Position numbers and translations under genes: made by a program. A stretch of 64,000 nucleotides of DNA from contig NZ_CP018061.1 in NCBI RefSeq assembly GCF_002813755.1, positions 2,532,001 through 2,596,000 of the forward strand, given 5' to 3'. Below are positions 1 through 64,000 of this stretch, one piece after another. Under the pieces are notes generated by a model that was not told the DNA's origin, ran no database searches, and saw nothing but the letters and a program-made list of their open reading frames with translations. The number at the start of each line of letters is the position of its first letter. Position 1 is the first letter of the stretch. This DNA comes from Enterococcus mundtii (GTDB taxonomy: Bacteria > Bacillota > Bacilli > Lactobacillales > Enterococcaceae).

Positions 1-23
1 CTTACTTTGTAAACTTTTTTCAT
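1..23 (-). CDS. walJ: Start of a gene running off the left edge, probably walJ (yycJ)
   Basis: Only the first seven codons and part of an eighth lie in the window (MKKVYKV and then a Ser or Arg codon). They start 13 bases after the walI stop, behind an AGGT-like ribosome site. In Firmicutes the gene after walI is normally walJ/yycJ, a metallo-beta-lactamase-fold nuclease. The identification is from gene order only. Confidence 0.4.
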
Positions 24-36
24 TATACCTACTTTT

Positions 37-909
37 TTAATGATCTTCCACCTTTGGGATCGAATTATTTGTAATAATCGTATTACTAAATGCATTGACC
101 GTTTCGATCTGATAGGTCTTATCCGGCGTTTCAATTGCGACATACCACACCGGTACATACACATTTTTCTCTCGTACTTTCAAAATACGAGAGTAAGCCA
201 GTTGACGCCAAAGGATATTCGATCCTCGAGAGATTTTATTATTTACATACAATGTATTAATGGCTTCTTCTTCCGTATGCAATTCTGTTTTTTCTCGCAA
301 CTGTTCAATATTCGTTAAATGGGTTTGAGTATACTTCAAAATGCGATACTCATCCCCCTTTTTTTCGAGGGAAAAAATAAGTTTAGCTGTATCATCATAG
401 AATGGCAATCCTTCATACGTTTGGCTCGCTGTGATTTCAGGAGAATCACCTTCTAATACAGAGAAATTTTTCATATAGATATACTCATTACCAAATAAAA
501 CATCTTCCTCGTTATCTAAAAAGTCATTGAGTGAACTTGCTATGCGATTTGGATCAAGCACTTTGCTTTCAGATTCAGAGTCCGATAACGTTTTAGTCAA
601 TATATTATCATTGATCGAAACGCCACTCTCTAATAAACCACGTCGATTATTATCTTGGCGATACTTGAACAACGTTTGACTCAGTTCCGTTTCCTCCGCA
701 CTTAAATAGTATCCTTGCTTACTTTCTGAAGAAAAATCACCCGTATAAGTAATATCATCATTTGCTAACCGTTTTTTGATCGATTCTGTCTGATCTGAGC
801 GTATTACCGTATGCTCTTGGTTGATCGATTCATGGTAACTACTAAACAAAAAAACATTCAATCCTAAAAAGGCGACGAAGAAAATCCATTCAATTTTTTT
901 GAAATCCAT
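37..909 (-). CDS. walI: WalI (YycI), membrane regulator of the WalK kinase
   Basis: A 290-residue protein with one N-terminal membrane segment (about residues 6-24) and a large extracytoplasmic domain, the layout of YycI. In Bacillus, YycH and YycI interact with each other and with the sensor kinase WalK through their membrane segments and restrain it; in Staphylococcus the pair activates WalK instead. The sign in this organism is not visible here. The gene begins 2 bases after the walH stop behind a GGAGG site, so it is translated with walH in the walRKHI operon. The assignment rests on topology, length and fixed gene order. Confidence 0.93.
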   Translation of the reverse strand: MDFKKIEWIFFVAFLGLNVFLFSSYHESINQEHTVIRSDQTESIKKRLANDDITYTGDFSSESKQGYYLSAEETELSQTLFKYRQDNNRRGLLESGVSINDNILTKTLSDSESESKVLDPNRIASSLNDFLDNEEDVLFGNEYIYMKNFSVLEGDSPEITASQTYEGLPFYDDTAKLIFSLEKKGDEYRILKYTQTHLTNIEQLREKTELHTEEEAINTLYVNNKISRGSNILWRQLAYSRILKVREKNVYVPVWYVAIETPDKTYQIETVNAFSNTIITNNSIPKVEDH

Positions 910-911
910 AG

Positions 912-2219
912 TTACTCCGCCTCCTTCTCAGGTAGTTTGGTCAATAAGTCATTTGCAGAATACCATTCTCCTTGATATTTCACATACCACTCTGGGAATA
1001 GATCAACCACCCGATTCGTTTCTTCGATGTTTTGCCATGTATAGCCAACAATAATCAACTCGATTTTCGATTCTTCTGCCCCATTATCTACTAATTCCTG
1101 ATATACATCGTCGGTGCTAGGCAACTCGACTTCTTCATCTGAAGGAATCGGGACTTGGATGGTATTTAAACTCGTTTGGATACTTACTTGATTATTCACT
1201 TGCTCATTACCGATTTCGATTCCAACTTTTCCTTTACTATCTGAACCAAATACGGGAAATCCTTCTACAAAAATACGATAATCGATTGTATTCTTGTTAC
1301 GATCAAAATATCGAACATTGCCTAACGCGCCACCTAGTTTGCTGACATAAGGAAAACTGTCCGTAAAAATATTATTTGGTTCATCAATCGTCGGTAAATC
1401 TCCTCTAAAATCGACGATCTGATTTTCTGAATGGATCGTCATTGTTTCATTGCCATCATAAAAAATCAATTCCGTACTTTCATCATTGTTTTTAACCGCG
1501 TCTGGCTGGGAAAAAAAAGCATTCCGAAAGACGGTGTATGGTTGCTGAGATAAGATATAACTGTATTTTTTTAGTTTCATTGGTTCTTTGATACTGTGCT
1601 GTGTCTCAATACTTTCTGGCGTTCTGAATACAGGTGTCCAGTTGACATCTGAAGAATTCAAATCATGTTCTATTTCTTTCCAATCCATCGATAGACTGGC
1701 TTCGTAAATCGTCCGCTGATCATAATCAATAAAACTAACTTTTTCGTCTTTTAGATCAAATTGGACACTCGTAAAATAGACATCTTCATTTTGGACTGAA
1801 CCTAGATCAATATTCAAACCAAATGCTTTCACATAGCCACTGAGTAGATAAGGTGCGTTATAAGAGAATTCGATTCCTTCATTGAGAGACTTCTTTTGAT
1901 TGAACTTCTCTTGGTCTGCTTCCACGACTTCTGTCAGCTTGCCAAAACGAGCACCTTCGATCAACCCATGTATTTGAGAAATCAGGTTCTCACTATTCGT
2001 TTCTTTCACTGTATCTGTTTGAAACCATGTGAGGTGTAAAGGCAAATAAATTTCTGATGCTTTACGATAGCTTTGTGATTCAATCACTTGTGAATTGCTC
2101 TCTTCTAAGTTGATTGAAGTTTTCCCTGCTGGACTCAACCAAATTGCATAAGAGAAGTACAGGCTTAATGCAACCATCAAGATCAAACCAATTCGTATAA
2201 ATTTTTCAGAAATCTTCAT
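912..2219 (-). CDS. walH: WalH (YycH), membrane regulator of the WalK kinase
   Basis: A protein of 435 residues with a single N-terminal membrane segment (about residues 8-29) and a long outer domain, as in YycH. It works with WalI to adjust WalK activity in cell-wall homeostasis. I place the start at the internal ATG at 2219 rather than the ATG at 2228. The later one overlaps the walK stop as ATGA and lies 10 bases after GAGGAGG, whereas the upstream ATG is only one base from that site. The four-base overlap indicates translational coupling to walK. Confidence 0.92.
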   Translation of the reverse strand: MKISEKFIRIGLILMVALSLYFSYAIWLSPAGKTSINLEESNSQVIESQSYRKASEIYLPLHLTWFQTDTVKETNSENLISQIHGLIEGARFGKLTEVVEADQEKFNQKKSLNEGIEFSYNAPYLLSGYVKAFGLNIDLGSVQNEDVYFTSVQFDLKDEKVSFIDYDQRTIYEASLSMDWKEIEHDLNSSDVNWTPVFRTPESIETQHSIKEPMKLKKYSYILSQQPYTVFRNAFFSQPDAVKNNDESTELIFYDGNETMTIHSENQIVDFRGDLPTIDEPNNIFTDSFPYVSKLGGALGNVRYFDRNKNTIDYRIFVEGFPVFGSDSKGKVGIEIGNEQVNNQVSIQTSLNTIQVPIPSDEEVELPSTDDVYQELVDNGAEESKIELIIVGYTWQNIEETNRVVDLFPEWYVKYQGEWYSANDLLTKLPEKEAE

Positions 2220-4057
2220 TCCCACCATTCCTCCTCATACGGTTCATAAGGTAAAGAAATATAGAAGGTTGAACCTTGTCCCTCCTTACTTTCTGCCCAG
2301 ATTGCGCCACGATGTGCTTTCACTACTTCGCGAGAGATTGCTAAGCCTAATCCTGTTCCACCTTGCGCTCTAGCTCTTGCTTTATCCACTCGATAGAAAC
2401 GTTCAAATACACGATTCAAATCTTTTTTAGGGATACCTAGTCCTTGGTCTGTAATACTTAAAATCACATTGTTATGTGTTTCAAGCAACCGGCAAGTGAT
2501 TGCTCCCCCATCGGGTGAATATTTGATCGCATTGTTCATGATATTGTCAATAACTTGGATGATTTTATCTGTGTCGATCTCGACCCACAGATCTCGTTGC
2601 GTAAATTCTCGACGGATCGTATAATTTTTTTCTTGATTACCAACCATCATATCAAAACGATCTAACACAAAATTAACGAGTTCATTAAAATTGACATATT
2701 CTAATTGTAATTGGGTATTCCCCGTATCCATGCGAGATAGATTCAGTAGATCATTGATCATGCGGATCATACGATCAGTCTCATCTAAGGTCACTTTTAA
2801 AAAGTTCGGTGCGACTTCTTCGTCCTTCCAAGCACCCTCACTCAGTGCTTCGATATAACTACGCATACTTGTTAAAGGCGTACGCAACTCATGGGAAACG
2901 TTCGATACGAACTCACGACGTTCCCGTTCTGTTTTCTCTTGTTCCGTTACATCATGTAAAACTGCAACCAACCCACTGATAAAGCCAGATTCTCGACGGA
3001 TCATCGAAAAATCGACGCGTAAAATCATCTGGTCAGCTTCTCTCGCTCCAGTGGATCGATCTAAAATCATTTCATTCGGATCTTCTAACAGTTTTCGTAA
3101 CGTGTATTCTTCTTCAATTGCTAAAAGAGTCAAGATTGACTGTCCGATTGCTTCTTCTTTTTTCAAGTCTAATAATGAGACAGCCATATCATTGATCGTA
3201 ATGATCTTCCCTCGACGATCGGTTGCAATAACGCCATCTGTCATATGTGACAAGACGCTGTCTAACCGATTTCGTTCAGCTTCCATCGTATCTTGCGCTT
3301 CCTCGATCCGTTCTGCTAATTGGTTGAACGTTTCAGCCAACTGACCTAATTCATCTTGACCATGGACCTTTACTTTACGGCTATAATCACCACGAGCAAT
3401 GCGGATCGCTTGCTCACGCATTTCACCGATTGGCTGCGTAATGGAACGTGCGACCAGAACAGACACAACCATTGAGATAAATGCAGCAATTAACGAAGCC
3501 GTAAAGAAAATCAGTGCTGTATTATTGATTTCTGAATATTTTTGTTCGATATCACTTTTGACGTAAAGAGCCCCGATGACGGCGTCGCCGGTCGGGGACA
3601 AAATCGGTTGAATATTGATATTTACTCGTTTTCCGTCATCATCTAATGCGACATAGCGTTTGGTTGTAAAATCATTCATATCGACGTAATCATTTTTTTT
3701 GCCGACTGAACCTTGTTCGCTTACCTCTGTCGTTGCTCGAATGATGCCTTTTTCATCCACGACACGGATCTCGATGATATCACTTGAAGCACTGGTCTCA
3801 ATAAAACGCTTGATATTCCCATTGACATCATCGATAGTCGCACTTTCATTGCTTTTCCCGTTCAGTTCTGGACTGATCGTTGTCGCTAATGTTTCGACTG
3901 TTTGGTTCATATCTTTGATAAAGGTATTGATCGTTGAACGTTCCAATCCTCTAATAAAGTAAGCACCTATAATTTCAATTGAGATCAGTAAAATCAAAAT
4001 AAATGTAATAGCTATTTTGAAGTTTACTGATCGAAAAAAACGGACTTTTCCTTTCAT
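2216..4057 (-). CDS. walK: WalK (YycG/VicK) sensor histidine kinase
   Basis: A 613-residue membrane kinase. Order of parts: membrane segment about 13-34, an extracytoplasmic sensor domain to about 180, second membrane segment about 181-203, HAMP about 204-256, a cytoplasmic PAS domain about 260-370, HisKA with the phospho-acceptor His near 389 (SHELRTPL), and an HATPase with N box (DNIMNNAIKYS) and G boxes (DQGLGIP, GGTGLGL). This double-sensor layout with an outer domain is the usual one of bacilli and enterococci; streptococcal VicK lacks the outer domain. It phosphorylates WalR and governs autolysin and wall-metabolism genes; WalRK is essential in most Firmicutes. It follows walR by 4 bases. 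Confidence 0.97.
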   Translation of the reverse strand: MKGKVRFFRSVNFKIAITFILILLISIEIIGAYFIRGLERSTINTFIKDMNQTVETLATTISPELNGKSNESATIDDVNGNIKRFIETSASSDIIEIRVVDEKGIIRATTEVSEQGSVGKKNDYVDMNDFTTKRYVALDDDGKRVNINIQPILSPTGDAVIGALYVKSDIEQKYSEINNTALIFFTASLIAAFISMVVSVLVARSITQPIGEMREQAIRIARGDYSRKVKVHGQDELGQLAETFNQLAERIEEAQDTMEAERNRLDSVLSHMTDGVIATDRRGKIITINDMAVSLLDLKKEEAIGQSILTLLAIEEEYTLRKLLEDPNEMILDRSTGAREADQMILRVDFSMIRRESGFISGLVAVLHDVTEQEKTERERREFVSNVSHELRTPLTSMRSYIEALSEGAWKDEEVAPNFLKVTLDETDRMIRMINDLLNLSRMDTGNTQLQLEYVNFNELVNFVLDRFDMMVGNQEKNYTIRREFTQRDLWVEIDTDKIIQVIDNIMNNAIKYSPDGGAITCRLLETHNNVILSITDQGLGIPKKDLNRVFERFYRVDKARARAQGGTGLGLAISREVVKAHRGAIWAESKEGQGSTFYISLPYEPYEEEWWE

Positions 4058-4061
4058 CCAA

Positions 4062-4766
4062 TTACTCCTGTTCTTGATTACGCAAGTAATACCCTACGCC
4101 TCGGCGTGTAACTAAATAGCTAGGATGACTTGGATTATCCTCGATTTTTTCACGCAAACGACGAACGGTCACGTCTACTGTACGAACATCACCAAAATAA
4201 TCATAGCCCCAGACGGTTTGTAACAAATGTTCCCGTGTCATGACTTGACCAATGTGTTTTGCTAAATAAAAGAGCAGTTCAAACTCACGGTGAGTCAATT
4301 CAATCGTTTCGCCACGTTTCGTCACCATATATGCATCGGGATGGATCGTTAAGTCCCCGATGATCAGTTCAGAAGGTGTGACTTCTTCCACTTCTTTGGT
4401 AGCAGAAGCGCCACGTCGAAGATTTGCTTTCACACGTGCCACTAATTCACGATTAGAGAACGGTTTGGTCACATAATCATCTGCTCCCAGTTCCAAGCCT
4501 AACACTTTATCGATTTCAGAATCCTTAGCTGTCACCATGATGATCGGCATATCAAACGTTTTTCGTACTTCACGAGCCACTTCTAAGCCATCCATCTTTG
4601 GCAACATCAAATCTAGTAAAATCAAATCAGGTTCCACTTCGGCTACTTTTGCTAAAGCTTCTTCCCCATCATATGCTGTATAGACGTCATAACCTTCTTT
4701 TGCTAAGTTAAATTTGACGATATCCGAAATCGGTTTTTCGTCGTCGACAACTAGTATTTTTTTCAT
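4062..4766 (-). CDS. walR: WalR (YycF/VicR) response regulator
   Basis: A 234-residue OmpR-type response regulator. The receiver domain has the acidic pair DDE at residues 8-10, phospho-acceptor Asp52 (LLDLMLP), and the conserved TAKD and KPF segments. The C-terminal winged helix carries the recognition segment [16 protein letters not shown]. The start is the ATG at 4766, preceded by AGGTGG; an in-frame ATG 30 bases upstream would add [10 protein letters not shown], which family members lack. It is the first gene of the walRKHI operon and partner of the downstream kinase. A TATAAT box lies about 40 bases upstream. Confidence 0.97.
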
Positions 4767-4804
4767 AAAGAGCCACCTCTTAGTTAGTATTGTCATTCTG
4801 TTCC

Positions 4805-4810
4805 ATTATA
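4805..4810 (-). promoter_or_regulatory. Probable -10 box of the wal operon
   Basis: TATAAT on the minus strand, 39 bases before the walR start. A good -35 hexamer is not obvious at 17 bases, so only the -10 is called. Confidence 0.45.
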
Positions 4811-4956
4811 CCGCATTTCTTATCAGGTTTCATCTTTCTAAAAAAATAGGACGTTATTGATAAAATTTGCATGATTGAACAGGCGGATTCGGATTCCTAC
4901 AAACCTCCACGAATCCCACTTGTAGCTTATTAAAGTATGCGATTAGATGATTATAA

Positions 4957-4995
4957 AAATAAACCGCTAACTCGGAAAAGTTACAGCGGTTTATT
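4957..4995 (-). terminator. Rho-independent terminator of the DUF1002 gene
   Basis: Inverted arms AATAAACCGCT and AGCGGTTTATT enclose a loop of about 15 bases. On the minus strand they are followed by a T-rich run. It lies just past the stop of the DUF1002 gene. The remainder of the 300-base gap before walR shows no convincing gene. Confidence 0.7.
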
Positions 4996-5067
4996 CTTGC
5001 TTCATCTATTAAAGATCCGTATAGGGTAGCTCAAATCAAATATTTCATATATAAAAAACTATTTCGA

Positions 5068-6075
5068 TTATTGAGAGTCACCAGAAAACATGCCAGTGAT
5101 CGAATCCCATATGCCACTAAAGAATCCTTTGATATTTTCCCAAAGCCCTTTTGATTTTTCTTGAATTTGCTTGCTTGCCTCAGTCAAGTCTAATTCCTTC
5201 ACGAAGTCTTCAAAAATATTTTTATCTTTCATTTCACTCATCAACGAAGTTATTTCTGTGACTTGATCGCTTGTCATTACATCTTCTAGTCCATTATCCT
5301 TCAGAGCTTTTTCTACTGTCGTTTGAATATCCGCTTGTGTCAGCTCTTTGCCATCAGCAGTCTTAGCTGCTAATTCTTCTTTCGCTTGCTCCTGTGCTTT
5401 ATTTAATGCTTCATCGGAATAGCCATCTTTGTCTTTGTTTTCTTCTGTGATAGACGATAAAACATCCATCTCATTTTGAGCCACGCTGACACGGTCTTGA
5501 TTAATGATGCCCCCTGACTCTTCTACGATTTTGTACACACCAGCTAAAGCACCTGAACCATCGATTGGTACTGCAGATGCGACCGTCAATTTTGCATCGG
5601 TGATCCCAGCTGTTAACGCTGCATTTTGATACTGAGCGGCTGTGATCCGTGTGATATTTTCTGGTGTCGCGATATCAACAGTGATCCCTTCGCCTTCAGC
5701 AAGCGTCTGCATACGTACAGAACTGTAAACTGCCCAGTCCTTGGTAAATCCACCGTCAGGAATATAGGACATCAAGTCTGTACCGGACGTTTTATAGATC
5801 GGTGTTTCTCCTTTGATCCCTAATTTATCTAATGTATAAGTTTCTTGTTCTTTCGTTAACGCATTACCGATTGCTACTGCATTGATCTGTAATCGTTCAC
5901 TAGAGCTGGTTGTCGTTGTTGACTCGGAGGAATCCGTAGCAACTGTCGAGTCGACCGTTCCTGAAATTGGGACAATACTTTGCGTTGTTGCTGTCTCGTC
6001 TGCTAATACGATTGGTGTTGCTAGTAAAACTTGGCTTGAGACCAAGAGAGTGGCAATAAGTTTTGTTTTCTTCAT
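5068..6075 (-). CDS. Secreted DUF1002 family protein
   Basis: A 335-residue exported protein of the DUF1002 family, whose function is not established. Residues 1-25 form a signal peptide (KK, hydrophobic core, cleavage after a VLADE-like stretch), followed by a Ser/Thr-rich linker to about residue 65. The conserved core has the segments DLMSYIPDGG and WAVYSSVRMQTL and an Ala/Thr-rich block up to about residue 200. The C-terminal third is charged and helical (KAQEQAKEELAAKT) and ends in aromatic residues (LWENIKGFFSGIWDSITG), possibly an amphipathic anchor. It stands alone between two terminators. The family call comes from the core pattern; the role is unknown. Confidence 0.8.
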   Translation of the reverse strand: MKKTKLIATLLVSSQVLLATPIVLADETATTQSIVPISGTVDSTVATDSSESTTTTSSSERLQINAVAIGNALTKEQETYTLDKLGIKGETPIYKTSGTDLMSYIPDGGFTKDWAVYSSVRMQTLAEGEGITVDIATPENITRITAAQYQNAALTAGITDAKLTVASAVPIDGSGALAGVYKIVEESGGIINQDRVSVAQNEMDVLSSITEENKDKDGYSDEALNKAQEQAKEELAAKTADGKELTQADIQTTVEKALKDNGLEDVMTSDQVTEITSLMSEMKDKNIFEDFVKELDLTEASKQIQEKSKGLWENIKGFFSGIWDSITGMFSGDSQ

Positions 6076-6235
6076 ACATAACCTCCATGTAGCTGTTTTC
6101 TGTTTTAAACATTGTACTATAAGGTCAATAAGATAACCTACGCCTCAAGGCTGATTTGAAAAGAATCTTATACTATCTTTTAAGATTACGGGTGTTTTCT
6201 TAGCTATTCAAAACTTTTTAGACTTTATCTTTCAT

Positions 6236-6282
6236 CAAAAAGCCCAACCTCCGAATGTATCCGAGTGTTGAGCTTGGGCTAT
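6236..6282 (-). terminator. Terminator of the baeRF-type gene
   Basis: AGCCCAA at 6241-6247 pairs with TTGGGCT at 6274-6280, and on the minus strand a TTTTT run follows. It sits about 50 bases after the stop at 6332. Confidence 0.75.
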
Positions 6283-6331
6283 CTCCTTATTCTTCTAAGC
6301 TTCCTAGTTTCCCATTTGTATGAATCGATTT

Positions 6332-7402
6332 TTAATAGCGTAATTGCAGCAGGATCGGCGATTGATTTTCTAATACTTCTGTTTCGGCAAAGATAACTTC
6401 TCCTCCGTAACGCATGACTTCATAAATGATTTCATTGATGATATCTTCGACATAGCCTTCGTCACTCGGTGAGATATCTACTAATTTGACTTGATGATCT
6501 CTAATCACTGCCTCTTGATAGTAAGCGTGATCCACAATCAATTTTTGCCCTTTTCCTTTAATTACTTGTCTGTAGATGTTGGCTACATCACGCTCTACAC
6601 GCCCTTGGTTTTCCATCCCTACTATAGTGTGTAGTATCGTCTCTTTTTGATGACGAATGTATTCGTGAATCACCTGATTTGCTTGCTCTCCTATTGCCAA
6701 CTCATTTTCGCCACTATCAACTGTAAAGTTCCCATAGATTTCTCCAACAATCCGTTCATCTTTATGTGACATCTGTTTATATGTCGCAATATTTTCTGTT
6801 GTTCCAGCTAAAATGATTGGGTGTGGATGACGATTCAAATAAGGTTGTAACTCAGAATCAATCCATTTGAAGAACTCTTTTTTGTAATTCGTTTGAACAC
6901 TTCCCATTGAATTCAATACGCGGTCTTTTGTCCAGTAGCCTTTATTCCTGATTGGGAAATGTGCGTCTTTCACTTCTTGTATCAGCGTATCATCTACATA
7001 TTCTAGTAGACGTGAACAATCCATCCCAATCGTTAACACATAATAATGGTTCATTTTACTTTCACTTCGTAAGATTTCTTTTGTATGGAAATACGCATCA
7101 ATAAAAAATTGACTCTCCAACACAAACGGTACTTCGATTTGTTCATTGACGCTTGGCGAAATAAAATAGACAATGCTTCCTCTTTTATGCGTAGGTTGAA
7201 AGCCTTTTAACACTTGATCGATTTTACGAATCATTGTTCTCGCCGCTGTTCCTTCCCTTTCTTCCAACTCTAAAATAATCTGTTTGACTAGATTTTTTAA
7301 CACTAGTTTATATTTTTCAGCACTTTTCTCGTCATTTGGCATCCCTAACATGATCGTTACCGCTGGATTTTCTCTGTGGGCACTTAATTCTAAATAATTC
7401 AT
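6332..7402 (-). CDS. baeRF-family protein (bacterial relative of archaeo-eukaryotic release factor 1)
   Basis: A 356-residue soluble protein whose pattern matches the bacterial archaeo-eukaryotic release-factor (baeRF3-like) families. It has an N-terminal RF1-like region with the VYFISP strand, a central domain (MDCSRLLEYVDD, then PIILAGTTENIATYK), and a C-terminal domain of the pelota/eRF1 type ending in DIINEIIYEVMRYGGEVIFAE. Relatives of this superfamily include ribosome-hibernation and rescue proteins, so a ribosome-associated stress role is possible but is inference. The RBS AAGGAG precedes the ATG. The gene is monocistronic with its own terminator and a promoter with a 19-base spacer and dyad, shared with genes near 38 and 42 kb. 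Confidence 0.7.
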   Translation of the reverse strand: MNYLELSAHRENPAVTIMLGMPNDEKSAEKYKLVLKNLVKQIILELEEREGTAARTMIRKIDQVLKGFQPTHKRGSIVYFISPSVNEQIEVPFVLESQFFIDAYFHTKEILRSESKMNHYYVLTIGMDCSRLLEYVDDTLIQEVKDAHFPIRNKGYWTKDRVLNSMGSVQTNYKKEFFKWIDSELQPYLNRHPHPIILAGTTENIATYKQMSHKDERIVGEIYGNFTVDSGENELAIGEQANQVIHEYIRHQKETILHTIVGMENQGRVERDVANIYRQVIKGKGQKLIVDHAYYQEAVIRDHQVKLVDISPSDEGYVEDIINEIIYEVMRYGGEVIFAETEVLENQSPILLQLRY

Positions 7403-7482
7403 TTTTAAACTCCTTCTTTCTACCTAAAAATAAACTGGCATAGTGATCAATCGATATGATCCGCATTTCTATGCCTACTTTA

Positions 7483-7513
7483 ATGATATTGGTTAGAGCG
7501 ATTCTAAGGTCAA
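7483..7513 (-). promoter_or_regulatory. MerR-type promoter of the baeRF gene (site A)
   Basis: On the minus strand -35 TTGACC (7508-7513) and -10 TATCAT (7483-7488) are separated by 19 bases. The spacer holds the perfect dyad TTAGA-N5-TCTAA. The long spacer with a central dyad is the hallmark of promoters activated by MerR-family proteins. Three further copies lie at 38.6, 38.75 and 41.97 kb. Confidence 0.75.
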
Positions 7514-7614
7514 CCTAATGTTTTATACAAAATCAAAAATGCCGGAATAGTGTTTTTTCTTCTCCAAAAACTCTTGAAGCATGTTCCATTAAATTCAAAA
7601 ATTAAATTTCCCCA

Positions 7615-7670
7615 TAAAAAATCCCGCCCTAGAGAAGTCAGATCAATATCTAACTTCTAAAGAGCGGGAT
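7615..7670 (-). terminator. Terminator of the DUF1836-degV operon
   Basis: ATCCCGC (7621-7627) and GCGGGAT (7664-7670) enclose further pairing of AGAAGT with ACTTCT. On the minus strand a TTTTTT run follows. Confidence 0.8.
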
Positions 7671-7765
7671 TCTATTTACGATTCTTTTCCTGTCCACTAT
7701 TTTTTTCTAATTATTTTAGATAAAAAATAAATTTGTTCTTTGATGATCACTTCGCTTTGATCATA

Positions 7766-8623
7766 TTATGCTTCAAGTATTTGTACACCGATCCCTAATA
7801 AACCTGGGCCAGTATGGACAACCAATGCCGGTGAGATTTGTCCAAAATAAATCTCTTGGGCATTTGGGAATTCACGTTCAAAGCGAGCTTTCATTTCAAT
7901 TGCTTCTTCTTCCGCTGCACCATGTGCGACTGCCAAGTTGAAGACTTTCGCATCCCCGACAGTTTCTTTCACATAGGACATTGTTTTGTCTAAACTTTTC
8001 TTTCTGCCTCGTGCTTTACCTACTGTATAATAGATGCCCTCTTCATTACAAGAGATAATGGGATTCAATTTTAAGGCATTTCCTAAAATTGAGGCAACTA
8101 GACCGATACGTCCGCCTTTTTGCAGGTATTCAAGTGTTGCTACATTGAAAAAGACTTTCGTCCGTTCTGCTAATGCAACTAATTCATCGATCAGCATTTC
8201 CCATTCCATGCCTTCTTCGATCCATTTTGCGGCTTGGATTGCTGTAAAACCAGCACCGATCCCAATATTTTTAGTATCTAATACATGTGTTTGGATTCCT
8301 TCTTGTTCTTGCGCAACAAGACGAACCACATTATTCGTTCCGCTCAAACCACTTGAAATAGTGATTGCTAGAACTTTATCATAGCCATCATTTTTGATTT
8401 GATCAAAAATTTTAGTGATTGATTCTCCATCAGGTAACGAAGTACCCGGAATTTCCTCAGGTAAACGCTTATAAATCTCTTCAGGAGTGATATCGACCTT
8501 ATCTGTATATTCTCTATCTTTATAAATGATTTTCAAAGGGATCACATAAATATTGTACATATCGATGATTTCTTGTGGCACATCTGTTCCTGAGTCTACT
8601 AAAATCGCAATCTTATTCTTCAT
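7766..8623 (-). CDS. DegV family fatty-acid-binding protein (FakB-like)
   Basis: A 285-residue DegV protein. It opens with the family strand IAILVDSGTDVP and has the TSLPDGE loop, the SSGLSGT motif that holds the fatty-acid carboxylate, and a YLQKGGRIG segment typical of the family. DegV/FakB proteins present fatty acids to the kinase FakA for phosphorylation and entry into phospholipid. The paralogue and lipid preference cannot be told from sequence. Its start overlaps the end of the DUF1836 gene by 11 bases, so the two are coupled. Confidence 0.93.
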   Translation of the reverse strand: MKNKIAILVDSGTDVPQEIIDMYNIYVIPLKIIYKDREYTDKVDITPEEIYKRLPEEIPGTSLPDGESITKIFDQIKNDGYDKVLAITISSGLSGTNNVVRLVAQEQEGIQTHVLDTKNIGIGAGFTAIQAAKWIEEGMEWEMLIDELVALAERTKVFFNVATLEYLQKGGRIGLVASILGNALKLNPIISCNEEGIYYTVGKARGRKKSLDKTMSYVKETVGDAKVFNLAVAHGAAEEEAIEMKARFEREFPNAQEIYFGQISPALVVHTGPGLLGIGVQILEA

Positions 8624-9188
8624 TTTCTTTCTCCTTTTTTGTCTCTTGTAAATATTCGCTTTCTAGGCTGATCGTTTTTTCCGCTAGTAGCTTCATTGCA
8701 AAAGAAATCGTCGCTGAACGTACAGCAACATATTCTAATGGAAGTTCTTGATTCAATAATTGTTCATGTTGTTTTCCTTGGGCTAATTGACTGACCATTC
8801 GTATTGCATTTTCTTGTTCATCACAAAAAAGATTGTATGCTTCACGGATGCCCACTGTTTTTCCTTGAAACAAAATTCCTTCTTTGATTTCAGGAATCGT
8901 CAACACTTGTTTAAGCGTTGTGATAGCAATCAGAAATGCCACATGTTGTTTGTTGTATCGCTTTTTGATTGGCGCCGGTACCAAACCTAGTTTCACATAA
9001 TTATTAACCATTGAAGAAGTTAACAAAGGATGTTTTTCTCCTTGGATCACTGGTGATAAGTGACGATCCACCAGGGTCTTAACTTGATCCATGTATAGCT
9101 CCAAGTCTGGAAGTTCTTCCCAATGAGGTAAACGAAACGTTTCGATACTGACAGCCCAATCAATTAATTGCTGGCGCATTTTTTCCAT
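8613..9188 (-). CDS. DUF1836 domain protein
   Basis: A 191-residue protein with the DUF1836 pattern. It has a short N-terminal helix, then LTSSMVNNYVKLGLVPAPIKKRYNKQHVAFL, which resembles the helix-turn-helix plus wing of MerR-like DNA-binding domains (residues about 57-90), followed by helices. It commonly precedes degV in enterococci and lactobacilli. A regulatory role is likely from the fold but not proven. The ATG follows AAGGAGC. It contains no cysteine-rich effector motif like classical MerR sensors. Confidence 0.8.
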   Translation of the reverse strand: MEKMRQQLIDWAVSIETFRLPHWEELPDLELYMDQVKTLVDRHLSPVIQGEKHPLLTSSMVNNYVKLGLVPAPIKKRYNKQHVAFLIAITTLKQVLTIPEIKEGILFQGKTVGIREAYNLFCDEQENAIRMVSQLAQGKQHEQLLNQELPLEYVAVRSATISFAMKLLAEKTISLESEYLQETKKEKENEE

Positions 9189-9337
9189 TATGAAAGCTCC
9201 TTTAATGTTCTCATTAATATCTTATCAAAGTTTTCAAAAACATTCAATCTAGTTACTCAAACTAGATAAATTAATAACAAAAATAAACATCAATAACAAG
9301 TGTTTAAACGAGGATTGTTCTAGGTTCTTCTTGAAAT

Positions 9338-9366
9338 AAAAAAAGACCCGCCATTTTCATGACGGG
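9338..9366 (-). terminator. Terminator-like hairpin
   Basis: CCCGCCAT and ATGACGGG pair with one mismatch around a short TTTC loop. On the minus strand a run of seven T follows. No minus-strand gene clearly ends here, so it may close an unrecognised small transcript. Confidence 0.5.
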
Positions 9367-9380
9367 AAAGGAGTAAAAAA

Positions 9381-9461
9381 ATGAAAAAGTGTTATGGGTT
9401 GTTCTTTTGCAAGAACTTTGTTGGTTGGGATACATTTATCATAACGGTCATTTATGAATAA
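9381..9461 (+). CDS. Possible 26-residue peptide
   Basis: ATG with a good ribosome site (AAAGGAG, 8 bases upstream) opens 26 codons: MKKCYGLFF, then CKNFVGWDTF, then IITVIYE. It starts just after the hairpin at 9338-9366. No homologue is recognised. It may be a leader peptide, a real micro-protein, or chance. Confidence 0.25.
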   Translation: MKKCYGLFFCKNFVGWDTFIITVIYE

Positions 9462-9520
9462 ACTATGAATGAATTTCTAGGAAGTAGTAAAGTTTTCGTA
9501 GATTTTTTATTGTACGTACC

Positions 9521-9549
9521 TTGCATTTTAAAATGCTTAGTGCTACTAT
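9521..9549 (+). promoter_or_regulatory. Promoter of tRNA-Lys
   Basis: -35 TTGCAT (9521-9526) and -10 TACTAT (9544-9549) with 17-base spacing, placing the start of transcription about 15 bases before the tRNA. Confidence 0.55.
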
Positions 9550-9569
9550 AATAAAGTACTTTTTCATAT

Positions 9570-9642
<73 letters not shown>

Positions 9643-9659
9643 TTGGGTGCCAAACCCAC

Positions 9660-9723
9660 GTCACCAGTACACTCTTGGCTACTTCGGTAGTTTGGAAAAG
9701 AGTGTACGTGGTGGCATTTTTTT
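9660..9723 (+). terminator. Terminator of tRNA-Lys
   Basis: A long hairpin (TCACCA with a bulge, then GTACACTCTT, pairing with AAGAGTGTAC and TGGTGGC) is followed by seven T. It begins 18 bases after the tRNA. Confidence 0.85.
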
Positions 9724-9832
9724 GTTTTAAACATTTTTTTATCACCTTTAAAAAGGCGTACAAGGGTTTTATTCTCTCCTGTTGATTATTGGGATACTTA
9801 CGTGATTATCATTATCTTCACCACTTATCTAT

Positions 9833-9994
9833 TTACTCCCAAAACGCTTCGCCTCTAAGTAGATGATCTATGCTCTTTTCAAGAATCAAAATATTTCTGT
9901 CTAAATTCTTAGAAAGAATTTCCGCTTTTCGGGTATCTTTCAAAGATAGATTGCCACCATATCTTTCAAAAATATTAGGAACCTTTTGATTCAA
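9833..9994 (-). CDS. Hypothetical 53-residue protein, probably a mobile-element leftover
   Basis: A TTG start directly after a very strong ribosome site (AAGGAGGGGG) opens 53 codons beginning MNQKVPNIFERYGGNLSLKD and ending RGEAFWE. The protein is charged and helical. No family is recognised. It follows the frameshifted frame at 10021-10180 by 26 bases, in the order of a two-gene unit next to a tRNA, a common site for mobile-element remnants. Its origin is inference. Confidence 0.45.
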   Translation of the reverse strand: MNQKVPNIFERYGGNLSLKDTRKAEILSKNLDRNILILEKSIDHLLRGEAFWE

Positions 9995-10020
9995 AAAACC
10001 CCCTCCTTTTCCAGTTAACT

Positions 10021-10200
10021 TTAAACTAAATTAATTGCCTTCTTTCCCTCGCTAATCGTCTCATCCTCTTCATCGAGTACTTGTAATAGCGTTCCCAAAC
10101 TAAACATTTTCTTCTTTTTGTCCCCCAAAAACATACCAAAAAAGCGTTCCATTAACATTTGGTTAACGAAACGCTCTATACATTGTTCAATTATATCATT
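10021..10200 (-). pseudogene. Frameshifted remnant of a small gene
   Basis: Two minus-strand frames meet at a run of seven T (10138-10144 on the plus strand). The upstream frame reads LSLNDIIEQCIERFVNQMLM and then ERF, and the downstream frame reads FGMFLGDKKKKMFSLGTLLQ, VLDEEDETISEGKKAINLV, stop. Removing one base of the run would join them into a continuous protein of 60 or more residues. No start codon is seen for the full frame. The product is not recognised. Between this and the next gene (10201-10324) nothing was identified. Confidence 0.45.
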
Positions 10201-10324
10201 TAAAGATAGATCACTTTCTCTTATTCAGATTGATTCCCTATCTACTCCATAGAAAAATTATGTTTCAGACTCCCTCTGAGATCCATTAAAATTGTCTTTT
10301 TCTCTATCATCTTACCCTTTTTTT

Positions 10325-11332
10325 CTATGAGTACTCAAATTGGCGATAATAGCGTCGAATTTCCAGCGGGTGGCAATTCATTTGTTCGACATAGGCATCA
10401 ATCCGCTGTGTCACGCAATGCATCAATAAGTGAGAAAGCACTCGGCCACGATATTTCTCACTTATTCCTGAAACAGGATAGTCCTTCGTATCGATCAATG
10501 TATAGTTTGCACAAATTCTTGGTAACAATTTAGCGACTCTTTCTGATAATGGGCGTTGTTCGTCTTCTCCTAAAAACACTGTGACAGGTGTAGTTTCATC
10601 AACGATTTCCAACGTTCCGTGAAGAAACTCAGCAGCATGGATCGATTTTGAACGTAACCAGCTTTGTTCCTCCCAGTAGCACATGGCGTAAGAATAGACT
10701 GCACCCCATTGATTTCCCGCACCGATGAAATAATGCATGGCATCATGACGATGTTTCTCCGCAAATCCTCGCCCAAATTCATCCGCCTGCTTCTCAGCTT
10801 CTACTAATCCTTTTGCTAAATATTGTTCCAATTCTTGATAGTAGGCTTCGTAATCAGGAAAATCTCCATGGTTTTTCATTAACCGATCTGCCACCATAAA
10901 GAATTTTATTTGTTCTGTTCCTGCTGCAGGATACGTAATGATATGGTCACATTGTTCCGCCAAAATACTGCCTTTTGTATCAATAAACCCTAATAAGGTT
11001 GCTCCTACTTTTTTGATTTCTTCAACTGATTTAACCACTTCTTGTGTCGTTCCAGTAACAGAGGACAAGATAACTAACGAGTCTTTAGTCAAACGACGGT
11101 TACCGGTTGTATAATATTCTGCCGCATGTTGGACGTAAACTGGTAGGTCGCTTTTTCCATTGATGTAGGTAACTGCTTGCATGGCAGAAGCATACGTACC
11201 ACCAATCCCTAGATAATAAATCGCATCAAAGCCTTGTTCATCAAGGAAATCGACTATTTTTTCAATTTCAGGACGTAGCTCTAACATTCCTTGGATATCA
11301 TCAATTTGTTGTTGTTCATTAAATTTAAGCAT
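10325..11332 (-). CDS. gfrF: SIS-domain deglycase, fructoselysine-6-phosphate deglycase type (FrlB/GfrF)
   Basis: A 335-residue protein with two SIS (sugar isomerase) domains. The first shows YYLGIGGTYASAMQAVTYI and the Ser/Thr-rich phosphosugar loop SSVTGTTQEVVK. The second carries SIHAAEFLHGTLEIVDE, which matches the ESGEFRHGPLEIVE block of E. coli FrlB, and both end in a RRYY motif. FrlB-type enzymes split fructoselysine-6-phosphate into glucose-6-phosphate and lysine. It is the last gene of a PTS operon with a second deglycase, the order of the gfr operon described in Salmonella and the related E. faecium operon. The precise Amadori substrate is inferred from homology and order. Confidence 0.85.
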   Translation of the reverse strand: MLKFNEQQQIDDIQGMLELRPEIEKIVDFLDEQGFDAIYYLGIGGTYASAMQAVTYINGKSDLPVYVQHAAEYYTTGNRRLTKDSLVILSSVTGTTQEVVKSVEEIKKVGATLLGFIDTKGSILAEQCDHIITYPAAGTEQIKFFMVADRLMKNHGDFPDYEAYYQELEQYLAKGLVEAEKQADEFGRGFAEKHRHDAMHYFIGAGNQWGAVYSYAMCYWEEQSWLRSKSIHAAEFLHGTLEIVDETTPVTVFLGEDEQRPLSERVAKLLPRICANYTLIDTKDYPVSGISEKYRGRVLSHLLMHCVTQRIDAYVEQMNCHPLEIRRYYRQFEYS

Positions 11333-11342
11333 TTTTCCACCT

Positions 11343-12392
11343 CTAAATTTTACTTTTTAAAACTTGATCAAAGTCATCAAAAATACGGTTATTCAAATCG
11401 ATCCCTTTAGCACCTGCCCCGAGATAGGAGAAAATTTGGAACGGAATAACTAAAAGCAAAGAAGAAAAAGTTTCTTCACATGCTACATCCAGCCCAAGTG
11501 TATCGGGATTCTTTGCTACTGCTGTGGTGATCGTATAAGCTTTTCCTACATGAGATTCTATATAATCATGCAATAGTTGGGCTCTTGATTGATTCGAGCT
11601 TGGTGCTTCTATAAAGAAGAGCACATGTTGATGATTGGCTTCAAGATAAGGTCCGTGCATATAAGCTTCCAATTCAAACCCTTGAGAAGGCACTCGAATG
11701 GTTTCGGTGAATTTCGTTTCAAATTCTTTAGCGGTTCCCCAGTTTGGTCCATAACCGACTGCCACAAACCGATTCGCTAGTTTAAAGATGCTTGCGTTTT
11801 TCTCAAAAAAATCAATCGTTTTAGCTATAACTTGCGGAATGGCCTCAATCATCTCCTCTAACTGGTTTTTGGTCATCGACACTTGTTCATCGGATAGTAT
11901 TCCTTTACTGTAACCAATAGATACCCCCATTAAATAGAGTTGTAATACCGTTGCTACATATCCTTTTGTCACGAATCCAACGGTTTCGATCCCAGTTCCT
12001 AGATCAATTCTTTCGTTTGCTTTTTGAGCCAGAAGACTTTGGGAATCACTACTTAAACTGATTGTGTAAAAACCTTGTTCGGACAAATGCGCCACTGCAT
12101 CTATAGTAGAGGTACTTTTTCCGCTTTGAGAAACCGCCAAAACTGTCTCTATTTCTTTAGAAAGATGTCCGTAATGATTAAAGTGGTATGGCTCTTCAAT
12201 AGTGACAGTGATCCCCGCTAATTTCTCCATCGCGTACTTTGCTGCTAAACAGGCATTTGAAGAAGAACCTGTTGCCAAAATCAATAGATGTTCGATCGCA
12301 GCTCTTTTTTCTTCTTTTTTAGGAACAAATTCCTGCAAGATCTTAACTAATGTTGCTTGCTCTTCCTGTATATAGTCCATCATTGTTGCCAC
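11343..12392 (-). CDS. gfrE: SIS-domain deglycase, glucoselysine-6-phosphate deglycase type (GfrE)
   Basis: A 349-residue double-SIS protein. It has LILATGSSSNACLAAKYAMEKL and the phosphosugar loop SQSGKSTSTIDAV in the first domain, and SQGFELEAYMHGPYLEAN, the family's EFxHGP-like block, in the second. In E. faecium a protein of this type, encoded beside a FrlB relative and a mannose-family PTS, was shown to be glucoselysine-6-phosphate deglycase. The start is a GTG seven bases after GGAGG. It lies 10 bases before gfrF and 12 after the IID gene. The generic alternative is another amino-sugar isomerase or deaminase. Confidence 0.8.
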   Translation of the reverse strand: MATMMDYIQEEQATLVKILQEFVPKKEEKRAAIEHLLILATGSSSNACLAAKYAMEKLAGITVTIEEPYHFNHYGHLSKEIETVLAVSQSGKSTSTIDAVAHLSEQGFYTISLSSDSQSLLAQKANERIDLGTGIETVGFVTKGYVATVLQLYLMGVSIGYSKGILSDEQVSMTKNQLEEMIEAIPQVIAKTIDFFEKNASIFKLANRFVAVGYGPNWGTAKEFETKFTETIRVPSQGFELEAYMHGPYLEANHQHVLFFIEAPSSNQSRAQLLHDYIESHVGKAYTITTAVAKNPDTLGLDVACEETFSSLLLVIPFQIFSYLGAGAKGIDLNNRIFDDFDQVLKSKI

Positions 12393-12404
12393 AACAATTC
12401 CTCC

Positions 12405-13229
12405 TTAAAAGAGTCCAATCAAGGATCCCAAAATACCTAAGACTGCTAATCCAAGCAGGATAATCAACGGTTTGACTTCTTTTTTCAAAAGATAAAAGAC
12501 AGCGCCAAATGCACCTAATGATAAAATTTTCGGTACGATATCATCAAAGATACTTTGTACCGTAACCGCATTCTCTCCTGAACCGATCTGCAACGGAATG
12601 TTGATATCAATCATCGTAGCGGTCATTCCTCCTACGACCATCAACCCAATAATCGCCGCGCCATAGGTTAAGCTTTCCATCAAACCGTTTTCCTGAATTT
12701 TCTTTAAAAATCCCGATCCAAGTTTATATCCCCAACCAGTCGCAAAATAACGAAATAGTAGATGTGGGACATTGAAAATCAATAGAAACAGAATCGGACC
12801 TAGTATATTCCCTTGTAATGCCAATGAAGTTCCTACCCCTGTGGCAATTAACCGTAACGTTCCCCAAAAGAAAGAATCGCCAATCCCTGCTAAAGGCCCC
12901 ATCAAAGAAGTCTTGATGTTTTCGATTGCTGATGAATCAAAATTCGGATCATTGCTATTTTCTTCTTCCATCGCCGCGTTGATTCCTAAAATAAGCGTGA
13001 CGATATGCGGGGTCGTGTTGAAAAATTCCAGATGTCGTTTCAACGCATCAGCCATAGATTCTTTTGTTTTATAGAGTTTCTTCAAAATCGGAATCATAGC
13101 ATAGACATAGGCTAAATTCATTTGTCGCTCATAGTTCCATGAGAACTCCATTTGAAATGAACGCCAAAAGACATGATTCAACTCTTTCTTGGTAATCTCG
13201 GGTTTCTCATTAGAAGTCTTCTTCATCAT
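12405..13229 (-). CDS. gfrD: PTS EIID component, mannose family (GfrD-like)
   Basis: A membrane protein of 274 residues with the EIID signature region SFQMEFSWNYERQMNLAYVYAMIPILKKLY at its N-terminus and SLMGPLAGIGDSFFWGTLR in the middle, followed by hydrophobic segments. With EIIC it forms the sugar channel. I place the start at the ATG at 13229, six bases after GGAGG; the first in-frame start codon, at 13230-13232, is a TTG. It overlaps the end of the EIIC gene by 20 bases, showing coupled translation. Substrate is inferred from the deglycases downstream. Confidence 0.93.
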   Translation of the reverse strand: MMKKTSNEKPEITKKELNHVFWRSFQMEFSWNYERQMNLAYVYAMIPILKKLYKTKESMADALKRHLEFFNTTPHIVTLILGINAAMEEENSNDPNFDSSAIENIKTSLMGPLAGIGDSFFWGTLRLIATGVGTSLALQGNILGPILFLLIFNVPHLLFRYFATGWGYKLGSGFLKKIQENGLMESLTYGAAIIGLMVVGGMTATMIDINIPLQIGSGENAVTVQSIFDDIVPKILSLGAFGAVFYLLKKEVKPLIILLGLAVLGILGSLIGLF

Positions 13230-13995
13230 CAAGTACCTCCCCTGAAGTCATTTGAACAGATTGCCCTTGTTCACGAATGTTTCTTAAATTCACAACTACA
13301 ACAGCAGTTATCGCTCCAAAGATCGCAATCCCCGTAACAGGAATCTCTAAATAAGCTGCTAATGCAAAACCTAAAAAGAAATAAGGAGCAACTTGTTTGT
13401 TGATCAGCAACCGAGCCAACATGGCAAACCCTAAGGCTGGAATCAAACCAGTTGCAACTGATAATCCATTCTGTACAAATACCGGAATCATCTCCAATAA
13501 CTTACTAATCGTATTGCTGCCCACCATGAAGGAAATCGTAACTATAAGGGCTAACATCAAAGACAAGCCAAAACCGGCTAATAAGTGCATTCGTTCCACG
13601 CCTTTGTAATTCCCATCAGTCGCGTATAAATCAGCTTTTTGGTTCATCATTGGAATAAGCAGTCCTAAGTATACATTTTTCAGGATTAGCGTTAATGTAG
13701 CGATTGGAAGTCCTAATAGTAAAGCCGTCTCAGTTCCCGCTCCAGCTGTAATTGCGAATGCTGTGCCAAGAATTCCTCCTGTTACAACATCTGGTGGGAT
13801 AGAAGCACCTACAGAAAACGAACCAATAAAAGCTAATTCCAGTGTGGCACCCATAATAATTCCTGTGTTTACGTCCCCTAATACGATTCCTGTAAACAAC
13901 CCAGTAACAATCGGACGCGACAGTAATGACGTTCCCAATGCGTATTCAGACTGCGCAATAAATGCAACAATTCCAAGTAATATTGCTTGCAGCAT
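13210..13995 (-). CDS. gfrC: PTS EIIC component, mannose family (GfrC-like)
   Basis: A 261-residue membrane permease of the mannose-sorbose family. It has glycine-rich hydrophobic segments with VTGLFTGIVLGDVNTGIIMG, ATLELAFIGSFSVGASIPPD and GTAFAITAGAG, the conserved EIIC order. The C-terminus is acidic (DDEEDF). It sits between EIIB and EIID in one operon and together with EIID should form the translocation unit for Amadori-type sugars. Confidence 0.94.
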   Translation of the reverse strand: MLQAILLGIVAFIAQSEYALGTSLLSRPIVTGLFTGIVLGDVNTGIIMGATLELAFIGSFSVGASIPPDVVTGGILGTAFAITAGAGTETALLLGLPIATLTLILKNVYLGLLIPMMNQKADLYATDGNYKGVERMHLLAGFGLSLMLALIVTISFMVGSNTISKLLEMIPVFVQNGLSVATGLIPALGFAMLARLLINKQVAPYFFLGFALAAYLEIPVTGIAIFGAITAVVVVNLRNIREQGQSVQMTSGEVLDDEEDF

Positions 13996-14012
13996 CTCTT
14001 TTGCTCCTTTCT

Positions 14013-14483
14013 TTATAAAACATCTTCGACAGCGACTTTTTTATCCGAAGGTACTTGACGGATATCGACAGCAATTCCTTTAGCAATCATTTTTTTCAAA
14101 ATTTCTTCTTCCGCAGGTAAAATATTAACTGCCTTTCCAATATTCTTAGTTCCTTCTTTGGCTTTGATCCCACCCAAATTGACTTTAGTGATTTCTGGAT
14201 AGTGTTCTGCTAATCTATAGGCATCCTCGATGGAATCTACTACGATGAACAATTTGTATTTATCGGTCACGCCGCTTTGTAATGCTTGGATGGAATCCTC
14301 AATTGTTTTAATCACCAGTTTGATGCCTTGCGGTTTTGCTAGTTTGATCGCTGTCTTACGAATATCATTTGTCGGCACATCATCATTGGCAATCAAGATG
14401 CAATCTGCGCCTAAATTTTGCGTCCAGGAAAATGCGACTTGTCCGTGTAATAGTCGATGATCGACTCGTGTCAAAATAATCAT
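14013..14483 (-). CDS. gfrB: PTS EIIB component, mannose family (GfrB-like)
   Basis: A 156-residue cytosolic protein, typical length for free mannose-family EIIB. The phosphoryl-accepting His is in the RVDHRLLHGQVAFSW motif (His13). It takes the phosphoryl group from EIIA and passes it to the sugar during transport. AGGAGGG precedes the ATG. It lies 10 bases after the EIIA gene and 17 before EIIC. Confidence 0.94.
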   Translation of the reverse strand: MIILTRVDHRLLHGQVAFSWTQNLGADCILIANDDVPTNDIRKTAIKLAKPQGIKLVIKTIEDSIQALQSGVTDKYKLFIVVDSIEDAYRLAEHYPEITKVNLGGIKAKEGTKNIGKAVNILPAEEEILKKMIAKGIAVDIRQVPSDKKVAVEDVL

Positions 14484-14493
14484 GTTGTCCCTC

Positions 14494-14913
14494 CTAAAAT
14501 TCTTCTTCTTCGATTTCTTTTTCTACACTATCATTACAAAACTGGATCATCTCTTTCGAATTGGCCAGCGTTTGGTGGATCGTTTCTGAGATTGCACCTC
14601 CTCTTTGAAATTGTGTCGTCAATTCAATCAACAATGGCAAATTCAAGCCTGCAATCAAGTAAAAATTTGGTTGTTGGATATAACGCAAAAATTCATTGTT
14701 CACGCTACCGCCGAAAATATCTGTGATAACGATCACTTCAGAATGTTTATATGTTTGCATCAGGGTATCCACCGTTGTCGTCAGATCAAATGTTTCTTCC
14801 ACATAGCAGTCAATCGCAACGACTGATTGTTTTTTACCGCAGATAAGTTCTAACGAATGTAAGATTCCTGATGCAAATCTTCCGTGTGATGCTAAAATAA
14901 CGATTTGTTCCAC
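14494..14913 (-). CDS. gfrA: PTS EIIA component, mannose family (GfrA-like)
   Basis: A protein of 139 residues with the EIIA-Man fold pattern. The active His is in ILASHGRFASG near residue 10, and VIVITDIFGGSVNNEFLR follows in the middle. It accepts phosphate from HPr. The longest frame starts at 14982, but that would place coding sequence across the hairpin and the -24/-12 promoter. A GTG at 14913 after GAGGTG gives the normal N-terminus (EQIVILASHG), so that start is chosen. It is the first gene of the operon. Confidence 0.92.
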   Translation of the reverse strand: MEQIVILASHGRFASGILHSLELICGKKQSVVAIDCYVEETFDLTTTVDTLMQTYKHSEVIVITDIFGGSVNNEFLRYIQQPNFYLIAGLNLPLLIELTTQFQRGGAISETIHQTLANSKEMIQFCNDSVEKEIEEEEF

Positions 14914-14954
14914 TGCTTTCACCTCACTTTGCTCCAAGTTACACCTTACTAAAC

Positions 14955-14970
14955 GCAAAAAGCGTGCCAA
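14955..14970 (-). promoter_or_regulatory. Sigma-54 (-24/-12) promoter of the gfr-like PTS operon
   Basis: On the minus strand the sequence reads TTGGCACG, four bases, then TTGC. This matches the consensus TGGCAC-N5-TTGC, with the GG and GC invariant pairs correctly spaced. It is about 42 bases before the GTG start of gfrA, and the neighbouring activator is a sigma-54-dependent one. Confidence 0.88.
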
Positions 14971-14988
14971 AAAAAGTGGCACGCTTTT
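14957..14988 (-). terminator. Hairpin ending the gfrR-like gene, overlapping the sigma-54 promoter
   Basis: GCGTGCCA (14962-14969) pairs with TGGCACGC (14977-14984), flanked by A4 and T4, with a TTTTT run on the minus strand. It lies 9-39 bases past the activator stop. One arm is also the -24 element of the operon promoter. Confidence 0.75.
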
Positions 14989-14996
14989 CTTATTGA

Positions 14997-17771
14997 TTAA
15001 AAGTCCGCTTCACCCATTGAATAATCAGTGTTTCCAAATAAAACATCATAAATGTAGCAAACTTCAGATTCCGGTATCGCGACACTGTAAACCTTCTCAA
15101 TGACACTAAACGCTTTTTTGATTTCATTCAGCTGTTTTTCATGACACTGGAGTAATGTGTTGCTAGCATGATAATTATCAATGGCTTCGTTTCGAATAAG
15201 ACGTTCAATCAAGCAACTCGTATGGACAAACAACGCAAGTTTGCGATCATTGGTGATCCGTTGCTGCCACATGCGTTCCAGATCTCCCGCGAAAAATTCC
15301 ATTTGGGAAATTACTTTTTCTGTATCTAGAATCGTTACCGATTGAATCACTCGATTCAATGAAAAGTTTCTTACTAATTGATTGTTCACATAGGCGATCA
15401 TCTCTTCATCCAATTCTTCCTTTAACCAACTTAATAACACTTCTGTCCCAGCGCCTGAAATCAGTTCTTCTAAAGAAATAAAAGGTGCCAGCTCTTGGCG
15501 AGGTTTAGTGGTTCCTATAATACCAACAACATCATAAGATGTTAATATCTGTTTCATATGTTCACTATTTTCCAACTGGTTGAATTCATAAGGAAGGATC
15601 CGAATCTGTAAATGATCAGGAATACTTTTTTCTAATAAGGTGGAGATTTGAACAGCGGTTCCAATTCCAGTTGAACAAGTCGTAATGACAACTTTCTCTT
15701 TTTTAACTTTCGGAAGAATGATCTCCCATTCATTTTGGTGGCAAGCATTTACCCGCTCAGGAATCTCTCTCAACGAAACGTTCTGCTGAATGCATTCTCC
15801 GACAGCGATGGCTACACTTGTCGTTACATTGTTCATCATGACAATCGGTACCTTCAATTCTGGAATATATTGATAGATTTCTTTCAAAGAACCCATGTCG
15901 AACAAGACAACTAGTCCATTAGATACGTCGTTTTTCTGAATATATGCGGTGACTCTTTCCGCAATTTGCTTAGGAGTAACTTCTAATGGCATATCAAAAG
16001 ATTGAAAAACCGATTCATTCAGTAAGCGGTTCGCAACATTTGCGATACTGCTAGCAGTTGCATAGCCATGGGCTACTATGATGCTTCGTGGAAGCAACGT
16101 TTCTTTGGAATATCCCATATCGTTGATATAAAGTGTAAAAATGATTCGGTCCATACTCGTTAGTTCAATATCCAATGCGTTTTGTACTAAACCTATCAGA
16201 TTTTCTGTGTAGCGATCACTTGTAGAATAATGCTTCTTAACACTTTTCAACAGGTCTTCTGTCAATAAAAGTTTGTCTTGATCATCTGGCAGCCACTCCA
16301 CATTTCTGCGCAGCCACAAATAATAACTGATCGTATAAACCATACTACCGTTAAAGTTAATTTGGAAAGAATGCTCGATTTGCTCCATCATTCGCTGAAC
16401 ATGCTCTGTCACAAAAATCATTGTCCGCTGTTTTTGTTCCTGCTTATGGTCAAACAATAAATTTTCAAACAGCCTTTCAATCACTTTAGAAATAGGAGGG
16501 ACAGCTGTTGCAAAGTCCTGTCCCGCTTGGACATAATTGAACAAAATCTGTTCATACGTTTGAATGATTTTTTGCTGTTCTGGCTCACTTTCCGCAGTTA
16601 GTTGCTGGATTTGCGTTTGCCCATCAATAAGAATCGGTTGCATCATCACTAATTCATTGGGTTCCTTTGTCAACTGCAATAACTGTTCTGGTAAATGATA
16701 CACAGTGACCACTATTTTTTTCACCCCCCGTTTTAGACTGGCTGTATAGCTTTTAGCTGTAATAATCTTAATCATACTTTTCAATTCACCGACATTCCCA
16801 GAAAAATGACTAGTCGTTAATATTTCGATTACTTGGGGCGAGAGCTCCAAGGGCAGGCCAATACGCTTTTGCTCGTCAAAGAATGCTTGCAAGGTCAGCT
16901 GTTTCCGTTCGGAAATCGTCCGTTCTTCCAAAGCAGGCAGTGTTGCTTGAATTGGGATTCGTCGCAAAAAGGTTGTTAGAAATGTTTGTTTCAAATCTTC
17001 GGTCGTCGCAAACACCAGCCGACAATCCACTGGGATTGACCGGCTCTTATCCCCCATTCGATAGATAACTCCCTGATCCATAAAAGTGAATAATTTTTCC
17101 TGTCCTTCGGCATTCAGTCGATGAACTTCATCTAGGAATAGTACCCCGCCGGCTGCTGCTTCAAATGCACCTCTACGATCTTCTTCTGCTCCAGTGAAGG
17201 CTCCTTTCACATGTCCAAATAAATTACTCGTCAATAAATCTTGGTTGTTGGCATACTGCGCGCAATTGATCGTGATCAACGGAGCATCGCTCTCTAATAA
17301 TTCATTTTCCACACAATAATGATGGAACATTTTTACAAGAAAACTCTTCCCAGTTCCACTTTCCCCCGTCAGCAAGAAGGGAAGCCCACCATTTGGATAG
17401 AAGGCTGCCATCTTGACCTGTTCAATCACTTCTGCCAGACTGCCTTTGCTGCCGATTACACTGGAAAAGAAATCTTCTTTTCGATCAAAAAAGGGCTTTT
17501 CTGCTCCAACAGCAGCTAGACTATCATATACGTTTTGGGTTAAGGGGTAATTTTGGATTTCAAATGCCTGTTTATGAAAAAAATACACTGGCCGGGTAGT
17601 AATTTTTACTAGATGTCTTTCTTCCGTTAACTGATTTAAATAGTGACTGATCGTGTTTCTCTTGACTAAAAACTTCTCAGCAATATCCTTCGCGGTGAAA
17701 ATATCGCTTACATTTTCGATAGAGAAAAAAGCTGTTTGATTTTGTAAGTAAGCAAGTAATTGTTCTTTCAT
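14997..17771 (-). CDS. gfrR: LevR-type sigma-54-dependent activator with PTS regulation domains
   Basis: A protein of about 924 residues. N-terminal helix-turn-helix (about 20-60), then a sigma-54-interacting AAA+ domain with Walker A GESGTGKS, the sigma-54 contact loop GAFTGA and Walker B GVLFLDEVHRL. After this come a PRD, an EIIA-Man-like domain (IVAHGYATASSI), an EIIB-like domain with a CSTGIGTA loop and a second PRD near the C-terminus. This is the layout of LevR/MtlR-type activators, which sense the state of a PTS. The start is the ATG at 17771 after AAGGAG, not the ATG 69 bases upstream. It should switch on the -24/-12 promoter just downstream of its own terminator. The name gfrR is by analogy with Salmonella. 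Confidence 0.9.
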   Translation of the reverse strand: MKEQLLAYLQNQTAFFSIENVSDIFTAKDIAEKFLVKRNTISHYLNQLTEERHLVKITTRPVYFFHKQAFEIQNYPLTQNVYDSLAAVGAEKPFFDRKEDFFSSVIGSKGSLAEVIEQVKMAAFYPNGGLPFLLTGESGTGKSFLVKMFHHYCVENELLESDAPLITINCAQYANNQDLLTSNLFGHVKGAFTGAEEDRRGAFEAAAGGVLFLDEVHRLNAEGQEKLFTFMDQGVIYRMGDKSRSIPVDCRLVFATTEDLKQTFLTTFLRRIPIQATLPALEERTISERKQLTLQAFFDEQKRIGLPLELSPQVIEILTTSHFSGNVGELKSMIKIITAKSYTASLKRGVKKIVVTVYHLPEQLLQLTKEPNELVMMQPILIDGQTQIQQLTAESEPEQQKIIQTYEQILFNYVQAGQDFATAVPPISKVIERLFENLLFDHKQEQKQRTMIFVTEHVQRMMEQIEHSFQINFNGSMVYTISYYLWLRRNVEWLPDDQDKLLLTEDLLKSVKKHYSTSDRYTENLIGLVQNALDIELTSMDRIIFTLYINDMGYSKETLLPRSIIVAHGYATASSIANVANRLLNESVFQSFDMPLEVTPKQIAERVTAYIQKNDVSNGLVVLFDMGSLKEIYQYIPELKVPIVMMNNVTTSVAIAVGECIQQNVSLREIPERVNACHQNEWEIILPKVKKEKVVITTCSTGIGTAVQISTLLEKSIPDHLQIRILPYEFNQLENSEHMKQILTSYDVVGIIGTTKPRQELAPFISLEELISGAGTEVLLSWLKEELDEEMIAYVNNQLVRNFSLNRVIQSVTILDTEKVISQMEFFAGDLERMWQQRITNDRKLALFVHTSCLIERLIRNEAIDNYHASNTLLQCHEKQLNEIKKAFSVIEKVYSVAIPESEVCYIYDVLFGNTDYSMGEADF

Positions 17772-18250
17772 CGTCGTTCTCCTTGTCCTCTTTATCTGAT
17801 TATCATAACTTAAAAGGCTAAGACTTGCTATACAATGCATAATAGAGTAATTATTCTTTTAAACCACAAAAAGTAGCATCCTGAACAACGATTGCCACTT
17901 TTATTCTGTATATATAATACTTATGTTACAGTCAGTAAATAGTTGTATTACTATTTCGATTCATTTATGTTCGCTTAACACTATTAATTTCGATCCGATA
18001 GTACTATTCACCACTTCAACTCCATCTTTTACCATATTGGTGAGGATCAGTGGTCCCTTATTTTTTTTGATCCAAGCGCCAATTACCCTTATTAGAGTTC
18101 GACCCATTTTTTTCAGTTATTTTTGTGCTGAAGTCATGGGCACGTGACATAAGTTAACTAGTTACGCTTTCCAGATTTGACTTTACACAACTTATTAGTC
18201 CTTATTGACAAAGAGCCAGATTCTTGCTTGTTTCGCATTAGTAAACAAAG
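17772..18250. other. Intergenic region without a recognised intact gene
   Basis: About 480 bases between the activator and the mannosidase terminator. It should contain the promoter of the activator gene at its left end. Apart from the short minus-strand frame at 17961-18107 no feature was found. Confidence 0.4.
17961..18107 (-). pseudogene. Short reading frame, possible gene fragment (48 residues)
   Basis: An ATG without a ribosome site opens 48 codons with protein-like composition (MGRTLIRVIGAWIKKNKGP, then LILTNMVKDGVEVVNSTIGS). A stop lies directly upstream in frame. No family is recognised. The lack of a translation signal suggests a remnant. Confidence 0.25.
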
Positions 18251-18286
18251 AGGCTCGTAAGTACTTTAATAGGACTTACGAACCTT
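18251..18286. terminator. Terminator downstream of mngB
   Basis: AGG-TCGTAAGT and ACTTACGA-CCT pair across a 10-base loop. A T5 run follows on the plus strand and a shorter T-rich run on the minus strand, so it may act in both directions. Confidence 0.65.
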
Positions 18287-18346
18287 TTTCACTTTTCTGT
18301 CTCATAAGCGGACTCACTACTTCGCGTCACTTTTTCTCAGTAGCGA

Positions 18347-21022
18347 TCATTCCACATACAATGTCACAAATTTTGCATGGTTAATCTTTTCAAGAGTGAC
18401 GGCATTATTTTCCACCAAAAGTGCTTCTTTCTTAGCTTCTTTTAGATTGACTGTTTCTACTACGTTCACTGGATGGTTGAATGTGATAGACGCATGTCCC
18501 ACTTCATCTAAAAGCCCATTGTATAGACGCAAAATGTAACCTGAACGCTCTTCCGCCTTTTTCAATACACTCAAGGTTAGATTGCCATTGATCTCAAAAA
18601 GACTAAAGTTTGTCGGCAAAGTTGGCTCAACCGATCCTAAAGTAAAAATCAATCGGGAATTCAGGAATTCTGCGTATTGATAAAGAGTGATCGGTGTTAC
18701 TGCTTGTTTGGCACGTTGTGCGACATTTGCTTGGTCAAATCCCTGAGCAAAGTAAACAATGGAGAAATCAAAATGCATCGTTTTGTGGCACTGTGCAGCT
18801 GGTGTCTCAATCACTGATTCTCCTGAAGCACGCCCTGGGCGATACAGTAGATTCTCTTTCCCCATGAAGCCATAGGTCCGGAAAATCGTTAAGCGAATCG
18901 TATCAAACGCTTCCCCCACAATCTCATATTCACGTACCCCTTGGGGCATAACTGCTACGCCATGGGACGCATCGAATAAACCGACAAAGGATTGACAAGT
19001 TTCTATGGCAATCGGTTGCTCATTCCATTGCTCTTTATTGGCTTCCCAAAGGGCCATTTCTTTTTCAAATACAACTGGACGCTCCAACGTACCAAACTGT
19101 TGGTCAGCAAGCGAAAATTTCGAGGCAATCCCAGTATTAAATAGCACACATACCCGATGGCTATCAACTTGTTGGTTTTCAACCGTTAATTTGAAATCAA
19201 TTTGTTGTGATTGTTTTTTCAACACCATCGTCAATTGGATCGGCAGTGAAGACGAGACTTTCTTTTCTGCACGTTCAGCTAAATCCTTCGGAACCTTCAA
19301 CGTGAAAGCTATATGGATCTTTTGGTAGATTTCTGATTGCTGAATGGTGATCGTTGGTTGCGCATCAATTGATGAAATCACAAAATCTTTCACAGGTGGT
19401 GAATAATTGAATGAATCACCATCGTCGCCATTTTCTTCAATGATCCCTTGGTTTTTGTAAAGCACTTCATTGGTTTTATCAAGAATATCCAAAGAACCAT
19501 TGTTATTGACAGTGATCTGATAGTACTCGTTTTCAACCGTATTGGTTTTTACCTCCTGCAATGGTGCGCTTGTATCACCTTTCAAATCAACCGTCAGCTG
19601 GGTATAACCCATACTCGGCACATCCGTCGTTTCTAAGGCAATCTTCACTTTATAGACTTTCTCCGGCAAATAGATTTCCTTGACTGGATTTAAAATATTT
19701 CCTTGATTCAAAACATACTCCGTTTGGTCGGTAAGCTCTAAAATCGTATAAGGCAACGCCTGACCAGCTTGATCAAGAATCGCAAACTCTTTTTGTGGCA
19801 AATAAACTTCTGCTTCAATGACCCCATTGCGTCTTGTATCATAGGTGTTGAAGAGTGTGAAAGTAATTTCTTGTGCTTGTGGGTTATTGATTGCAGTAGA
19901 AATCTGTCGTAAAGTCAATTCGACAAGATTCATGGAAATATCTCGCGCCTGCTTATAGCGCATATAGATATCTTCATTGGTCGTATCAGAAACACAAGAA
20001 CCAATGGAATCATGCGCCGCATTTTCAAACATTAACTTCCAAATCTCTATGACTGTTTCCACGGGGTACTCAAATCCTAATTGCATGGCCATCGTTAAGA
20101 TAGGCTCCATAACATTGACTAAGTAATGTTGGATCTGAGTGTTCATTGCCTTCAAATCAGGACGTGAAGAAAAAATCGTTTTATGGATTCGCATCAATTT
20201 GCCATTGATCAGTTCACCGGCGATTTCTTCCAACTCAGGATGGCGTTCTTTGACTGCGGCAATGTATTTTTCAATCGTTGAAAATTGTAACTCATACTCA
20301 TCCTCATAAAGTTGATTCATTCGATCAACCAATTCTGGAAGATTTTCTCTGACTGGTGCTTGATCGAAACCATTTGGAAAATACACTTGATCCGTAGCAC
20401 TGCGTCCCCAAGTCGTTTTAAACGGTTCTTGATGTAAGAACTCTGCTAATTCTGCTTCTCGTTCAGGAATGGCACCGCCAATGTAGTACCCACTTGGGAT
20501 CTGGTAGACATTGACCACCGAACCATCTTCTCCACGCCATTTGTACTCTGTATGTTTAACGTCGTCATCACTGACACCACGCCAAAACATCGTATCATTG
20601 ATACCAAACTCACGATAGATTTGTGGCATACTGGCTGCTTGGCCGAAAGAATCTGGGACGTACCCAACATTCATGTATGTCCCGAATTCTTCACAAATTT
20701 TCATGCCGTATAACATATTCCGAACAATGCTTTCTCCCGAGATCACTAATTGATCGGTTTGAGTGTACCATGGGCCAATGATCAACTTCCCTTGTTGAAC
20801 AAGTTGTTGAATCCTTTCTTTGTCCTGCGGACGCCACTTCAAGTAATCATCTAACAGCGAAGCCTGTCCATCTAAAATGAAGCTCTCATAGGGATCATCC
20901 TTTTCTAGTTGTTCAATGACTTTTCTTAAATTGTGCATCAAATAGATTTTCGAGCGACTTGTAGTAAAATACCATTCGCGATCCCAATGACTGTGGGGTA
21001 CGACATGTACTGTTTTTTTCAT
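18347..21022 (-). CDS. mngB: GH38 alpha-mannosidase, mannosylglycerate hydrolase type (MngB)
   Basis: An 891-residue glycoside hydrolase family 38 enzyme. The N-terminal zinc and catalytic motifs are visible: HSHWDREW (zinc His10 and Asp14), YVPDSFGQA with the nucleophile Asp, and NAAHDSIGSC. Segments match E. coli MngB closely (GKLIIGPWYTQTD, ESIVRNMLYGM, DGSVVNVYQIPSGY). MngB cleaves 2-O-(6-phospho-mannosyl)-glycerate made by its PTS; related enterococcal and streptococcal GH38 enzymes act on alpha-1,3/1,6 mannosides, so the substrate is open. It follows a fructose-family PTS, as mngA-mngB do, which supports a phosphorylated mannoside. There is no signal peptide, so it is cytoplasmic. Confidence 0.88.
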   Translation of the reverse strand: MKKTVHVVPHSHWDREWYFTTSRSKIYLMHNLRKVIEQLEKDDPYESFILDGQASLLDDYLKWRPQDKERIQQLVQQGKLIIGPWYTQTDQLVISGESIVRNMLYGMKICEEFGTYMNVGYVPDSFGQAASMPQIYREFGINDTMFWRGVSDDDVKHTEYKWRGEDGSVVNVYQIPSGYYIGGAIPEREAELAEFLHQEPFKTTWGRSATDQVYFPNGFDQAPVRENLPELVDRMNQLYEDEYELQFSTIEKYIAAVKERHPELEEIAGELINGKLMRIHKTIFSSRPDLKAMNTQIQHYLVNVMEPILTMAMQLGFEYPVETVIEIWKLMFENAAHDSIGSCVSDTTNEDIYMRYKQARDISMNLVELTLRQISTAINNPQAQEITFTLFNTYDTRRNGVIEAEVYLPQKEFAILDQAGQALPYTILELTDQTEYVLNQGNILNPVKEIYLPEKVYKVKIALETTDVPSMGYTQLTVDLKGDTSAPLQEVKTNTVENEYYQITVNNNGSLDILDKTNEVLYKNQGIIEENGDDGDSFNYSPPVKDFVISSIDAQPTITIQQSEIYQKIHIAFTLKVPKDLAERAEKKVSSSLPIQLTMVLKKQSQQIDFKLTVENQQVDSHRVCVLFNTGIASKFSLADQQFGTLERPVVFEKEMALWEANKEQWNEQPIAIETCQSFVGLFDASHGVAVMPQGVREYEIVGEAFDTIRLTIFRTYGFMGKENLLYRPGRASGESVIETPAAQCHKTMHFDFSIVYFAQGFDQANVAQRAKQAVTPITLYQYAEFLNSRLIFTLGSVEPTLPTNFSLFEINGNLTLSVLKKAEERSGYILRLYNGLLDEVGHASITFNHPVNVVETVNLKEAKKEALLVENNAVTLEKINHAKFVTLYVE

Positions 21023-21043
21023 TCAATCATTCCTCTCCCGTTA

Positions 21044-21080
21044 TAAAAAAGGCACGTAACGATGGTTGTCGTTAGTGCCT
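21044..21080 (-). terminator. Hairpin between PTS IIC and mngB
   Basis: AGGCAC and GTGCCT arms with an inner pairing of TAACGA and TCGTTA, followed on the minus strand by six T. It lies 22 bases ahead of the mngB start and would reduce mngB expression relative to the PTS, or act as an attenuator. Confidence 0.65.
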
Positions 21081-21240
21081 ATTAATTTTTCTCAATTTTT
21101 TTACCATCTGGTACGCATAATTTGTTCCTTACGTAAAATATTTCGAATTTTGCCATTTTCGTACAAGCTAAAAGCGTTCTTAGAAAATCATCTGCTCGTG
21201 CCTTTTCTTTCGCTACTATTTAGCTAATCGGCTTTGTTAC

Positions 21241-22344
21241 TCAATTTTCAAAGCTCAATTCAATATCATCAAGCGTAATGTCTTCTTTTTGTTCTTCTTG
21301 CTTATTGAAATTCACAAATAAAGGAGCGACAAAACCGATGAAAGCAGCTCCTGCAAATAGTCCAATCAAATACGCCCAACCGTTCCCAACAGTGAAGAAG
21401 CCATAAATCCCTCCAACAGGCGGCATTTTGTCATACATTCCTAACGCGATCCCCAAACCTGAAGCGATTGCTCCTCCCAACATGTTGATCGGTACAAGCC
21501 GTAATGGATTGACTAATGTAAAAGGAATTGCTCCTTCTGTGATTCCGATAAAGCCCATAATAAAGTTATTACGGCCAGCATCCAATAGCTCTTTATTGAA
21601 TCGATTTTTGTGGAATAAAGTTGCTAAGGCGTATCCAAATGGCACCGCACAAATCGCAACATTTACGATAATTGCTGGTAAATACACACCTTCAGCTAGT
21701 AAAACATTTCCTGCCATCCAAGCAGCTTTGTTTACAGGCCCCCCTAAGTCAGAGCCAATCATTGCCCCCATGATGACTGCAAGCAAAATTTTGTTGACGT
21801 CGTTTTCAATCATGGTTCGAATCCATTCAACCAAGCTAGTATTGATCCATGCCAATGGCTCAGAGAGTAATGCGCCCATGACGATCGCTACGGATAATGT
21901 AGCAATCAAGGGTAAAATGACCAGCGGCATCACTCCAGCAAATGACTCCGGTAATTTGATATGTTCTTTAGCCCACTTCACTAAGTATCCTGCTAAGAAC
22001 CCAGCAATAACTGCCCCTAAAAAACCAGCATTTGTGCTAGAAGCGACCGCACCGCCGATAAAGCCGGCCCCTAAAGCAGCTTTATCTCCAACAGAATACG
22101 CTATAAACCCAGCTAAGACAGTATTGATCAAACCGATTCCTGTCCACCCTACTTGTTCAATCAAATAAAGCGCATGTTTAAAGCCTTCAGTGCCAGCATA
22201 AGGATCTAAGCTTGTTATCCCCATACCAAGAGCAATCATTTTCGGAATGGCAACAACTAGTGAAGCGCCAATAATCAACGGCAGTACAAAACTAATTCCA
22301 CTCATCAAGTGGCCTTTTACATCTGCTAGAACTCTTTTCATCAT
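21241..22344 (-). CDS. PTS EIIC component, fructose family
   Basis: A 367-residue polytopic protein of the fructose-mannitol EIIC family: VKGHLMSGISFVLPLIIGAS at the N-terminus, repeated Gly/Ala-rich membrane segments, and the conserved GFIGITEGAIPF signature near residue 270. The tail is acidic. It is the third gene after EIIA and EIIB (stand-alone subunits, whereas E. coli MngA is a single fused protein). Its likely substrate is a mannoside such as mannosylglycerate, inferred from mngB downstream. Confidence 0.92.
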   Translation of the reverse strand: MMKRVLADVKGHLMSGISFVLPLIIGASLVVAIPKMIALGMGITSLDPYAGTEGFKHALYLIEQVGWTGIGLINTVLAGFIAYSVGDKAALGAGFIGGAVASSTNAGFLGAVIAGFLAGYLVKWAKEHIKLPESFAGVMPLVILPLIATLSVAIVMGALLSEPLAWINTSLVEWIRTMIENDVNKILLAVIMGAMIGSDLGGPVNKAAWMAGNVLLAEGVYLPAIIVNVAICAVPFGYALATLFHKNRFNKELLDAGRNNFIMGFIGITEGAIPFTLVNPLRLVPINMLGGAIASGLGIALGMYDKMPPVGGIYGFFTVGNGWAYLIGLFAGAAFIGFVAPLFVNFNKQEEQKEDITLDDIELSFEN

Positions 22345-22359
22345 CCTTGCCTCTTTCCT

Positions 22360-22683
22360 TTAGTTTGCGTTTCTTTGTTCCACAGCTGCGACACATTTCT
22401 TTAGCACCGCTTCCGGTGCTTTGATACACGTATTAATATTTACCCGAATTTGCGGTTTTCCTTCAAACCGTTCCATCCCAACAACTTTTTGATCAGTCGC
22501 TAAAAGCAAGAAATCTGCTTCTTTTGCTTCTGCTGCAGTGATCTCGTTGACTTGCCCTAACGAACCTTGCTGTTCAATTTTGACCTCATAGCCCAGTTTC
22601 ACACCAGCTTTTTCTAAAGCTTTTGCGGCCATCGGTGTATGTGCCAATCCTGCTGGACAGGCGGAAATCCCTACTATTTTCAT
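22360..22683 (-). CDS. PTS EIIB component, fructose family
   Basis: A 107-residue EIIB. The phosphocysteine is Cys9 in the P-loop-like motif GISACPAGLAHTPMAA that defines the fructose family. It transfers phosphate from EIIA to the incoming sugar. Its start codon overlaps the EIIA stop by four bases, so translation is coupled; the gap to EIIC is 15 bases. Confidence 0.94.
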   Translation of the reverse strand: MKIVGISACPAGLAHTPMAAKALEKAGVKLGYEVKIEQQGSLGQVNEITAAEAKEADFLLLATDQKVVGMERFEGKPQIRVNINTCIKAPEAVLKKCVAAVEQRNAN

Positions 22684-23141
22684 ATGATTTTCTCTCCCAT
22701 CATTTCCTTTTTGATCAATTCTGCTAAATAAGCTTTATCTTTTGATTGTTGAATCTGCTGGATGAATGTATCTTCAAGCAACGCTGTTGCTAGGCGACTC
22801 AACATTTGCAAATGCACCGTTCCTTCATCTTTTTTAGGAACCATCAAAGCAAACACATTTTTGACTGCAGAATCATCGAAGGTTTCCCATTCGATGGCTT
22901 GTTCTAAGCGAATAAACAAAACGGTCGGTTCCAAAACCGGTTCAGCTTTTGCATGCGGAATAGCAAAGCCTTCTTGTAAGCCGGTTGAATATTGTGCTTC
23001 CCGTTCAATGAATGCCGCACATGTGTCTGCTGCATCGGTAACGATTCCGGATTCATAGGCATGATTCGCAATCACGTGAAACAGTTCTTCTTTTGATCTA
23101 ACAGCCACATTCAAGAGAATATTTTTTTCCTGAAAGTCCAT
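22680..23141 (-). CDS. PTS EIIA component, fructose/mannitol (NTR) family
   Basis: A 153-residue EIIA of the fructose-mannitol type, with the active His in EGFAIPHAKAEPV (about residue 68) and the typical DEGTVHLQMLSRLA helix. It is the first gene of the mannosidase operon and lies divergent from the PRD regulator, with a symmetrical operator between them. It would also be the natural phosphate donor signalling to the regulator's own domains. Confidence 0.94.
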   Translation of the reverse strand: MDFQEKNILLNVAVRSKEELFHVIANHAYESGIVTDAADTCAAFIEREAQYSTGLQEGFAIPHAKAEPVLEPTVLFIRLEQAIEWETFDDSAVKNVFALMVPKKDEGTVHLQMLSRLATALLEDTFIQQIQQSKDKAYLAELIKKEMMGEKII

Positions 23142-23246
23142 CTCATCTGCTCCTTTCCTTTATTCTGAAACCATCATAGTAATTCGTGTGGTTTATTTTC
23201 TGTACACGTTTAATTTACGGTTTCTGATACACGATGTAAACACACC

Positions 23247-23317
23247 AAATTTCCAATTCAAGTGGCAATCATTAGTAAAGCGTTTTCCAAAATGACTGCC
23301 AACTCTTCTGGAAATTT
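23247..23317. promoter_or_regulatory. Nested dyad operator between the PTS operon and its PRD regulator
   Basis: Two inverted repeats share one centre at about 23282: AAATTTCC (23247-23254) with GGAAATTT (23310-23317), and TGGCAATCATT (23263-23273) with AATGACTGCCA (23291-23301). Spacers are 8, 17 and 8 bases. This is best read as the binding site of the divergent PRD regulator. Confidence 0.7.
23275..23288. promoter_or_regulatory. cre-like (CcpA) site in the operator centre
   Basis: GTAAAGCGTTTTCC differs from the cre form TGAAAGCGTTTTCA only at its outer positions. Its placement at the exact centre of the dyad suggests glucose repression of both divergent units. Confidence 0.5.
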
Positions 23318-23357
23318 TCAGTACTAGTGAAACATTTCATTCTTATTCTTTCTATTG

Positions 23358-23363
23358 TATGAT
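23358..23363 (+). promoter_or_regulatory. -10 box of the PRD regulator gene
   Basis: TATGAT, preceded at 17 bases by TTTCAT (23335-23340). The first possible ATG of the frame overlaps it. Confidence 0.45.
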
Positions 23364-23388
23364 GAGGAAGAGCACGGAGGTGAAACAA

Positions 23389-25323
23389 TTGTCAAAACTT
23401 GCTTATCAACGATTAGATGATCTATTGGAAGTATTAACTAGACAAACGGTGCCGCTACCAATGAAGGAGTTAACGAAAAACTTCTCGATTTCTGAACGAA
23501 CGGTTCGGACAGACATTGCGAATTTAAATGATTTATTAACAAACGTGGGAGCCTCCATCAAGTTGATTCGAGGGCAAGGCTATTTGTTGTCCATTGGTTC
23601 AAAAGAACAATTTCATGACTGGTGGACAGAAAGTATGTCAACCACAGAGTCCTTTCTAACCACTAGTGAAGAACGACAAACCTACCTACTTTTCCTATTA
23701 TTCAAGAATGAAAACCCTTTATCCCTGGATGATTTTCTCGATCGGTTATTTATTAGTAAAAACACATTTTACTCATACTTAAAAACGGCTCGAGACAATT
23801 TAGCCGCCTATCACTTAAAAATAGTAAATCGTCCAAATATTGGCTTTGAAGTCTTGGGTAACGAATTCGCCAAGCGTCAGGCTATCAGTGATCTGTTGAT
23901 TGAAAAAGATCTACAAGAGTACTTGATCGGTTTTACAGAAATGGAACTTGAGTTGTTTGATACGATCAATCTAGTCCACTTACAAGAATTGGCATTAAAT
24001 CATCTGGCATCCTTAGACTTGTTAGACTCTGACTACTATCATAAAAACATTCTTTCTCATTTTGCTTTAGCAATCAGCCGCTTTATAGCTGGCCATGAGA
24101 TCAACGAATTTCCCTTGCACGTGCCTGCGCTCAAAAAAGACGCCCAGAAAGTAGTTGGTCATTTCTTAGAAGAAATCGATCATGCATTTGATATACAATT
24201 GACTGCAGGAGAAAAACAATACTTTATTTACTATCTTGCGATGAATGCACCACGTTTAGTTGAAACTGGCGATTCAAACGATTCTTCCACAGAAACTGCT
24301 AAAGCTATCGTCGAAGAATTACTAACTGCGATCAAACAGACGTCAAACTATGCATTAGAGACAGATAAGATGCTAATAGAAGATCTGACTTCTCATATAG
24401 AAGGTTTTATCAATATGAATCTAATGGATGCACGCCGCAGCAATCCATTACTGGCAACGATCAAAAAATCTTTTCCACAGGCTTATGATTTATGTTTGAC
24501 CCATTTAGAAACGGTAAGCATGAAACATGGTTTTTATTTTTCTTCTGATGAGATCGGTTATATTGCTTTGCACATCGCAGGTGCTATGGAAAGGAGTTCC
24601 ATCAGAAATCATCATAAACATCGCGTCATCCTTGTTTGTGGAACCGGTCGAGCCATGAGCCGTATTATTGAAGCGAAAATCATCAAGCACTATCAAGAAA
24701 CGATCGAAGTCGTTGATCGCTTTTCTTATGTTGAACTACAACAATGTGATCTTTCTGCAATTGATTTTGTAATCACAACCGTTCCATTAGAGCAGTTTTC
24801 TGTTCCTTCAATTTATATCAACATGGCACAACTAGACAAGGAAATCAGCAAAATCGAATCGTTCATTGAAACACTAAGCGAAGCAAAAAACGGCATCTAT
24901 TCATTGTTTCAAGAAGCATTTTTTCTTCATGAAAATCATGCAGATAAAGAGACCCTGTTAGAGAAAATGGCACAGCAATTGTACCAAAAAGATTTTGTGC
25001 CAAAAGATTTTTATGACAGTGTGAAGAAACGAGAAGCAATCAATCAGACAAATATCAACGAGTGGCTAGCTATCCCCCATCCCATGACATTGATGGCGAA
25101 ACGCTCGGTTGTTTCAGTGGCAATCATTCCTGATGGCGTTGATTGGGGAAATGGTGACTTGGTTAGATTTGTCTTTCTCTTTGCGATTCAAAAAGACGAA
25201 TATGAAGATACCGAAGAAATCTATAATCTTTTATTAGAGTTGATGGATCGTGAAGATGTTCAACAAGCAATCTTGCAAAAAAGTGGTTATCACAACTTTT
25301 TGAGTTATATGAAACAATTATAA
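23389..25323 (+). CDS. PRD-containing transcriptional regulator of the mannosidase PTS (BglG/MtlR-like)
   Basis: A regulator of 644 residues. N-terminal winged helix-turn-helix with NFSISERTVRTDIANLNDLL, two PRD regions in the middle, an EIIB-Gat/Bgl-like domain (VILVCGTGRAMSRI, with Cys) and a C-terminal EIIA-fructose-like domain with IPHPMTLMAKRS. HTH-type proteins of this layout activate transcription and are tuned by phosphorylation through HPr and their cognate PTS. I choose the TTG at 23389, six bases after GGAGGTG. The upstream ATG at 23359 falls inside a TATGAT -10 box, so it is probably not translated. Confidence 0.9.
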   Translation: MSKLAYQRLDDLLEVLTRQTVPLPMKELTKNFSISERTVRTDIANLNDLLTNVGASIKLIRGQGYLLSIGSKEQFHDWWTESMSTTESFLTTSEERQTYLLFLLFKNENPLSLDDFLDRLFISKNTFYSYLKTARDNLAAYHLKIVNRPNIGFEVLGNEFAKRQAISDLLIEKDLQEYLIGFTEMELELFDTINLVHLQELALNHLASLDLLDSDYYHKNILSHFALAISRFIAGHEINEFPLHVPALKKDAQKVVGHFLEEIDHAFDIQLTAGEKQYFIYYLAMNAPRLVETGDSNDSSTETAKAIVEELLTAIKQTSNYALETDKMLIEDLTSHIEGFINMNLMDARRSNPLLATIKKSFPQAYDLCLTHLETVSMKHGFYFSSDEIGYIALHIAGAMERSSIRNHHKHRVILVCGTGRAMSRIIEAKIIKHYQETIEVVDRFSYVELQQCDLSAIDFVITTVPLEQFSVPSIYINMAQLDKEISKIESFIETLSEAKNGIYSLFQEAFFLHENHADKETLLEKMAQQLYQKDFVPKDFYDSVKKREAINQTNINEWLAIPHPMTLMAKRSVVSVAIIPDGVDWGNGDLVRFVFLFAIQKDEYEDTEEIYNLLLELMDREDVQQAILQKSGYHNFLSYMKQL

Positions 25324-25329
25324 AAAAAT

Positions 25330-25485
25330 GGGATCACTGCTAGTAGCTTTACACGTCTAAATCAATCAGATGACTGGAACAGTGTAAAATTTGGCACAAT
25401 GATTTTATTAGCTAAAGCGGTTAATGTAACACTGGATGAATTCGTTAAATATTTACAGACAAAAAAAGAGTCTTCTTCCAATTAA
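25330..25485 (+). pseudogene. C-terminal fragment of an XRE-family regulator
   Basis: Directly after the stop of the PRD regulator, and in the same frame, 51 codons read GITASSFTRLNQSDDWNSVK, then FGTMILLAKAVNVTLDEFVK. This is the tail of a Cro/CI-type helix-turn-helix domain followed by a short linker. The N-terminal half, start codon and ribosome site are missing, so it is a remnant. Confidence 0.6.
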
Positions 25486-25504
25486 ATGGTTGAAGGCTCT
25501 TTCT
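25461..25504 (-). terminator. Terminator after the HAD remnant
   Basis: AGAGTCTTC and GAAGGCTCT pair, with an inner CC/GG, and on the minus strand seven T follow. The plus strand has a weaker T-rich run, so it may also serve the regulator gene. Confidence 0.65.
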
Positions 25505-25526
25505 CTGAAATCAACTCACTGGGTTT

Positions 25527-25877
25527 TCATGCTTGTAAAGCAATCATTTTTTTGATGGTATGGAGCACCGCATCTTCATCGTTCGACTTTGTCACAAATT
25601 GTGCAACTTCTTTGATTTGCTCAAAGGCATTGCTCATCGCAAAGCTGTAAGCTGCACGTTCTAATAATTCGACATCATTTAGACCATCGCCAAATACCAT
25701 GGTTTCTTCTGGTGTGACGTGGAGAATTCTTTGCAATTCTGTCACTGTTGTTCCTTTATGGACATTATGATTTGAGATATCGAACCAAGCGGCTTCTGAA
25801 GCAACGATATAGGCTTGTTTTTTAAATTTTTCCAATTGTTTGACATGGTCAAAACAATTTTTTTGCGGATCAAACAC
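25527..25877 (-). pseudogene. C-terminal half of a Cof-type HAD phosphatase
   Basis: About 116 residues with the C-terminal catalytic motif of HAD-IIB (Cof) hydrolases: KGTTVTELQRI, then ETMVFGDGLNDVELLERA, then SFAMSNAFEQIK. Full-length members have about 270 residues with an N-terminal DxDGT motif, which is absent here. The only possible start is a GTG without a ribosome site, 10-20 bases after the opuA terminator. Deletion of the 5' half is the likely explanation. Confidence 0.75.
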
Positions 25878-25886
25878 GGTGATTTT

Positions 25887-25941
25887 AAAAAAAAATGACT
25901 TTACCGAAACAGTTTTTGTTTCAGTAAAGTCGATTTTTTTT
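25887..25941. terminator. Bidirectional terminator downstream of opuAB
   Basis: GACTTTACCGAAAC (25897-25910) pairs with GTTTCAGTAAAGTC (25918-25931). There are nine T on the minus-strand side and eight on the plus-strand side. Confidence 0.88.
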
Positions 25942-25947
25942 ATTTAC

Positions 25948-27678
25948 TTAGTTTTTCCAACTAGCAACTTTTTCTTGGTTCTTATCAATCCATTCTCTTG
26001 CTGCTTGTTGTGGGTCTTTGCCGCTGTTGATTTCCAACATAACTTCTTCCATGTCTTTTTCTGTCCAATTGAATTTGTCCAACACAGCATATGCTTCTGG
26101 TTGATCTTCTTTTAAGCCTTGGCGAACGATGGTGTGGATTTCTTCCGCATCTCCCATCGCATTTTTTGGATCTTCTAGATATTTCAAGTCATACTTCGCA
26201 AACATCCAGTGTGGCGTCCAACCAGTAAAGACGATTGGTTCTTGGTTTTTGATTGCTTGTCCTAATGCAACCGTCATCGCACCAGAAGAAGAGGTTTCAA
26301 CTGTCCAACCCTCCAGATTTGGATATTGGGCAATCGTATTTTCTGCAGCATTCACCACACCTGCACCAGGTTCGATACCGGTGATTTTTTTGCCTGCTTC
26401 ATCGGTTAGATCCGCAATCGAGTTAACATCCATGTATGCTGGAACAGCTAATCCGACTTTGGCACCTTTCAAGTTTGCACCTAGATCATCGACTTGATCT
26501 TTGTATTGTTCATATTGAGAACCATGAGTCTTAGGTAACCAAGCAGCCACCATTCCATCTGATTCTCCTTTTGCAACAGATTCCCACATGATCGAATTAT
26601 CAAGAGGCGTCACTTTCACATCATAGCCCATCTCTTTTAAGACTTCTGCTACGACATTCGTTGAAGCAACTTCTGTATCCCATTCCACATAAGAAAGATT
26701 GATCGTGTTTGTTTCTTTTGTTGAAGAACTAAAACTTCCAACACCGATCGCACCTAATAAAACGACGACTACTGCACCAATGATCACTCCTTGGCGCTTT
26801 TTATTTTTTTGTTTCGCAGTACCTGCTGCTTTTTGATCATTTGGTTGATTCAAGTGTTGCGTAAAACGGTCAATGATAATGGCTAAGATCACTAATGCTA
26901 CCCCATTGACAAAACCGTTTCCGACTTGTGCACGTTGTAAAGCAGAAAGGACACCACGACCTAAACCAGGCGCTCCGATCATTGAGGCAATCACGACCAT
27001 TGAAAGAGAAAGCATAGTTGTCTGATTGATCCCTGCCATGATCGTTCCTTTTGCTAGTGGTAATTCAAGTTTCACTAGTTTTTGCCAACTCGTACTACCA
27101 AATGAATCAGAAGCTTCTACTAACTCTTTCGGTACTTGGCGAATACCTAGGTTCGTAAATCGAACCGTTGGTGGTAAGGCAAAAATCACTGAGGCAAACA
27201 CCCCTGGAACCATTCCGATTCCGAAAAAGGCAACCGCTGGAATCAAATAAACAAAACCAGGCATTGTTTGCATAAAGTCAAGGATCGGTTTAATGATTCC
27301 TTGCGCTTTATCATTTTTTGCCATGAGAATACCAAGAGGTACACCAATGATGATCGAGATCACACTAGATAGTAAAACCAATGTGACAGTATTCATCAAA
27401 TCTGTCCATAACCCTTGATTATAAATGAACCATAAGCCAATCAACGTAAATAATGTCAATCCGGGACGTTTTTTTGAAATAAAGAACGCTGCAACTGCCA
27501 TTAAAAGAATAAATAGTGGTGCTGGTATCACTAATAAAAGATTCGTGATAGCTGTCATCACTGCTTGACCAATCGTTTGAAGGAATGAGAACAGTCCTGC
27601 GAACGTTGTTGTCAACCAATCAGTGATCGTTTCGACCCAGTCAGCGACGGGTACTTGATAGTTCAATAGATTATTCAT
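25948..27678 (-). CDS. opuAB: Glycine betaine ABC transporter, fused permease and substrate-binding protein (OpuABC/BusAB)
   Basis: A 576-residue fusion. The N-terminal ~300 residues are a polytopic ABC permease with the EAA-like loop [23 protein letters not shown] further membrane segment (about 295-315) follows, and the rest is an OpuAC-type betaine-binding domain ([32 protein letters not shown], with the Trp residues of the aromatic ligand cage). This matches lactococcal BusAB/OpuABC, which tethers the receptor outside the membrane. It imports glycine betaine under osmotic stress. It overlaps the ATPase gene by 8 bases. Confidence 0.95.
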
Positions 27679-28864
27679 GTTCGCTCACCTCACTTGTTGC
27701 TGCTAATGCTTCGATTACGCTACCTCGGATAATAACACCTTTTAATTTCCCATTATCAACCACGGCTAATGGCGTCGGCGAATCATAAATAATATTGAAG
27801 ATATCACTAACTAACATATCTTTACCGATCACTGTAACATTTTCATCAAGGAAATCGATCAATGGACGTTTTTGACGTCTTGCTTCTAATGCTTGATCTG
27901 CTGTGATGATCCCTTTTAAGTTACGTTTTCTATCAACAGCCATCAACATGCTGACTTCTTCATTACGCATACGTGTCAATGCAACGTTTGGACCATCTGA
28001 TTCAATGTTTGTTGTTAGTGCAGGAACCATGATGTTTTGCGCCGTCAAGACTTTCGAGCGATCGACTTCTTCCACGAATTCTCTCACATAATCATTGGCT
28101 GGATTGGTCAATATTTCTTCCCCAGTACCGATTTGCATGATTTCTCCGTCTTTCATCAACGCAATGCGATCCCCGATACGCAAGGCCTCATTTAAATCAT
28201 GTGTGATGAAGATGATCGTTTTTTGCACATTGGATTGTAGTTCCAATAATTCATCTTGCATTTCACGACGAATCAATGGATCAAGCGCTGAGAAAGCTTC
28301 ATCCATCAATAGGATCTCTGGATCATTTGCCAATGCTCGGGCTAACCCTACACGTTGTTGCATCCCACCAGATAATTGACTAGGATATTGATCTTTAAAG
28401 GATAACAAGCTTGAGTTCTCTAACGCTTTTTCTGCTTTTGCTTGACGTTCTTCTTTAGGAACACCGCGAACTTCAAGTCCGTATTCTGTATTTTCTAAAA
28501 TCGTACGATGCGGGAAGAGACCGAAGTTTTGGAACACCATGTTGATTTTGTGACGACGAACTTCACGAAGTTCTTCTTTACTAAGTGTTGAGATGTCTTC
28601 TCCATCAATCAAGATATTGCCAGATGTTGGTTCAATCAAACGATTTAACAGACGGATCAAGGTTGATTTCCCACTCCCCGAAAGTCCCATGATCACGAAG
28701 ATCTCACCTTCTTGTACATCAAAACTCGCTTCATATACACCGACAGTTGCGCCGGTTTTTTGTAAAATCTCTGTTTTCGATTGGTGCTTTTTCATCATTT
28801 CCAAAGCAGTTTGTGTTCGTTTACCAAATATTTTCGTTAAGTTTTTGACTTCTACTTTTACCAA
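27671..28864 (-). CDS. opuAA: Glycine betaine ABC transporter ATPase with CBS domains (OpuAA/BusAA)
   Basis: A 397-residue ATPase. Walker [10 protein letters not shown], signature [16 protein letters not shown], Walker [15 protein letters not shown]-loop FITHDL. Two CBS domains (about 275-390) complete it; in OpuA they sense ionic strength and, in lactococcal-type OpuA, c-di-AMP. The start is a TTG eight bases after AAGGAG. It is the first gene of the opuA operon behind a BusR-type operator. Confidence 0.95.
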
Positions 28865-28908
28865 ACAAATTCTCCTTTGTATGTAAATTCATTTTTCTTT
28901 CTGAAAAA

Positions 28909-28942
28909 AGTGACCACACTACGATAACACCATGTAGTCACT
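28909..28942. promoter_or_regulatory. BusR operator (two half-sites, 22 bp apart)
   Basis: AGTGAC (28909-28914) and GTCACT (28937-28942) are inverted and separated by exactly 22 bases. This is the bipartite arrangement reported for c-di-AMP-bound BusR. One half touches the -35 box and the other lies past the -10. Confidence 0.85.
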
Positions 28943-28949
28943 TTGTCAA
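28921..28949 (-). promoter_or_regulatory. opuA promoter
   Basis: On the minus strand -35 TTGACA (28944-28949) and -10 TATCGT (28921-28926) with 17-base spacing, inside the BusR operator. Confidence 0.8.
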
Positions 28950-28983
28950 AATTCAAGTATCTGTATTCTTAGGGAAACTACAC

Positions 28984-29024
28984 AAAAAATTGGCCAATCC
29001 CTTATCAGTATAGGGATTGACCAA
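28984..29024 (-). terminator. Terminator of busR
   Basis: TTGGCCAATCCCT and AGGGATTGACCAA pair around a 9-base loop, followed on the minus strand by six T. It separates busR from the opuA promoter. Confidence 0.85.
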
Positions 29025-29060
29025 AATTAGAATTAAATGAGATTTTTCTTATCCGATCGT

Positions 29061-29696
29061 TCACTGCCCATCTGGATAAAAAAAGTTTGTCATTCGTTGC
29101 AGCGTATACTCGTTCCCAATGAAGTGGACGGTATCGCCCGCTGAGAATTTAGCATATGGGCCAGGAGAGACCAACAGCTCTTGATCGTGGGAAATAGCAA
29201 TCACTGTTGCACCAGTTGCTTGCCAGATATTCAATTCGCTGATGGATTGGTTTAAGTGAGCCGCTTCCTCTGTCAAAGCAAGTTCAAAAGGCAGAAGTGG
29301 GTTCATCTTATGTATTCGTTTCGTTTGACTAACAAGTTGGTCCAATAGTTGCGAAAAATGATTCAACTCTTCTTGTTGTTTTTTCACGCTTTCCATGATT
29401 TCTGCTTTTGTTTCTTGGATCGATTGCACATCTTGGTATTGTAAAAGGAAATCCTTTGCTTTTTCTTTAGATGCTACAAACGCACCACTGCCATGACGGA
29501 CTTCCATGATCCCCAGATCGACCAAAACATTGATTGCTTTACGAGTCGTCTCTGGAGAAGCGTTATATGTGCTTGCTAAAGTGGATCTTGCATGGATCTT
29601 CTCGCCGATTTGATAACGATTTTCTACGATTCGTTCAGCCAAGTCAACGGCGATCTGTTGATAACGTGGGCGAACCAGTTTGGTTTTTTCACTCAT
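29061..29696 (-). CDS. busR: BusR, c-di-AMP-responsive GntR-type repressor of opuA
   Basis: A 211-residue protein. N-terminal GntR winged helix (about 8-75: YQIGEKIHARSTLASTYNAS, then PETTRKAINVLVDLGIMEVR), a long charged coiled coil (about 85-130) and a C-terminal RCK_C/TrkA_C domain (ISELNIWQATGATVIAISHD, then SAGDTVHFIGNE). This is the BusR layout: the RCK_C domain binds c-di-AMP and the coiled coil fixes the spacing of the two DNA-binding heads. Lying directly upstream of opuA, as in lactococci and streptococci, it should repress betaine uptake when c-di-AMP is high. Confidence 0.95.
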   Translation of the reverse strand: MSEKTKLVRPRYQQIAVDLAERIVENRYQIGEKIHARSTLASTYNASPETTRKAINVLVDLGIMEVRHGSGAFVASKEKAKDFLLQYQDVQSIQETKAEIMESVKKQQEELNHFSQLLDQLVSQTKRIHKMNPLLPFELALTEEAAHLNQSISELNIWQATGATVIAISHDQELLVSPGPYAKFSAGDTVHFIGNEYTLQRMTNFFYPDGQ

Positions 29697-29863
29697 TTTA
29701 TTCTTCCTCTTTCATCTACTTGTCAGCTAACATCTTACTATGGACGCTTCAAAGAAGCAAAAGTAAACTGGTTTTATTTTTTTCTTCTATACAAGAAATC
29801 CGGTAGTTGTCAGTTGATTTTTCCAAACTAAACAGTTCGTATCACACACTTTGAGAATAAAGC

Positions 29864-29904
29864 GACAACCACGAAAATCAAAAAATTTTCGTGGTTGTCT
29901 TTTT
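29864..29904 (+). terminator. Hairpin with plus-strand T run; copy of a dispersed repeat
   Basis: GACAACCACGAAAAT (29864-29878) pairs with ATTTTCGTGGTTGTC (29885-29899), followed by T5. The T run is on the plus strand although the nearby muramidase gene runs on the minus strand. A similar element ends the D-2-hydroxyacid dehydrogenase gene at 41 kb. Confidence 0.6.
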
Positions 29905-29932
29905 GTTTCTTACGCTAAAAAACAAACTTCAT

Positions 29933-30751
29933 TTAACTTGTAAATTTTTTCAAATAGTCAGTACTTACATCAAAATGACGGGCAGGAAATTCTGGGAAAT
30001 ACAGATCACTTGCCCACTGCCATGCTGCTGTATCTGTATGCAAAGGATTTTTATCAGAAGGATCATACGGCCACTGTGCAACCCAACAATTTTCTTTTCC
30101 TAGACGTGTCATATCTAGCTTGTTTTCGGTAAACCAAGAAGCACTCGAATAGTGGATGACGTTTTGATAGCCTCCCTGTTGGATCTCTTTTTGGAAAATC
30201 AACGCATTATCTGTCACTTTGTCCAAGTTCATCTTTGGATTTTCACTATCGTTGACAACCACAGTTGATGATGGCAGGTTCAACTCTTTCATATAATCCA
30301 ATAAAAACTGGGCTTCCCCTTTTGTATCAGCTTCTTCATTGAACCACGCATAATGATAGACACTTACTTTTAGACCTGCTGCAACGGCTGAAGCAATCTG
30401 TTCAGGAGCAAGCGGATTTTTATACGAGTCTCCTTCAGTCAATTTCACGACTACACCCTTAATGCCATAGTTTTTCATCGTTTGAAACTCTTCACTCGAT
30501 ATCTTGCCGTTATTAGAAGATATGTCAATAAAATCTTTAGCTGGTCTTCCTGATTCGGCAGCGGAGATTCCAGAATCGTCTGTCAGACTTCGAGTGAGTG
30601 ATTCTGAGAATTGGCTGCTGCTACCTAACTCATGTTGATTTTTTTCAGTAATCATAGGCTTGATTGGAATCAAAGTTGCCTGTGCTGTTCCTCCAACGTA
30701 AACTAGTAAAGTAAAACAAATAACACCTACCCATTTGATCATTGTACGCAT
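29933..30751 (-). CDS. Secreted GH25 muramidase
   Basis: A 272-residue exported protein. The N-terminal ~27 residues form a signal peptide (MRTMIKWVGVICFTLLVYVG, then GTAQA). After a Ser-rich linker, the GH25 lysozyme domain starts at about residue 68 with FIDISSNNGKISSEEF, with VVVKLTEGDSYKNPLA, VSVYHYAWFN and VVVNDSENP, the acidic catalytic strand, and ends with AAWQWASD. Enzymes of this family cut N-acetylmuramyl-glucosamine bonds of peptidoglycan. There is no added cell-wall-binding domain, so it is a minimal secreted lysozyme; a wall-remodelling or competitor-killing role is inference. Confidence 0.9.
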   Translation of the reverse strand: MRTMIKWVGVICFTLLVYVGGTAQATLIPIKPMITEKNQHELGSSSQFSESLTRSLTDDSGISAAESGRPAKDFIDISSNNGKISSEEFQTMKNYGIKGVVVKLTEGDSYKNPLAPEQIASAVAAGLKVSVYHYAWFNEEADTKGEAQFLLDYMKELNLPSSTVVVNDSENPKMNLDKVTDNALIFQKEIQQGGYQNVIHYSSASWFTENKLDMTRLGKENCWVAQWPYDPSDKNPLHTDTAAWQWASDLYFPEFPARHFDVSTDYLKKFTS

Positions 30752-31274
30752 CTTGGATCGCTTCCTTTTATTGAATTTTCAAAGCATCAACAAGACGTCC
30801 TGTTGGCTCCATTTAACCAAAAATCAAGAAATAAAAAAACAGATAACATGACAATTAACTAATTTTTAAACATAACATTGTTATTAAAAAATAAAAATAT
30901 TGTTAGTTCAATTTTTACAATATTTATCATCTTACTACTATATATAGTAAGTACTCTTTTGACTTTTGCTATTTTGATTCGAGTTTCTCTTTTCGATGAT
31001 CCCTAGACGCTTCATGATCATTTTTCATTTTGTGAAAAAATTTCTATCTCTAAAATGTATAAATACCTTTTTCTTCTGGTTTTGATCTACAATTATTTCT
31101 CTTCTTCTTTCCATCTTTTTGCATACCTTTTTCGTTTGTGATTTTTCGATCGAACATTCATTTATTGGCAAGTAAAGGTTAAAAAAATATTTTTTAACGG
31201 AGTTTTCCACAAGCATTTCTGTATTAATACAAGCGAATCTGCACGAGATACTTGTTTTCATTGTTTTTCAAAAA
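30752..31274. other. AT-rich intergenic region
   Basis: About 520 bases between the divergent muramidase gene and the nrd control region. Reading frames here have poor composition and no ribosome sites. I see no gene. The muramidase promoter must lie near its left end. Confidence 0.5.
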
Positions 31275-31321
31275 CCACAAAACATAGTATTCCACAATTT
31301 CCACAACACAAGATGTAGTGT
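31275..31321 (+). promoter_or_regulatory. Pair of NrdR boxes upstream of nrdH
   Basis: ACACAAGATGTAGTGT (31306-31321) is a clear NrdR box. A weaker copy CCACAAAACATAGTAT (31275-31290) lies 31 bases upstream, about three helical turns, the usual spacing of paired NrdR boxes. Confidence 0.75.
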
Positions 31322-31328
31322 TTGTTGA

Positions 31329-31356
31329 TTGACTTTTTTACTAATAGATTTATACT
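31329..31356 (+). promoter_or_regulatory. Promoter of nrdH
   Basis: -35 TTGACT (31329-31334), 16 bases, -10 TATACT (31351-31356). The NrdR boxes lie just upstream. Confidence 0.7.
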
Positions 31357-31397
31357 ATTGATTATAGAGAAAACACATGGGCAGGAGGCAAATAATA

Positions 31398-31622
31398 ATG
31401 AACGTAAAAATCTTTTCAAAAAATAATTGTATGCAATGTAAAATGGTGAAACGCTTTTTAGCTGAAAATAAAATCGACTTTGAAGAAGTAAATATCGATG
31501 AACAACCTGAAGCAATCTCATGGTTAAAAGACCAAGGATTCCAAAGTGTTCCGGTCATCACTTCTGACGCAGCGACTGTCATTGGTTTTAGACCAGATCA
31601 ACTACGTCACTTAGCTAGCTAA
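31398..31622 (+). CDS. nrdH: NrdH glutaredoxin-like protein
   Basis: A 74-residue thioredoxin-fold protein starting MNVKIFSKNNCMQCKMVKRF with the redox CxxC (CMQC) near residues 11-14. The Val-Pro of the cis-proline loop (FQSVPVI) and the C-terminal GFRPDQLRHLA complete the pattern. NrdH reduces the class Ib ribonucleotide reductase NrdEF using thioredoxin reductase. The start is the ATG after AGGAGG; the ATG 21 bases upstream would read through the ribosome site. Confidence 0.94.
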   Translation: MNVKIFSKNNCMQCKMVKRFLAENKIDFEEVNIDEQPEAISWLKDQGFQSVPVITSDAATVIGFRPDQLRHLAS

Positions 31623-31679
31623 GAATCATTCAAACAGTTGTCAAATAGATCGAGGATTTACTTGATCCTCTGCCACCAT

Positions 31680-31730
31680 GGATTTGATGGACTTACGGAT
31701 ATTCTCCGTAACCTCCCCAAATCCTTTTTT
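31680..31730 (+). terminator. Terminator or attenuator between nrdH and nrdE
   Basis: GGATTTG (31680-31686) pairs with CAAATCC (31718-31724), enclosing the stem TTACGGA/TCCGTAA (31693-31711), and six T follow. A smaller hairpin GAGGAT/ATCCTC lies at 31652-31670. It should stop a fraction of nrdH transcripts. Confidence 0.75.
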
Positions 31731-31742
31731 ACAGCAATGAAC

Positions 31743-31760
31743 ACCACTATATCTTGTGGT
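31743..31760 (+). promoter_or_regulatory. Third NrdR-like box, before nrdE
   Basis: CCACTATATCTTGTGG (31744-31759) is, read on the other strand, almost the same as the box upstream of nrdH. It lies 13 bases after the terminator and 44 before the nrdE start. The 8-base centre with CCAC/GTGG arms could also form an RNA hairpin. Confidence 0.6.
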
Positions 31761-31803
31761 CAAACATGTATCATCAAAATCAAAAAGAAGGTTGGGCGTA
31801 TGT

Positions 31804-33963
31804 ATGAGTCTTAAAAATCTAAAAGATGTCAGCTACTTTAAGCTGAATAATGAAATCAATCGACCAGTCAACGGGCAAATCCCTTTAAATAAAGATAAAG
31901 AAGCTTTAGCTGCTTTTTTTGAAGAAAATGTCAAACCAAATACGATGATGTTTCCAACAGTGATCGACAAAATCCAGTATTTGATCGACAACCAATATTT
32001 AGAAGCAGAGTTCATTCAATTATATAGTAGTGAATTTATTGAAAAACTTTATCAATTCCTATTCGAACAAAACTTTACATTTAAATCATTCATGGCAGCC
32101 TATAAGTTCTACTCTCAATATGCGTTAAAAACAAATGATGGTTCTGCCTACTTGGAATCTTATGAAGATCGTGTCGCATTCAATGCGTTGTACTTTGCGA
32201 ATGGCGACGAAGAACTAGCCTTAGCTTTAGCTGATGAAATGATCCACCAACGTTATCAACCAGCAACCCCTTCATTTTTGAATGCTGGACGTAAACGTCG
32301 CGGTGAACTTGTTTCTTGTTTCTTGACTCAAGTAACGGATGATATGAATTCGATCGGTCGTTCGATCAACTCTGCCTTACAACTTTCACGAATCGGTGGC
32401 GGTGTTGGGATCACTCTTTCTAACCTACGTGAAGCCGGAGCGCCGATCAAAGGATACGAAGGTGCAGCTAGCGGTGTTGTTCCAGTAATGAAATTGTTTG
32501 AAGATAGCTTTAGTTATTCGAACCAATTAGGACAACGTCAAGGTGCGGGTGTCGTTTATTTAAACGTCTTCCACCCAGACATCATGATGTTCCTTTCAGC
32601 AAAAAAAGAAAATGCAGATGAAAAGATTCGCGTGAAGACTTTATCACTTGGTGTGATCGTCCCAGATAAATTCTATGAATTAGCACGTAAAAATCAAGAA
32701 ATGTATCTATTCAGTCCTTATAGTGTGGAAAAAGAATATGGTGTGCCATTTTCTTATGTAGATATCACTGCGGAATATGACAACTTGGTAGCAAATCCAA
32801 ATATCCGTAAACAAAAAATCAAAGCCCGTGATTTAGAAAACGAGATCTCTAAATTACAACAAGAGTCTGGTTATCCGTATATCATCAATATTGATACAGC
32901 AAATCGTGAAAATCCTGTAGACGGTAAAATCATCATGAGTAACTTATGTTCTGAGATTTTACAAGTACAGACACCTTCTGTCATCAATGGCAAGCAAGAA
33001 TATGAAGAGTTAGGGACAGACATCTCATGTAACTTAGGTTCTACAAACATCGTCAATTTGATGGACAGCCCTGACTTTGGTCGTTCTGTCCGCACGATGA
33101 CTCGTGCATTGACGTATATCACAGATGCTTCAGACATTGACGTGGTTCCACCGATCCAAAACGGGAACAAATTGAACCATACGATCGGACTTGGTGCTAT
33201 GGGACTTCATACTTATTTTGCCAAAGAGCAAATGGAATATGGTTCCGAAGAATCAATTGATTTTACCAATGTTTATTTCATGTTGTTGAATTACTGGACA
33301 CTTGTTGAAAGTAACAATATCGCACGTGAGAGAAAACAAGTCTTCCATAATTTCGAAAAATCAGCTTATGCAGACGGCACTTATTTTGATAAATATGTCA
33401 CTGGCGAATTCCAACCAAAATCTGAACGAGTTGCTGCTTTGTTTGATGGTATCTTTATTCCGACTGCCCAAGACTGGGAAAACTTGAAGCAAGCAATCAT
33501 GAAAGATGGTTTGTACCACCAAAATCGTTTAGCTGTAGCACCTAATGGTTCTATTTCTTATATCAACGATACGAGTGCAAGTATCCATCCGATCACTCGT
33601 ATGATCGAAGAACGCCAAGAAAAGAAAATTGGGAAAATCTATTACCCAGCGCCTTATTTATCAAATGAAACAATCCCGTATTACACTTCTGCTTATGATA
33701 TGGATATGCGTAAAGTGATCGATATTTATGCCACAGCACAAAAACATGTGGATCAAGGAATGAGTATGACGTTGTTTATGCGTTCAGAAATCCCAGAAGG
33801 TTTGTACGAATGGAAAGAAACGACAAAACAATCCACACGTGATCTAAATATTCTAAGACACTATGCTTTCCACAAAGGAATCAAATCGATTTATTATGTA
33901 CGTACGTTTACAGACGATGCAGAAGAAATCGGCAGCAACCAATGTGAAAGCTGTGTGATCTAA
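31804..33963 (+). CDS. nrdE: NrdE, class Ib ribonucleotide reductase alpha subunit
   Basis: A protein of 719 residues, the normal NrdE length. It contains PATPSFLNAGRKRRGELVSCF, GGGVGITLSNLRE, the catalytic-site NLCSEI and PNGSISYINDTSASIHP, and the C-terminal redox CESC (GSNQCESCVI) reduced by NrdH. The short N-terminus without an ATP-cone is typical of class Ib. The enzyme makes deoxynucleoside diphosphates with NrdF. I start at the ATG at 31804, behind AAGGTTGGG; the frame opens 48 bases earlier but that part is not conserved in the family. Confidence 0.96.
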   Translation: MSLKNLKDVSYFKLNNEINRPVNGQIPLNKDKEALAAFFEENVKPNTMMFPTVIDKIQYLIDNQYLEAEFIQLYSSEFIEKLYQFLFEQNFTFKSFMAAYKFYSQYALKTNDGSAYLESYEDRVAFNALYFANGDEELALALADEMIHQRYQPATPSFLNAGRKRRGELVSCFLTQVTDDMNSIGRSINSALQLSRIGGGVGITLSNLREAGAPIKGYEGAASGVVPVMKLFEDSFSYSNQLGQRQGAGVVYLNVFHPDIMMFLSAKKENADEKIRVKTLSLGVIVPDKFYELARKNQEMYLFSPYSVEKEYGVPFSYVDITAEYDNLVANPNIRKQKIKARDLENEISKLQQESGYPYIINIDTANRENPVDGKIIMSNLCSEILQVQTPSVINGKQEYEELGTDISCNLGSTNIVNLMDSPDFGRSVRTMTRALTYITDASDIDVVPPIQNGNKLNHTIGLGAMGLHTYFAKEQMEYGSEESIDFTNVYFMLLNYWTLVESNNIARERKQVFHNFEKSAYADGTYFDKYVTGEFQPKSERVAALFDGIFIPTAQDWENLKQAIMKDGLYHQNRLAVAPNGSISYINDTSASIHPITRMIEERQEKKIGKIYYPAPYLSNETIPYYTSAYDMDMRKVIDIYATAQKHVDQGMSMTLFMRSEIPEGLYEWKETTKQSTRDLNILRHYAFHKGIKSIYYVRTFTDDAEEIGSNQCESCVI

Positions 33964-34013
33964 TTTCACTTAGTGATAGAACCGTTACTGGATTTTAATA
34001 AAGGAGCATTCTC

Positions 34014-34979
34014 ATGTCAGAAACTTATTATGCAGCGATAAACTGGAATGAAATTGAAGATATCATTGATAAATCGACTTGGGAGAAATTAACTGAGCAA
34101 TTTTGGTTAGACACACGTATCCCTTTGTCAAATGATTTAGACGACTGGCGTACGCTTTCCCAATTAGAAAAAGATACAGTTGGTCACGTATTTGGTGGAT
34201 TGACTTTACTTGATACCGTCCAATCAGAAAGCGGGATGGATCAATTACGTAAAGATGTCCGCACGCCCCATGAAGAAGCGGTATTGAACAATATCCAATT
34301 CATGGAGTCTGTCCATGCGAAAAGTTACTCTTCGATCTTCAGTACATTGAATACGAAAAAAGAAATCGAAGAAATCTTTGAATGGACGAATACCAATCCT
34401 TATTTACAGAAAAAAGCTGAGCGTATCAATGAGATCTACAAAAACGGTACGCCGTTAGAGAAAAAAATTGCGAGTGTCTTTTTAGAAACCTTCTTATTTT
34501 ACTCAGGATTCTATACACCACTTTATTATTTAGGAAATAATAAATTAGCCAACGTGGCAGAGATCATCAAGTTGATCATTCGTGACGAATCTGTCCATGG
34601 CACGTATATTGGCTATAAATTCCAACTAGGTTACAACGAATTACCTGAAGAAGAACAAGAAACATTGAAAGACTGGATGTATAATTTGTTATATGAATTA
34701 TACGAAAACGAAGAGCGCTACACAGAAGAATTATATGATCCAATCGGTTGGACGGAAGAAGTCAAAACATTCTTGCGCTACAATGCAAATAAAGCATTGA
34801 TGAATCTAGGAATGGACCCACTATTCCCTGATACAGCAAACGATGTCAACCCAATCGTGATGAATGGGATCTCTACTGGTACAAGTAACCACGATTTCTT
34901 CTCTCAAGTCGGAAACGGCTACCTATTAGGTAACGTGGAAGCGATGAAAGATGAAGATTACTTGATTGGTTTAGACTAA
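34014..34979 (+). CDS. nrdF: NrdF, class Ib ribonucleotide reductase beta subunit
   Basis: A 321-residue ferritin-like subunit carrying the dimetal site and tyrosyl radical: QFMESVHAKSYSS, FLETFLFYSGFYTPLYY and IIRDESVHGTYIG supply the Glu and His ligands. It follows nrdE by 50 bases with AAAGGAG. No nrdI flavodoxin gene is present in this operon; it would have to be elsewhere for manganese cofactor assembly. Confidence 0.96.
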   Translation: MSETYYAAINWNEIEDIIDKSTWEKLTEQFWLDTRIPLSNDLDDWRTLSQLEKDTVGHVFGGLTLLDTVQSESGMDQLRKDVRTPHEEAVLNNIQFMESVHAKSYSSIFSTLNTKKEIEEIFEWTNTNPYLQKKAERINEIYKNGTPLEKKIASVFLETFLFYSGFYTPLYYLGNNKLANVAEIIKLIIRDESVHGTYIGYKFQLGYNELPEEEQETLKDWMYNLLYELYENEERYTEELYDPIGWTEEVKTFLRYNANKALMNLGMDPLFPDTANDVNPIVMNGISTGTSNHDFFSQVGNGYLLGNVEAMKDEDYLIGLD

Positions 34980-34982
34980 ACG

Positions 34983-35019
34983 AAAAAGAGCTTGGATATT
35001 GCATCCTCGCTCTTTTTTT
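34983..35019. terminator. Bidirectional terminator between nrdF and the convergent dehydrogenase gene
   Basis: AAAGAGC-TT-GGAT and ATCC-TC-GCTCTTT pair; T7 follows on the plus strand and T5 on the minus strand. Confidence 0.88.
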
Positions 35020-35054
35020 GTTTCTCTTTAACCAACTGACAACCTTAGTTCTTC

Positions 35055-36089
35055 CTATTTTTTATCTAAATAAAGATGTGCTGGATACGTCATATATTCG
35101 ACAGGTTGCAATTGATCGATCGTGACATAGCCTGCATTGGAATTGATCACTGTCGGTATCCGGTTGATCAACGTAGCGCACGTATGCTTTGGTGTATCTG
35201 GTTTGGTTACTTCAAATTGCATACTTGGCGTTCCTTCGATCGACCAAGTACATAGATCTCCTTCACCTGTCTGATAGACTTTTCCAGTACAACCGACTTC
35301 CACAACTGGTCCTTGTACCGTTTCGATCGTTGCAACGGCAGACATCCCAATTGCTTCGCCTGCCTTGATTGTCCGCCCCATGGTTTTTGACGGAATATCT
35401 TTATCTAAAATGATTGGAACGTTTTTTTGAGAAATGCGTTTGATCGACCAATCCATTTTGGCACAGATCGCTTCAGCGGTCATCCAAGAATAGGAAGGCA
35501 AATCGGTTGCATTGGCAATTTCTTTGTCAAATCTTTCTTGATCATAGCCCACACCATGCGCTTCCGCTAACGCTTTTCCATAGTGTTCGACATCATAACT
35601 AACTTCCCCACTGATTTTTTGTACATCATTCACGCCAGCAGCCAGCAGCGTTGGAAACGACACCCAGTAAATATCTTGCATTCCTGTTCCTGAAATCGTC
35701 ACGTTGTTGGCTTTTGCGATTTTATCTAAACGATTGGTTTCTGCAACCGAAGTCGTCCAAGGATACAAAGCTTCTTCACCGATCGTTAAAACATTGACTC
35801 CATAGGTCAAGGGTATCTCTAAACTCGGCATGAAATCTTTGATATAACTAGCAATCGTGACTAAAGCGACATCGGCATCACAGTTTTGAAATACTTCATG
35901 AGGATCGCTGGAGATTTTAATACCTAAGGCTTGTTCATAGCCTAAATATAAGCCTAGATCTTGACCGATTGCCTCTGGACGATTGTCTACAGCTCCAACG
36001 ATTTCAATATCTTTTGCCAAGGCATATTTGATAATCTCTTTCGACATTTTTCCACAGCCGACTTGGACCATACGAATTTTTTTAGTCAT
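35055..36089 (-). CDS. NAD(P)-dependent dehydrogenase, 2,4-diaminopentanoate dehydrogenase-like
   Basis: A 344-residue dehydrogenase with an N-terminal Rossmann motif (MVQVGCGKMSKEI) and the pattern of dihydrodipicolinate-reductase-like amine dehydrogenases. Segments GTGMQDIYWVSFPTLLAAGV, then the EVSYDVEHYG region, resemble 2,4-diaminopentanoate dehydrogenase of ornithine fermentation. The real substrate is unknown. It is the last gene of an operon with alanine dehydrogenase and a class III aminotransferase, so it probably handles an amino or keto intermediate of the same route. No other ornithine-fermentation genes (such as the mutase or thiolase) are seen. Confidence 0.65.
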   Translation of the reverse strand: MTKKIRMVQVGCGKMSKEIIKYALAKDIEIVGAVDNRPEAIGQDLGLYLGYEQALGIKISSDPHEVFQNCDADVALVTIASYIKDFMPSLEIPLTYGVNVLTIGEEALYPWTTSVAETNRLDKIAKANNVTISGTGMQDIYWVSFPTLLAAGVNDVQKISGEVSYDVEHYGKALAEAHGVGYDQERFDKEIANATDLPSYSWMTAEAICAKMDWSIKRISQKNVPIILDKDIPSKTMGRTIKAGEAIGMSAVATIETVQGPVVEVGCTGKVYQTGEGDLCTWSIEGTPSMQFEVTKPDTPKHTCATLINRIPTVINSNAGYVTIDQLQPVEYMTYPAHLYLDKK

Positions 36090-36117
36090 TTTATTCCCTC
36101 ACTTTTTTTAAAGATTT

Positions 36118-37218
36118 TTAAACAAGCTCACGAACATCAACTACTGTTCGCTCAAACACCTCACCTACTTCAGGACAGGTCAGTCTTCCTTTATACGTAC
36201 TGATACCTGGAATGATTTCTGGATAGGTTTGGATCACGTCAGTCAGTGATTGAGAGGCTAATCCTTTGATATATCTCATCGTGACATTCGTTAAAGCTAA
36301 CGTAGACGTTTGAGGAACTAAACCTGGCATATTCGCAACCGAGTAGTGGATCACTCCATGTTTAACGAAAGTCGGTTCTTCATGGGTGGTTGGCTGGCTC
36401 GTTTCAAAACAGCCCCCTTGGTCAATCGCAATATCCACCAAGATCGTTCCTTCTTTCATTTGCTTCACTAATTCTTCTGTGATAAGATGTGGGGCTTTTT
36501 TACCTGGTAATAAGACTGAACCAATCACGATATCACTAGTCAATGCCATTTTCTCAATATTCGTTGGGCTTGAGTAGAGGGTTTTTACTTGCCCATTAAA
36601 CATCTCTGACAATTCACGTAAGCGGTCGACATTGATATCTAAGATCGTCACATCTGCCCCTAATCCGTGCAAGTAATGCGCGGCACTCACTCCGGCGATC
36701 CCACCACCTAAAATAGTTGCCTGAACTGGTAAAACACCGGTTACACCTGAAATCAATTTTCCACTTTGCTTCGCTAAAATCTCCGCACCCAATAGACCCC
36801 CTAAACGGCCAGCGACTTCACTCATTGGTGCGAGTAATGGAAATGCTCCGTTTTTCGTAACCATTTCATAGGCAATTGCGGTTGTCCCAGACTTGATCAA
36901 CGCTTCGGTCAATTCAAGATTTGCGGCTAGATGCAAGTACGTAAATAAAATCAAGTCTTTTCTAAAATATTGATATTCCGATGCTAGTGGTTCTTTGACT
37001 TTCACGACGATTTCTGCCGACCAGACTGTCTCTGGATCAGCTTTGATTTGAGCGCCAGCTTCACGGTATTGACTATCTGTAAAGCCTGACCCTTCCCCTG
37101 CACGTTCTTCCACATAAACGGTATGACCAGCTGTAACTATCTCTTTTACTCCTGCAGGTGTCACGCCTACACGTTTCTCTGAATTTTTGATTTCTTTTGG
37201 TACACCAATGATTGTCAT
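36118..37218 (-). CDS. ald: Alanine dehydrogenase
   Basis: A 366-residue protein that reads MTIIGVPKEIKNSEKRVGVT, the typical Ald start, followed by MVTKNGAFPLLAPMSEVAGR and the Rossmann segment ATILGGGIAGVSAAHYLHGLGADV. It interconverts L-alanine and pyruvate plus ammonia with NAD. Beside an aminotransferase that probably uses pyruvate as acceptor, it would recycle alanine to pyruvate. Gap to the aminotransferase gene is 18 bases, with GGAGG before the ATG. Confidence 0.93.
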   Translation of the reverse strand: MTIIGVPKEIKNSEKRVGVTPAGVKEIVTAGHTVYVEERAGEGSGFTDSQYREAGAQIKADPETVWSAEIVVKVKEPLASEYQYFRKDLILFTYLHLAANLELTEALIKSGTTAIAYEMVTKNGAFPLLAPMSEVAGRLGGLLGAEILAKQSGKLISGVTGVLPVQATILGGGIAGVSAAHYLHGLGADVTILDINVDRLRELSEMFNGQVKTLYSSPTNIEKMALTSDIVIGSVLLPGKKAPHLITEELVKQMKEGTILVDIAIDQGGCFETSQPTTHEEPTFVKHGVIHYSVANMPGLVPQTSTLALTNVTMRYIKGLASQSLTDVIQTYPEIIPGISTYKGRLTCPEVGEVFERTVVDVRELV

Positions 37219-37236
37219 ATTATATCCTCCTTTGAA

Positions 37237-38577
37237 TTATTGTTGCTTTTGCCACTCCTCAAAGCCCATATGAATCGCATCGAATAGTTGATCTGCGTTT
37301 TCCTTTGAAAAGGTCAACGATGGTGAAATGATAATCGTTTGTAATTCATCACGGAGCAAGACACCTGCATTGATGGCATAATCAGCAACTGCTTGCACAT
37401 TTTTTGCTGTTTGTTCCACATCATATTTCCCTGTATTCTCAAAATCGATAGCGATCATCAAGCCTTTTCCACGAACATCACTAATGCAGTCATATTTTCC
37501 TTCAATACCTTTTAGACGTTCCAATAAATATGCACCGACTTCACGAGCATTTTCAACTAAGTTTTCTTCTTCCACAATACGTAAAGCTTCTAATGCTGCC
37601 ACGCAGCCGAGCGGGTGTCCACCGTAAGTATGCCCATGGATAATGACATTAGCTCCATTGGTCGCTGATTCGATGCCTTCAACAATGCGTTTGTTAAAAA
37701 CAGTTGCCCCTAGTGGAACATACCCAGAAGATAATCCTTTTGCTAGAACCATGGCATCTGGTTTGATGCCCCAGCCACGACTACCAAAAAGATATCCTGA
37801 ACGGCCAAAACCTGTCACAACTTCATCTGCAATCAATAAAATATCATAAGTATCACAAACTTCCCTTAAAGCTGGCCAATAAGAAGTTGGTGGAACGATG
37901 ATACCGCCAGCACCTTGGATCGGCTCAGCAATAAATGCAGCAATATGATCTGCGCCAATCTGTTCAATCGTTTCAACTAGTTCAGCGATACAGAGTTTTG
38001 TCAATTCTTCTGGATCTTGGCAATTCCATTTATTTTTCTTCAAATGTGGAGAAGAAACACGTACACAATCTTGTAAACCTGGACCAATAAATTCCCGATA
38101 GATGGGGTTACCACCTATCGACGTTCCACCATAATGCATCCCATGATAGGCTTTTTCCAATGACAGAAATACTTTCTTTGTCGGTTTACCTACTGCTTGC
38201 CAGTATTGTCTTGTTATTTTCAACGCAGTATCTACTGAATCACTTCCTCCAGAAGTAAAGAATACTTTCGCCATCTCTTCTTCTTGCGTCATTTGAATGA
38301 TTTTTTCTGCCAAGTCATATGCCTTGGGATGGGCAATATTCGTAAACAATTGATAGTAAGATAATTTTTCCATTTGATCAGCAATTGCTCGGTTCATTTC
38401 AGGGCGATTATGACCAACGTTCATACACCATAATCCACCGACACCATCGAGTAATTTTCTCCCTGTATCATCATAGATAAAATTCCCATCTCCACGTTCG
38501 ATAACGATCGTTTCTTCTTCACTTGCTCGGGTATCCGTCATCGGATGCCAAAAATACTTTTTCTTGCGATTGTTCAT
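37237..38577 (-). CDS. Class III (omega) aminotransferase
   Basis: A 446-residue PLP enzyme of the omega-amino-acid:pyruvate class. It begins YFWHPMTDTRASEEE, like beta-alanine or amine:pyruvate transaminases. It has the motifs GGSDSVDTALKITRQYW, EKAYHGMHYGG, the cofactor Asp in LLIADEVVTGFGR and the Schiff-base Lys in VLAKGLSSGYVPLGA. The likely reaction is transfer of an amino group from an omega-amino acid or amine to pyruvate; donor unknown. It is the first gene of the operon, with the MerR-type promoter site B. Confidence 0.88.
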   Translation of the reverse strand: MNNRKKKYFWHPMTDTRASEEETIVIERGDGNFIYDDTGRKLLDGVGGLWCMNVGHNRPEMNRAIADQMEKLSYYQLFTNIAHPKAYDLAEKIIQMTQEEEMAKVFFTSGGSDSVDTALKITRQYWQAVGKPTKKVFLSLEKAYHGMHYGGTSIGGNPIYREFIGPGLQDCVRVSSPHLKKNKWNCQDPEELTKLCIAELVETIEQIGADHIAAFIAEPIQGAGGIIVPPTSYWPALREVCDTYDILLIADEVVTGFGRSGYLFGSRGWGIKPDAMVLAKGLSSGYVPLGATVFNKRIVEGIESATNGANVIIHGHTYGGHPLGCVAALEALRIVEEENLVENAREVGAYLLERLKGIEGKYDCISDVRGKGLMIAIDFENTGKYDVEQTAKNVQAVADYAINAGVLLRDELQTIIISPSLTFSKENADQLFDAIHMGFEEWQKQQ

Positions 38578-38616
38578 ATTATTCTCTCCTTTATCTGCTT
38601 TCCTGTTTACATGTTA

Positions 38617-38647
38617 AGACTAAAGGGTAGAACTACTCTAAGGTCAA
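38617..38647 (-). promoter_or_regulatory. MerR-type promoter of the aminotransferase operon (site B)
   Basis: On the minus strand -35 TTGACC (38642-38647), 19 bases, -10 TAGTCT (38617-38622). The spacer holds TTAGA-N5-TCTAC, one base off the perfect dyad. Confidence 0.7.
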
Positions 38648-38747
38648 TCTTTTTTTATTATTTTAATAAAATCGCTTACATTGAAAAAAGTAAAAAATCA
38701 CTTATATAGAAGAAAAAATACTTTTGTAATTTTATTTGTAAAGCATA

Positions 38748-38778
38748 TTGACCTTAGAACGATTCTAACCTCTAGGAT
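38748..38778 (+). promoter_or_regulatory. MerR-type promoter of the AEC transporter operon (site C)
   Basis: -35 TTGACC (38748-38753), 19 bases, -10 TAGGAT (38773-38778), with the perfect dyad TTAGA-N5-TCTAA in the spacer. Site B faces the other way 100 bases to the left. Confidence 0.75.
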
Positions 38779-38801
38779 GTGATTGAGGAGGATTGGTAAA
38801 C

Positions 38802-38813
38802 ATGCACAGCTGA
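38802..38813 (+). other. Three-codon reading frame (Met-His-Ser) with a strong ribosome site
   Basis: GAGGAGG (38785-38791) is followed by ATG CAC AGC TGA. The arrangement repeats just downstream before the real AEC start (GAGGAGG, then ATG at 38864). The predicted transcript from site C would begin close to the first GAGGAGG, so the mini-frame may be translated poorly. Confidence 0.3.
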
Positions 38814-38863
38814 TTCAAATAAACAAATTAAAACATTCACAAGAATTGAGGAGGAAAATTTAA

Positions 38864-39892
38864 ATGTCACTATCAGAAACATTGAGCAATGTCATCAACA
38901 TGGAAATTATCAGTGCGATCACTTCCACACTGTTTATTATATTATTAGGTTACTTTTTAAGAAAGCACGAGATTTTCTCATCAGATGTCGGAAAGACATT
39001 GTCTAAGGTCGTCTTAACTGTCGCAATTCCTGCATTAGCTTTTAATTCGTTTATGCAGGACTTGAATGATGAAGTATTGAATCAAGGAATCAACATTTTG
39101 ATTCTTGGGATATTGGTCCACGTTTTCTTGATTTTTCTAAGTAAATTCTTCTTTTTTAGATATGCACCAAATAAAGAAGACACATTGCGTGTACTCTCTA
39201 TTTTCGGGTCAACAACATTTTTCGGTATTCCTGTTGTCGGTGCAGTCTTTGGCGCAGAAGGGATTTTGTACGCATCGATTTTTAACATTGGTTATCGTAT
39301 CTTTTTATACTCTTATGCTTATTTAAAAATGAGTGGATTGAAAATGGCACGCAAGAATATTAAAGAAATGATCTTGAACCCAATCGTATTGGCAACTTTT
39401 ATCGGATTATTTATTTGGCTCTTCCAAGATAGCTTACCTCAAATTGCTCAGTCTAGTTCTGAATCTGTTGCTTTTTTAAGAATCGATCAGACGTTGCCAT
39501 GGCTATTTAAACCTTTGACGTTCCTCTCTAGTTTAGCCTCCCCACTCGCTTGGTTGGCAATCGGGATCACATTAGGCGATCTGCCATTCGGAAAAACCCT
39601 CAGCAGTCACACCTCTTGGTACTATTCATTCATCAAAGTCATTGTCTTCCCACTTGTGATTTTACTTTCAATTTTACTGTTGAACGCAATGAATATTTTA
39701 CCAGTGAACGCAGTTGGTCTAAGTACGATAATCATTATGATGGCTACTCCGGCTGCAACAGTTGCGGTTGCTTATGCCATCAACTTTGAAAAAGAAGCAG
39801 TACTTGCCTCTAACGCCTCCTTGCTTTCTACACTCTTCTCGATCGTGTTGATCCCTATCTGGATCATCGTCTTAAACTTGCTTGGAAATTAA
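38864..39892 (+). CDS. AEC family transporter
   Basis: A 342-residue membrane protein with about ten hydrophobic segments in two halves, the auxin efflux carrier / malonate-malate permease family: LLGYFLRKHEIFSSDVGKTL near the N-terminus and PAATVAVAYAINF near the C-terminus. Members export or import organic anions or amino acids. Its operon partner is a D-2-hydroxyacid dehydrogenase, so exchange or export of a hydroxy acid is a reasonable inference. It is expressed from MerR-type promoter C. Confidence 0.85.
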   Translation: MSLSETLSNVINMEIISAITSTLFIILLGYFLRKHEIFSSDVGKTLSKVVLTVAIPALAFNSFMQDLNDEVLNQGINILILGILVHVFLIFLSKFFFFRYAPNKEDTLRVLSIFGSTTFFGIPVVGAVFGAEGILYASIFNIGYRIFLYSYAYLKMSGLKMARKNIKEMILNPIVLATFIGLFIWLFQDSLPQIAQSSSESVAFLRIDQTLPWLFKPLTFLSSLASPLAWLAIGITLGDLPFGKTLSSHTSWYYSFIKVIVFPLVILLSILLLNAMNILPVNAVGLSTIIIMMATPAATVAVAYAINFEKEAVLASNASLLSTLFSIVLIPIWIIVLNLLGN

Positions 39893-39931
39893 CCCACATT
39901 ATATAATTAATTAACGAAAGGAAACTATACT

Positions 39932-40939
39932 ATGAAAAATTTAAATGTTGTATGTTATGGTGTTCGTCCTGCTGAAAGATCTCTCTTTCAGCAGTTGAAT
40001 ATCCACGGATTCAATTTGAATCTCGTAGAAGATTTATTGAATGAGACAAACTATACAGAAGCAAAAGGAATGGATGCCGTCATTCTTAGAGGTAACTGTT
40101 TAGCAAATCGCATAAATATCGAACGTTTTGCCCAATTTGGGATCAAGTTCCTACTCACACGTACAGTTGGGACAAATCATATTGATTTAATGGCAGCTCA
40201 CGATCATGGAATGCAAGTCGCGTATGTACCATTTTATTCACCAAATGCAATCGCTGAATTATCTGTTACTTTAGCAATGATGCTTTTACGTAGAACAACT
40301 CATACAACGAATAAAACAGCTTCTTATAATTTTACGATTGATCGCTTTATGTTCAGTAAAGAAGTCCGAAACTGTACAGTTGGAATCGTTGGCGTGGGGA
40401 ACATCGGACTAACAGAAGCAAAACTTTTCAAAGGATTAGGCGCAACGGTGATTGGGAATGATCTATATCCAAGTGAAGAAGCAAAAGCAGCCATCGAATT
40501 TAAGTCTCTTGATGACTTACTGGCAGAAAGTGATATCGTCAGTATCCATATTCCTTACATCCCCGGTAAAAATGAACGTTTCATTAATAAAGATTTTATC
40601 GAAAAAATGAAGGATGATGCGATTTTGATCAACACTGCTAGAGGAGAATTACAGGATAATCAAGCAATTCTTGATGCGTTGACGAGCAAAAAACTATCTG
40701 GATTTGGTACAGATGTCTTGCCTAATGAAGCGCTGATTTTCAACAAAAATTTTGATGAAGATCCGTTATTGATCGATGCAACAGCTAAGGCGCTGATCGA
40801 TATGTATCCGCGAGTGATCGTTACACCACATATTGGTTCGAATACCGATGAAGCAGTATCAAATATGATCGAAACAAGTTTTGACAATCTCTATAAAATG
40901 TTCAATCAATTGGACTGTGCCAACATGCTTTCTAGTTAG
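39932..40939 (+). CDS. D-2-hydroxyacid dehydrogenase (D-lactate or D-hydroxyisocaproate type)
   Basis: A 335-residue NAD-dependent dehydrogenase. NAD motif VGIVGVGNIGLTEAKLF; catalytic Arg in ILINTARGELQD, Glu in GTDVLPNE (five residues after the Asp, as in D-LDH), and His in VIVTPHIGSNT. It reduces 2-keto acids to D-hydroxy acids. In this cluster it could remove the keto acid formed by amino-group removal and regenerate NAD. Alternatives are D-lactate dehydrogenase or a VanH-like enzyme, but no van ligase is nearby. Confidence 0.87.
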   Translation: MKNLNVVCYGVRPAERSLFQQLNIHGFNLNLVEDLLNETNYTEAKGMDAVILRGNCLANRINIERFAQFGIKFLLTRTVGTNHIDLMAAHDHGMQVAYVPFYSPNAIAELSVTLAMMLLRRTTHTTNKTASYNFTIDRFMFSKEVRNCTVGIVGVGNIGLTEAKLFKGLGATVIGNDLYPSEEAKAAIEFKSLDDLLAESDIVSIHIPYIPGKNERFINKDFIEKMKDDAILINTARGELQDNQAILDALTSKKLSGFGTDVLPNEALIFNKNFDEDPLLIDATAKALIDMYPRVIVTPHIGSNTDEAVSNMIETSFDNLYKMFNQLDCANMLSS

Positions 40940-41002
40940 GCTGGAGCATTGACAGCAAAGAACTAGCGATCCGATATTGGGACAGAAGTGTTTCCCCTCA
41001 AC

Positions 41003-41062
41003 AAATAAGGCGACAACCATGAAAATTGCTCTTCCAATTTTTGTGGTAGTTGCCTTATTTTA
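41003..41062 (+). terminator. Terminator of the AEC / hydroxyacid dehydrogenase operon (dispersed repeat copy)
   Basis: AAATAAGGC and GCCTTATTT outer arms enclose ACAACCATGAAAATT-like arms with partial mismatches; T-rich sequence follows. The left arm resembles the hairpin at 29864. Confidence 0.7.
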
Positions 41063-41171
41063 AAAGAGACTACTTGATTCCCGCCGTTGATTTGTTTGTA
41101 TGGTCACAGACAAAAGTGAATCTTACGTTTGTTTTAACTACTTTCCTTTCGATCATCACAAAAAATAGTAA

Positions 41172-41217
41172 GACAGAATCCCCAGAAAATCAAAGAATAC
41201 TTTCTGGGGGTCCTGCC
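41172..41217 (-). terminator. Terminator of the SDR gene
   Basis: CCCCAGAAA and TTTCTGGGG pair with additional outer GAC/GTC and CAG/CTG pairing; on the minus strand a T-rich stretch follows. The rest of the gap from 41063 shows no gene. Confidence 0.6.
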
Positions 41218-41259
41218 TTATTTCAAAGCTGAAAATTTCTGTCAAACCTCAATTATTTT

Positions 41260-41892
41260 TTACTCGTGTATTTTTCCCTTTGCTGTTAATGCAATAGAGT
41301 CATACATATGAGTAGTTGGCTCGTTGATCAAAGTTGCTAGGTACTTCCCTACAGTTTGTCGGCTGATTTCACCAATGAGACTTTTTCCGTTTCTATTCTC
41401 GATACGAATATCCTCAATGATCTCTTTATCGGTTAACCAATTGGGGCGGATGATGGTAAAGTCTAGATGACTGTTCTCAATCAAATCTGCTGCAATACGC
41501 TGATCCCCTAAATAAGTATCAGGATCGCGATAGTCGCCCAACTCTGCAATTGCTTCTTCGTCATTGAAGTCAACTTCACCGTAGATCCCAAGTGTTGCCA
41601 TCCAATATACGCGTTTGATCTTATTCTGGTTCATCGCCTCGATCACATGTTTAGCTAAAAGCACCATGTTGTAAGGACCTAAGCAAGAGTAGACGATATC
41701 AATGCCTTTCATTGCATGAACCAAATCATCTAGATTCGTCGCATCACCAATGATACTTCGCTCCTTATCAAAGACTTTATCCGGATTTCTTAAAAATAAA
41801 GTTACATTCACCGTAGGATCATTTTTTAAAAATTCATAGCTATATCTAGCAATTGGTGCTGATGCACCAAGGATCAATACGTTCTTTTTCAA
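41260..41892 (-). CDS. NAD(P)-binding protein, NmrA/atypical SDR family
   Basis: A 210-residue Rossmann protein: VLILGASAPIARYSYEFL (Gly-rich nucleotide loop with one Gly changed), DIVYSCLGPYN, and DFTIIRPNWLTD. This is the pattern of short atypical SDR / NmrA-like proteins, some of which reduce quinones or act as redox sensors. No YxxxK catalytic pair in classic position is seen. The start is a TTG seven bases after GAGGTGG. It has the MerR-type promoter D, the same type as the amino-acid cluster next door. Confidence 0.75.
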   Translation of the reverse strand: MKKNVLILGASAPIARYSYEFLKNDPTVNVTLFLRNPDKVFDKERSIIGDATNLDDLVHAMKGIDIVYSCLGPYNMVLLAKHVIEAMNQNKIKRVYWMATLGIYGEVDFNDEEAIAELGDYRDPDTYLGDQRIAADLIENSHLDFTIIRPNWLTDKEIIEDIRIENRNGKSLIGEISRQTVGKYLATLINEPTTHMYDSIALTAKGKIHE

Positions 41893-41957
41893 TCTATTTC
41901 CACCTCTAGTTTTGATTTTTTACTTGTACAACGCTCCTCCTTTGATAAGATGAGTAA

Positions 41958-41988
41958 AGTATAAGGCTTAGAACGACTCTAACCGCAA
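41958..41988 (-). promoter_or_regulatory. MerR-type promoter of the SDR gene (site D)
   Basis: On the minus strand -35 TTGCGG (41983-41988), 19 bases, -10 TATACT (41958-41963), with the perfect dyad TTAGA-N5-TCTAA. Confidence 0.7.
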
Positions 41989-42063
41989 GTATTTATTCGC
42001 CTCTTTTATTACAATCAGTATGATTCTCAAAAAAGCATCTATTCCAGAAAGGGTTTTAGTTAT

Positions 42064-42972
42064 ATGAAAAATACGCAAAAAATAAAAAAAATATTAACTG
42101 CCTCCATCATTGCAGGAACCGTTTATGGTCTTTTAGCGCTACTTACGGGATTGATGATCAATTACAATGTCCTCTTGCTTGATGGTGTCTATACGATGGT
42201 CGGTGCGCTGATGTCTCTGATCGCATTATATATTGCTAAGTTTATCCAGACACAAGATTTTGAACGTTTTCCATTTGGAAAGGAATCACTGATGCCCTTG
42301 GTTGTTTTTATCCAATACAGTGTCATCCTATTGATTTCTTCCTATGGCCTGATTGAGTCTTTTTTCAGTTTGCTTTATGCAGATACCTATGTTGATTTGG
42401 CGATTGGCTTGCCCTTTTCTTTGTTTGGGACACTCTTTTGTTTCGTCTTTTATCTTTATTTGAAAAAAAATCCGATCAATCATTCCTTTTATAAGGTGGA
42501 GCTGGAACAATGGCGCTTCGGTTTTCTATTCAGTTTAGGAGTCGTGGTCTCGATCATCGTCTCTGGTTTACTAGCAAGAACGCCATATCTTGCCATCGCA
42601 CAACTGATTGACCCAGTGATTTCTATTGGAATCACCATTTTTTATATTTATCTATCGGTGACTGAAATCAAAAATGCCACATTAGAACTTACTTATGCAC
42701 CCCCAAAATATGAATTACGCGAAAAAATATTGTTAGTAGTTGATAAGCTCTTGCAAAATGTCGCCATCGAAACCTATGTCTTACGAATCGCAAAAGTAGG
42801 GGATCAAGTCATTCTTGAACTAGATATCGTGATTTTACCCGATAGTGAATTAGATAGTATCCGCGCGCAAGATCATCTAAGAGATAAACTCAACCGCAAA
42901 GTAACTGAAGGTTTCTCTGACTATTCTTTATGGCTGAATATCAACTTTATCGGTGATCTCAAGTGGGCTTAA
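42064..42972 (+). CDS. Cation diffusion facilitator-like membrane protein with an altered metal site
   Basis: A 302-residue protein with six membrane segments and a C-terminal cytoplasmic ferredoxin-like domain, the CDF (ZitB/FieF) layout. In the usual transport site the second membrane segment carries DxxxD and the fifth HxxxD. Here the corresponding segment is LLDGVYTMV, keeping only the first Asp, and no HxxxD is evident in the fifth. Transport of another ion, or a non-transport role, is possible. Its 3' end and terminator are duplicated 1.75 kb downstream. The gene is preceded by AAAGGG. Confidence 0.75.
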   Translation: MKNTQKIKKILTASIIAGTVYGLLALLTGLMINYNVLLLDGVYTMVGALMSLIALYIAKFIQTQDFERFPFGKESLMPLVVFIQYSVILLISSYGLIESFFSLLYADTYVDLAIGLPFSLFGTLFCFVFYLYLKKNPINHSFYKVELEQWRFGFLFSLGVVVSIIVSGLLARTPYLAIAQLIDPVISIGITIFYIYLSVTEIKNATLELTYAPPKYELREKILLVVDKLLQNVAIETYVLRIAKVGDQVILELDIVILPDSELDSIRAQDHLRDKLNRKVTEGFSDYSLWLNINFIGDLKWA

Positions 42973-43058
42973 GAAAGAGCATACTTTATAAAAAAACAGA
43001 AGCTCCCCCAATACGAAAACGATTGGGAAGCTTCTGTTTTTTCAATTGATCTGTGTTT
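42949..43058. repeat. 110-bp direct repeat, left copy
   Basis: Begins with the last seven codons of the CDF-like gene and runs through its terminator to CTGTGTTT. It matches 44705-44814 with a handful of differences. Confidence 0.95.
42996..43042 (+). terminator. Terminator of the CDF-like gene
   Basis: ACAGAAGCT and AGCTTCTGT outer arms with CCCAAT/ATTGGG inside, followed by T6. Confidence 0.88.
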
Positions 43059-43193
43059 GACTACATGCTTTAAGATTCATATATTCTCCTCACCGAATAC
43101 AGATAAATTAGTTTATGATTCACATTGTTTAAAACCACGTTACTATATTTAGTTAAAAAATTATCTTGTATGTCAGATTTATTTCAGCTAACC

Positions 43194-44060
43194 TTATTTA
43201 GAAGACCCCCTTACCAAATGTCGGCTGATTTCTTTTTTCAATTCGGTAACAACTTCTTCTTCACTCGCCATAGATAAAAATTCTAGCCACTTAGTCACTT
43301 CTTCCGACTTTTGTTCACAGATGGATTTTCTAACCATAATAATCCCAAGGTAATCATATCTTTTCGCATTTTCAGCAAAACTATGTGCATAATCTAGTAT
43401 ATTTTTGCATTCAGTATACATAGCGTTCTCTAAAAATATTGTTGAAAAATTAGTTAATATTGACAAACGTAAAATTGATATTTCCTTTAATTTATTATAC
43501 TTCTCCAAACTTCGTAACATTTTTGGAACAATGCTTTTGATCGTTTCTAAAGGTAAAAAGTAAAAAATAAAATTGATGGTCCTGATATCATCGTATGTCC
43601 AAGTATCAATCAAAGAAATCCTATCCCACACAATAGTCGCCAACTTCATACTTATGTCTGAAACGGTTAATTTATTTAATTCATTTAGTTCTATAAAAAT
43701 ATGTAAAATATGATTTATCTCGTTAATTTTATAATCATTATTATTTTGTAAATATCGTTCACATCGTTTAATTAACATATCTATCTTACTTCGTTGCGCA
43801 TTAGATACCAAGGAATAAAAATCAACTAATATTTCTTGTCTTTCACTATTATTATATTCATTACAAATATATTCAAATTCATTAAACGATACATTGACTT
43901 GTTCTAATAGGTACTGCATTGTATCGAATGACGGTACTCTATTCTTACTCTCAAATTTAGAGAGGGTTGAACGTTCTAGATTTCCATTGCATATATTATT
44001 TTGTGAGATACCTTTAGATTTTCTTATCATTCTATATACATTTCCATAATTCCAAATCAT
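43194..44060 (-). CDS. Rgg/GadR/MutR-type transcriptional regulator
   Basis: A protein of about 288 residues, the usual Rgg length. N-terminal XRE helix-turn-helix (VYRMIRKSKGISQNNICNGN, then LERSTLSKFESKNRVPSFDT) followed by an all-helical, TPR-like C-terminal domain of the type that binds short peptides. The longest frame starts at a GTG at 44111, but a TATAAT box at 44119-44124 puts transcription start there, so I use the ATG at 44060 behind a weak GAGAAG site. It is more AT-rich than its neighbours, which suggests transfer. Targets and pheromone are unknown; the nearby small frames are candidates. Confidence 0.8.
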   Translation of the reverse strand: MIWNYGNVYRMIRKSKGISQNNICNGNLERSTLSKFESKNRVPSFDTMQYLLEQVNVSFNEFEYICNEYNNSERQEILVDFYSLVSNAQRSKIDMLIKRCERYLQNNNDYKINEINHILHIFIELNELNKLTVSDISMKLATIVWDRISLIDTWTYDDIRTINFIFYFLPLETIKSIVPKMLRSLEKYNKLKEISILRLSILTNFSTIFLENAMYTECKNILDYAHSFAENAKRYDYLGIIMVRKSICEQKSEEVTKWLEFLSMASEEEVVTELKKEISRHLVRGSSK

Positions 44061-44118
44061 GATTTTCTTCTCACTTTCTCTGAATTTTCTAACTATGTGA
44101 CTTTGAGCCACACGATAA

Positions 44119-44124
44119 ATTATA
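44119..44124 (-). promoter_or_regulatory. -10 box of the Rgg-type gene
   Basis: TATAAT on the minus strand, seven to eight bases before the GTG at 44111, which argues against that codon as the start. Confidence 0.5.
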
Positions 44125-44222
44125 CCATTTTTTTAATATATTATATGTTTGTAGAAAAAAGGAAAGGAGAATTGTTGGGAGTAATCGATGTAGGTTGATT
44201 ATTTTAAAATAGTAAAAGTGAA

Positions 44223-44273
44223 ATGTTTAAATTATTTGGCTTAGATGATTATGTAAGGAAAGACCATAGATAA
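44223..44273 (+). CDS. Possible 16-residue peptide near the Rgg-type gene
   Basis: ATG opens MFKLFGLDDYVRKDHR. It is divergent from the regulator and in the position where Rgg systems often encode a peptide. It is not strongly hydrophobic and has only a poor ribosome site, so this may be chance. Confidence 0.2.
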   Translation: MFKLFGLDDYVRKDHR

Positions 44274-44336
44274 AATAGTAGGTATAAAGTCTATAGATGC
44301 TATATATGAATTTATTATAAAGAAGTAGGTGGACAT

Positions 44337-44612
44337 TTGGTACACGATAAAAACTGGACTAAAAATGAAATGTTTTTAGCGCTATTAAAACTATCAATTA
44401 TTATAAATATTGTCGGAAATTTTGTTACTAATCTGAAAGATAGTGGCGGATTACTTTACCTCAATCTATTATTCGGTGTCTGCTTTCTGCATATTCTTAG
44501 ATATTACAATCTGAAAGTTATAGAAAAGTATTTTTATATAACTTTGGAAATATTATTATCACTAATAGCAATATTTTACTTTATATCATCTACAGTCAAT
44601 TCTCTCAAATAA
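44337..44612 (+). CDS. Small membrane protein of the island (91 residues)
   Basis: A TTG start six bases after AGGTGG opens 91 codons. The protein has three hydrophobic segments (about 13-30, 38-56 and 65-86) with short charged ends. No family is recognised. It diverges from the Rgg-type gene and ends just before a strong hairpin. As the only other sizeable gene in the island it could be the regulator's target, for example an immunity or bacteriocin-like protein; this is inference. Confidence 0.5.
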   Translation: MVHDKNWTKNEMFLALLKLSIIINIVGNFVTNLKDSGGLLYLNLLFGVCFLHILRYYNLKVIEKYFYITLEILLSLIAIFYFISSTVNSLK

Positions 44613-44646
44613 GGAATATGTACTGAAATATTAAAAATATAACTTC

Positions 44647-44695
44647 ACTAATGGACCATGAGTGACTTTCTCGTGTTCCATTAGTGATCTTTTCT
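44647..44695 (+). terminator. Terminator of the small membrane protein gene
   Basis: CACTAATGGA and TCCATTAGTG pair at the base, with CATGAG/CTCGTG inside, followed by ATCTTTTCTT. Confidence 0.75.
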
Positions 44696-44704
44696 TATGC
44701 AGAC

Positions 44705-44814
44705 ATCGGTGATCTCAAGTGGGTTTAAGAAAGAGCATACTTTATAAAAAACAGAAGCTCCTCCAATACGAAAACGATTGGGAAGCTTCTGTTTTTTTCA
44801 ATTGATCTGTGTTT
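44705..44814. repeat. 110-bp direct repeat, right copy
   Basis: Carries a non-functional copy of the CDF gene end (codons for IGDLKW and then Val, stop) and a copy of its terminator. It matches 42949-43058. Confidence 0.95.
44751..44798. terminator. Terminator of the PL8 lyase gene (right repeat copy)
   Basis: Same hairpin as at 42996. On the minus strand T6 follows, so it ends the lyase transcript; on the plus strand T7 follows. Confidence 0.85.
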
Positions 44815-44837
44815 AATTATGACCTAGAAAGGTAGAT

Positions 44838-47800
44838 CTATTTGACAACAATCTCTTTGCTTTCAAATTGACCGAAATCAATGGTAAACGTATTGGTTTG
44901 ACTATCATAGACAATCCCCTCACTCGTAGACGCCACGTCAGTAAAATCACTTGGTACACGAAGTGTTACTGGTTCAGTTTGTTGCGTTGGATTGGCAATT
45001 GTATAAACTGTTTGTTCTGCCTTCGTTTGTTTTAGTAAAGAAATTGGTTTATTCGTTTTGATTCCTACCAGTTCTCCGCCTTGTTCTTGCCAAAAATTGA
45101 TGCCTAAATAACCAGATATTTTCACTTCGACTGCTTGGATTTCTTTGGTATTTTGCAAAATCGCAACTGGCTGTTTTGCTGCATAATCTGCTAATTCCGA
45201 TTGAGTCTTGCCGGGCAACATCACATAAGCATATTCTGCATCTTTTGGTTGCTGTCCATGATTGATTGAGAAGGTGCGGTAGTCACCTGTATATGGTGTA
45301 TCACTAGGAAATGCTTCATTGATTTCTCGATAAGTACCTGTACGTGTCTCACTGATCACATCGACTGTTTCCTTCTGTGGGAAATAATAACCGATCGACG
45401 CATGTTGATGATCTGATTCTAACAATAACCAAGAGGCTTCCTTCGTTTGTTGTGACTGATCAATCATTCCTTTATCCGAAAGCACTTGATACGTATACGA
45501 ATCATTTAATAAGCGATTATCAACGATTGTTTCAATTGAGGCAGTTGTATCTCCTGTAATACCGGCACCTAAGGCAATGATTTGCCCATCCAATGTAAAC
45601 CATGACTTCTTCCCTTGAACATTCATCGGTAAGGGCGTTCCATTATTCTTTGTTCCTTCTTTGTTAAGAGCCATTCCTACCACACCTTGATCTCCAGCCG
45701 CGGCACCGCCTACCCATGTTTCATTTGAAGTCACTGTAGTAAATGCTGAAACTTCATCTGCTAAAGGTACCGTATCGATGGTCGTACCAGGTAAACGATA
45801 AGGATCGACTGTTGGCCAATAACTCGAACCGAATTGGACTTGGTCATCATTGTAAAGATAAATCATCCCGTCAGACGTGTGCCAGCCTCGTTGATTTTCC
45901 AGATTTCCTGCTTCAAATGAAGAGATTCGCTTCGAATACATGCTTAATCCTAAATGGTAATTCTCTGTTCGTTGGACAAATCGATCCATTGCATGGTACA
46001 TCTTTGTTCCGATGAACGGTAGTTGCTTACCCATCACCGTGGTATTAGCCAATAGCTCCGTTGTCATCATCAAATCATTGTAATCTCTCGTATTTGTCAA
46101 ATAATAGTCAGGATTAGACAGCATCCAATATTTCACTGCTTCCTTTAATGCTTTTTGCTGTGTTTCAGGTGCAAATTTCGCCACGATCATTAAATTATAC
46201 ATCGTTGTTGATCCGTAACCCGTTTTTGTCGCAGCGGGCGTTCGAGAAATGGAGCGTCCATTGACTAAAGGCAACATTTCACCTTGATACACTAATGGGA
46301 TAAATGCCGATTGTACGTTATCAACAAAGGACTTTATTTGATCAGCTGTCAACGTATAGCGAGATTCTTTGACGATCGATAAAATTTGGCCTACGCCTTT
46401 GACTAGTACATTCCCATAAGAGCCTGTATAAGGGATCGTTTCATGCTGGATAAATGAACCATCTTGATAAAATCCATCGCCATGGGTCACCAATTTAAAG
46501 ACATCTGTGATACTCTCAACTGCTTGTGTCACTTTCGCTGGATCATTTTGTAAGAGCCCTAGTCCTAAGACAGTTTGCGCTAAATCTGTGCGATTCGCAC
46601 CAGTCGTTGAAAAATTTGGTATAAAATCAAGCGCGACAAAAGTTCCTTGTGATTTTGTGTAGAGTTGTTTAAATGGATCGGGTACATATTTACTCAACAC
46701 AGTCGTATACTCTTGAAGTTTCTCCTCTGGCACGTCTTCATCCAGTACCATCAAAATCGCCACAAATTTTTGAGCTACTCCGATTTGCCAATCCCACCAA
46801 TTGCCATGATACTTTGTTCCATCATAGCCTTTTTTTGTGATCATAAAATCTAACCCACTTTGAATCGCTTGACTGATGACTTCATCTTGATAAAAACTTG
46901 TCCCATTCGTTCCGTATGCTAACGCTAGTTTTTGCAACTTTGTAAATTGCGTGGTTAAATCTGCCGAAGCGGTATTTCCAGATTCTAATGGCCATAGATA
47001 AGTGCGGTCAGGATCTTGATTCATTGTCTCGTAAAGTTTTTCTGCTTCGTTAGAAAGAGCGTTTACATAATTGGCAATCGCTGGATTAGCTAAATCGGTC
47101 GTTGTTGACACAAGTTGATCTTTCCAGTTTTCTTTCATTGTTTGAAATTCTTCTGTCGGTTCTTCCACTTGTAGACTATTGACCGCTCCACTACGCATGG
47201 AATAAATCGTTAATTTACTCTCATTCCCAAATAACCGAATCCCTGAATAACCTGACCAGTCCCCATTGATCGTTGTCCCATCAGAATAAAGAACTTCTTG
47301 ATTTTCATACAACAAACGGTCGTTCAAATATGCTTGGAACGATGTTCCTTCATATCTTAGTAACAATTTATAGGTTTGTCCTGAAATCAGTGTAGGGCCT
47401 TTGATGGCTGTCAACCACTTTCCCCCAGGTTGCCCCAATTGCCATTCACCATCGCGCATATAGGCAAACGATTGCCAGTTCGATGTCGTCTGATCGTTTC
47501 CTCGAAAAACTAGTCCAAAATTGGTCTGTCCCTCATATAGAAACGTGTATTCTAGATCACCTGAGCTACGGACACCTGCATCTAATAATAACGACACAGA
47601 CTCAAATTGTTGATTGATTTTCTGGTTTGCGATCTGTAACCCATTCTCGTTGGTATATTTATCTGCTTTTCCAACAATGTCTTGCCAAGTACCCAAATGC
47701 TGCGAAAAATCTGACTCATAGTTTCCTGATGTCGTATTTTTTTGCATGTCAGTCTGTGTTCCTTCTGCACCTACTTGTTGACTGTACCCTAACCCAATAC

Positions 47801-47855
47801 CAACGAATAAACTACACCCTAATGTCACCACTAATTTTGTTGACCAACGCTTCAT
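44838..47855 (-). CDS. Secreted polysaccharide lyase family 8 (hyaluronate/chondroitin lyase type)
   Basis: A protein of 1005 residues. Signal peptide (about 1-32, MKRWSTKLVVTLGCSLFVGI), an N-terminal carbohydrate-binding-like region (about 40-210), the alpha/alpha-barrel with NWWDWQIGVAQKF (catalytic Asn and aromatic patch), GSFIQHETIPYTGSYGNVL (catalytic His and Tyr) and NGRSISR, then beta-sandwich domains. These are the PL8 hallmarks; substrates are hyaluronan, chondroitin or xanthan. No LPXTG is present, so it is released. The start is the ATG after AAAGGAG; the upstream ATG is rejected. It adjoins a PTS and an unsaturated glucuronyl hydrolase, which fits glycosaminoglycan use. Confidence 0.9.
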   Translation of the reverse strand: MKRWSTKLVVTLGCSLFVGIGLGYSQQVGAEGTQTDMQKNTTSGNYESDFSQHLGTWQDIVGKADKYTNENGLQIANQKINQQFESVSLLLDAGVRSSGDLEYTFLYEGQTNFGLVFRGNDQTTSNWQSFAYMRDGEWQLGQPGGKWLTAIKGPTLISGQTYKLLLRYEGTSFQAYLNDRLLYENQEVLYSDGTTINGDWSGYSGIRLFGNESKLTIYSMRSGAVNSLQVEEPTEEFQTMKENWKDQLVSTTTDLANPAIANYVNALSNEAEKLYETMNQDPDRTYLWPLESGNTASADLTTQFTKLQKLALAYGTNGTSFYQDEVISQAIQSGLDFMITKKGYDGTKYHGNWWDWQIGVAQKFVAILMVLDEDVPEEKLQEYTTVLSKYVPDPFKQLYTKSQGTFVALDFIPNFSTTGANRTDLAQTVLGLGLLQNDPAKVTQAVESITDVFKLVTHGDGFYQDGSFIQHETIPYTGSYGNVLVKGVGQILSIVKESRYTLTADQIKSFVDNVQSAFIPLVYQGEMLPLVNGRSISRTPAATKTGYGSTTMYNLMIVAKFAPETQQKALKEAVKYWMLSNPDYYLTNTRDYNDLMMTTELLANTTVMGKQLPFIGTKMYHAMDRFVQRTENYHLGLSMYSKRISSFEAGNLENQRGWHTSDGMIYLYNDDQVQFGSSYWPTVDPYRLPGTTIDTVPLADEVSAFTTVTSNETWVGGAAAGDQGVVGMALNKEGTKNNGTPLPMNVQGKKSWFTLDGQIIALGAGITGDTTASIETIVDNRLLNDSYTYQVLSDKGMIDQSQQTKEASWLLLESDHQHASIGYYFPQKETVDVISETRTGTYREINEAFPSDTPYTGDYRTFSINHGQQPKDAEYAYVMLPGKTQSELADYAAKQPVAILQNTKEIQAVEVKISGYLGINFWQEQGGELVGIKTNKPISLLKQTKAEQTVYTIANPTQQTEPVTLRVPSDFTDVASTSEGIVYDSQTNTFTIDFGQFESKEIVVK

Positions 47856-47892
47856 TTTGTTCTCCTTTTTGATTATAGATATTTTTTGAACT

Positions 47893-47947
47893 AAAAAAAT
47901 CTGCAAGAAAGGCGCATTCTTATTTCGAACGATTCTTTCTTGCAGAT
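47893..47947 (-). terminator. Terminator of the glycan-locus PTS operon
   Basis: ATCTGCAAGAAAG (47899-47911) pairs with CTTTCTTGCAGAT (47935-47947), with T7 on the minus strand. The lyase gene follows in the same direction, so it depends on read-through or an unseen promoter. Confidence 0.85.
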
Positions 47948-47992
47948 CGGATCACGACCTTGCGATCACTTCATTCATTTTTTATGAATCAT

Positions 47993-48799
47993 TTAAGCTA
48001 AGATCCCGGCAGCACTTAATGCAATCGAAAGAATCAAAATGATCCAGATCACGCGAGTTGAATTCAATTTCTTCTGACCTAACATCCAGTAAGTCAATAA
48101 GACTAATAAAACCGGTACTAATGAAGGTAAGATCGCATCTAATGTATCTTGAACAACTAACTCCACCCCATTTTGTTTGTAAACGAAAGGAACCGTTGCT
48201 TTGATAACTGACGGAATCAAGGCACCAATAACTGTGATCCCTAAAACAGTTGCTGCGTTGGTGAATGCTGTTAGTTTATTTTTCAGAGTCGTAACTAATT
48301 TAACTCCTTGCTTATAGCCAAGTGGTAATAATGCTGCTCGTCCAAAAAGTAAAGCGATATTGGCAATGATCCAGATCACACAGCCAACGACTGATCCGCT
48401 TTGTGCTAATGTACCCGCGATTGAACCAAAAATCGTTCCCCAGATGACATGGAATAATGAATCGCCTACCCCTGCCAATGAACCCATCAACGCTGTTTTC
48501 AACGCGACGATCGTATCTTTTGCTTTGTAACCATCTTCTTCTTCAATTGCCACATCGATCCCCATGATCAAGTTCCCAAAAATCGCATTCGTATTGAAAA
48601 ATTGATTGTGGGTATTCATCATATCTTGTAATTGTGATTTGTCTTCCCCATAGAATTTTTTCAGTACAGGTAAAATACCATAGAGATAACCGGTACTCAT
48701 CATACGCTCATAGTTCCAATTCAATTGGCTACCAAGGATATAGCGCCAACTGATGACATTCAATTCTTTTTTCGTTAACTTTTGATTACTCATCGCCAT
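47993..48799 (-). CDS. PTS EIID component, mannose family (glycan locus)
   Basis: A protein of 268 residues with the EIID pattern: LNVISWRYILGSQLNWNYER, then TGYLYGILPVLKKFY, and ALMGSLAGVGDSLFHVIWG, with C-terminal membrane segments. I take the ATG at 48799, five bases after AAGGAGG, over the TTG 15 bases upstream. It overlaps the EIIC gene end. Together with EIIC it forms the channel for a disaccharide or amino-sugar unit released from host glycans. Confidence 0.92.
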   Translation of the reverse strand: MAMSNQKLTKKELNVISWRYILGSQLNWNYERMMSTGYLYGILPVLKKFYGEDKSQLQDMMNTHNQFFNTNAIFGNLIMGIDVAIEEEDGYKAKDTIVALKTALMGSLAGVGDSLFHVIWGTIFGSIAGTLAQSGSVVGCVIWIIANIALLFGRAALLPLGYKQGVKLVTTLKNKLTAFTNAATVLGITVIGALIPSVIKATVPFVYKQNGVELVVQDTLDAILPSLVPVLLVLLTYWMLGQKKLNSTRVIWIILILSIALSAAGILA

Positions 48800-49583
48800 C
48801 AAAACCTCCTTCAAGTGTTCCAGTGGTTGTCACTGTTTGAGCAGTTGCTTCTTTTTCGTTATCTCGTTTGAATACTAACAATGCAGCAATAACACCAACG
48901 ATTGAAATCCCAAGCATTGGTACTTGTAGATATGCTGATAAGAAGAAACCTAAAAGTAAGTAAGGAATATACTGTTTTGCTGGTAAATAATGTAAAAGGA
49001 TGGCCACACCGACAACTGGTAGTACGCCACCTGCTGTACGTAATCCATTCATCAACCATTCAGGTGTATTTTCTGTGATTGTTGAGACTGCCGCATCTCC
49101 GACTAGTAACATCAATAAGATCGGGATTGCTCGAGAAAGCCCCCATAGGAATGAACCAGATAATACTAACCGTGGGATACTGTTGATACGCATATCTTCA
49201 ATCGCACGATCTACACGGTGTAGCAAAAAGACATTACAGAAGCGAGCAACGACATCAAGCTGTAGCATCAGTAATGATACTGGTACAGCTAGACCGATCC
49301 CATATTCCGCGCCTTTACCAGAAATGACAGCAAACGCCGTTCCTAATACAGCGCCAGTAAAGAAGTCGGGTACAGATGCGCCCCCAAAAGCCGCAATCCC
49401 TAAACGCATCAATTGAAGGGTTCCCCCTACCATCAAGCCAGTTTCTAAATCTCCCATGATCATCCCGGAGATCATTCCCGCAATGGCTGGTTGTGTCAAC
49501 GTATTTGAAATAAGTGAATCATTGATTGCAATAAAAGCATAAACTGTAATAAGAATAATTTGATACATGGCTAAATGTTGCAT
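48786..49583 (-). CDS. PTS EIIC component, mannose family (glycan locus)
   Basis: A 265-residue permease of the mannose-sorbose EIIC family with IAGMISGMIMGDLETGLMVG, then GTLQLMRLGIAAFGGASVPD, the conserved order also seen in the gfr-like EIIC. The N-terminus is hydrophobic and the C-terminus acidic. It lies 17 bases after the fused EIIAB gene with AGGAGG before its ATG. Confidence 0.93.
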   Translation of the reverse strand: MQHLAMYQIILITVYAFIAINDSLISNTLTQPAIAGMISGMIMGDLETGLMVGGTLQLMRLGIAAFGGASVPDFFTGAVLGTAFAVISGKGAEYGIGLAVPVSLLMLQLDVVARFCNVFLLHRVDRAIEDMRINSIPRLVLSGSFLWGLSRAIPILLMLLVGDAAVSTITENTPEWLMNGLRTAGGVLPVVGVAILLHYLPAKQYIPYLLLGFFLSAYLQVPMLGISIVGVIAALLVFKRDNEKEATAQTVTTTGTLEGGFDGDE

Positions 49584-49600
49584 GATTATTTCCTCCTAAA

Positions 49601-50524
49601 TCACTTTCTTAGTTTTTCCATAAAATCGACGACTGGATCATTTGGTACCAATTGAGCGGTCACTTTTATGTCTTTAGCTGCGATCGCTTCAAACACTGCT
49701 TCTTCTTCTTTCATGACTTTGATGCTTTTCGTGATTTCTCTCGCACCTTCTTTGTGACTCATGTTTCCTACATTGATTGCAGCCAGCTCACCGCCCGCTT
49801 CTAAATACCGCAAGACATCTGTTGGATTTTTAAAAAGTAAAAAAATACGTTGCTTGCCATATTTTCCAGATTGAACATTTTTTGCCGCCGCAGCAACAGT
49901 TAAAACGGATAGCCGCATAGATGTAGGCGCTGCCATTCTTAATGAAGATTTTTGTAAAGAATCCATTGCCGCCTCATCATTGATCACGATGATCCGTTGT
50001 GTATTCAAACTTGTGGACCAAATTCCTGCCACTTGCCCATGAATCAAGCGTTCATCAATCCGTACATTGACAATATTCGCTTTGCCTTTAAATTCCTTAT
50101 ATTGTGCTAGATCTTCCTCTGCCACTTGCGTTTCTTCCGCTTCCGTTGCGATCATCTTGTTTTTGACATCTACGATACCCCCGCGTGCCAAATCGATCAA
50201 CGCCTCGATCGTTGCTTGTGGATTAAGGGTCGCTTCCATGACTAAAGGTAAAGACATCCCCGCAATAATTGTAACTTCTTCATCTTCTAAGTAATTTTTT
50301 AGCGCTGTGTTGCATGGTGTCCCACCTAGCAGATCTGCAATAATCAAGGTCGAACCGTTAAGGGCTTTCATTTTCTCAGTTAATTCATGTTCAAATTGCA
50401 AATTATCGCCATCTGGTCTTAAAGAAAGTGTATGAACATGTTCTTGCACGCCAACAATCATCTCTAAACTGGCTTTGACTCCATCGGCCATGCTACCATG
50501 ACTGACCAATAAGATATTTCTCAT
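49601..50524 (-). CDS. PTS EIIAB component, mannose family (fused)
   Basis: A 307-residue fusion. The EIIA domain (about 1-125) has the active His in LLVSHGSMADGVK and LIIADLLGGTPCNTAL. After an Ala/Glu-rich linker, the EIIB domain (about 150-307) has VNVRIDERLIHGQVAGIW with its phospho-His. EIIA and EIIB are separate in the gfr-like system, so the two mannose-family PTSs here are of different subtypes. First gene of the operon, with GntR-type operators upstream. Confidence 0.93.
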   Translation of the reverse strand: MRNILLVSHGSMADGVKASLEMIVGVQEHVHTLSLRPDGDNLQFEHELTEKMKALNGSTLIIADLLGGTPCNTALKNYLEDEEVTIIAGMSLPLVMEATLNPQATIEALIDLARGGIVDVKNKMIATEAEETQVAEEDLAQYKEFKGKANIVNVRIDERLIHGQVAGIWSTSLNTQRIIVINDEAAMDSLQKSSLRMAAPTSMRLSVLTVAAAAKNVQSGKYGKQRIFLLFKNPTDVLRYLEAGGELAAINVGNMSHKEGAREITKSIKVMKEEEAVFEAIAAKDIKVTAQLVPNDPVVDFMEKLRK

Positions 50525-50558
50525 CTCTCTTCCCCCTTAAATAAACATCTAAGCTACT

Positions 50559-50568
50559 TAACATGTTA
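50559..50568. promoter_or_regulatory. GntR operator O1
   Basis: Perfect palindrome TAACATGTTA, 35 bases upstream of the EIIAB start. Confidence 0.65.
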
Positions 50569-50615
50569 GCTATTGATTACGTACACTATATCACATATCA
50601 ACTCAAACGTAAACC

Positions 50616-50633
50616 TAACATCTTAACATATTA
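50616..50633. promoter_or_regulatory. Overlapping GntR operators O2 and O3
   Basis: TAACATCTTA and TAACATATTA overlap by two bases (50616-50625 and 50624-50633), near the centre of the divergent region. Confidence 0.5.
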
Positions 50634-50687
50634 TATTTTTTTCTTAAAAAATTTAGTTCCAAAATTAATCCATTGCCACAAACAAGT

Positions 50688-50697
50688 TAACATGTTA
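50688..50697. promoter_or_regulatory. GntR operator O4
   Basis: Perfect palindrome TAACATGTTA in front of the gntR gene, between TTGCCA (50674-50679) and TATGGT (50696-50701), a possible promoter. It suggests autoregulation. Confidence 0.6.
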
Positions 50698-50737
50698 TGG
50701 TAAGATTAATTGAATACCGCAAAAAAGGAGGTCTCAT

Positions 50738-51448
50738 GTGGTGATTCCCAAATATGAACAAATTAAGCAAGAATTATTAGCTGAAATCAAAAATCATTTA
50801 TTTGTTCCTGGAGATAAGTTTTACTCAGAAGCAGATATCAAGAAAAAATATTCTGTAAGCTCGATCACAGCCGTTAAAGCATTGAACGAACTTACAACCG
50901 CTGGCTATCTCTATCGCGTCCAAGGAAAAGGTACCTTTGTTTCTAAATCAAAAGTCTCTCAATCAGTCAAATTCTCTGATATCGAATTACATTCATTAGA
51001 TAAAGAAAAGGTCAAGGTCGTTTCGATAGAAGAAGCGCAAGAACCTGACATTTTAGAAGAACTTGGACTACCGAAAAATGGTTCTTATTATCGCATCAAA
51101 CGAGTGCGGTATTTTGAGGATATCCCTTTCCTTGTGCATATCACTCATCTGCCAAAACGTTTGGTCAAGGAACCTATTAGTAAAGACTTATCTCAATACT
51201 CCAGTATCTACGAGAGAGTGAGAAAAGATTTTGGGATCGACCTCTTCTCTCTTTCATCTGTTGAGACGAATGAAATCGTCTTTCCCGATGATCCAGAATT
51301 ATTGAACTTGTTAAAGTTAAGCTTTCGCGAACCAGTCGTCAAACAAGTCAAGCATTCTTTCCTAGCTGACCGTAGCGTAGCCGAATATATCATCAGTTAC
51401 AAACACTGGAAATATTTCAAAACAAAAATCGAAGTAGAAGCAGAATAA
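50738..51448 (+). CDS. GntR/HutC-type regulator of the glycan locus
   Basis: A 236-residue protein. N-terminal GntR winged helix (about 5-70: FYSEADIKKKYSVSSITAVK, then ALNELTTAGYLYRVQGKGTF) and a C-terminal UTRA effector domain (KNGSYYRIKRVRYFEDIPFL and VKQVKHSFLADRSVAEYI). UTRA domains bind sugar phosphates or amino sugars. The start is a GTG six bases after AAGGAGG. It is divergent from the PTS operon and co-directional with ugl and bgaC; palindromes TAACATGTTA near all three units are its probable sites. Confidence 0.9.
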   Translation: MVIPKYEQIKQELLAEIKNHLFVPGDKFYSEADIKKKYSVSSITAVKALNELTTAGYLYRVQGKGTFVSKSKVSQSVKFSDIELHSLDKEKVKVVSIEEAQEPDILEELGLPKNGSYYRIKRVRYFEDIPFLVHITHLPKRLVKEPISKDLSQYSSIYERVRKDFGIDLFSLSSVETNEIVFPDDPELLNLLKLSFREPVVKQVKHSFLADRSVAEYIISYKHWKYFKTKIEVEAE

Positions 51449-51501
51449 GTAGAACGGTAATAGCCGTAATTTCGCATCCATTGAATTAAATAAGCAAAAC
51501 C

Positions 51502-51552
51502 AGAAGGAATCCATCAGACCGTTCTTTGAACGTTTTGTGGATTCCTTCTTAA
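51502..51552 (+). terminator. Terminator of the gntR gene
   Basis: AGAAGGAATCCA and TGGATTCCTTCT pair, with GTTC/GAAC inside. The T run is weak, so partial read-through into ugl is possible. Confidence 0.6.
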
Positions 51553-51682
51553 CTATATATATCTATCCATGATCAGAGTTACCTACTTAAAAAATAAATA
51601 AGGTTATTTATTTTCCGATTTTTCTGTTTTTTTATTTTGCCATTCGCTTTTTCTGATTATTTAGGTTATACTAGTTTAAAGT

Positions 51683-51692
51683 TAATATGTTA
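51683..51692. promoter_or_regulatory. GntR operator O5, upstream of ugl
   Basis: TAATATGTTA, one base from the O1/O4 form, 20 bases before the ugl start. A -10 TATACT lies at 51667-51672. Confidence 0.55.
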
Positions 51693-51711
51693 ACAAATTA
51701 AGAGGAGTGGT

Positions 51712-52878
51712 ATGATGGGATTACAACAAACAAAAGATTCCCTTATTTCCATAAGCAAGTCTGTCGATAGCGCCTGGCTAGCGAAACAAATTGATTGGTG
51801 TTGCAAAAAAATCGAACATAATATGACACGCTACGGTCTAGATTTTCCGTCGGCTTGCGCAACAAATGGGATCTATCGGATCAAACCTAATGATGACTGG
51901 ACGAATGGCTTTTGGACTGGCATGTTATGGTTGGCTTATGAATGGACTGGCAAAGAGAAATTTCTCGTACGCGCCATGGAAAATATCCATAGTTTCAAAG
52001 AGCGTTTAACCACACATCACGTATTAGATCATCATGATATTGGTTTCTTATATAGTTTATCTGCTGGTGCAGGCTATCGTTTGACCAACAGCTTATTATG
52101 CAAAGAAGAATTGCTTCAAGCCGCAGATGTCTTACTTGCACGTTTCCAAGAAAAAGGACAATTCATTCAAGCTTGGGGCGCATACGGCGATCCTAAAGAA
52201 TATCGCTTGATCATCGATTCATTGATCAACTTACCTTTATTATTCCAAGCTTCTGAGATTTCAGGTAATGATCATTACCGAGAAGTAGCAAAGAAACATT
52301 ACGAAACAGTGTTACGTACCGTTGTTAGAGAAAACGCAACAACTTTCCATACGTATTATTTTGATCCTTCAACTGGTACACCAACTCACGGTGCCACACA
52401 TCAGGGAAATAGCGATGCGTCGATTTGGGCACGTGGACAAAGTTGGGCTGTTCTTGGGATTCCTTTAAATGAAAGTTATTTAAGATCTTCGTCTTTACCT
52501 ACAAATTATGAAGCAATCGTTGATGTCTTTTTGACACATTTACCAGAAGACCTTGTTCCTTATTGGGATTTTGATTTCACAGATGAACACCCTTCGGACA
52601 AAGATAGTTCAGCCTTAGCGATCACCGCCTGTGGATTATTAGAAGCCGCAAAAATGGAAGCGTATCCTCAGTCTGAAGAATTAGCGAAAGGAATGCTCTA
52701 CCAATTAGGCGAACATTACACATCCTTGTCCGAACCTGATAATGAAGGTCTACTACTACATGGGGTATATGCCCATGCAGAAGGTAAAGGAATCGATGAA
52801 CCTAATCTTTGGGGCGATTATTTCTACCTAGAAGCTCTGATGCGTTTAGCAAAACCCTCGTGGAAAAAATATTGGTAA
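51712..52878 (+). CDS. ugl: GH88 unsaturated glucuronyl hydrolase
   Basis: A 388-residue cytoplasmic GH88 enzyme. The alpha/alpha-barrel shows DWTNGFWTGMLWLAYEWTG, HHDIGFLYSLSAGAGYRL (first catalytic Asp), EYRLIIDSLINLPLL (second Asp), and HQGNSDASIWARGQSWAV. It hydrates the unsaturated uronic acid of disaccharides made by PL8 lyases, freeing the amino sugar. There is no signal peptide, so it acts after PTS uptake. Its partner PL8 is 4 kb away on the other strand, and both sides flank the same GntR regulator. Confidence 0.93.
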   Translation: MMGLQQTKDSLISISKSVDSAWLAKQIDWCCKKIEHNMTRYGLDFPSACATNGIYRIKPNDDWTNGFWTGMLWLAYEWTGKEKFLVRAMENIHSFKERLTTHHVLDHHDIGFLYSLSAGAGYRLTNSLLCKEELLQAADVLLARFQEKGQFIQAWGAYGDPKEYRLIIDSLINLPLLFQASEISGNDHYREVAKKHYETVLRTVVRENATTFHTYYFDPSTGTPTHGATHQGNSDASIWARGQSWAVLGIPLNESYLRSSSLPTNYEAIVDVFLTHLPEDLVPYWDFDFTDEHPSDKDSSALAITACGLLEAAKMEAYPQSEELAKGMLYQLGEHYTSLSEPDNEGLLLHGVYAHAEGKGIDEPNLWGDYFYLEALMRLAKPSWKKYW

Positions 52879-52890
52879 GGAGAAACCAAC

Positions 52891-54678
52891 ATGCAAACTT
52901 TTGAAATAAAAGAAGACTTTCTTTTAGATGGGCAACCGATCAAATTGATCAGTGGCGCCATTCACTATTTTCGTCTTCCTCAATCACAATGGGAAGATAG
53001 CTTATATAACTTGAAAGCATTGGGCGCAAATACTGTCGAAACCTATATTCCTTGGAATATCCATGAACCCAAAGAAGGCGAATTCAACTTCGAAAGAATG
53101 AATGATTTCACTGCTTTTGTTGCACTTGCTCAACAACTCGGACTAATGGTGATCCTACGTCCTTCTGTATACATTTGTGCAGAATGGGAGTTTGGCGGTC
53201 TACCCGCTTGGTTATTAAAAGAACCAGGTATTCGTTTGCGTTCGACGGATGAACGATTTATGACAAAAGTCAAAAAATACTATGATGCCTTACTGCCTAA
53301 GATCCTACCTTTGCAGATTTCAAACGGTGGCCCTGTTATCATGATCCAAATCGAGAATGAATATGGTTCTTATGGAATGGAAAAAGCGTATCTACGTGAA
53401 ACGAAGCAACTACTAGAGAATGCCGGAATCACTGTTCCTCTATTTACTTCTGATGGTGCTTGGAATGAAGTATTGGATGCTGGAACGCTGATTGAAGATG
53501 ATGTATTCGTCACTGGTAATTTTGGTAGTCATTCTAAAGAGAATAGTGCGGTCTTGCAAGCCTTTTTTGAGAAGCATGGGAAAAAATGGCCCTTGATGTG
53601 TATGGAATATTGGGATGGTTGGTTCAATCGCTGGGGCGAGCCGATCATCAAACGAGATGCTCAAGACCTAGCGAATGAAGTCAAAGATATGTTAAAAGTT
53701 GGTTCTTTGAATCTGTACATGTTCCATGGAGGCACCAATTTTGGTTTTTATAATGGCTGTTCTGCTCGTGGAAATACCGACTTACCGCAATTGACAAGCT
53801 ATGACTACGATGCGTTGCTCACTGAAGCTGGTGAACCTACAGAAAAATATTATGCTGTCCAACAAGCAATCAAAGAAGTTTGCCCCGACGTATGGCAAGC
53901 AGAACCACGTACAAAACAATTAGACTCTCTTGGGAGTTACCCAATTGATACTAGCGTTTCTTTACTAAATACAAAAGAAACACTAGCAAAAGCGGTACCT
54001 ACCGCATATCCTATGACGATGGAACAAGTCAGCAATGGATATGGCTATGTCTTATATTCCTTAGTGCTGAAAAACTATTACCATGAAAACAAAGTTCGGA
54101 TCATCGAAGCAAGTGATCGAGTTTCCGTTTATGTGGACGAAACCTATCAATTGACGCAAGACCAAACAACGATCGGTGAAGAGTTCATGATCCAAGGAAA
54201 GACAGAAAGCGAAGAAATCCAATTAGATGTATTAGTAGAAAATCATGGAAGAGTCAATTATGGCTCAAAATTGAATAACCCGACCCAAACAAAAGGGATT
54301 CGTGGCGGAATCATGCAAGATATCCATTTCCATCAAGGCTATCTACATTATCCTTTGCCACTATCAGCCGAGCAACTTCAGCTGATCGATTATCAAGCTG
54401 GCAAAAATCCAGCTCACCCTTCGTTTTACCAGGTATCATTTGATGTAACAGAACCTGTAGATACGTATATTGATTGTTCCGCATATGGAAAAGGTGTTGT
54501 TTTTGTCAATGGGATCAACTTAGGGCGTTATTGGAATCGTGGCCCCATCTATTCACTTTATTGTCCAAAAGATTTCCTTAACCAAGGGGCAAATGAAGTG
54601 GTGATCTTCGAAACAGAAGGTGTCGAGATCCACTCTTTAGATTTTCTCATAGAACCGAAAGTTGAGCAAAGTGTTTGA
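52891..54678 (+). CDS. bgaC: GH35 beta-galactosidase, BgaC type
   Basis: A 595-residue glycoside hydrolase family 35 enzyme, the same length as pneumococcal BgaC and sharing long blocks with it. ICAEWEFGGLPAWLL, MIQIENEYGSYG (acid/base Glu), MCMEYWDGWFNRWGEP (nucleophile Glu) and YMFHGGTNFGFYNGCSARG are visible. BgaC-type enzymes cleave Gal-beta-1,3-GlcNAc/GalNAc. There is no signal peptide, so it works on imported sugars. It follows ugl by 12 bases with AAGGAG. Its presence beside ugl suggests that the PTS may import more than one type of disaccharide. Confidence 0.92.
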   Translation: MQTFEIKEDFLLDGQPIKLISGAIHYFRLPQSQWEDSLYNLKALGANTVETYIPWNIHEPKEGEFNFERMNDFTAFVALAQQLGLMVILRPSVYICAEWEFGGLPAWLLKEPGIRLRSTDERFMTKVKKYYDALLPKILPLQISNGGPVIMIQIENEYGSYGMEKAYLRETKQLLENAGITVPLFTSDGAWNEVLDAGTLIEDDVFVTGNFGSHSKENSAVLQAFFEKHGKKWPLMCMEYWDGWFNRWGEPIIKRDAQDLANEVKDMLKVGSLNLYMFHGGTNFGFYNGCSARGNTDLPQLTSYDYDALLTEAGEPTEKYYAVQQAIKEVCPDVWQAEPRTKQLDSLGSYPIDTSVSLLNTKETLAKAVPTAYPMTMEQVSNGYGYVLYSLVLKNYYHENKVRIIEASDRVSVYVDETYQLTQDQTTIGEEFMIQGKTESEEIQLDVLVENHGRVNYGSKLNNPTQTKGIRGGIMQDIHFHQGYLHYPLPLSAEQLQLIDYQAGKNPAHPSFYQVSFDVTEPVDTYIDCSAYGKGVVFVNGINLGRYWNRGPIYSLYCPKDFLNQGANEVVIFETEGVEIHSLDFLIEPKVEQSV

Positions 54679-54694
54679 TAATGATAACTAAACA

Positions 54695-54730
54695 AAGACG
54701 AGGGTCATCATCTGATGACCCTCGTCTCTT
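54695..54730. terminator. Bidirectional terminator between bgaC and the AI-2E permease gene
   Basis: A 15-base perfect stem (AGACGAGGGTCATCA) with a two-base loop, followed by CTTTT on the plus strand and TTTGTTT on the minus strand. Confidence 0.88.
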
Positions 54731-54741
54731 TTCGTTGACAG

Positions 54742-55878
54742 TTATTCATGTTCTAATTCAATTTTCTTGGGTTGTTCTTCTGCTGGAACTTGTTCAAACT
54801 TCCGCAATAAATAAATCTTACGAATATTCAATACTAATGTTTTGATCACCGCATACACAGGGATACAGATTAACATTCCCATGATCCCAGCAACACTTCC
54901 TGCACCGATCAATACTAAAATGATCGTTAGTGGATGAATGTTCATTGTTTTTCCGAAGAGTAATGGCTTGATCACATTGCCATCCAATTGTTGGATAACA
55001 AGAATGGATAACGCCATGTAGAGTGCTTGAAATGGCGAAATAAACAGTCCGACAATAATAGCTGGTACTGCACCAATAAAAGGGCCAACGTACGGTATGA
55101 TATTCGTCACTCCGCAAACGACTGCCAGCAACAAACTATATGGCTGCTTGAAAATCGTCATTGCAATAAAACTCATCACGCCAATGATCACTGCATCCAC
55201 GATCGTGCTACTGATATAAGCAGATAACGTTTCATTCAACTCTCTGACCGTTTGGCGTAATTCTCCTCGAATTGCTTGAGGAAAGAAAGGCGACAACGCA
55301 TCGATAAATTTATGTCCATCTTTGAACATAAATAATAAGATGAATGGGACAGTAAACAATAAAATAAAGAATTGCATCATAAAAGAAAGAATTCTTGAAA
55401 CGCTCCCTGTCAGACTAACCAACAAGATATTGAACAAGTTGCTCAACGACAAGTTGGCAGACGCAAACTGTTCTTCTAGATTCAATGAACGAAACTCTTC
55501 TCTTTGCATGATCTCAGTCAACCAACGACTAGTTTCGTCTGCATACGCAGGAATACTTCTAGTTAATTGCACTGCTTGATCAACCAATTGAGGCAAGATG
55601 TTCATGATGGTCAAAAAGACGATCACTAATAAGACAATCAATGTCAATAGATAGCCCAACACGCGTGGTACTCGATGTTTTTCTAAAAATAAGACAACTG
55701 GATTAAACATGTAATAGAAAAATCCAGCAATGATCAGTGGCATAATGATTGCAGATGCCATTCTCAAAATCGGGTGAAACACATTTGGCATACGTAAAAT
55801 AAAGAAAACGCCAATAATCGTTAAGACTAATTCCACTGTCCAAAATAACAATTTTGACTCTTTGAACCTTGAATACAT
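54742..55878 (-). CDS. AI-2E family transporter
   Basis: A 378-residue membrane protein of the AI-2 exporter superfamily. It has an N-terminal membrane pair (LVLTIIGVFFILRMPNVFHP), the cytoplasmic amphipathic region around residues 85-135, and the conserved C-terminal block YSLLLAVVCGVTNIIPYVGP followed by LDGNVIKPLLFG. Family members include AI-2 exporters and Na+/H+ or Na+/Li+ antiporters, so the substrate is not determined. The gene is alone; GGAGG precedes the ATG. The C-terminus is charged and probably cytoplasmic. Confidence 0.88.
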   Translation of the reverse strand: MYSRFKESKLLFWTVELVLTIIGVFFILRMPNVFHPILRMASAIIMPLIIAGFFYYMFNPVVLFLEKHRVPRVLGYLLTLIVLLVIVFLTIMNILPQLVDQAVQLTRSIPAYADETSRWLTEIMQREEFRSLNLEEQFASANLSLSNLFNILLVSLTGSVSRILSFMMQFFILLFTVPFILLFMFKDGHKFIDALSPFFPQAIRGELRQTVRELNETLSAYISSTIVDAVIIGVMSFIAMTIFKQPYSLLLAVVCGVTNIIPYVGPFIGAVPAIIVGLFISPFQALYMALSILVIQQLDGNVIKPLLFGKTMNIHPLTIILVLIGAGSVAGIMGMLICIPVYAVIKTLVLNIRKIYLLRKFEQVPAEEQPKKIELEHE

Positions 55879-55985
55879 AGATATCCTCCAAATTTCATGC
55901 TTACAGATACTCTTATTTTATCATTTATTCATCGGTAAAGCGCTATTTTTTCTTTTATTTCTTGTTATTTAAAAAAAGTGGTTAC

Positions 55986-56699
55986 TCAGGTAGATAAACT
56001 AACCAGATGTAAGTTAGTAATATTTTTATACGTGGATAATTCTTCGATCACTTCTGCATACGTCAATCCTTTTGGTAAATCGATCGTATACACGTTTTTA
56101 TAAATACGGTAATCATCCACAAATTTTACATCAAAATTGACATCCTCGATCGTAATGTTTCTTTTTTCAAAATAATCATTCAAGAAATCCTTGGTTTCTT
56201 TTCGATGAATAAATTGGATCACTAATTTTTTTGTTGTTGGTACATGGATGATGCGCTTCACTACAGTCAATGCAAACACAATACCGACGAAACTAGTGAG
56301 TGCAATGGCATAAAAACCCATTCCGATTGCAATACCCAATCCTGCGATTGCCCAAAGTGATGCTGCGGTCGTTAACCCAGTCACTGATTGTTTCGTAACA
56401 ATGATCGTACCTGCTCCTAAAAAGCCGACGCCACTGACAACTTGTGCAATCAAGCGAGCTTCATCTGAACGGAGGGTCCCAACTAATTCAGGATACTCTA
56501 ATGCATTTCTCAACGCACCACTAGCAATTTCCACTTGGATCAAGGCAATAATACAAGCCCCCATACAAACCAAAATATGTGTACGCATCCCTGCTGGACG
56601 GTTTTTATATTGTCGCTCAAAACCAATTGCTCCGCCAAAAAGCAATGCGATACTCAATCGTATAATAATTTCTGGTATGGATAAAACCATATCCTCCAT
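55986..56699 (-). CDS. MgtC/SapB family membrane protein
   Basis: A 237-residue protein. The N-terminal ~145 residues make five membrane segments with the family signatures LLFGGAIGFERQYKNRPAGM, RTHILVCMGA, and GVGFLGAGTIIV. The C-terminal ~85 residues form a soluble ACT-like domain. MgtC proteins restrain the F-type ATP synthase or affect magnesium and phosphate homeostasis; Gram-positive members are mostly uncharacterised. The gene seems monocistronic, 107 bases upstream of the AI-2E permease gene. Confidence 0.9.
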   Translation of the reverse strand: MEDMVLSIPEIIIRLSIALLFGGAIGFERQYKNRPAGMRTHILVCMGACIIALIQVEIASGALRNALEYPELVGTLRSDEARLIAQVVSGVGFLGAGTIIVTKQSVTGLTTAASLWAIAGLGIAIGMGFYAIALTSFVGIVFALTVVKRIIHVPTTKKLVIQFIHRKETKDFLNDYFEKRNITIEDVNFDVKFVDDYRIYKNVYTIDLPKGLTYAEVIEELSTYKNITNLHLVSLST

Positions 56700-56772
56700 G
56701 AATATCCCCCCCTCTTATCAAATATAGCACGACTAAAAAAAACAAACAAAATATAACTATTTTTTATGACCT

Positions 56773-56828
56773 AAAAAAAAGCCACTGTGCCAGATCATCT
56801 GATAAAAACCAGATGATCTCCAGTGACT
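56773..56828 (-). terminator. Terminator of nagB
   Basis: GCCACTG/CAGTGAC outer arms and AGATCATCTG/CAGATGATCT inner arms; on the minus strand eight T follow. Confidence 0.85.
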
Positions 56829-56841
56829 GAAACCTTTTCTA

Positions 56842-57543
56842 TTATAATTTGCTTGCTGCTGCTTCATCAACAATGACTATCACGTCATCATGATTTTGCA
56901 AAGCACTTGCTGGCATATCTGTGGTAACAGGTCCGTTGATCATTCCTTTGATTGCTTCTGCTTTACTTTCGCCATAAGCCATCAAGACGATTTTTTTACC
57001 GTTTAGAATTGAGCCGATTCCCATAGAAACTGCTTTCGTTGGGACGTCTTCCACTTTATCAAAGAAACGTTTATTGGCATTGATTGTTGATTCAGTTAAA
57101 TCGACAACACTTGTTTTTCCATCAAATGGAGCACCAGGCTCATTAAAACCGATGTGACCGTTTTGACCGATCCCTAAAATTTGGATATCGATTGGATGTT
57201 CTTCAATGATTTGGTCGTAGGATTGACAAGCTTGATCTAAATCAGCTGCTTTTCCATCAGGTACGAATGTTTCTTTAAATGGTTTCTTGTCGAATAATTC
57301 AACATTCATAAAATGGCGGTAGCTTTGATCATCTGAGCCACCTAGTCCAACATACTCATCCAAGTTAACAGAAGTCATGTTACTGAAATCCATGTCGCTT
57401 GAAGTCATTTCTTTATATAAAGTGATTGGCGTACTCCCTGTTGCTAAACCTAGAACTTTCGCACCATTTTCCATTCCATTTTTAATTATCTCAAAAGCTT
57501 TTTTTCCGCCTTCTTCAGCATTTTTCACACGAATGATTTCCAT
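56842..57543 (-). CDS. nagB: Glucosamine-6-phosphate deaminase
   Basis: A 233-residue protein, the usual Gram-positive length. [16 protein letters not shown] (phosphate loop), VNLDEYVGL (catalytic Asp), [16 protein letters not shown] (catalytic His) and the C-terminal lid are present. It converts glucosamine-6-phosphate to fructose-6-phosphate and ammonia, and would channel amino sugars from the glycan locus into glycolysis. The start is the ATG at 57543 after AAAGGAG; the frame opens 33 bases earlier without support. It is monocistronic. Confidence 0.97.
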
Positions 57544-57735
57544 AACGATTACTCCTTTTGTTTTGGTATAGCCCAATTATAGCACCTTTATTTCAAAATG
57601 ACAATATCTGTATAGACCAAATATAAAAAAATCATTTATTAAGGTTTAACTATCATTATTCCGTTTACCAAAACGATCACCTACAAATTTGAAAATAAAT
57701 AATAGGTAAATAAAACATGTCACAAAATTTTGTTC

Positions 57736-58968
57736 TTATGAAAATGACTCTAGCCTCTCTTGAAATTCTGTTGAAAGGATATGGATTGAGGGTTTCTTTT
57801 TAATCTGTACAATGAGCTTTTTAGCGATCAAATATTGATTGATTTGTTTTAATTTAGGATAAGATATATTAAGGTGTTTTCTCAATTCAATGTCCGTAAT
57901 ATATTCATTTACCTCATTATATAAATGACCTTGAATCAATACAAATAATACTTCAACCATATCTTTGTCTTTCAGATCCAATTTTTTAAGATTATTAATT
58001 GCATTATCTAGTTTGGCTTTTGCTATCTGTAGCTCTTCAATCACCTTAGTTTGTCCATCAATAATCAATTGATACATATTTTGTACAAACAGAGTCAAAT
58101 CCGCTTTATTTCTCGGATTTGAAACTTCTTCGAATAACTTTCCATAAGCTTTTTTGTCATGTGTGATTGCATTTGAAATTGTGATCCCAGTTAAAAAATC
58201 TAATTTTCTAGAAAGATAATTTGAAATTAAAAATCTCCCCATCCGACCATTTCCATCGTAAAAAGGATGGATATATTCAAAATAGTAATGGGTAATCACG
58301 CATTTTAATAAAAAAGGAATATCTTTTCTGTTCATAAATAAAACGAGATTATTTAAATCTCTTATGATTGTTTCCTCGTTAGGATTACCTTGATGAACTC
58401 GTTTGTTCTCAGAACCTATATAGACTACTTCCTTTCTGAATAGCTGTCCATCTGGTTGATCCTCTTCTGGAATATCTTTACGAAATAATTCATCATATAT
58501 ATTTCGTATTTTCACAATATCGTGAATCTCCTCAAACTCAGACTCACCCAAGTTCATGTACATATTTACTATTCCTTTAAATCTAACTATTTCATCACTA
58601 TTTCTTTTCTTTATTGCTGTTCCGATTTCTTTTCTTGTACTTTGTATACCTTCAATATCGTTTGTTGATTTTATTTCATCAATGATTTGCGAATTAAAGA
58701 TGTTTCTCTGGATAATCGGCGGAAGCATACTAATGTATCTTTCAATTTCTGATGAATTTTTTTGAATTCTTTCTTTTAAGTTTTCATGTTCTAATAATGG
58801 TATGTAAAATAGTTCATAACTTTCTGTTGTGATACGTTGCTCTCGATCAAAAGGATGAATTTTAAGTCCAGTCTTAAAAGTAGAAAAAAAGTTAAATCTA
58901 GAGTTATACTCTTCCTCAAATTCGTTTCTATTTTCATAAAAAGTAATTTTTAATGGTTTATAGCTCAT
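57736..58968 (-). CDS. Fic domain protein (probable AMP transferase)
   Basis: A protein of about 410 residues. The Fic core motif HPFYDGNGRMGR (HPFxxGNGRxxR) is intact, so it should be catalytically able. An N-terminal inhibitory helix motif of the (S/T)xxxE(G/N) type is present as TNDIEG near residue 115, so the protein would be self-inhibited (class II). The C-terminal ~80 residues resemble a winged helix (ITDIELRKHLNISYPKLKQI). I use the ATG at 58968 because the GTG codons upstream are too close to GGAG. A perfect palindrome lies just upstream. The target is unknown; the gene is AT-rich and may be acquired. Confidence 0.88.
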   Translation of the reverse strand: MSYKPLKITFYENRNEFEEEYNSRFNFFSTFKTGLKIHPFDREQRITTESYELFYIPLLEHENLKERIQKNSSEIERYISMLPPIIQRNIFNSQIIDEIKSTNDIEGIQSTRKEIGTAIKKRNSDEIVRFKGIVNMYMNLGESEFEEIHDIVKIRNIYDELFRKDIPEEDQPDGQLFRKEVVYIGSENKRVHQGNPNEETIIRDLNNLVLFMNRKDIPFLLKCVITHYYFEYIHPFYDGNGRMGRFLISNYLSRKLDFLTGITISNAITHDKKAYGKLFEEVSNPRNKADLTLFVQNMYQLIIDGQTKVIEELQIAKAKLDNAINNLKKLDLKDKDMVEVLFVLIQGHLYNEVNEYITDIELRKHLNISYPKLKQINQYLIAKKLIVQIKKKPSIHILSTEFQERLESFS

Positions 58969-58989
58969 TTTCACCACTTCTCCTTCACT

Positions 58990-59022
58990 CTATTTTAATA
59001 AAAATACCATTTATTAAAATAG
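58990..59022. promoter_or_regulatory. Perfect palindrome upstream of the fic gene
   Basis: CTATTTTAATAAA and TTTATTAAAATAG, 13-base arms with a 7-base spacer, 22 bases before the fic start. It lacks a T run of terminator type and is best read as an operator, perhaps for the protein's own winged-helix domain. Confidence 0.55.
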
Positions 59023-59079
59023 AATGCAATTTTTTCTTGATAACCAACATCTAAATCCATAATTATGCTATAACAAAAT

Positions 59080-59120
59080 ATACCAACTAAAAAGAACCTA
59101 TCCTCTCCTTTAGTTGGTAT
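59080..59120 (-). terminator. Terminator of the MFS gene
   Basis: ATACCAACTAAA pairs with TTTAGTTGGTAT; the T-rich tail on the minus strand is moderate. Confidence 0.65.
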
Positions 59121-59154
59121 ACGAAATTTATATAGTTAATTAATTTATTCTATC

Positions 59155-60348
59155 TTATTTTCTTTTATCAGGATAAATAATTGCTTGAAAGAAAAACGCG
59201 CACAATTGGAAAATCAGTCCCGTAACAGTCACACCTACCCAACCATAATGCTGCCACATCACTGAGCCTAATAAAGAGCCTGTTGCTCCACCGATAAAGT
59301 ACATAAACATAAAAATCGTGTTGTTGCGATTACTTGTTGCTTCGCCAAGCCCTTGTACTCTGCTTTGATTCGCTACTTGCCCGAACTGGTTCCCAACATC
59401 TAATAAAATGATTGCAACTAATAGGACGGCAACATAGTCACCCGCAACAAACAAAGCGAGAAAACTAATTGTCTGCATCACTAAGCCCATACCAACGATT
59501 CGTCTTTCCGAATAAGTATCCGCCAAGCGACCAACGATCGGTGCAGCTACTGCTCCCGACAAACCAAAGATTGCCAAGATCCCTGCTTCAAAAGTTCCCC
59601 ATCCATAAGCTGGACTACTGATATAAAAGATCAGCGTTGACCAAAAAAGCGAAAACGTTCCAAACATAAAAAAGCCATTGATTGCAGCTTCACGCAACAA
59701 TCGTTGCTCTTTGACGAGTTTCGGTAAACTTTTTAGTGAGGCAAGATAAGAGACTGTTGACTCTTTTTCCAACGTTCCTTGTGTTCTCGGTAATTTTAAA
59801 TAGAGTAGCACAGTTAGCGCTCCAACTAGGCAAAGGGCAAATAGGTAAACACTACGCCAAGAAAACCAACTAGCAAGAAGTCCTGAAACAGTTCGAGAGA
59901 GCAAGATGCCCATTAGTAAACCACTCAATAAGATCCCCATGGTTTTTCCTCGCGCTGCTGGTCCTGCAAGTACGGCGCCGTAAGGAATAATGATTTGCGG
60001 AACGATCGATAGTAGACCAATCAAGAAAGAAGCAACTGCAAATAAAGCAAAGTTTGGTGCAAAAAAGGCTGCTAATAAGGATAGTGCAGATAATCCCGCC
60101 ATGCGAATGATCAATTTAGGTCGATCGACAACATCCCCTAATGGAACTAAAAATAATAATCCTAATGCATAGCCTAATTGAGTCAGCATCGTCAACAAAC
60201 CCACAGCACTCGTATTGACTGATAAATTTGCCGCTACTTTTGTGCCAATTGGTTGGATATAATACATATTTGCGACGACGACCCCACAGGTGATCGCTAA
60301 TAATAAAATCAATGATTTCGAAAGCGGTGTTTGCTTATTCATTTCCAT
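59155..60348 (-). CDS. MFS transporter (YgaY/NepI-like drug or sugar efflux type)
   Basis: A 397-residue protein with twelve predicted membrane segments. The loop 2-3 signature of the family appears as LVPLGDVVDRPKLIIR, and a similar loop (GRLADTYSERRIVGMG) is found in the second half. The N-terminal pattern NMYYIQPIG is common to a subgroup of putative efflux MFS proteins in bacilli and enterobacteria. Substrate unknown. It is not clearly in an operon; the VTT gene upstream ends 80 bases away. Confidence 0.85.
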   Translation of the reverse strand: MEMNKQTPLSKSLILLLAITCGVVVANMYYIQPIGTKVAANLSVNTSAVGLLTMLTQLGYALGLLFLVPLGDVVDRPKLIIRMAGLSALSLLAAFFAPNFALFAVASFLIGLLSIVPQIIIPYGAVLAGPAARGKTMGILLSGLLMGILLSRTVSGLLASWFSWRSVYLFALCLVGALTVLLYLKLPRTQGTLEKESTVSYLASLKSLPKLVKEQRLLREAAINGFFMFGTFSLFWSTLIFYISSPAYGWGTFEAGILAIFGLSGAVAAPIVGRLADTYSERRIVGMGLVMQTISFLALFVAGDYVAVLLVAIILLDVGNQFGQVANQSRVQGLGEATSNRNNTIFMFMYFIGGATGSLLGSVMWQHYGWVGVTVTGLIFQLCAFFFQAIIYPDKRK

Positions 60349-60428
60349 CGGATTCCCCCATTTCCTTTCTTAGTTTACAACTTCTTAGAATAATTGAAAA
60401 CAGGGAGGCTCAAATAAAATAAATAAGG

Positions 60429-61106
60429 TTATTTAACTAAATGTTTTCTTCGATCACGATAGATAATGACCACCAATACTGTTAAAACTAACACACTAGC
60501 GACCAAAACAAGTGCTTTTATATGTTCCCCATGAAACAATGCTTCTCCGCCACACGCATATAAAAGGGAAGATGGCACTACGCCGATAAGGATCGATAAT
60601 AATAACTCACGAACCGAAAGATTTAAGGAGGTTGCGGCAAAGTTCACGACAGAAGACGGAATCACCGGTACCATATAGCCGATCATGACTCCTATTTTTG
60701 GATGCTTCATCCGACGTATTGCTTTGACCCAACGATTCTCTTTTTTACTATGATCCATAAAGGATAAATGTTGCATCAAAATGATCGATAAGATATTTCC
60801 AAGTGCATTGCCTGTTACATTGATAACTGTTCCTAGAAATGGACCATAACTTAGGCCGACGACCACACCGATCACAGAAGTAGGAATACCTGGCACCGCA
60901 CACATCAAACTGATCAACAGCGTCAAAATAAACGCCGCAGATACTCCGTGTGAACGAATTTCTCGCATCCATTCTTTGCGGCTTGCCTGTGGATCTAGCA
61001 ATAAGTGGATATCTGGTCGATACTCTAAATAAAGTTGATAGCCAACAAACAAAATCAGCAGTAATCCTAAACCAATCAATGTATTACGTATATATTGCTT
61101 TTTCAT
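60429..61106 (-). CDS. TVP38/TMEM64 (VTT, DedA-like) membrane protein
   Basis: A 225-residue membrane protein with the VTT domain: GIPTSVIGVVVGLSYGPFLG with the re-entrant Gly-rich loop, VTGNALGNILS and MIGYMVPVIPSSVVNFAA. Relatives of this superfamily are linked to lipid flipping or membrane homeostasis. The exact role here is unknown. AGAGGAAG precedes the ATG. It stands alone in front of the MFS gene and may be co-transcribed with it. Confidence 0.88.
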   Translation of the reverse strand: MKKQYIRNTLIGLGLLLILFVGYQLYLEYRPDIHLLLDPQASRKEWMREIRSHGVSAAFILTLLISLMCAVPGIPTSVIGVVVGLSYGPFLGTVINVTGNALGNILSIILMQHLSFMDHSKKENRWVKAIRRMKHPKIGVMIGYMVPVIPSSVVNFAATSLNLSVRELLLSILIGVVPSSLLYACGGEALFHGEHIKALVLVASVLVLTVLVVIIYRDRRKHLVK

Positions 61107-61453
61107 AGCGACTTCTTCCTCTCATCAGACTTACTCACTGTTAGTGTATCATTAGATGAGGAAACAGAACAAACGTGATACTTAAAATACCAGACTTTCT
61201 ATCACTATTATTCTAAACTTGCTGAAGGCAAAACAATTCGCTCAAAAAATACCGAAACCACTCATATCAAAGGCTTCGGTGCATAATAATGAATAGAAAA
61301 GATTTAATTACTTTTACTTTGCAATAATTCACTGCTTTTAGTTTACCTTGGTGGCTTTAATATCTGGCTTTCTAATTTTTCATTAATATTTCCTATTTGT
61401 TTCTACATCGTAAGAGGATTTTTTCGATTCACCAGACTTTACTATCAGAGGAT
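61107..61453. other. Intergenic region with one terminator
   Basis: About 350 AT-rich bases. The left end should hold the promoter of the VTT gene. Apart from the hairpin at 61244-61280 nothing was found. Confidence 0.4.
61244..61280 (-). terminator. Terminator downstream of the RelE-like module
   Basis: ACCGAA (61251-61256) and TTCGGT (61275-61280) arms with short further pairing; T6 follows on the minus strand. Confidence 0.55.
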
Positions 61454-61714
61454 TTATTGTACATAAAGTCTATAGCTACGTTTAAATTCAATATTTGCCA
61501 TTTTCATCACTGCTTTTATTGCTTCATCTGAAAAGTCGAACTGATACTTACTCTTTTCGAATCCATCTTCAACTATTGTATATCGTTCTTGATCATAACT
61601 GATAAGTAAATAGCGATCTTTTTTGAACGTAAGAATTTTTAACTTAAAACAATCCTTCGATTTAAATTCTCTTTTCAAAAATTGCTTTAATTGCTTTTTA
61701 CAAATCATGTTCAT
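61454..61714 (-). CDS. Unknown 86-residue partner of the RelE-like gene
   Basis: A basic 86-residue protein (MNMICKKQLKQFLKREFKSK at the start, DFSDEAIKAVMKMANIEF near the end). It has an alpha/beta pattern: a helical N-terminus, two strands around KILTFKKDRYLLISYDQERY, and a C-terminal helix. No helix-turn-helix typical of a HigA/RelB antitoxin is recognised. It starts four bases after the RelE-like gene stop, so the two are coupled. An antitoxin role is possible only from position. Two ATGs (first and third codon) could start it. Confidence 0.6.
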   Translation of the reverse strand: MNMICKKQLKQFLKREFKSKDCFKLKILTFKKDRYLLISYDQERYTIVEDGFEKSKYQFDFSDEAIKAVMKMANIEFKRSYRLYVQ

Positions 61715-61718
61715 TTTA

Positions 61719-62069
61719 CTATGCCTCTACTTTCTTCATAGACTTAGTAATTCTGTGTTTTTTATTGAATCGATGAACAAATCTGTTTACTTCTTTATCA
61801 AATAATTCTTTTTTTAACGTTCGACTAATATAAAAAACTTGTACCTCCTTATCCTCTATTATAAAAGCAATTCGAAAATTTTCTTTTCCTAAACGGATTT
61901 TCATTTCATAAATCGATGGTTTTACAGGTGTATCAACAAGTTTGATTCGATAAAAGTTGTGTGTCAAATACTCATTCACTTTATATAAGATTATTTCTTG
62001 ATACCTTTTTGATTGATTCTCAGAAAATATATTCAGAATTTCTTTACTGACTTTAACTTCATATGTCAT
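61719..62069 (-). CDS. RelE/ParE-like toxin-family protein
   Basis: A 116-residue protein with the RelE/ParE (phage Gp49/HigB-like) pattern: YRIKLVDTPVKPSIYEMKIR, then LGKENFRIAFIIEDKEVQVF, then YISRTLKKEL. Such proteins are mostly ribosome-dependent mRNA interferases or gyrase toxins paired with an HTH antitoxin encoded just downstream. The basic C-terminus (RFNKKHRITKSMKK) extends about 20 residues beyond typical members. AAGGGATAGGC precedes the ATG. The downstream partner is not a recognised antitoxin. Confidence 0.75.
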   Translation of the reverse strand: MTYEVKVSKEILNIFSENQSKRYQEIILYKVNEYLTHNFYRIKLVDTPVKPSIYEMKIRLGKENFRIAFIIEDKEVQVFYISRTLKKELFDKEVNRFVHRFNKKHRITKSMKKVEA

Positions 62070-62192
62070 GCCTATCCCTTCTTACATATATTTTTAAAGT
62101 CTATCTATCCACACTTTCTCACTGATAAGCTTTATGAAATTAAGCACGTGTTGTCCTTCTATTACTTTGCCTGGTTAAAGTTTCAATCATTT

Positions 62193-62387
62193 TTACTTTT
62201 CTATGATAGTGACATTTGCTTTTCCACAAGTTAGTTCTTGTTCTAATATTGACTTTATTTGCAATGCACATTCTTTTGAAAATGGTTCAGCCTCTTCCCA
62301 TGATCCTAACAATGGATAATTATGGCGTACCGTTTTAACATACTGTTTATTTTTTACTCCTCGCGTTTGGACTTCTACATAATACAT
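62193..62387 (-). CDS. Hypothetical 64-residue protein
   Basis: A small frame with an AAGGTA site before the ATG: MYYVEVQTRGVKNKQYVKTV, then RHNYPLLGSWEEAEPFSKEC. Composition and the strand-strand-helix pattern look like a real protein. No family is recognised. It ends 123 bases upstream of the RelE-like gene on the same strand, so the three small genes may belong to one acquired module. Confidence 0.5.
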   Translation of the reverse strand: MYYVEVQTRGVKNKQYVKTVRHNYPLLGSWEEAEPFSKECALQIKSILEQELTCGKANVTIIEK

Positions 62388-62773
62388 AACTATACCTTCT
62401 TTGTTAAATTATTTATGTAAAGGCTACTCTTTCAAGCAACTTAGAAAAAAGTGGCAGAAAACACAAAAGATCTGGCGATATTAATTGAGGGTTACAACGA
62501 CAAGCCTTTTGTCCAACAAGTTGGATAGAAGATTATGTAAATGCAGAACAGATTAACATCATGTAACACAATATAATTATAATCTATAAAAAAAAGTTTT
62601 TTTATTCGTTTTATTTATATCTGCTATAAAAAATACCACCCGAAGGTGGATGGGAATGGCATTTAGTTAGGAGTTGGTTTGCGCGGTGATTTTAGTATAA
62701 AAAATTATTCAGAACATTAATTGAAAAACGGAAAATATCTCACAAGTGTCATTGAGGGAGATTTTACTTTTAT
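62388..62773. other. AT-rich intergenic region with one terminator
   Basis: About 390 bases between the small gene and the AlbA_2-type gene. No gene with a ribosome site was found. It should hold the promoter of the 64-residue gene. Confidence 0.4.
62627..62649 (-). terminator. Terminator of the AlbA_2-type gene
   Basis: CCACC-CGAA-GGTGG tetraloop hairpin; on the minus strand TATTTTTT follows. Confidence 0.75.
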
Positions 62774-64000
62774 CTACTTACTCTTCATAAAACCAACTTC
62801 TATTTCTTTCAGTAATCTTTTAAACGTCATCACCCCAGTTTCCTCAGAAGAGCTTAAAACAAACATGGTGGCTTTACCATTACCTATCTTTTGTAGCATC
62901 TCCTTTTCAACTAAGTTATTTACATTTTTTCTAACAGTGTGATCTTTATAGCTTGTAGAATTTACTATATCTTTAATTTTAAAAGCAGGTTTTTCCATGG
63001 CATATTTAATTATGCTAGTTTCTACTTCGTTCAGACCACTTAAACTTTCTAACATATTTATTTTCCATATCCTGACTTCAGTAGAATCAAAATTGGTATC
63101 AACTTCTGGAGTACGCAAGCTGTTCTTTGTAGCTACCTCAAAAATTCTAGGTCCTCCTGATCCTCCTTTTTCAGCAATTCCAACTCTTCTAAATAACGTT
63201 GAGATAATCGAATTTCTTGTTACAGAAAAACTTCCATTTATAAATTCATCTTTAGAAACTTTCATTTCTCCCGGGTTGTAGAAACTTACGTAATCATCAC
63301 AATTGATTATTTTAATTACTTTATCAGAGACATAATAAGCATGCATTAATGTATTTACTAATGCTTCTTTTAATGCAAGTAATAAGTCTGTTCTATAGGA
63401 CCCTCTCGTCATATTTTCTTCTTGTCTATAGGAATCAGGCACACTGAGTTCTAATTTTTGAATAACTAAATTGTAGAACGAAAACAAGTTCATCTCAGGA
63501 TAATTCATATCTCCACTTGATACCCTATCTCGCCAGTCAGTATCTAAAAAGCTTTGTTTTTTAAAATAATCTAATTGAAATTTTTTAAATCTATCAGTTA
63601 TAGAATTATATTTGCCCAAAAATAATAATCCGCCTATTGTTAGTCTATATGGCGACTTAGAATCTTGTCTATCTTTTTTTAATACTCCAATATTCTTTAA
63701 TAATTCTTCATGACTAAGCTCAAAATATTTAGAATTATTCGTATTTTTATAAAGTAGATTTCTATATTCGTTCACTGTTTCAAGATTTAAATCGTCTATG
63801 TCATAGTTTTGCAACAGCTCACTATCAATATCATTCTGCGAGTCTACGATTAGATATTTAAATTGTGCATCATCTGCAATACGATCACCATCGTCTGTTC
63901 TAATATATGTTTTACTTTTGTTGTTGTTTATATAAACTGGTCTTCTTTCATACGGTGCTTTGGGTACATTTATTTCTATAATAGATTTACCTGATACTTT
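62774..64000 (-). CDS. AlbA_2/HATPase_c_4-type ATP-binding protein (5' end outside the window)
   Basis: The open frame runs to the right edge without a start, so at least 408 C-terminal residues are seen. The first part (SGKSIIEINVPKAPYERRPV, then YINNNKSKTYIRTDDGDR) is the end of an AlbA_2 (divergent Schlafen-like) domain. A central region with ALKEALVNTLMHAYYVSDK and ISTLFRRVGIAEKGGSGGPR is the HATPase_c_4 type, and a C-terminal winged helix follows (FKIKDIVNSTSYKDHTVRKN). These proteins are usually annotated as transcriptional regulators or ATP-dependent DNA helicase-like proteins; some sit in defence islands. The function of this one is not known. Confidence 0.75.
   Translation of the reverse strand, partial: KVSGKSIIEINVPKAPYERRPVYINNNKSKTYIRTDDGDRIADDAQFKYLIVDSQNDIDSELLQNYDIDDLNLETVNEYRNLLYKNTNNSKYFELSHEELLKNIGVLKKDRQDSKSPYRLTIGGLLFLGKYNSITDRFKKFQLDYFKKQSFLDTDWRDRVSSGDMNYPEMNLFSFYNLVIQKLELSVPDSYRQEENMTRGSYRTDLLLALKEALVNTLMHAYYVSDKVIKIINCDDYVSFYNPGEMKVSKDEFINGSFSVTRNSIISTLFRRVGIAEKGGSGGPRIFEVATKNSLRTPEVDTNFDSTEVRIWKINMLESLSGLNEVETSIIKYAMEKPAFKIKDIVNSTSYKDHTVRKNVNNLVEKEMLQKIGNGKATMFVLSSSEETGVMTFKRLLKEIEVGFMKSK

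What the first reader, a model, noticed from the sequence alone, without database searches (positions are those of the whole stretch)
7483..41988. Four promoters share a MerR-type 19-bp spacer and a TTAGA-N5-TCTAA dyad: an unassigned regulon
Sites A (7483-7513), B (38617-38647), C (38748-38778) and D (41958-41988) each have a -35, exactly 19 bases, and a -10, with TTAGA-N5-TCTAA in the spacer (one mismatch in B). The -35 boxes are TTGACC three times and TTGCGG once. The four drive a baeRF-type protein, an aminotransferase-ald-dehydrogenase operon, an AEC transporter-hydroxyacid dehydrogenase operon and an SDR protein. The 19-bp spacing is a known hallmark of MerR-type activation. No MerR regulator is encoded in the window, so the regulator and its signal are open. 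Joining a ribosome-associated protein to amine catabolism would be new.
Basis: partly seen in the sequence, partly recalled or inferred. Interest (0 to 1): 0.85.

Follow-up and report, generated by a model that had tools for sequence, protein, structure and literature searches.

The report
BmrR-type MerR regulon in Enterococcus
Five matching switch sites in an Enterococcus genome, four of them in this window, point to one sensor protein encoded elsewhere in the genome that probably detects an organic amine and turns on amine-processing enzymes, a cation pump of unknown cargo and a protein related to factors that put ribosomes to sleep.

The parts
7483..7513 (-). site A: MerR-type promoter TTGACC-19-TATCAT with dyad; ends 80 bases before the baeRF start codon
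   Evidence: identical in G011
6332..7402 (-). baeRF family 3 protein, Balon-like, 356 aa; hairpins with T runs on both sides read by eye
   Evidence: PF18845 over cut-off; full-length match to Balon chain 8rd8_B E 1.4e-31; NF052287 213.5 bits, below its cut-off 330; sequence
38617..38647 (-). site B: TTGACC-19-TAGTCT, one dyad mismatch; 39 bases before the aminotransferase start
37237..38577 (-). class III aminotransferase (omega-transaminase type), first gene of the site B operon
   Evidence: PF00202; NF005683 588.7 bits over cut-off 575; 5lh9 E 2e-152
36118..37218 (-). alanine dehydrogenase, 18 bases after the aminotransferase
   Evidence: TIGR00518 479 bits over cut-off 391.85
35055..36089 (-). 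relative of 2,4-diaminopentanoate dehydrogenase and amine dehydrogenases, 28 bases after alanine dehydrogenase
   Evidence: PF19328 over cut-off; 6iau 'Amine Dehydrogenase' E 8.8e-81; NF040740 below cut-off
38748..38778 (+). site C: TTGACC-19-TAGGAT; 85 bases before the AEC gene
38864..39892 (+). AEC-family membrane transporter
   Evidence: PF03547
39932..40939 (+). D-2-hydroxyacid dehydrogenase, 39 bases after the AEC gene
   Evidence: PF02826, PF00389
41958..41988 (-). site D: TTGCGG-19-TATACT; 65 bases before the SDR start
41260..41892 (-). NAD(P)H-binding SDR-type protein, 210 aa, TTG start
   Evidence: PF13460

Best explanation
The four sites plus a fifth outside the window form the regulon of one BmrR-type MerR regulator. 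Its gene is at G000:C1:1086186-1086971 and the fifth site at G000:C1:1087068-1087098, between it and a divergent P-type ATPase gene. The dimer would sit on the dyad in the over-long 19-base spacer and, on binding its effector, distort the DNA so that RNA polymerase can use both boxes. The effector is most likely an organic amine or similar cation, bound by the GyrI-like domain with its conserved glutamate. The response would be removal of the amine: transaminase, alanine dehydrogenase and the amine-dehydrogenase relative turn it into a carbonyl compound plus ammonia; hydroxyacid dehydrogenase, SDR protein and AEC carrier deal with products and redox; the P-type ATPase pumps a cation of unknown identity; the Balon-like protein protects or silences ribosomes meanwhile. 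Shown by sequence: the sites, the regulator gene beside the fifth site, the co-occurrence, the related regulators beside amine oxidase genes. Inferred: binding, activation, effector, direction of the chemistry, roles of pump and ribosome factor.
Against: No binding or expression data. The dyad alone is not enriched. The window promoters are conserved only in close relatives, so part of the conservation is shared descent. D has a weak -35, and the -10 boxes of B, C and the fifth site are weak. Two of the 7 more distant MerRs (G014, G033) have no such site within 4 mismatches. In G048 the MerR gene reads as two pieces while the site and ATPase remain. The ATPase, DUF1576 and Balon-like genes do not by themselves suggest amines. 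A MerR with a GyrI-like domain could as well sense drugs.
Confidence: 0.55

Rival explanations
1. Same regulator and regulon, but the natural effector is a foreign cationic or lipophilic compound (drug, dye, biocide), as for BmrR; the metabolic genes are part of a general protective response and the amine theme is incidental.
For: Fold and full-length match are to BmrR, whose solved structures hold berberine, acetylcholine, 4-amino-quinaldine and tetraphenylphosphonium (titles). A GNAT gene is under the site in G057. Other enterococcal MerRs answer to cationic biocides: ChlR and chlorhexidine (PMC5971576, passages).
Against: No drug-efflux transporter of a known kind is among the five promoters' first genes; transaminase, alanine dehydrogenase, amine-dehydrogenase relative and, in relatives, amine oxidases are enzymes of small amines.
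Confidence: 0.25
2. The signal is a carbonyl compound (aldehyde or ketone), and the enzymes reduce or aminate it.
For: SDR, hydroxyacid dehydrogenase, transaminase and amine dehydrogenase can all run towards alcohol or amine (general knowledge). NmlR-type MerRs answer to aldehydes (recalled).
Against: Amine oxidases under the same operator in relatives make aldehydes rather than remove them. The sensor domain is GyrI-like with a conserved glutamate, unlike short NmlR proteins.
Confidence: 0.1
3. The signal is an inorganic cation such as Ca2+; the ATPase is a calcium pump and the other genes follow envelope or ion stress.
For: ATPase closest to the Listeria Ca2+-ATPase LMCA1 and best NCBIfam model PMR1-type, though below its cut-off (600 against 798.3).
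Against: M6 Asp720 of LMCA1 is Ser702 here, Ser in 7 of 7 orthologs. The sensor is of the small-molecule type.
Confidence: 0.06
4. The sites are bound by another MerR of the genome, or are inert remnants.
For: The genome has nine other PF13411 matches, one of them at C1:2523110, about 9 kb outside the window. No experiment exists.
Against: None of the five sites lies beside another of these MerR genes. The -35 boxes and half-sites show 0 changes in 90 positions while flanks change. Site and this MerR co-occur across genomes.
Confidence: 0.05

Closest known systems
BmrR of Bacillus subtilis and its bmr promoter
   Different: About 21% identity; different operator; five separate promoters with metabolic, ATPase and ribosome-factor genes instead of one drug pump; effector unknown.
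ChlR-EfrEF of Enterococcus faecalis (chlorhexidine-induced)
   Same: Enterococcal MerR divergent from a transport gene, with the motif next to the -35 (PMC5971576, passages).
   Different: Controls an ABC exporter; its 3' half motif is given as ACTTGAA and said to occur nowhere else on that chromosome; the C-terminal region has no predicted domain.
BltR subfamily of MerR regulators (Zharov et al. 2011)
   Same: Multidrug-type MerR regulators with predicted promoter sites; B. subtilis blt-bltD carries a spermidine acetyltransferase gene (recalled).
   Different: Not compared: I saw only the reference entry. It may already list some sites of this kind.
Listeria Ca2+-ATPase LMCA1 (lmo0841)
   Same: Closest solved relative of the ATPase (E 4.9e-161); DKTGT, PEGL and M6 Asn kept.
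   Different: M6 Asp720 is Ser702 here. The paper passages name Asn716 and 'Asn720' as ligands; the sequence shows Asp at 720 by my count.
Balon, ribosome hibernation factor of Psychrobacter (AOC03_06830)
   Same: Full-length homology (8rd8_B, E 1.4e-31); no GGQ or NIKS in the sequence, as stated for Balon-like proteins (PMC10901736, passages).
   Different: Below the NCBIfam cut-off; stands alone with its own promoter rather than in a stress operon.

Membership tests
MerR family, BmrR type (regulator outside the window) | N-terminal MerR winged-helix domain | tested here: met
   PF13411 and PF00376 over cut-offs
MerR family, BmrR type (regulator outside the window) | C-terminal GyrI-like small-molecule domain | tested here: met
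   PF06445 30.3 bits over cut-off 26; fold match
MerR family, BmrR type (regulator outside the window) | long dimerisation helix between the two domains | tested here: met
   helix 74-113 in the predicted model; dimer itself not modelled
MerR family, BmrR type (regulator outside the window) | glutamate equivalent to BmrR E253 | tested here: met
   E238 by alignment, 11 of 11
MerR family, BmrR type (regulator outside the window) | dyad inside a 19-20 bp promoter spacer | tested here: met
   five sites, all 19 bases
MerR family, BmrR type (regulator outside the window) | binds the dyad and activates on ligand binding | not testable with these tools
   needs bench work
BltR subfamily | groups with BltR in a tree | not tested
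   no BltR sequence was at hand
P2A Ca2+-ATPase (ATPase outside the window) | DKTGT phosphorylation motif and PEGL in M4 | tested here: met
P2A Ca2+-ATPase (ATPase outside the window) | M6 Asp of the Ca2+ site (LMCA1 720) | tested here: not met
   Ser702, in 7 of 7 orthologs aligned; not filed as a Ca2+ pump
Balon-family ribosome hibernation factor (baeRF gene) | full-length homology to Balon | tested here: met
   8rd8_B residues 10-369 to 8-356, E 1.4e-31
Balon-family ribosome hibernation factor (baeRF gene) | NCBIfam NF052287 cut-off | tested here: not met
   213.5 of 330 bits; so called Balon-like only, baeRF family 3 by Pfam
Balon-family ribosome hibernation factor (baeRF gene) | binds the ribosomal A site | not testable with these tools
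   needs bench work
Alanine dehydrogenase (36118-37218) | TIGR00518 cut-off | tested here: met
   479 of 391.85 bits
Amine dehydrogenase relatives (35055-36089) | closest solved relatives are amine dehydrogenases | tested here: met
   6iau E 8.8e-81, 7qzl E 7.8e-79; activity not testable here

The most novel reading that the evidence does not exclude
The regulator senses a polyamine or biogenic amine, and its P-type ATPase, which keeps the pump machinery but lacks the Ca2+-site aspartate, is a bacterial primary pump for that amine. The Balon-like factor is switched on directly by the amine sensor to guard ribosomes, tying ribosome hibernation to one metabolite through a BmrR-type regulator rather than to general starvation signals.
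Probability: 0.1. Interest if true: 0.85.

Novelty: new member of a known kind. Interest (0 to 1): 0.5.

Why it matters
It gives a regulator, a compact operator and a short target list, so three open questions become directly testable: what this group of P2-like ATPases pumps, what switches on a Balon-like ribosome factor, and how an Enterococcus near E. mundtii handles organic amines. It also looks like a local regulator-pump pair that has gained four further promoters in one small branch of the genus.

Tried and rejected
Dyad alone as evidence: rejected, no excess over control. Of six exact dyads outside the window that I looked at (L001-L006), by eye only the one beside the MerR gene has the promoter boxes.

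Wider spread: a scan of 398 Bacilli genomes at up to 3 mismatches gave 10 hits in 10 genomes besides the own genome, while the reversed-pattern control rang in 22 genomes by my count. None of the ten loci shows a MerR-profile hit in the ORFs printed around the site. I treat them as chance and claim the operator only for Enterococcaceae, although a MerR and an ATPase of Lactococcus garvieae (P0136, P0029) are listed with the same longest-contig length, 480235, as are five other MerR-ATPase pairs among the 20 MerR hits; their promoters were not read. Two one search hits in MerR-negative genomes (G015, G083) and one in G003 (contig C81) lack TTGACC, and I read them as chance.

TTGACCTTAAAG-type sites (G001, G003, G010, G012) first looked like regulon members. 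They sit beside another MerR; the neighbouring gene is an ABC exporter by Pfam in G003 and a similar-looking ORF in the other three. They were set aside.

Ca2+ pump as the ATPase function: lowered after the M6 comparison. That ATPase families 23 and 24 cluster with Ca2+ pumps was seen in passages of PMC5615198; membership not tested. PMC10654040 was read in passages only.

Literature: the listings (10 searches) showed no paper on this regulon. Only open-licence papers are held and listings are capped, so this does not prove absence. Searches returned mostly unrelated uses of the word.

Protein searches were capped: only the 7996 candidates sharing most words were scored and 120 listed.

Organism names: from equal contig lengths, G011 is E. 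mundtii Pe161, G013 E. villorum, G048 E. innesii GAL7, and G003 is deposited as E. faecalis 13-SD-W-01.
Full report
1. Observation. The four sites are as described. From -35 to -10, A, B and C read TTGACC and D reads TTGCGG, each followed by exactly 19 bases and a -10 box of the form TAnnnT. TTAGA-N5-TCTAA is exact in A, C and D and has one mismatch in B. The full pattern gives 4 hits in the window, against none in 100 dinucleotide shuffles and none in 300 Markov sequences. The pattern was drawn from the sites, so these tests are post hoc. The dyad on its own is not enriched (62 against 54 expected at up to 2 mismatches; 213 against 233 in the reversed control for the genome).

3. Relatives. 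In 105 genomes of the family, the MerR protein at E 1e-20 or better is in 15 and the loose site in 12 (25 hits against 5 for the reversed pattern). Ten genomes have both; 2 of the 90 MerR-negative genomes have a site-like match, neither with TTGACC (Fisher p 6e-9). Eight genomes carry what I call subfamily 1 (42-97% identity in the six intact relatives aligned): G000, G003, G005, G007, G011, G013, G047 and G048. In all eight the site stands before the ATPase gene. The ATPase at 60% identity or more occurs in exactly these eight; the next matches are at 54% or below and belong to a widespread paralog (63 of 105 genomes have some match at E 1e-200 or better). In G013 the regulator is on another contig than its two sites. 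The MerR of G048 reads as two pieces, and the ATPase of G005 as two overlapping frames.

4. The window promoters in relatives. The aminotransferase is in 3 of 105 genomes (G000, G007, G011). Close SDR orthologs (95-98%) are in the same 3, with distant relatives at 34-43% in 16 others. The baeRF gene is in 2 of 105 (G000, G011). Where the close gene is, its site is too. Across these genomes 3 of 155 site positions vary (fifth site included), 0 of 90 in the -35 boxes and half-sites, against 69 of 829 flanking positions (p 0.004). The genomes are close, so this is modest support.

5. Related regulators. Seven further genomes have a MerR at 30-33% identity. In five of them the same operator overlaps the end of the MerR gene by four bases. 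In G020, G026, G077 and G081 it stands before a flavin amine oxidase gene: PF01593 in all four; the one of G081 is closest in the PDB to monoamine oxidase and putrescine oxidase. That oxidase is in exactly these 4 of 105 genomes at E 1e-60 or better. In G057 the site stands before a GNAT acetyltransferase gene. The sites of G020, G026 and G081 carry 2-3 mismatches to the strict pattern and were seen in fetched neighbourhoods, not in the blind scan. G014 and G033 have no such site within 4 mismatches in the stretch read; G014 has a similar 19-spaced sequence before the MerR gene itself (read by eye). No tree was built, so 'subfamily' means identity level only.

6. Targets here. Site B stands before an omega-transaminase-type gene (5lh9), alanine dehydrogenase (TIGR00518 over its cut-off) and an amine-dehydrogenase relative (6iau). 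Transaminase plus alanine dehydrogenase is a known way to deaminate amines while recycling pyruvate (recalled). Site C stands before an AEC carrier and a D-2-hydroxyacid dehydrogenase, site D before an SDR-type protein. Site A stands before a baeRF family 3 protein whose full length matches Balon (8rd8_B, E 1.4e-31), below the NCBIfam cut-off. Hairpins with T runs lie on both sides of that gene (sequence, read by eye), so site A is its evident promoter. In the Balon paper the genes are described next to RaiA, heat, osmotic, acid and multidrug genes (PMC10901736, passages); no amine link appears in the passages I saw.

7. ATPase. The closest solved relative is LMCA1. DKTGT, PEGL and the M6 Asn are kept, but M6 Asp720 of LMCA1 is Ser702 here, and Ser in 7 of 7 orthologs aligned. 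Three paralogs at about 50% that I read (P0035, P0060, P0120) have Thr-Thr in this stretch and no Asp. So the Ca2+ label should not be carried over; what it pumps is open.

8. Mechanism. By the BmrR model (PMC7722741, passages) the liganded dimer distorts a 19-bp spacer so that polymerase can use both boxes. The amine signal is my inference from the GyrI-like domain with its glutamate, the amine oxidase and acetyltransferase genes beside related regulators, and the transaminase operon here. I put the regulator assignment at about 0.9, an amine or amine-like cation as natural signal at about 0.55, and direct control of the Balon-like gene at about 0.85.

9. Novelty. MerR promoters with 19-20 bp spacers and small regulons are well known (PMC1526738, passages). 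This is a new member with unusual targets. I found no paper on it in the listings named under Tried and rejected. A 2011 paper on the BltR subfamily, seen only as a reference entry, could already list some of these sites.

Noticed in passing
L094:9560-9636 (G013 contig C11, E. villorum): Two operator promoters back to back: one before the P-type ATPase gene, the other before two DUF1576 proteins of unknown function.
   Followed up: partly
L088:6370-8995 (G005): The operator-linked ATPase reads as two overlapping frames, so it is broken in this assembly. Described only.
   Followed up: no
L105 (G003 contig C73): A second MerR-ATPase neighbourhood in G003, with the MerR in two overlapping frames and a short ATPase piece. 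Described only.
   Followed up: no
G000:C1:80344-82842: A second P-type ATPase of the own genome, 53% identical to the operator-linked one; this paralog type is widespread in the family, and the paralogs read also lack the M6 Asp.
   Followed up: partly
window 42064-42972: A cation-efflux (CDF) gene runs the other way from site D; the site points towards the SDR gene, so whether it matters for the CDF gene is open.
   Followed up: no
L044, L048, L050, L052: TTGACCTTAAAG-type promoters beside a different MerR gene, with an ABC exporter gene in G003; layout like ChlR-EfrEF.
   Followed up: partly
   Followed up: no
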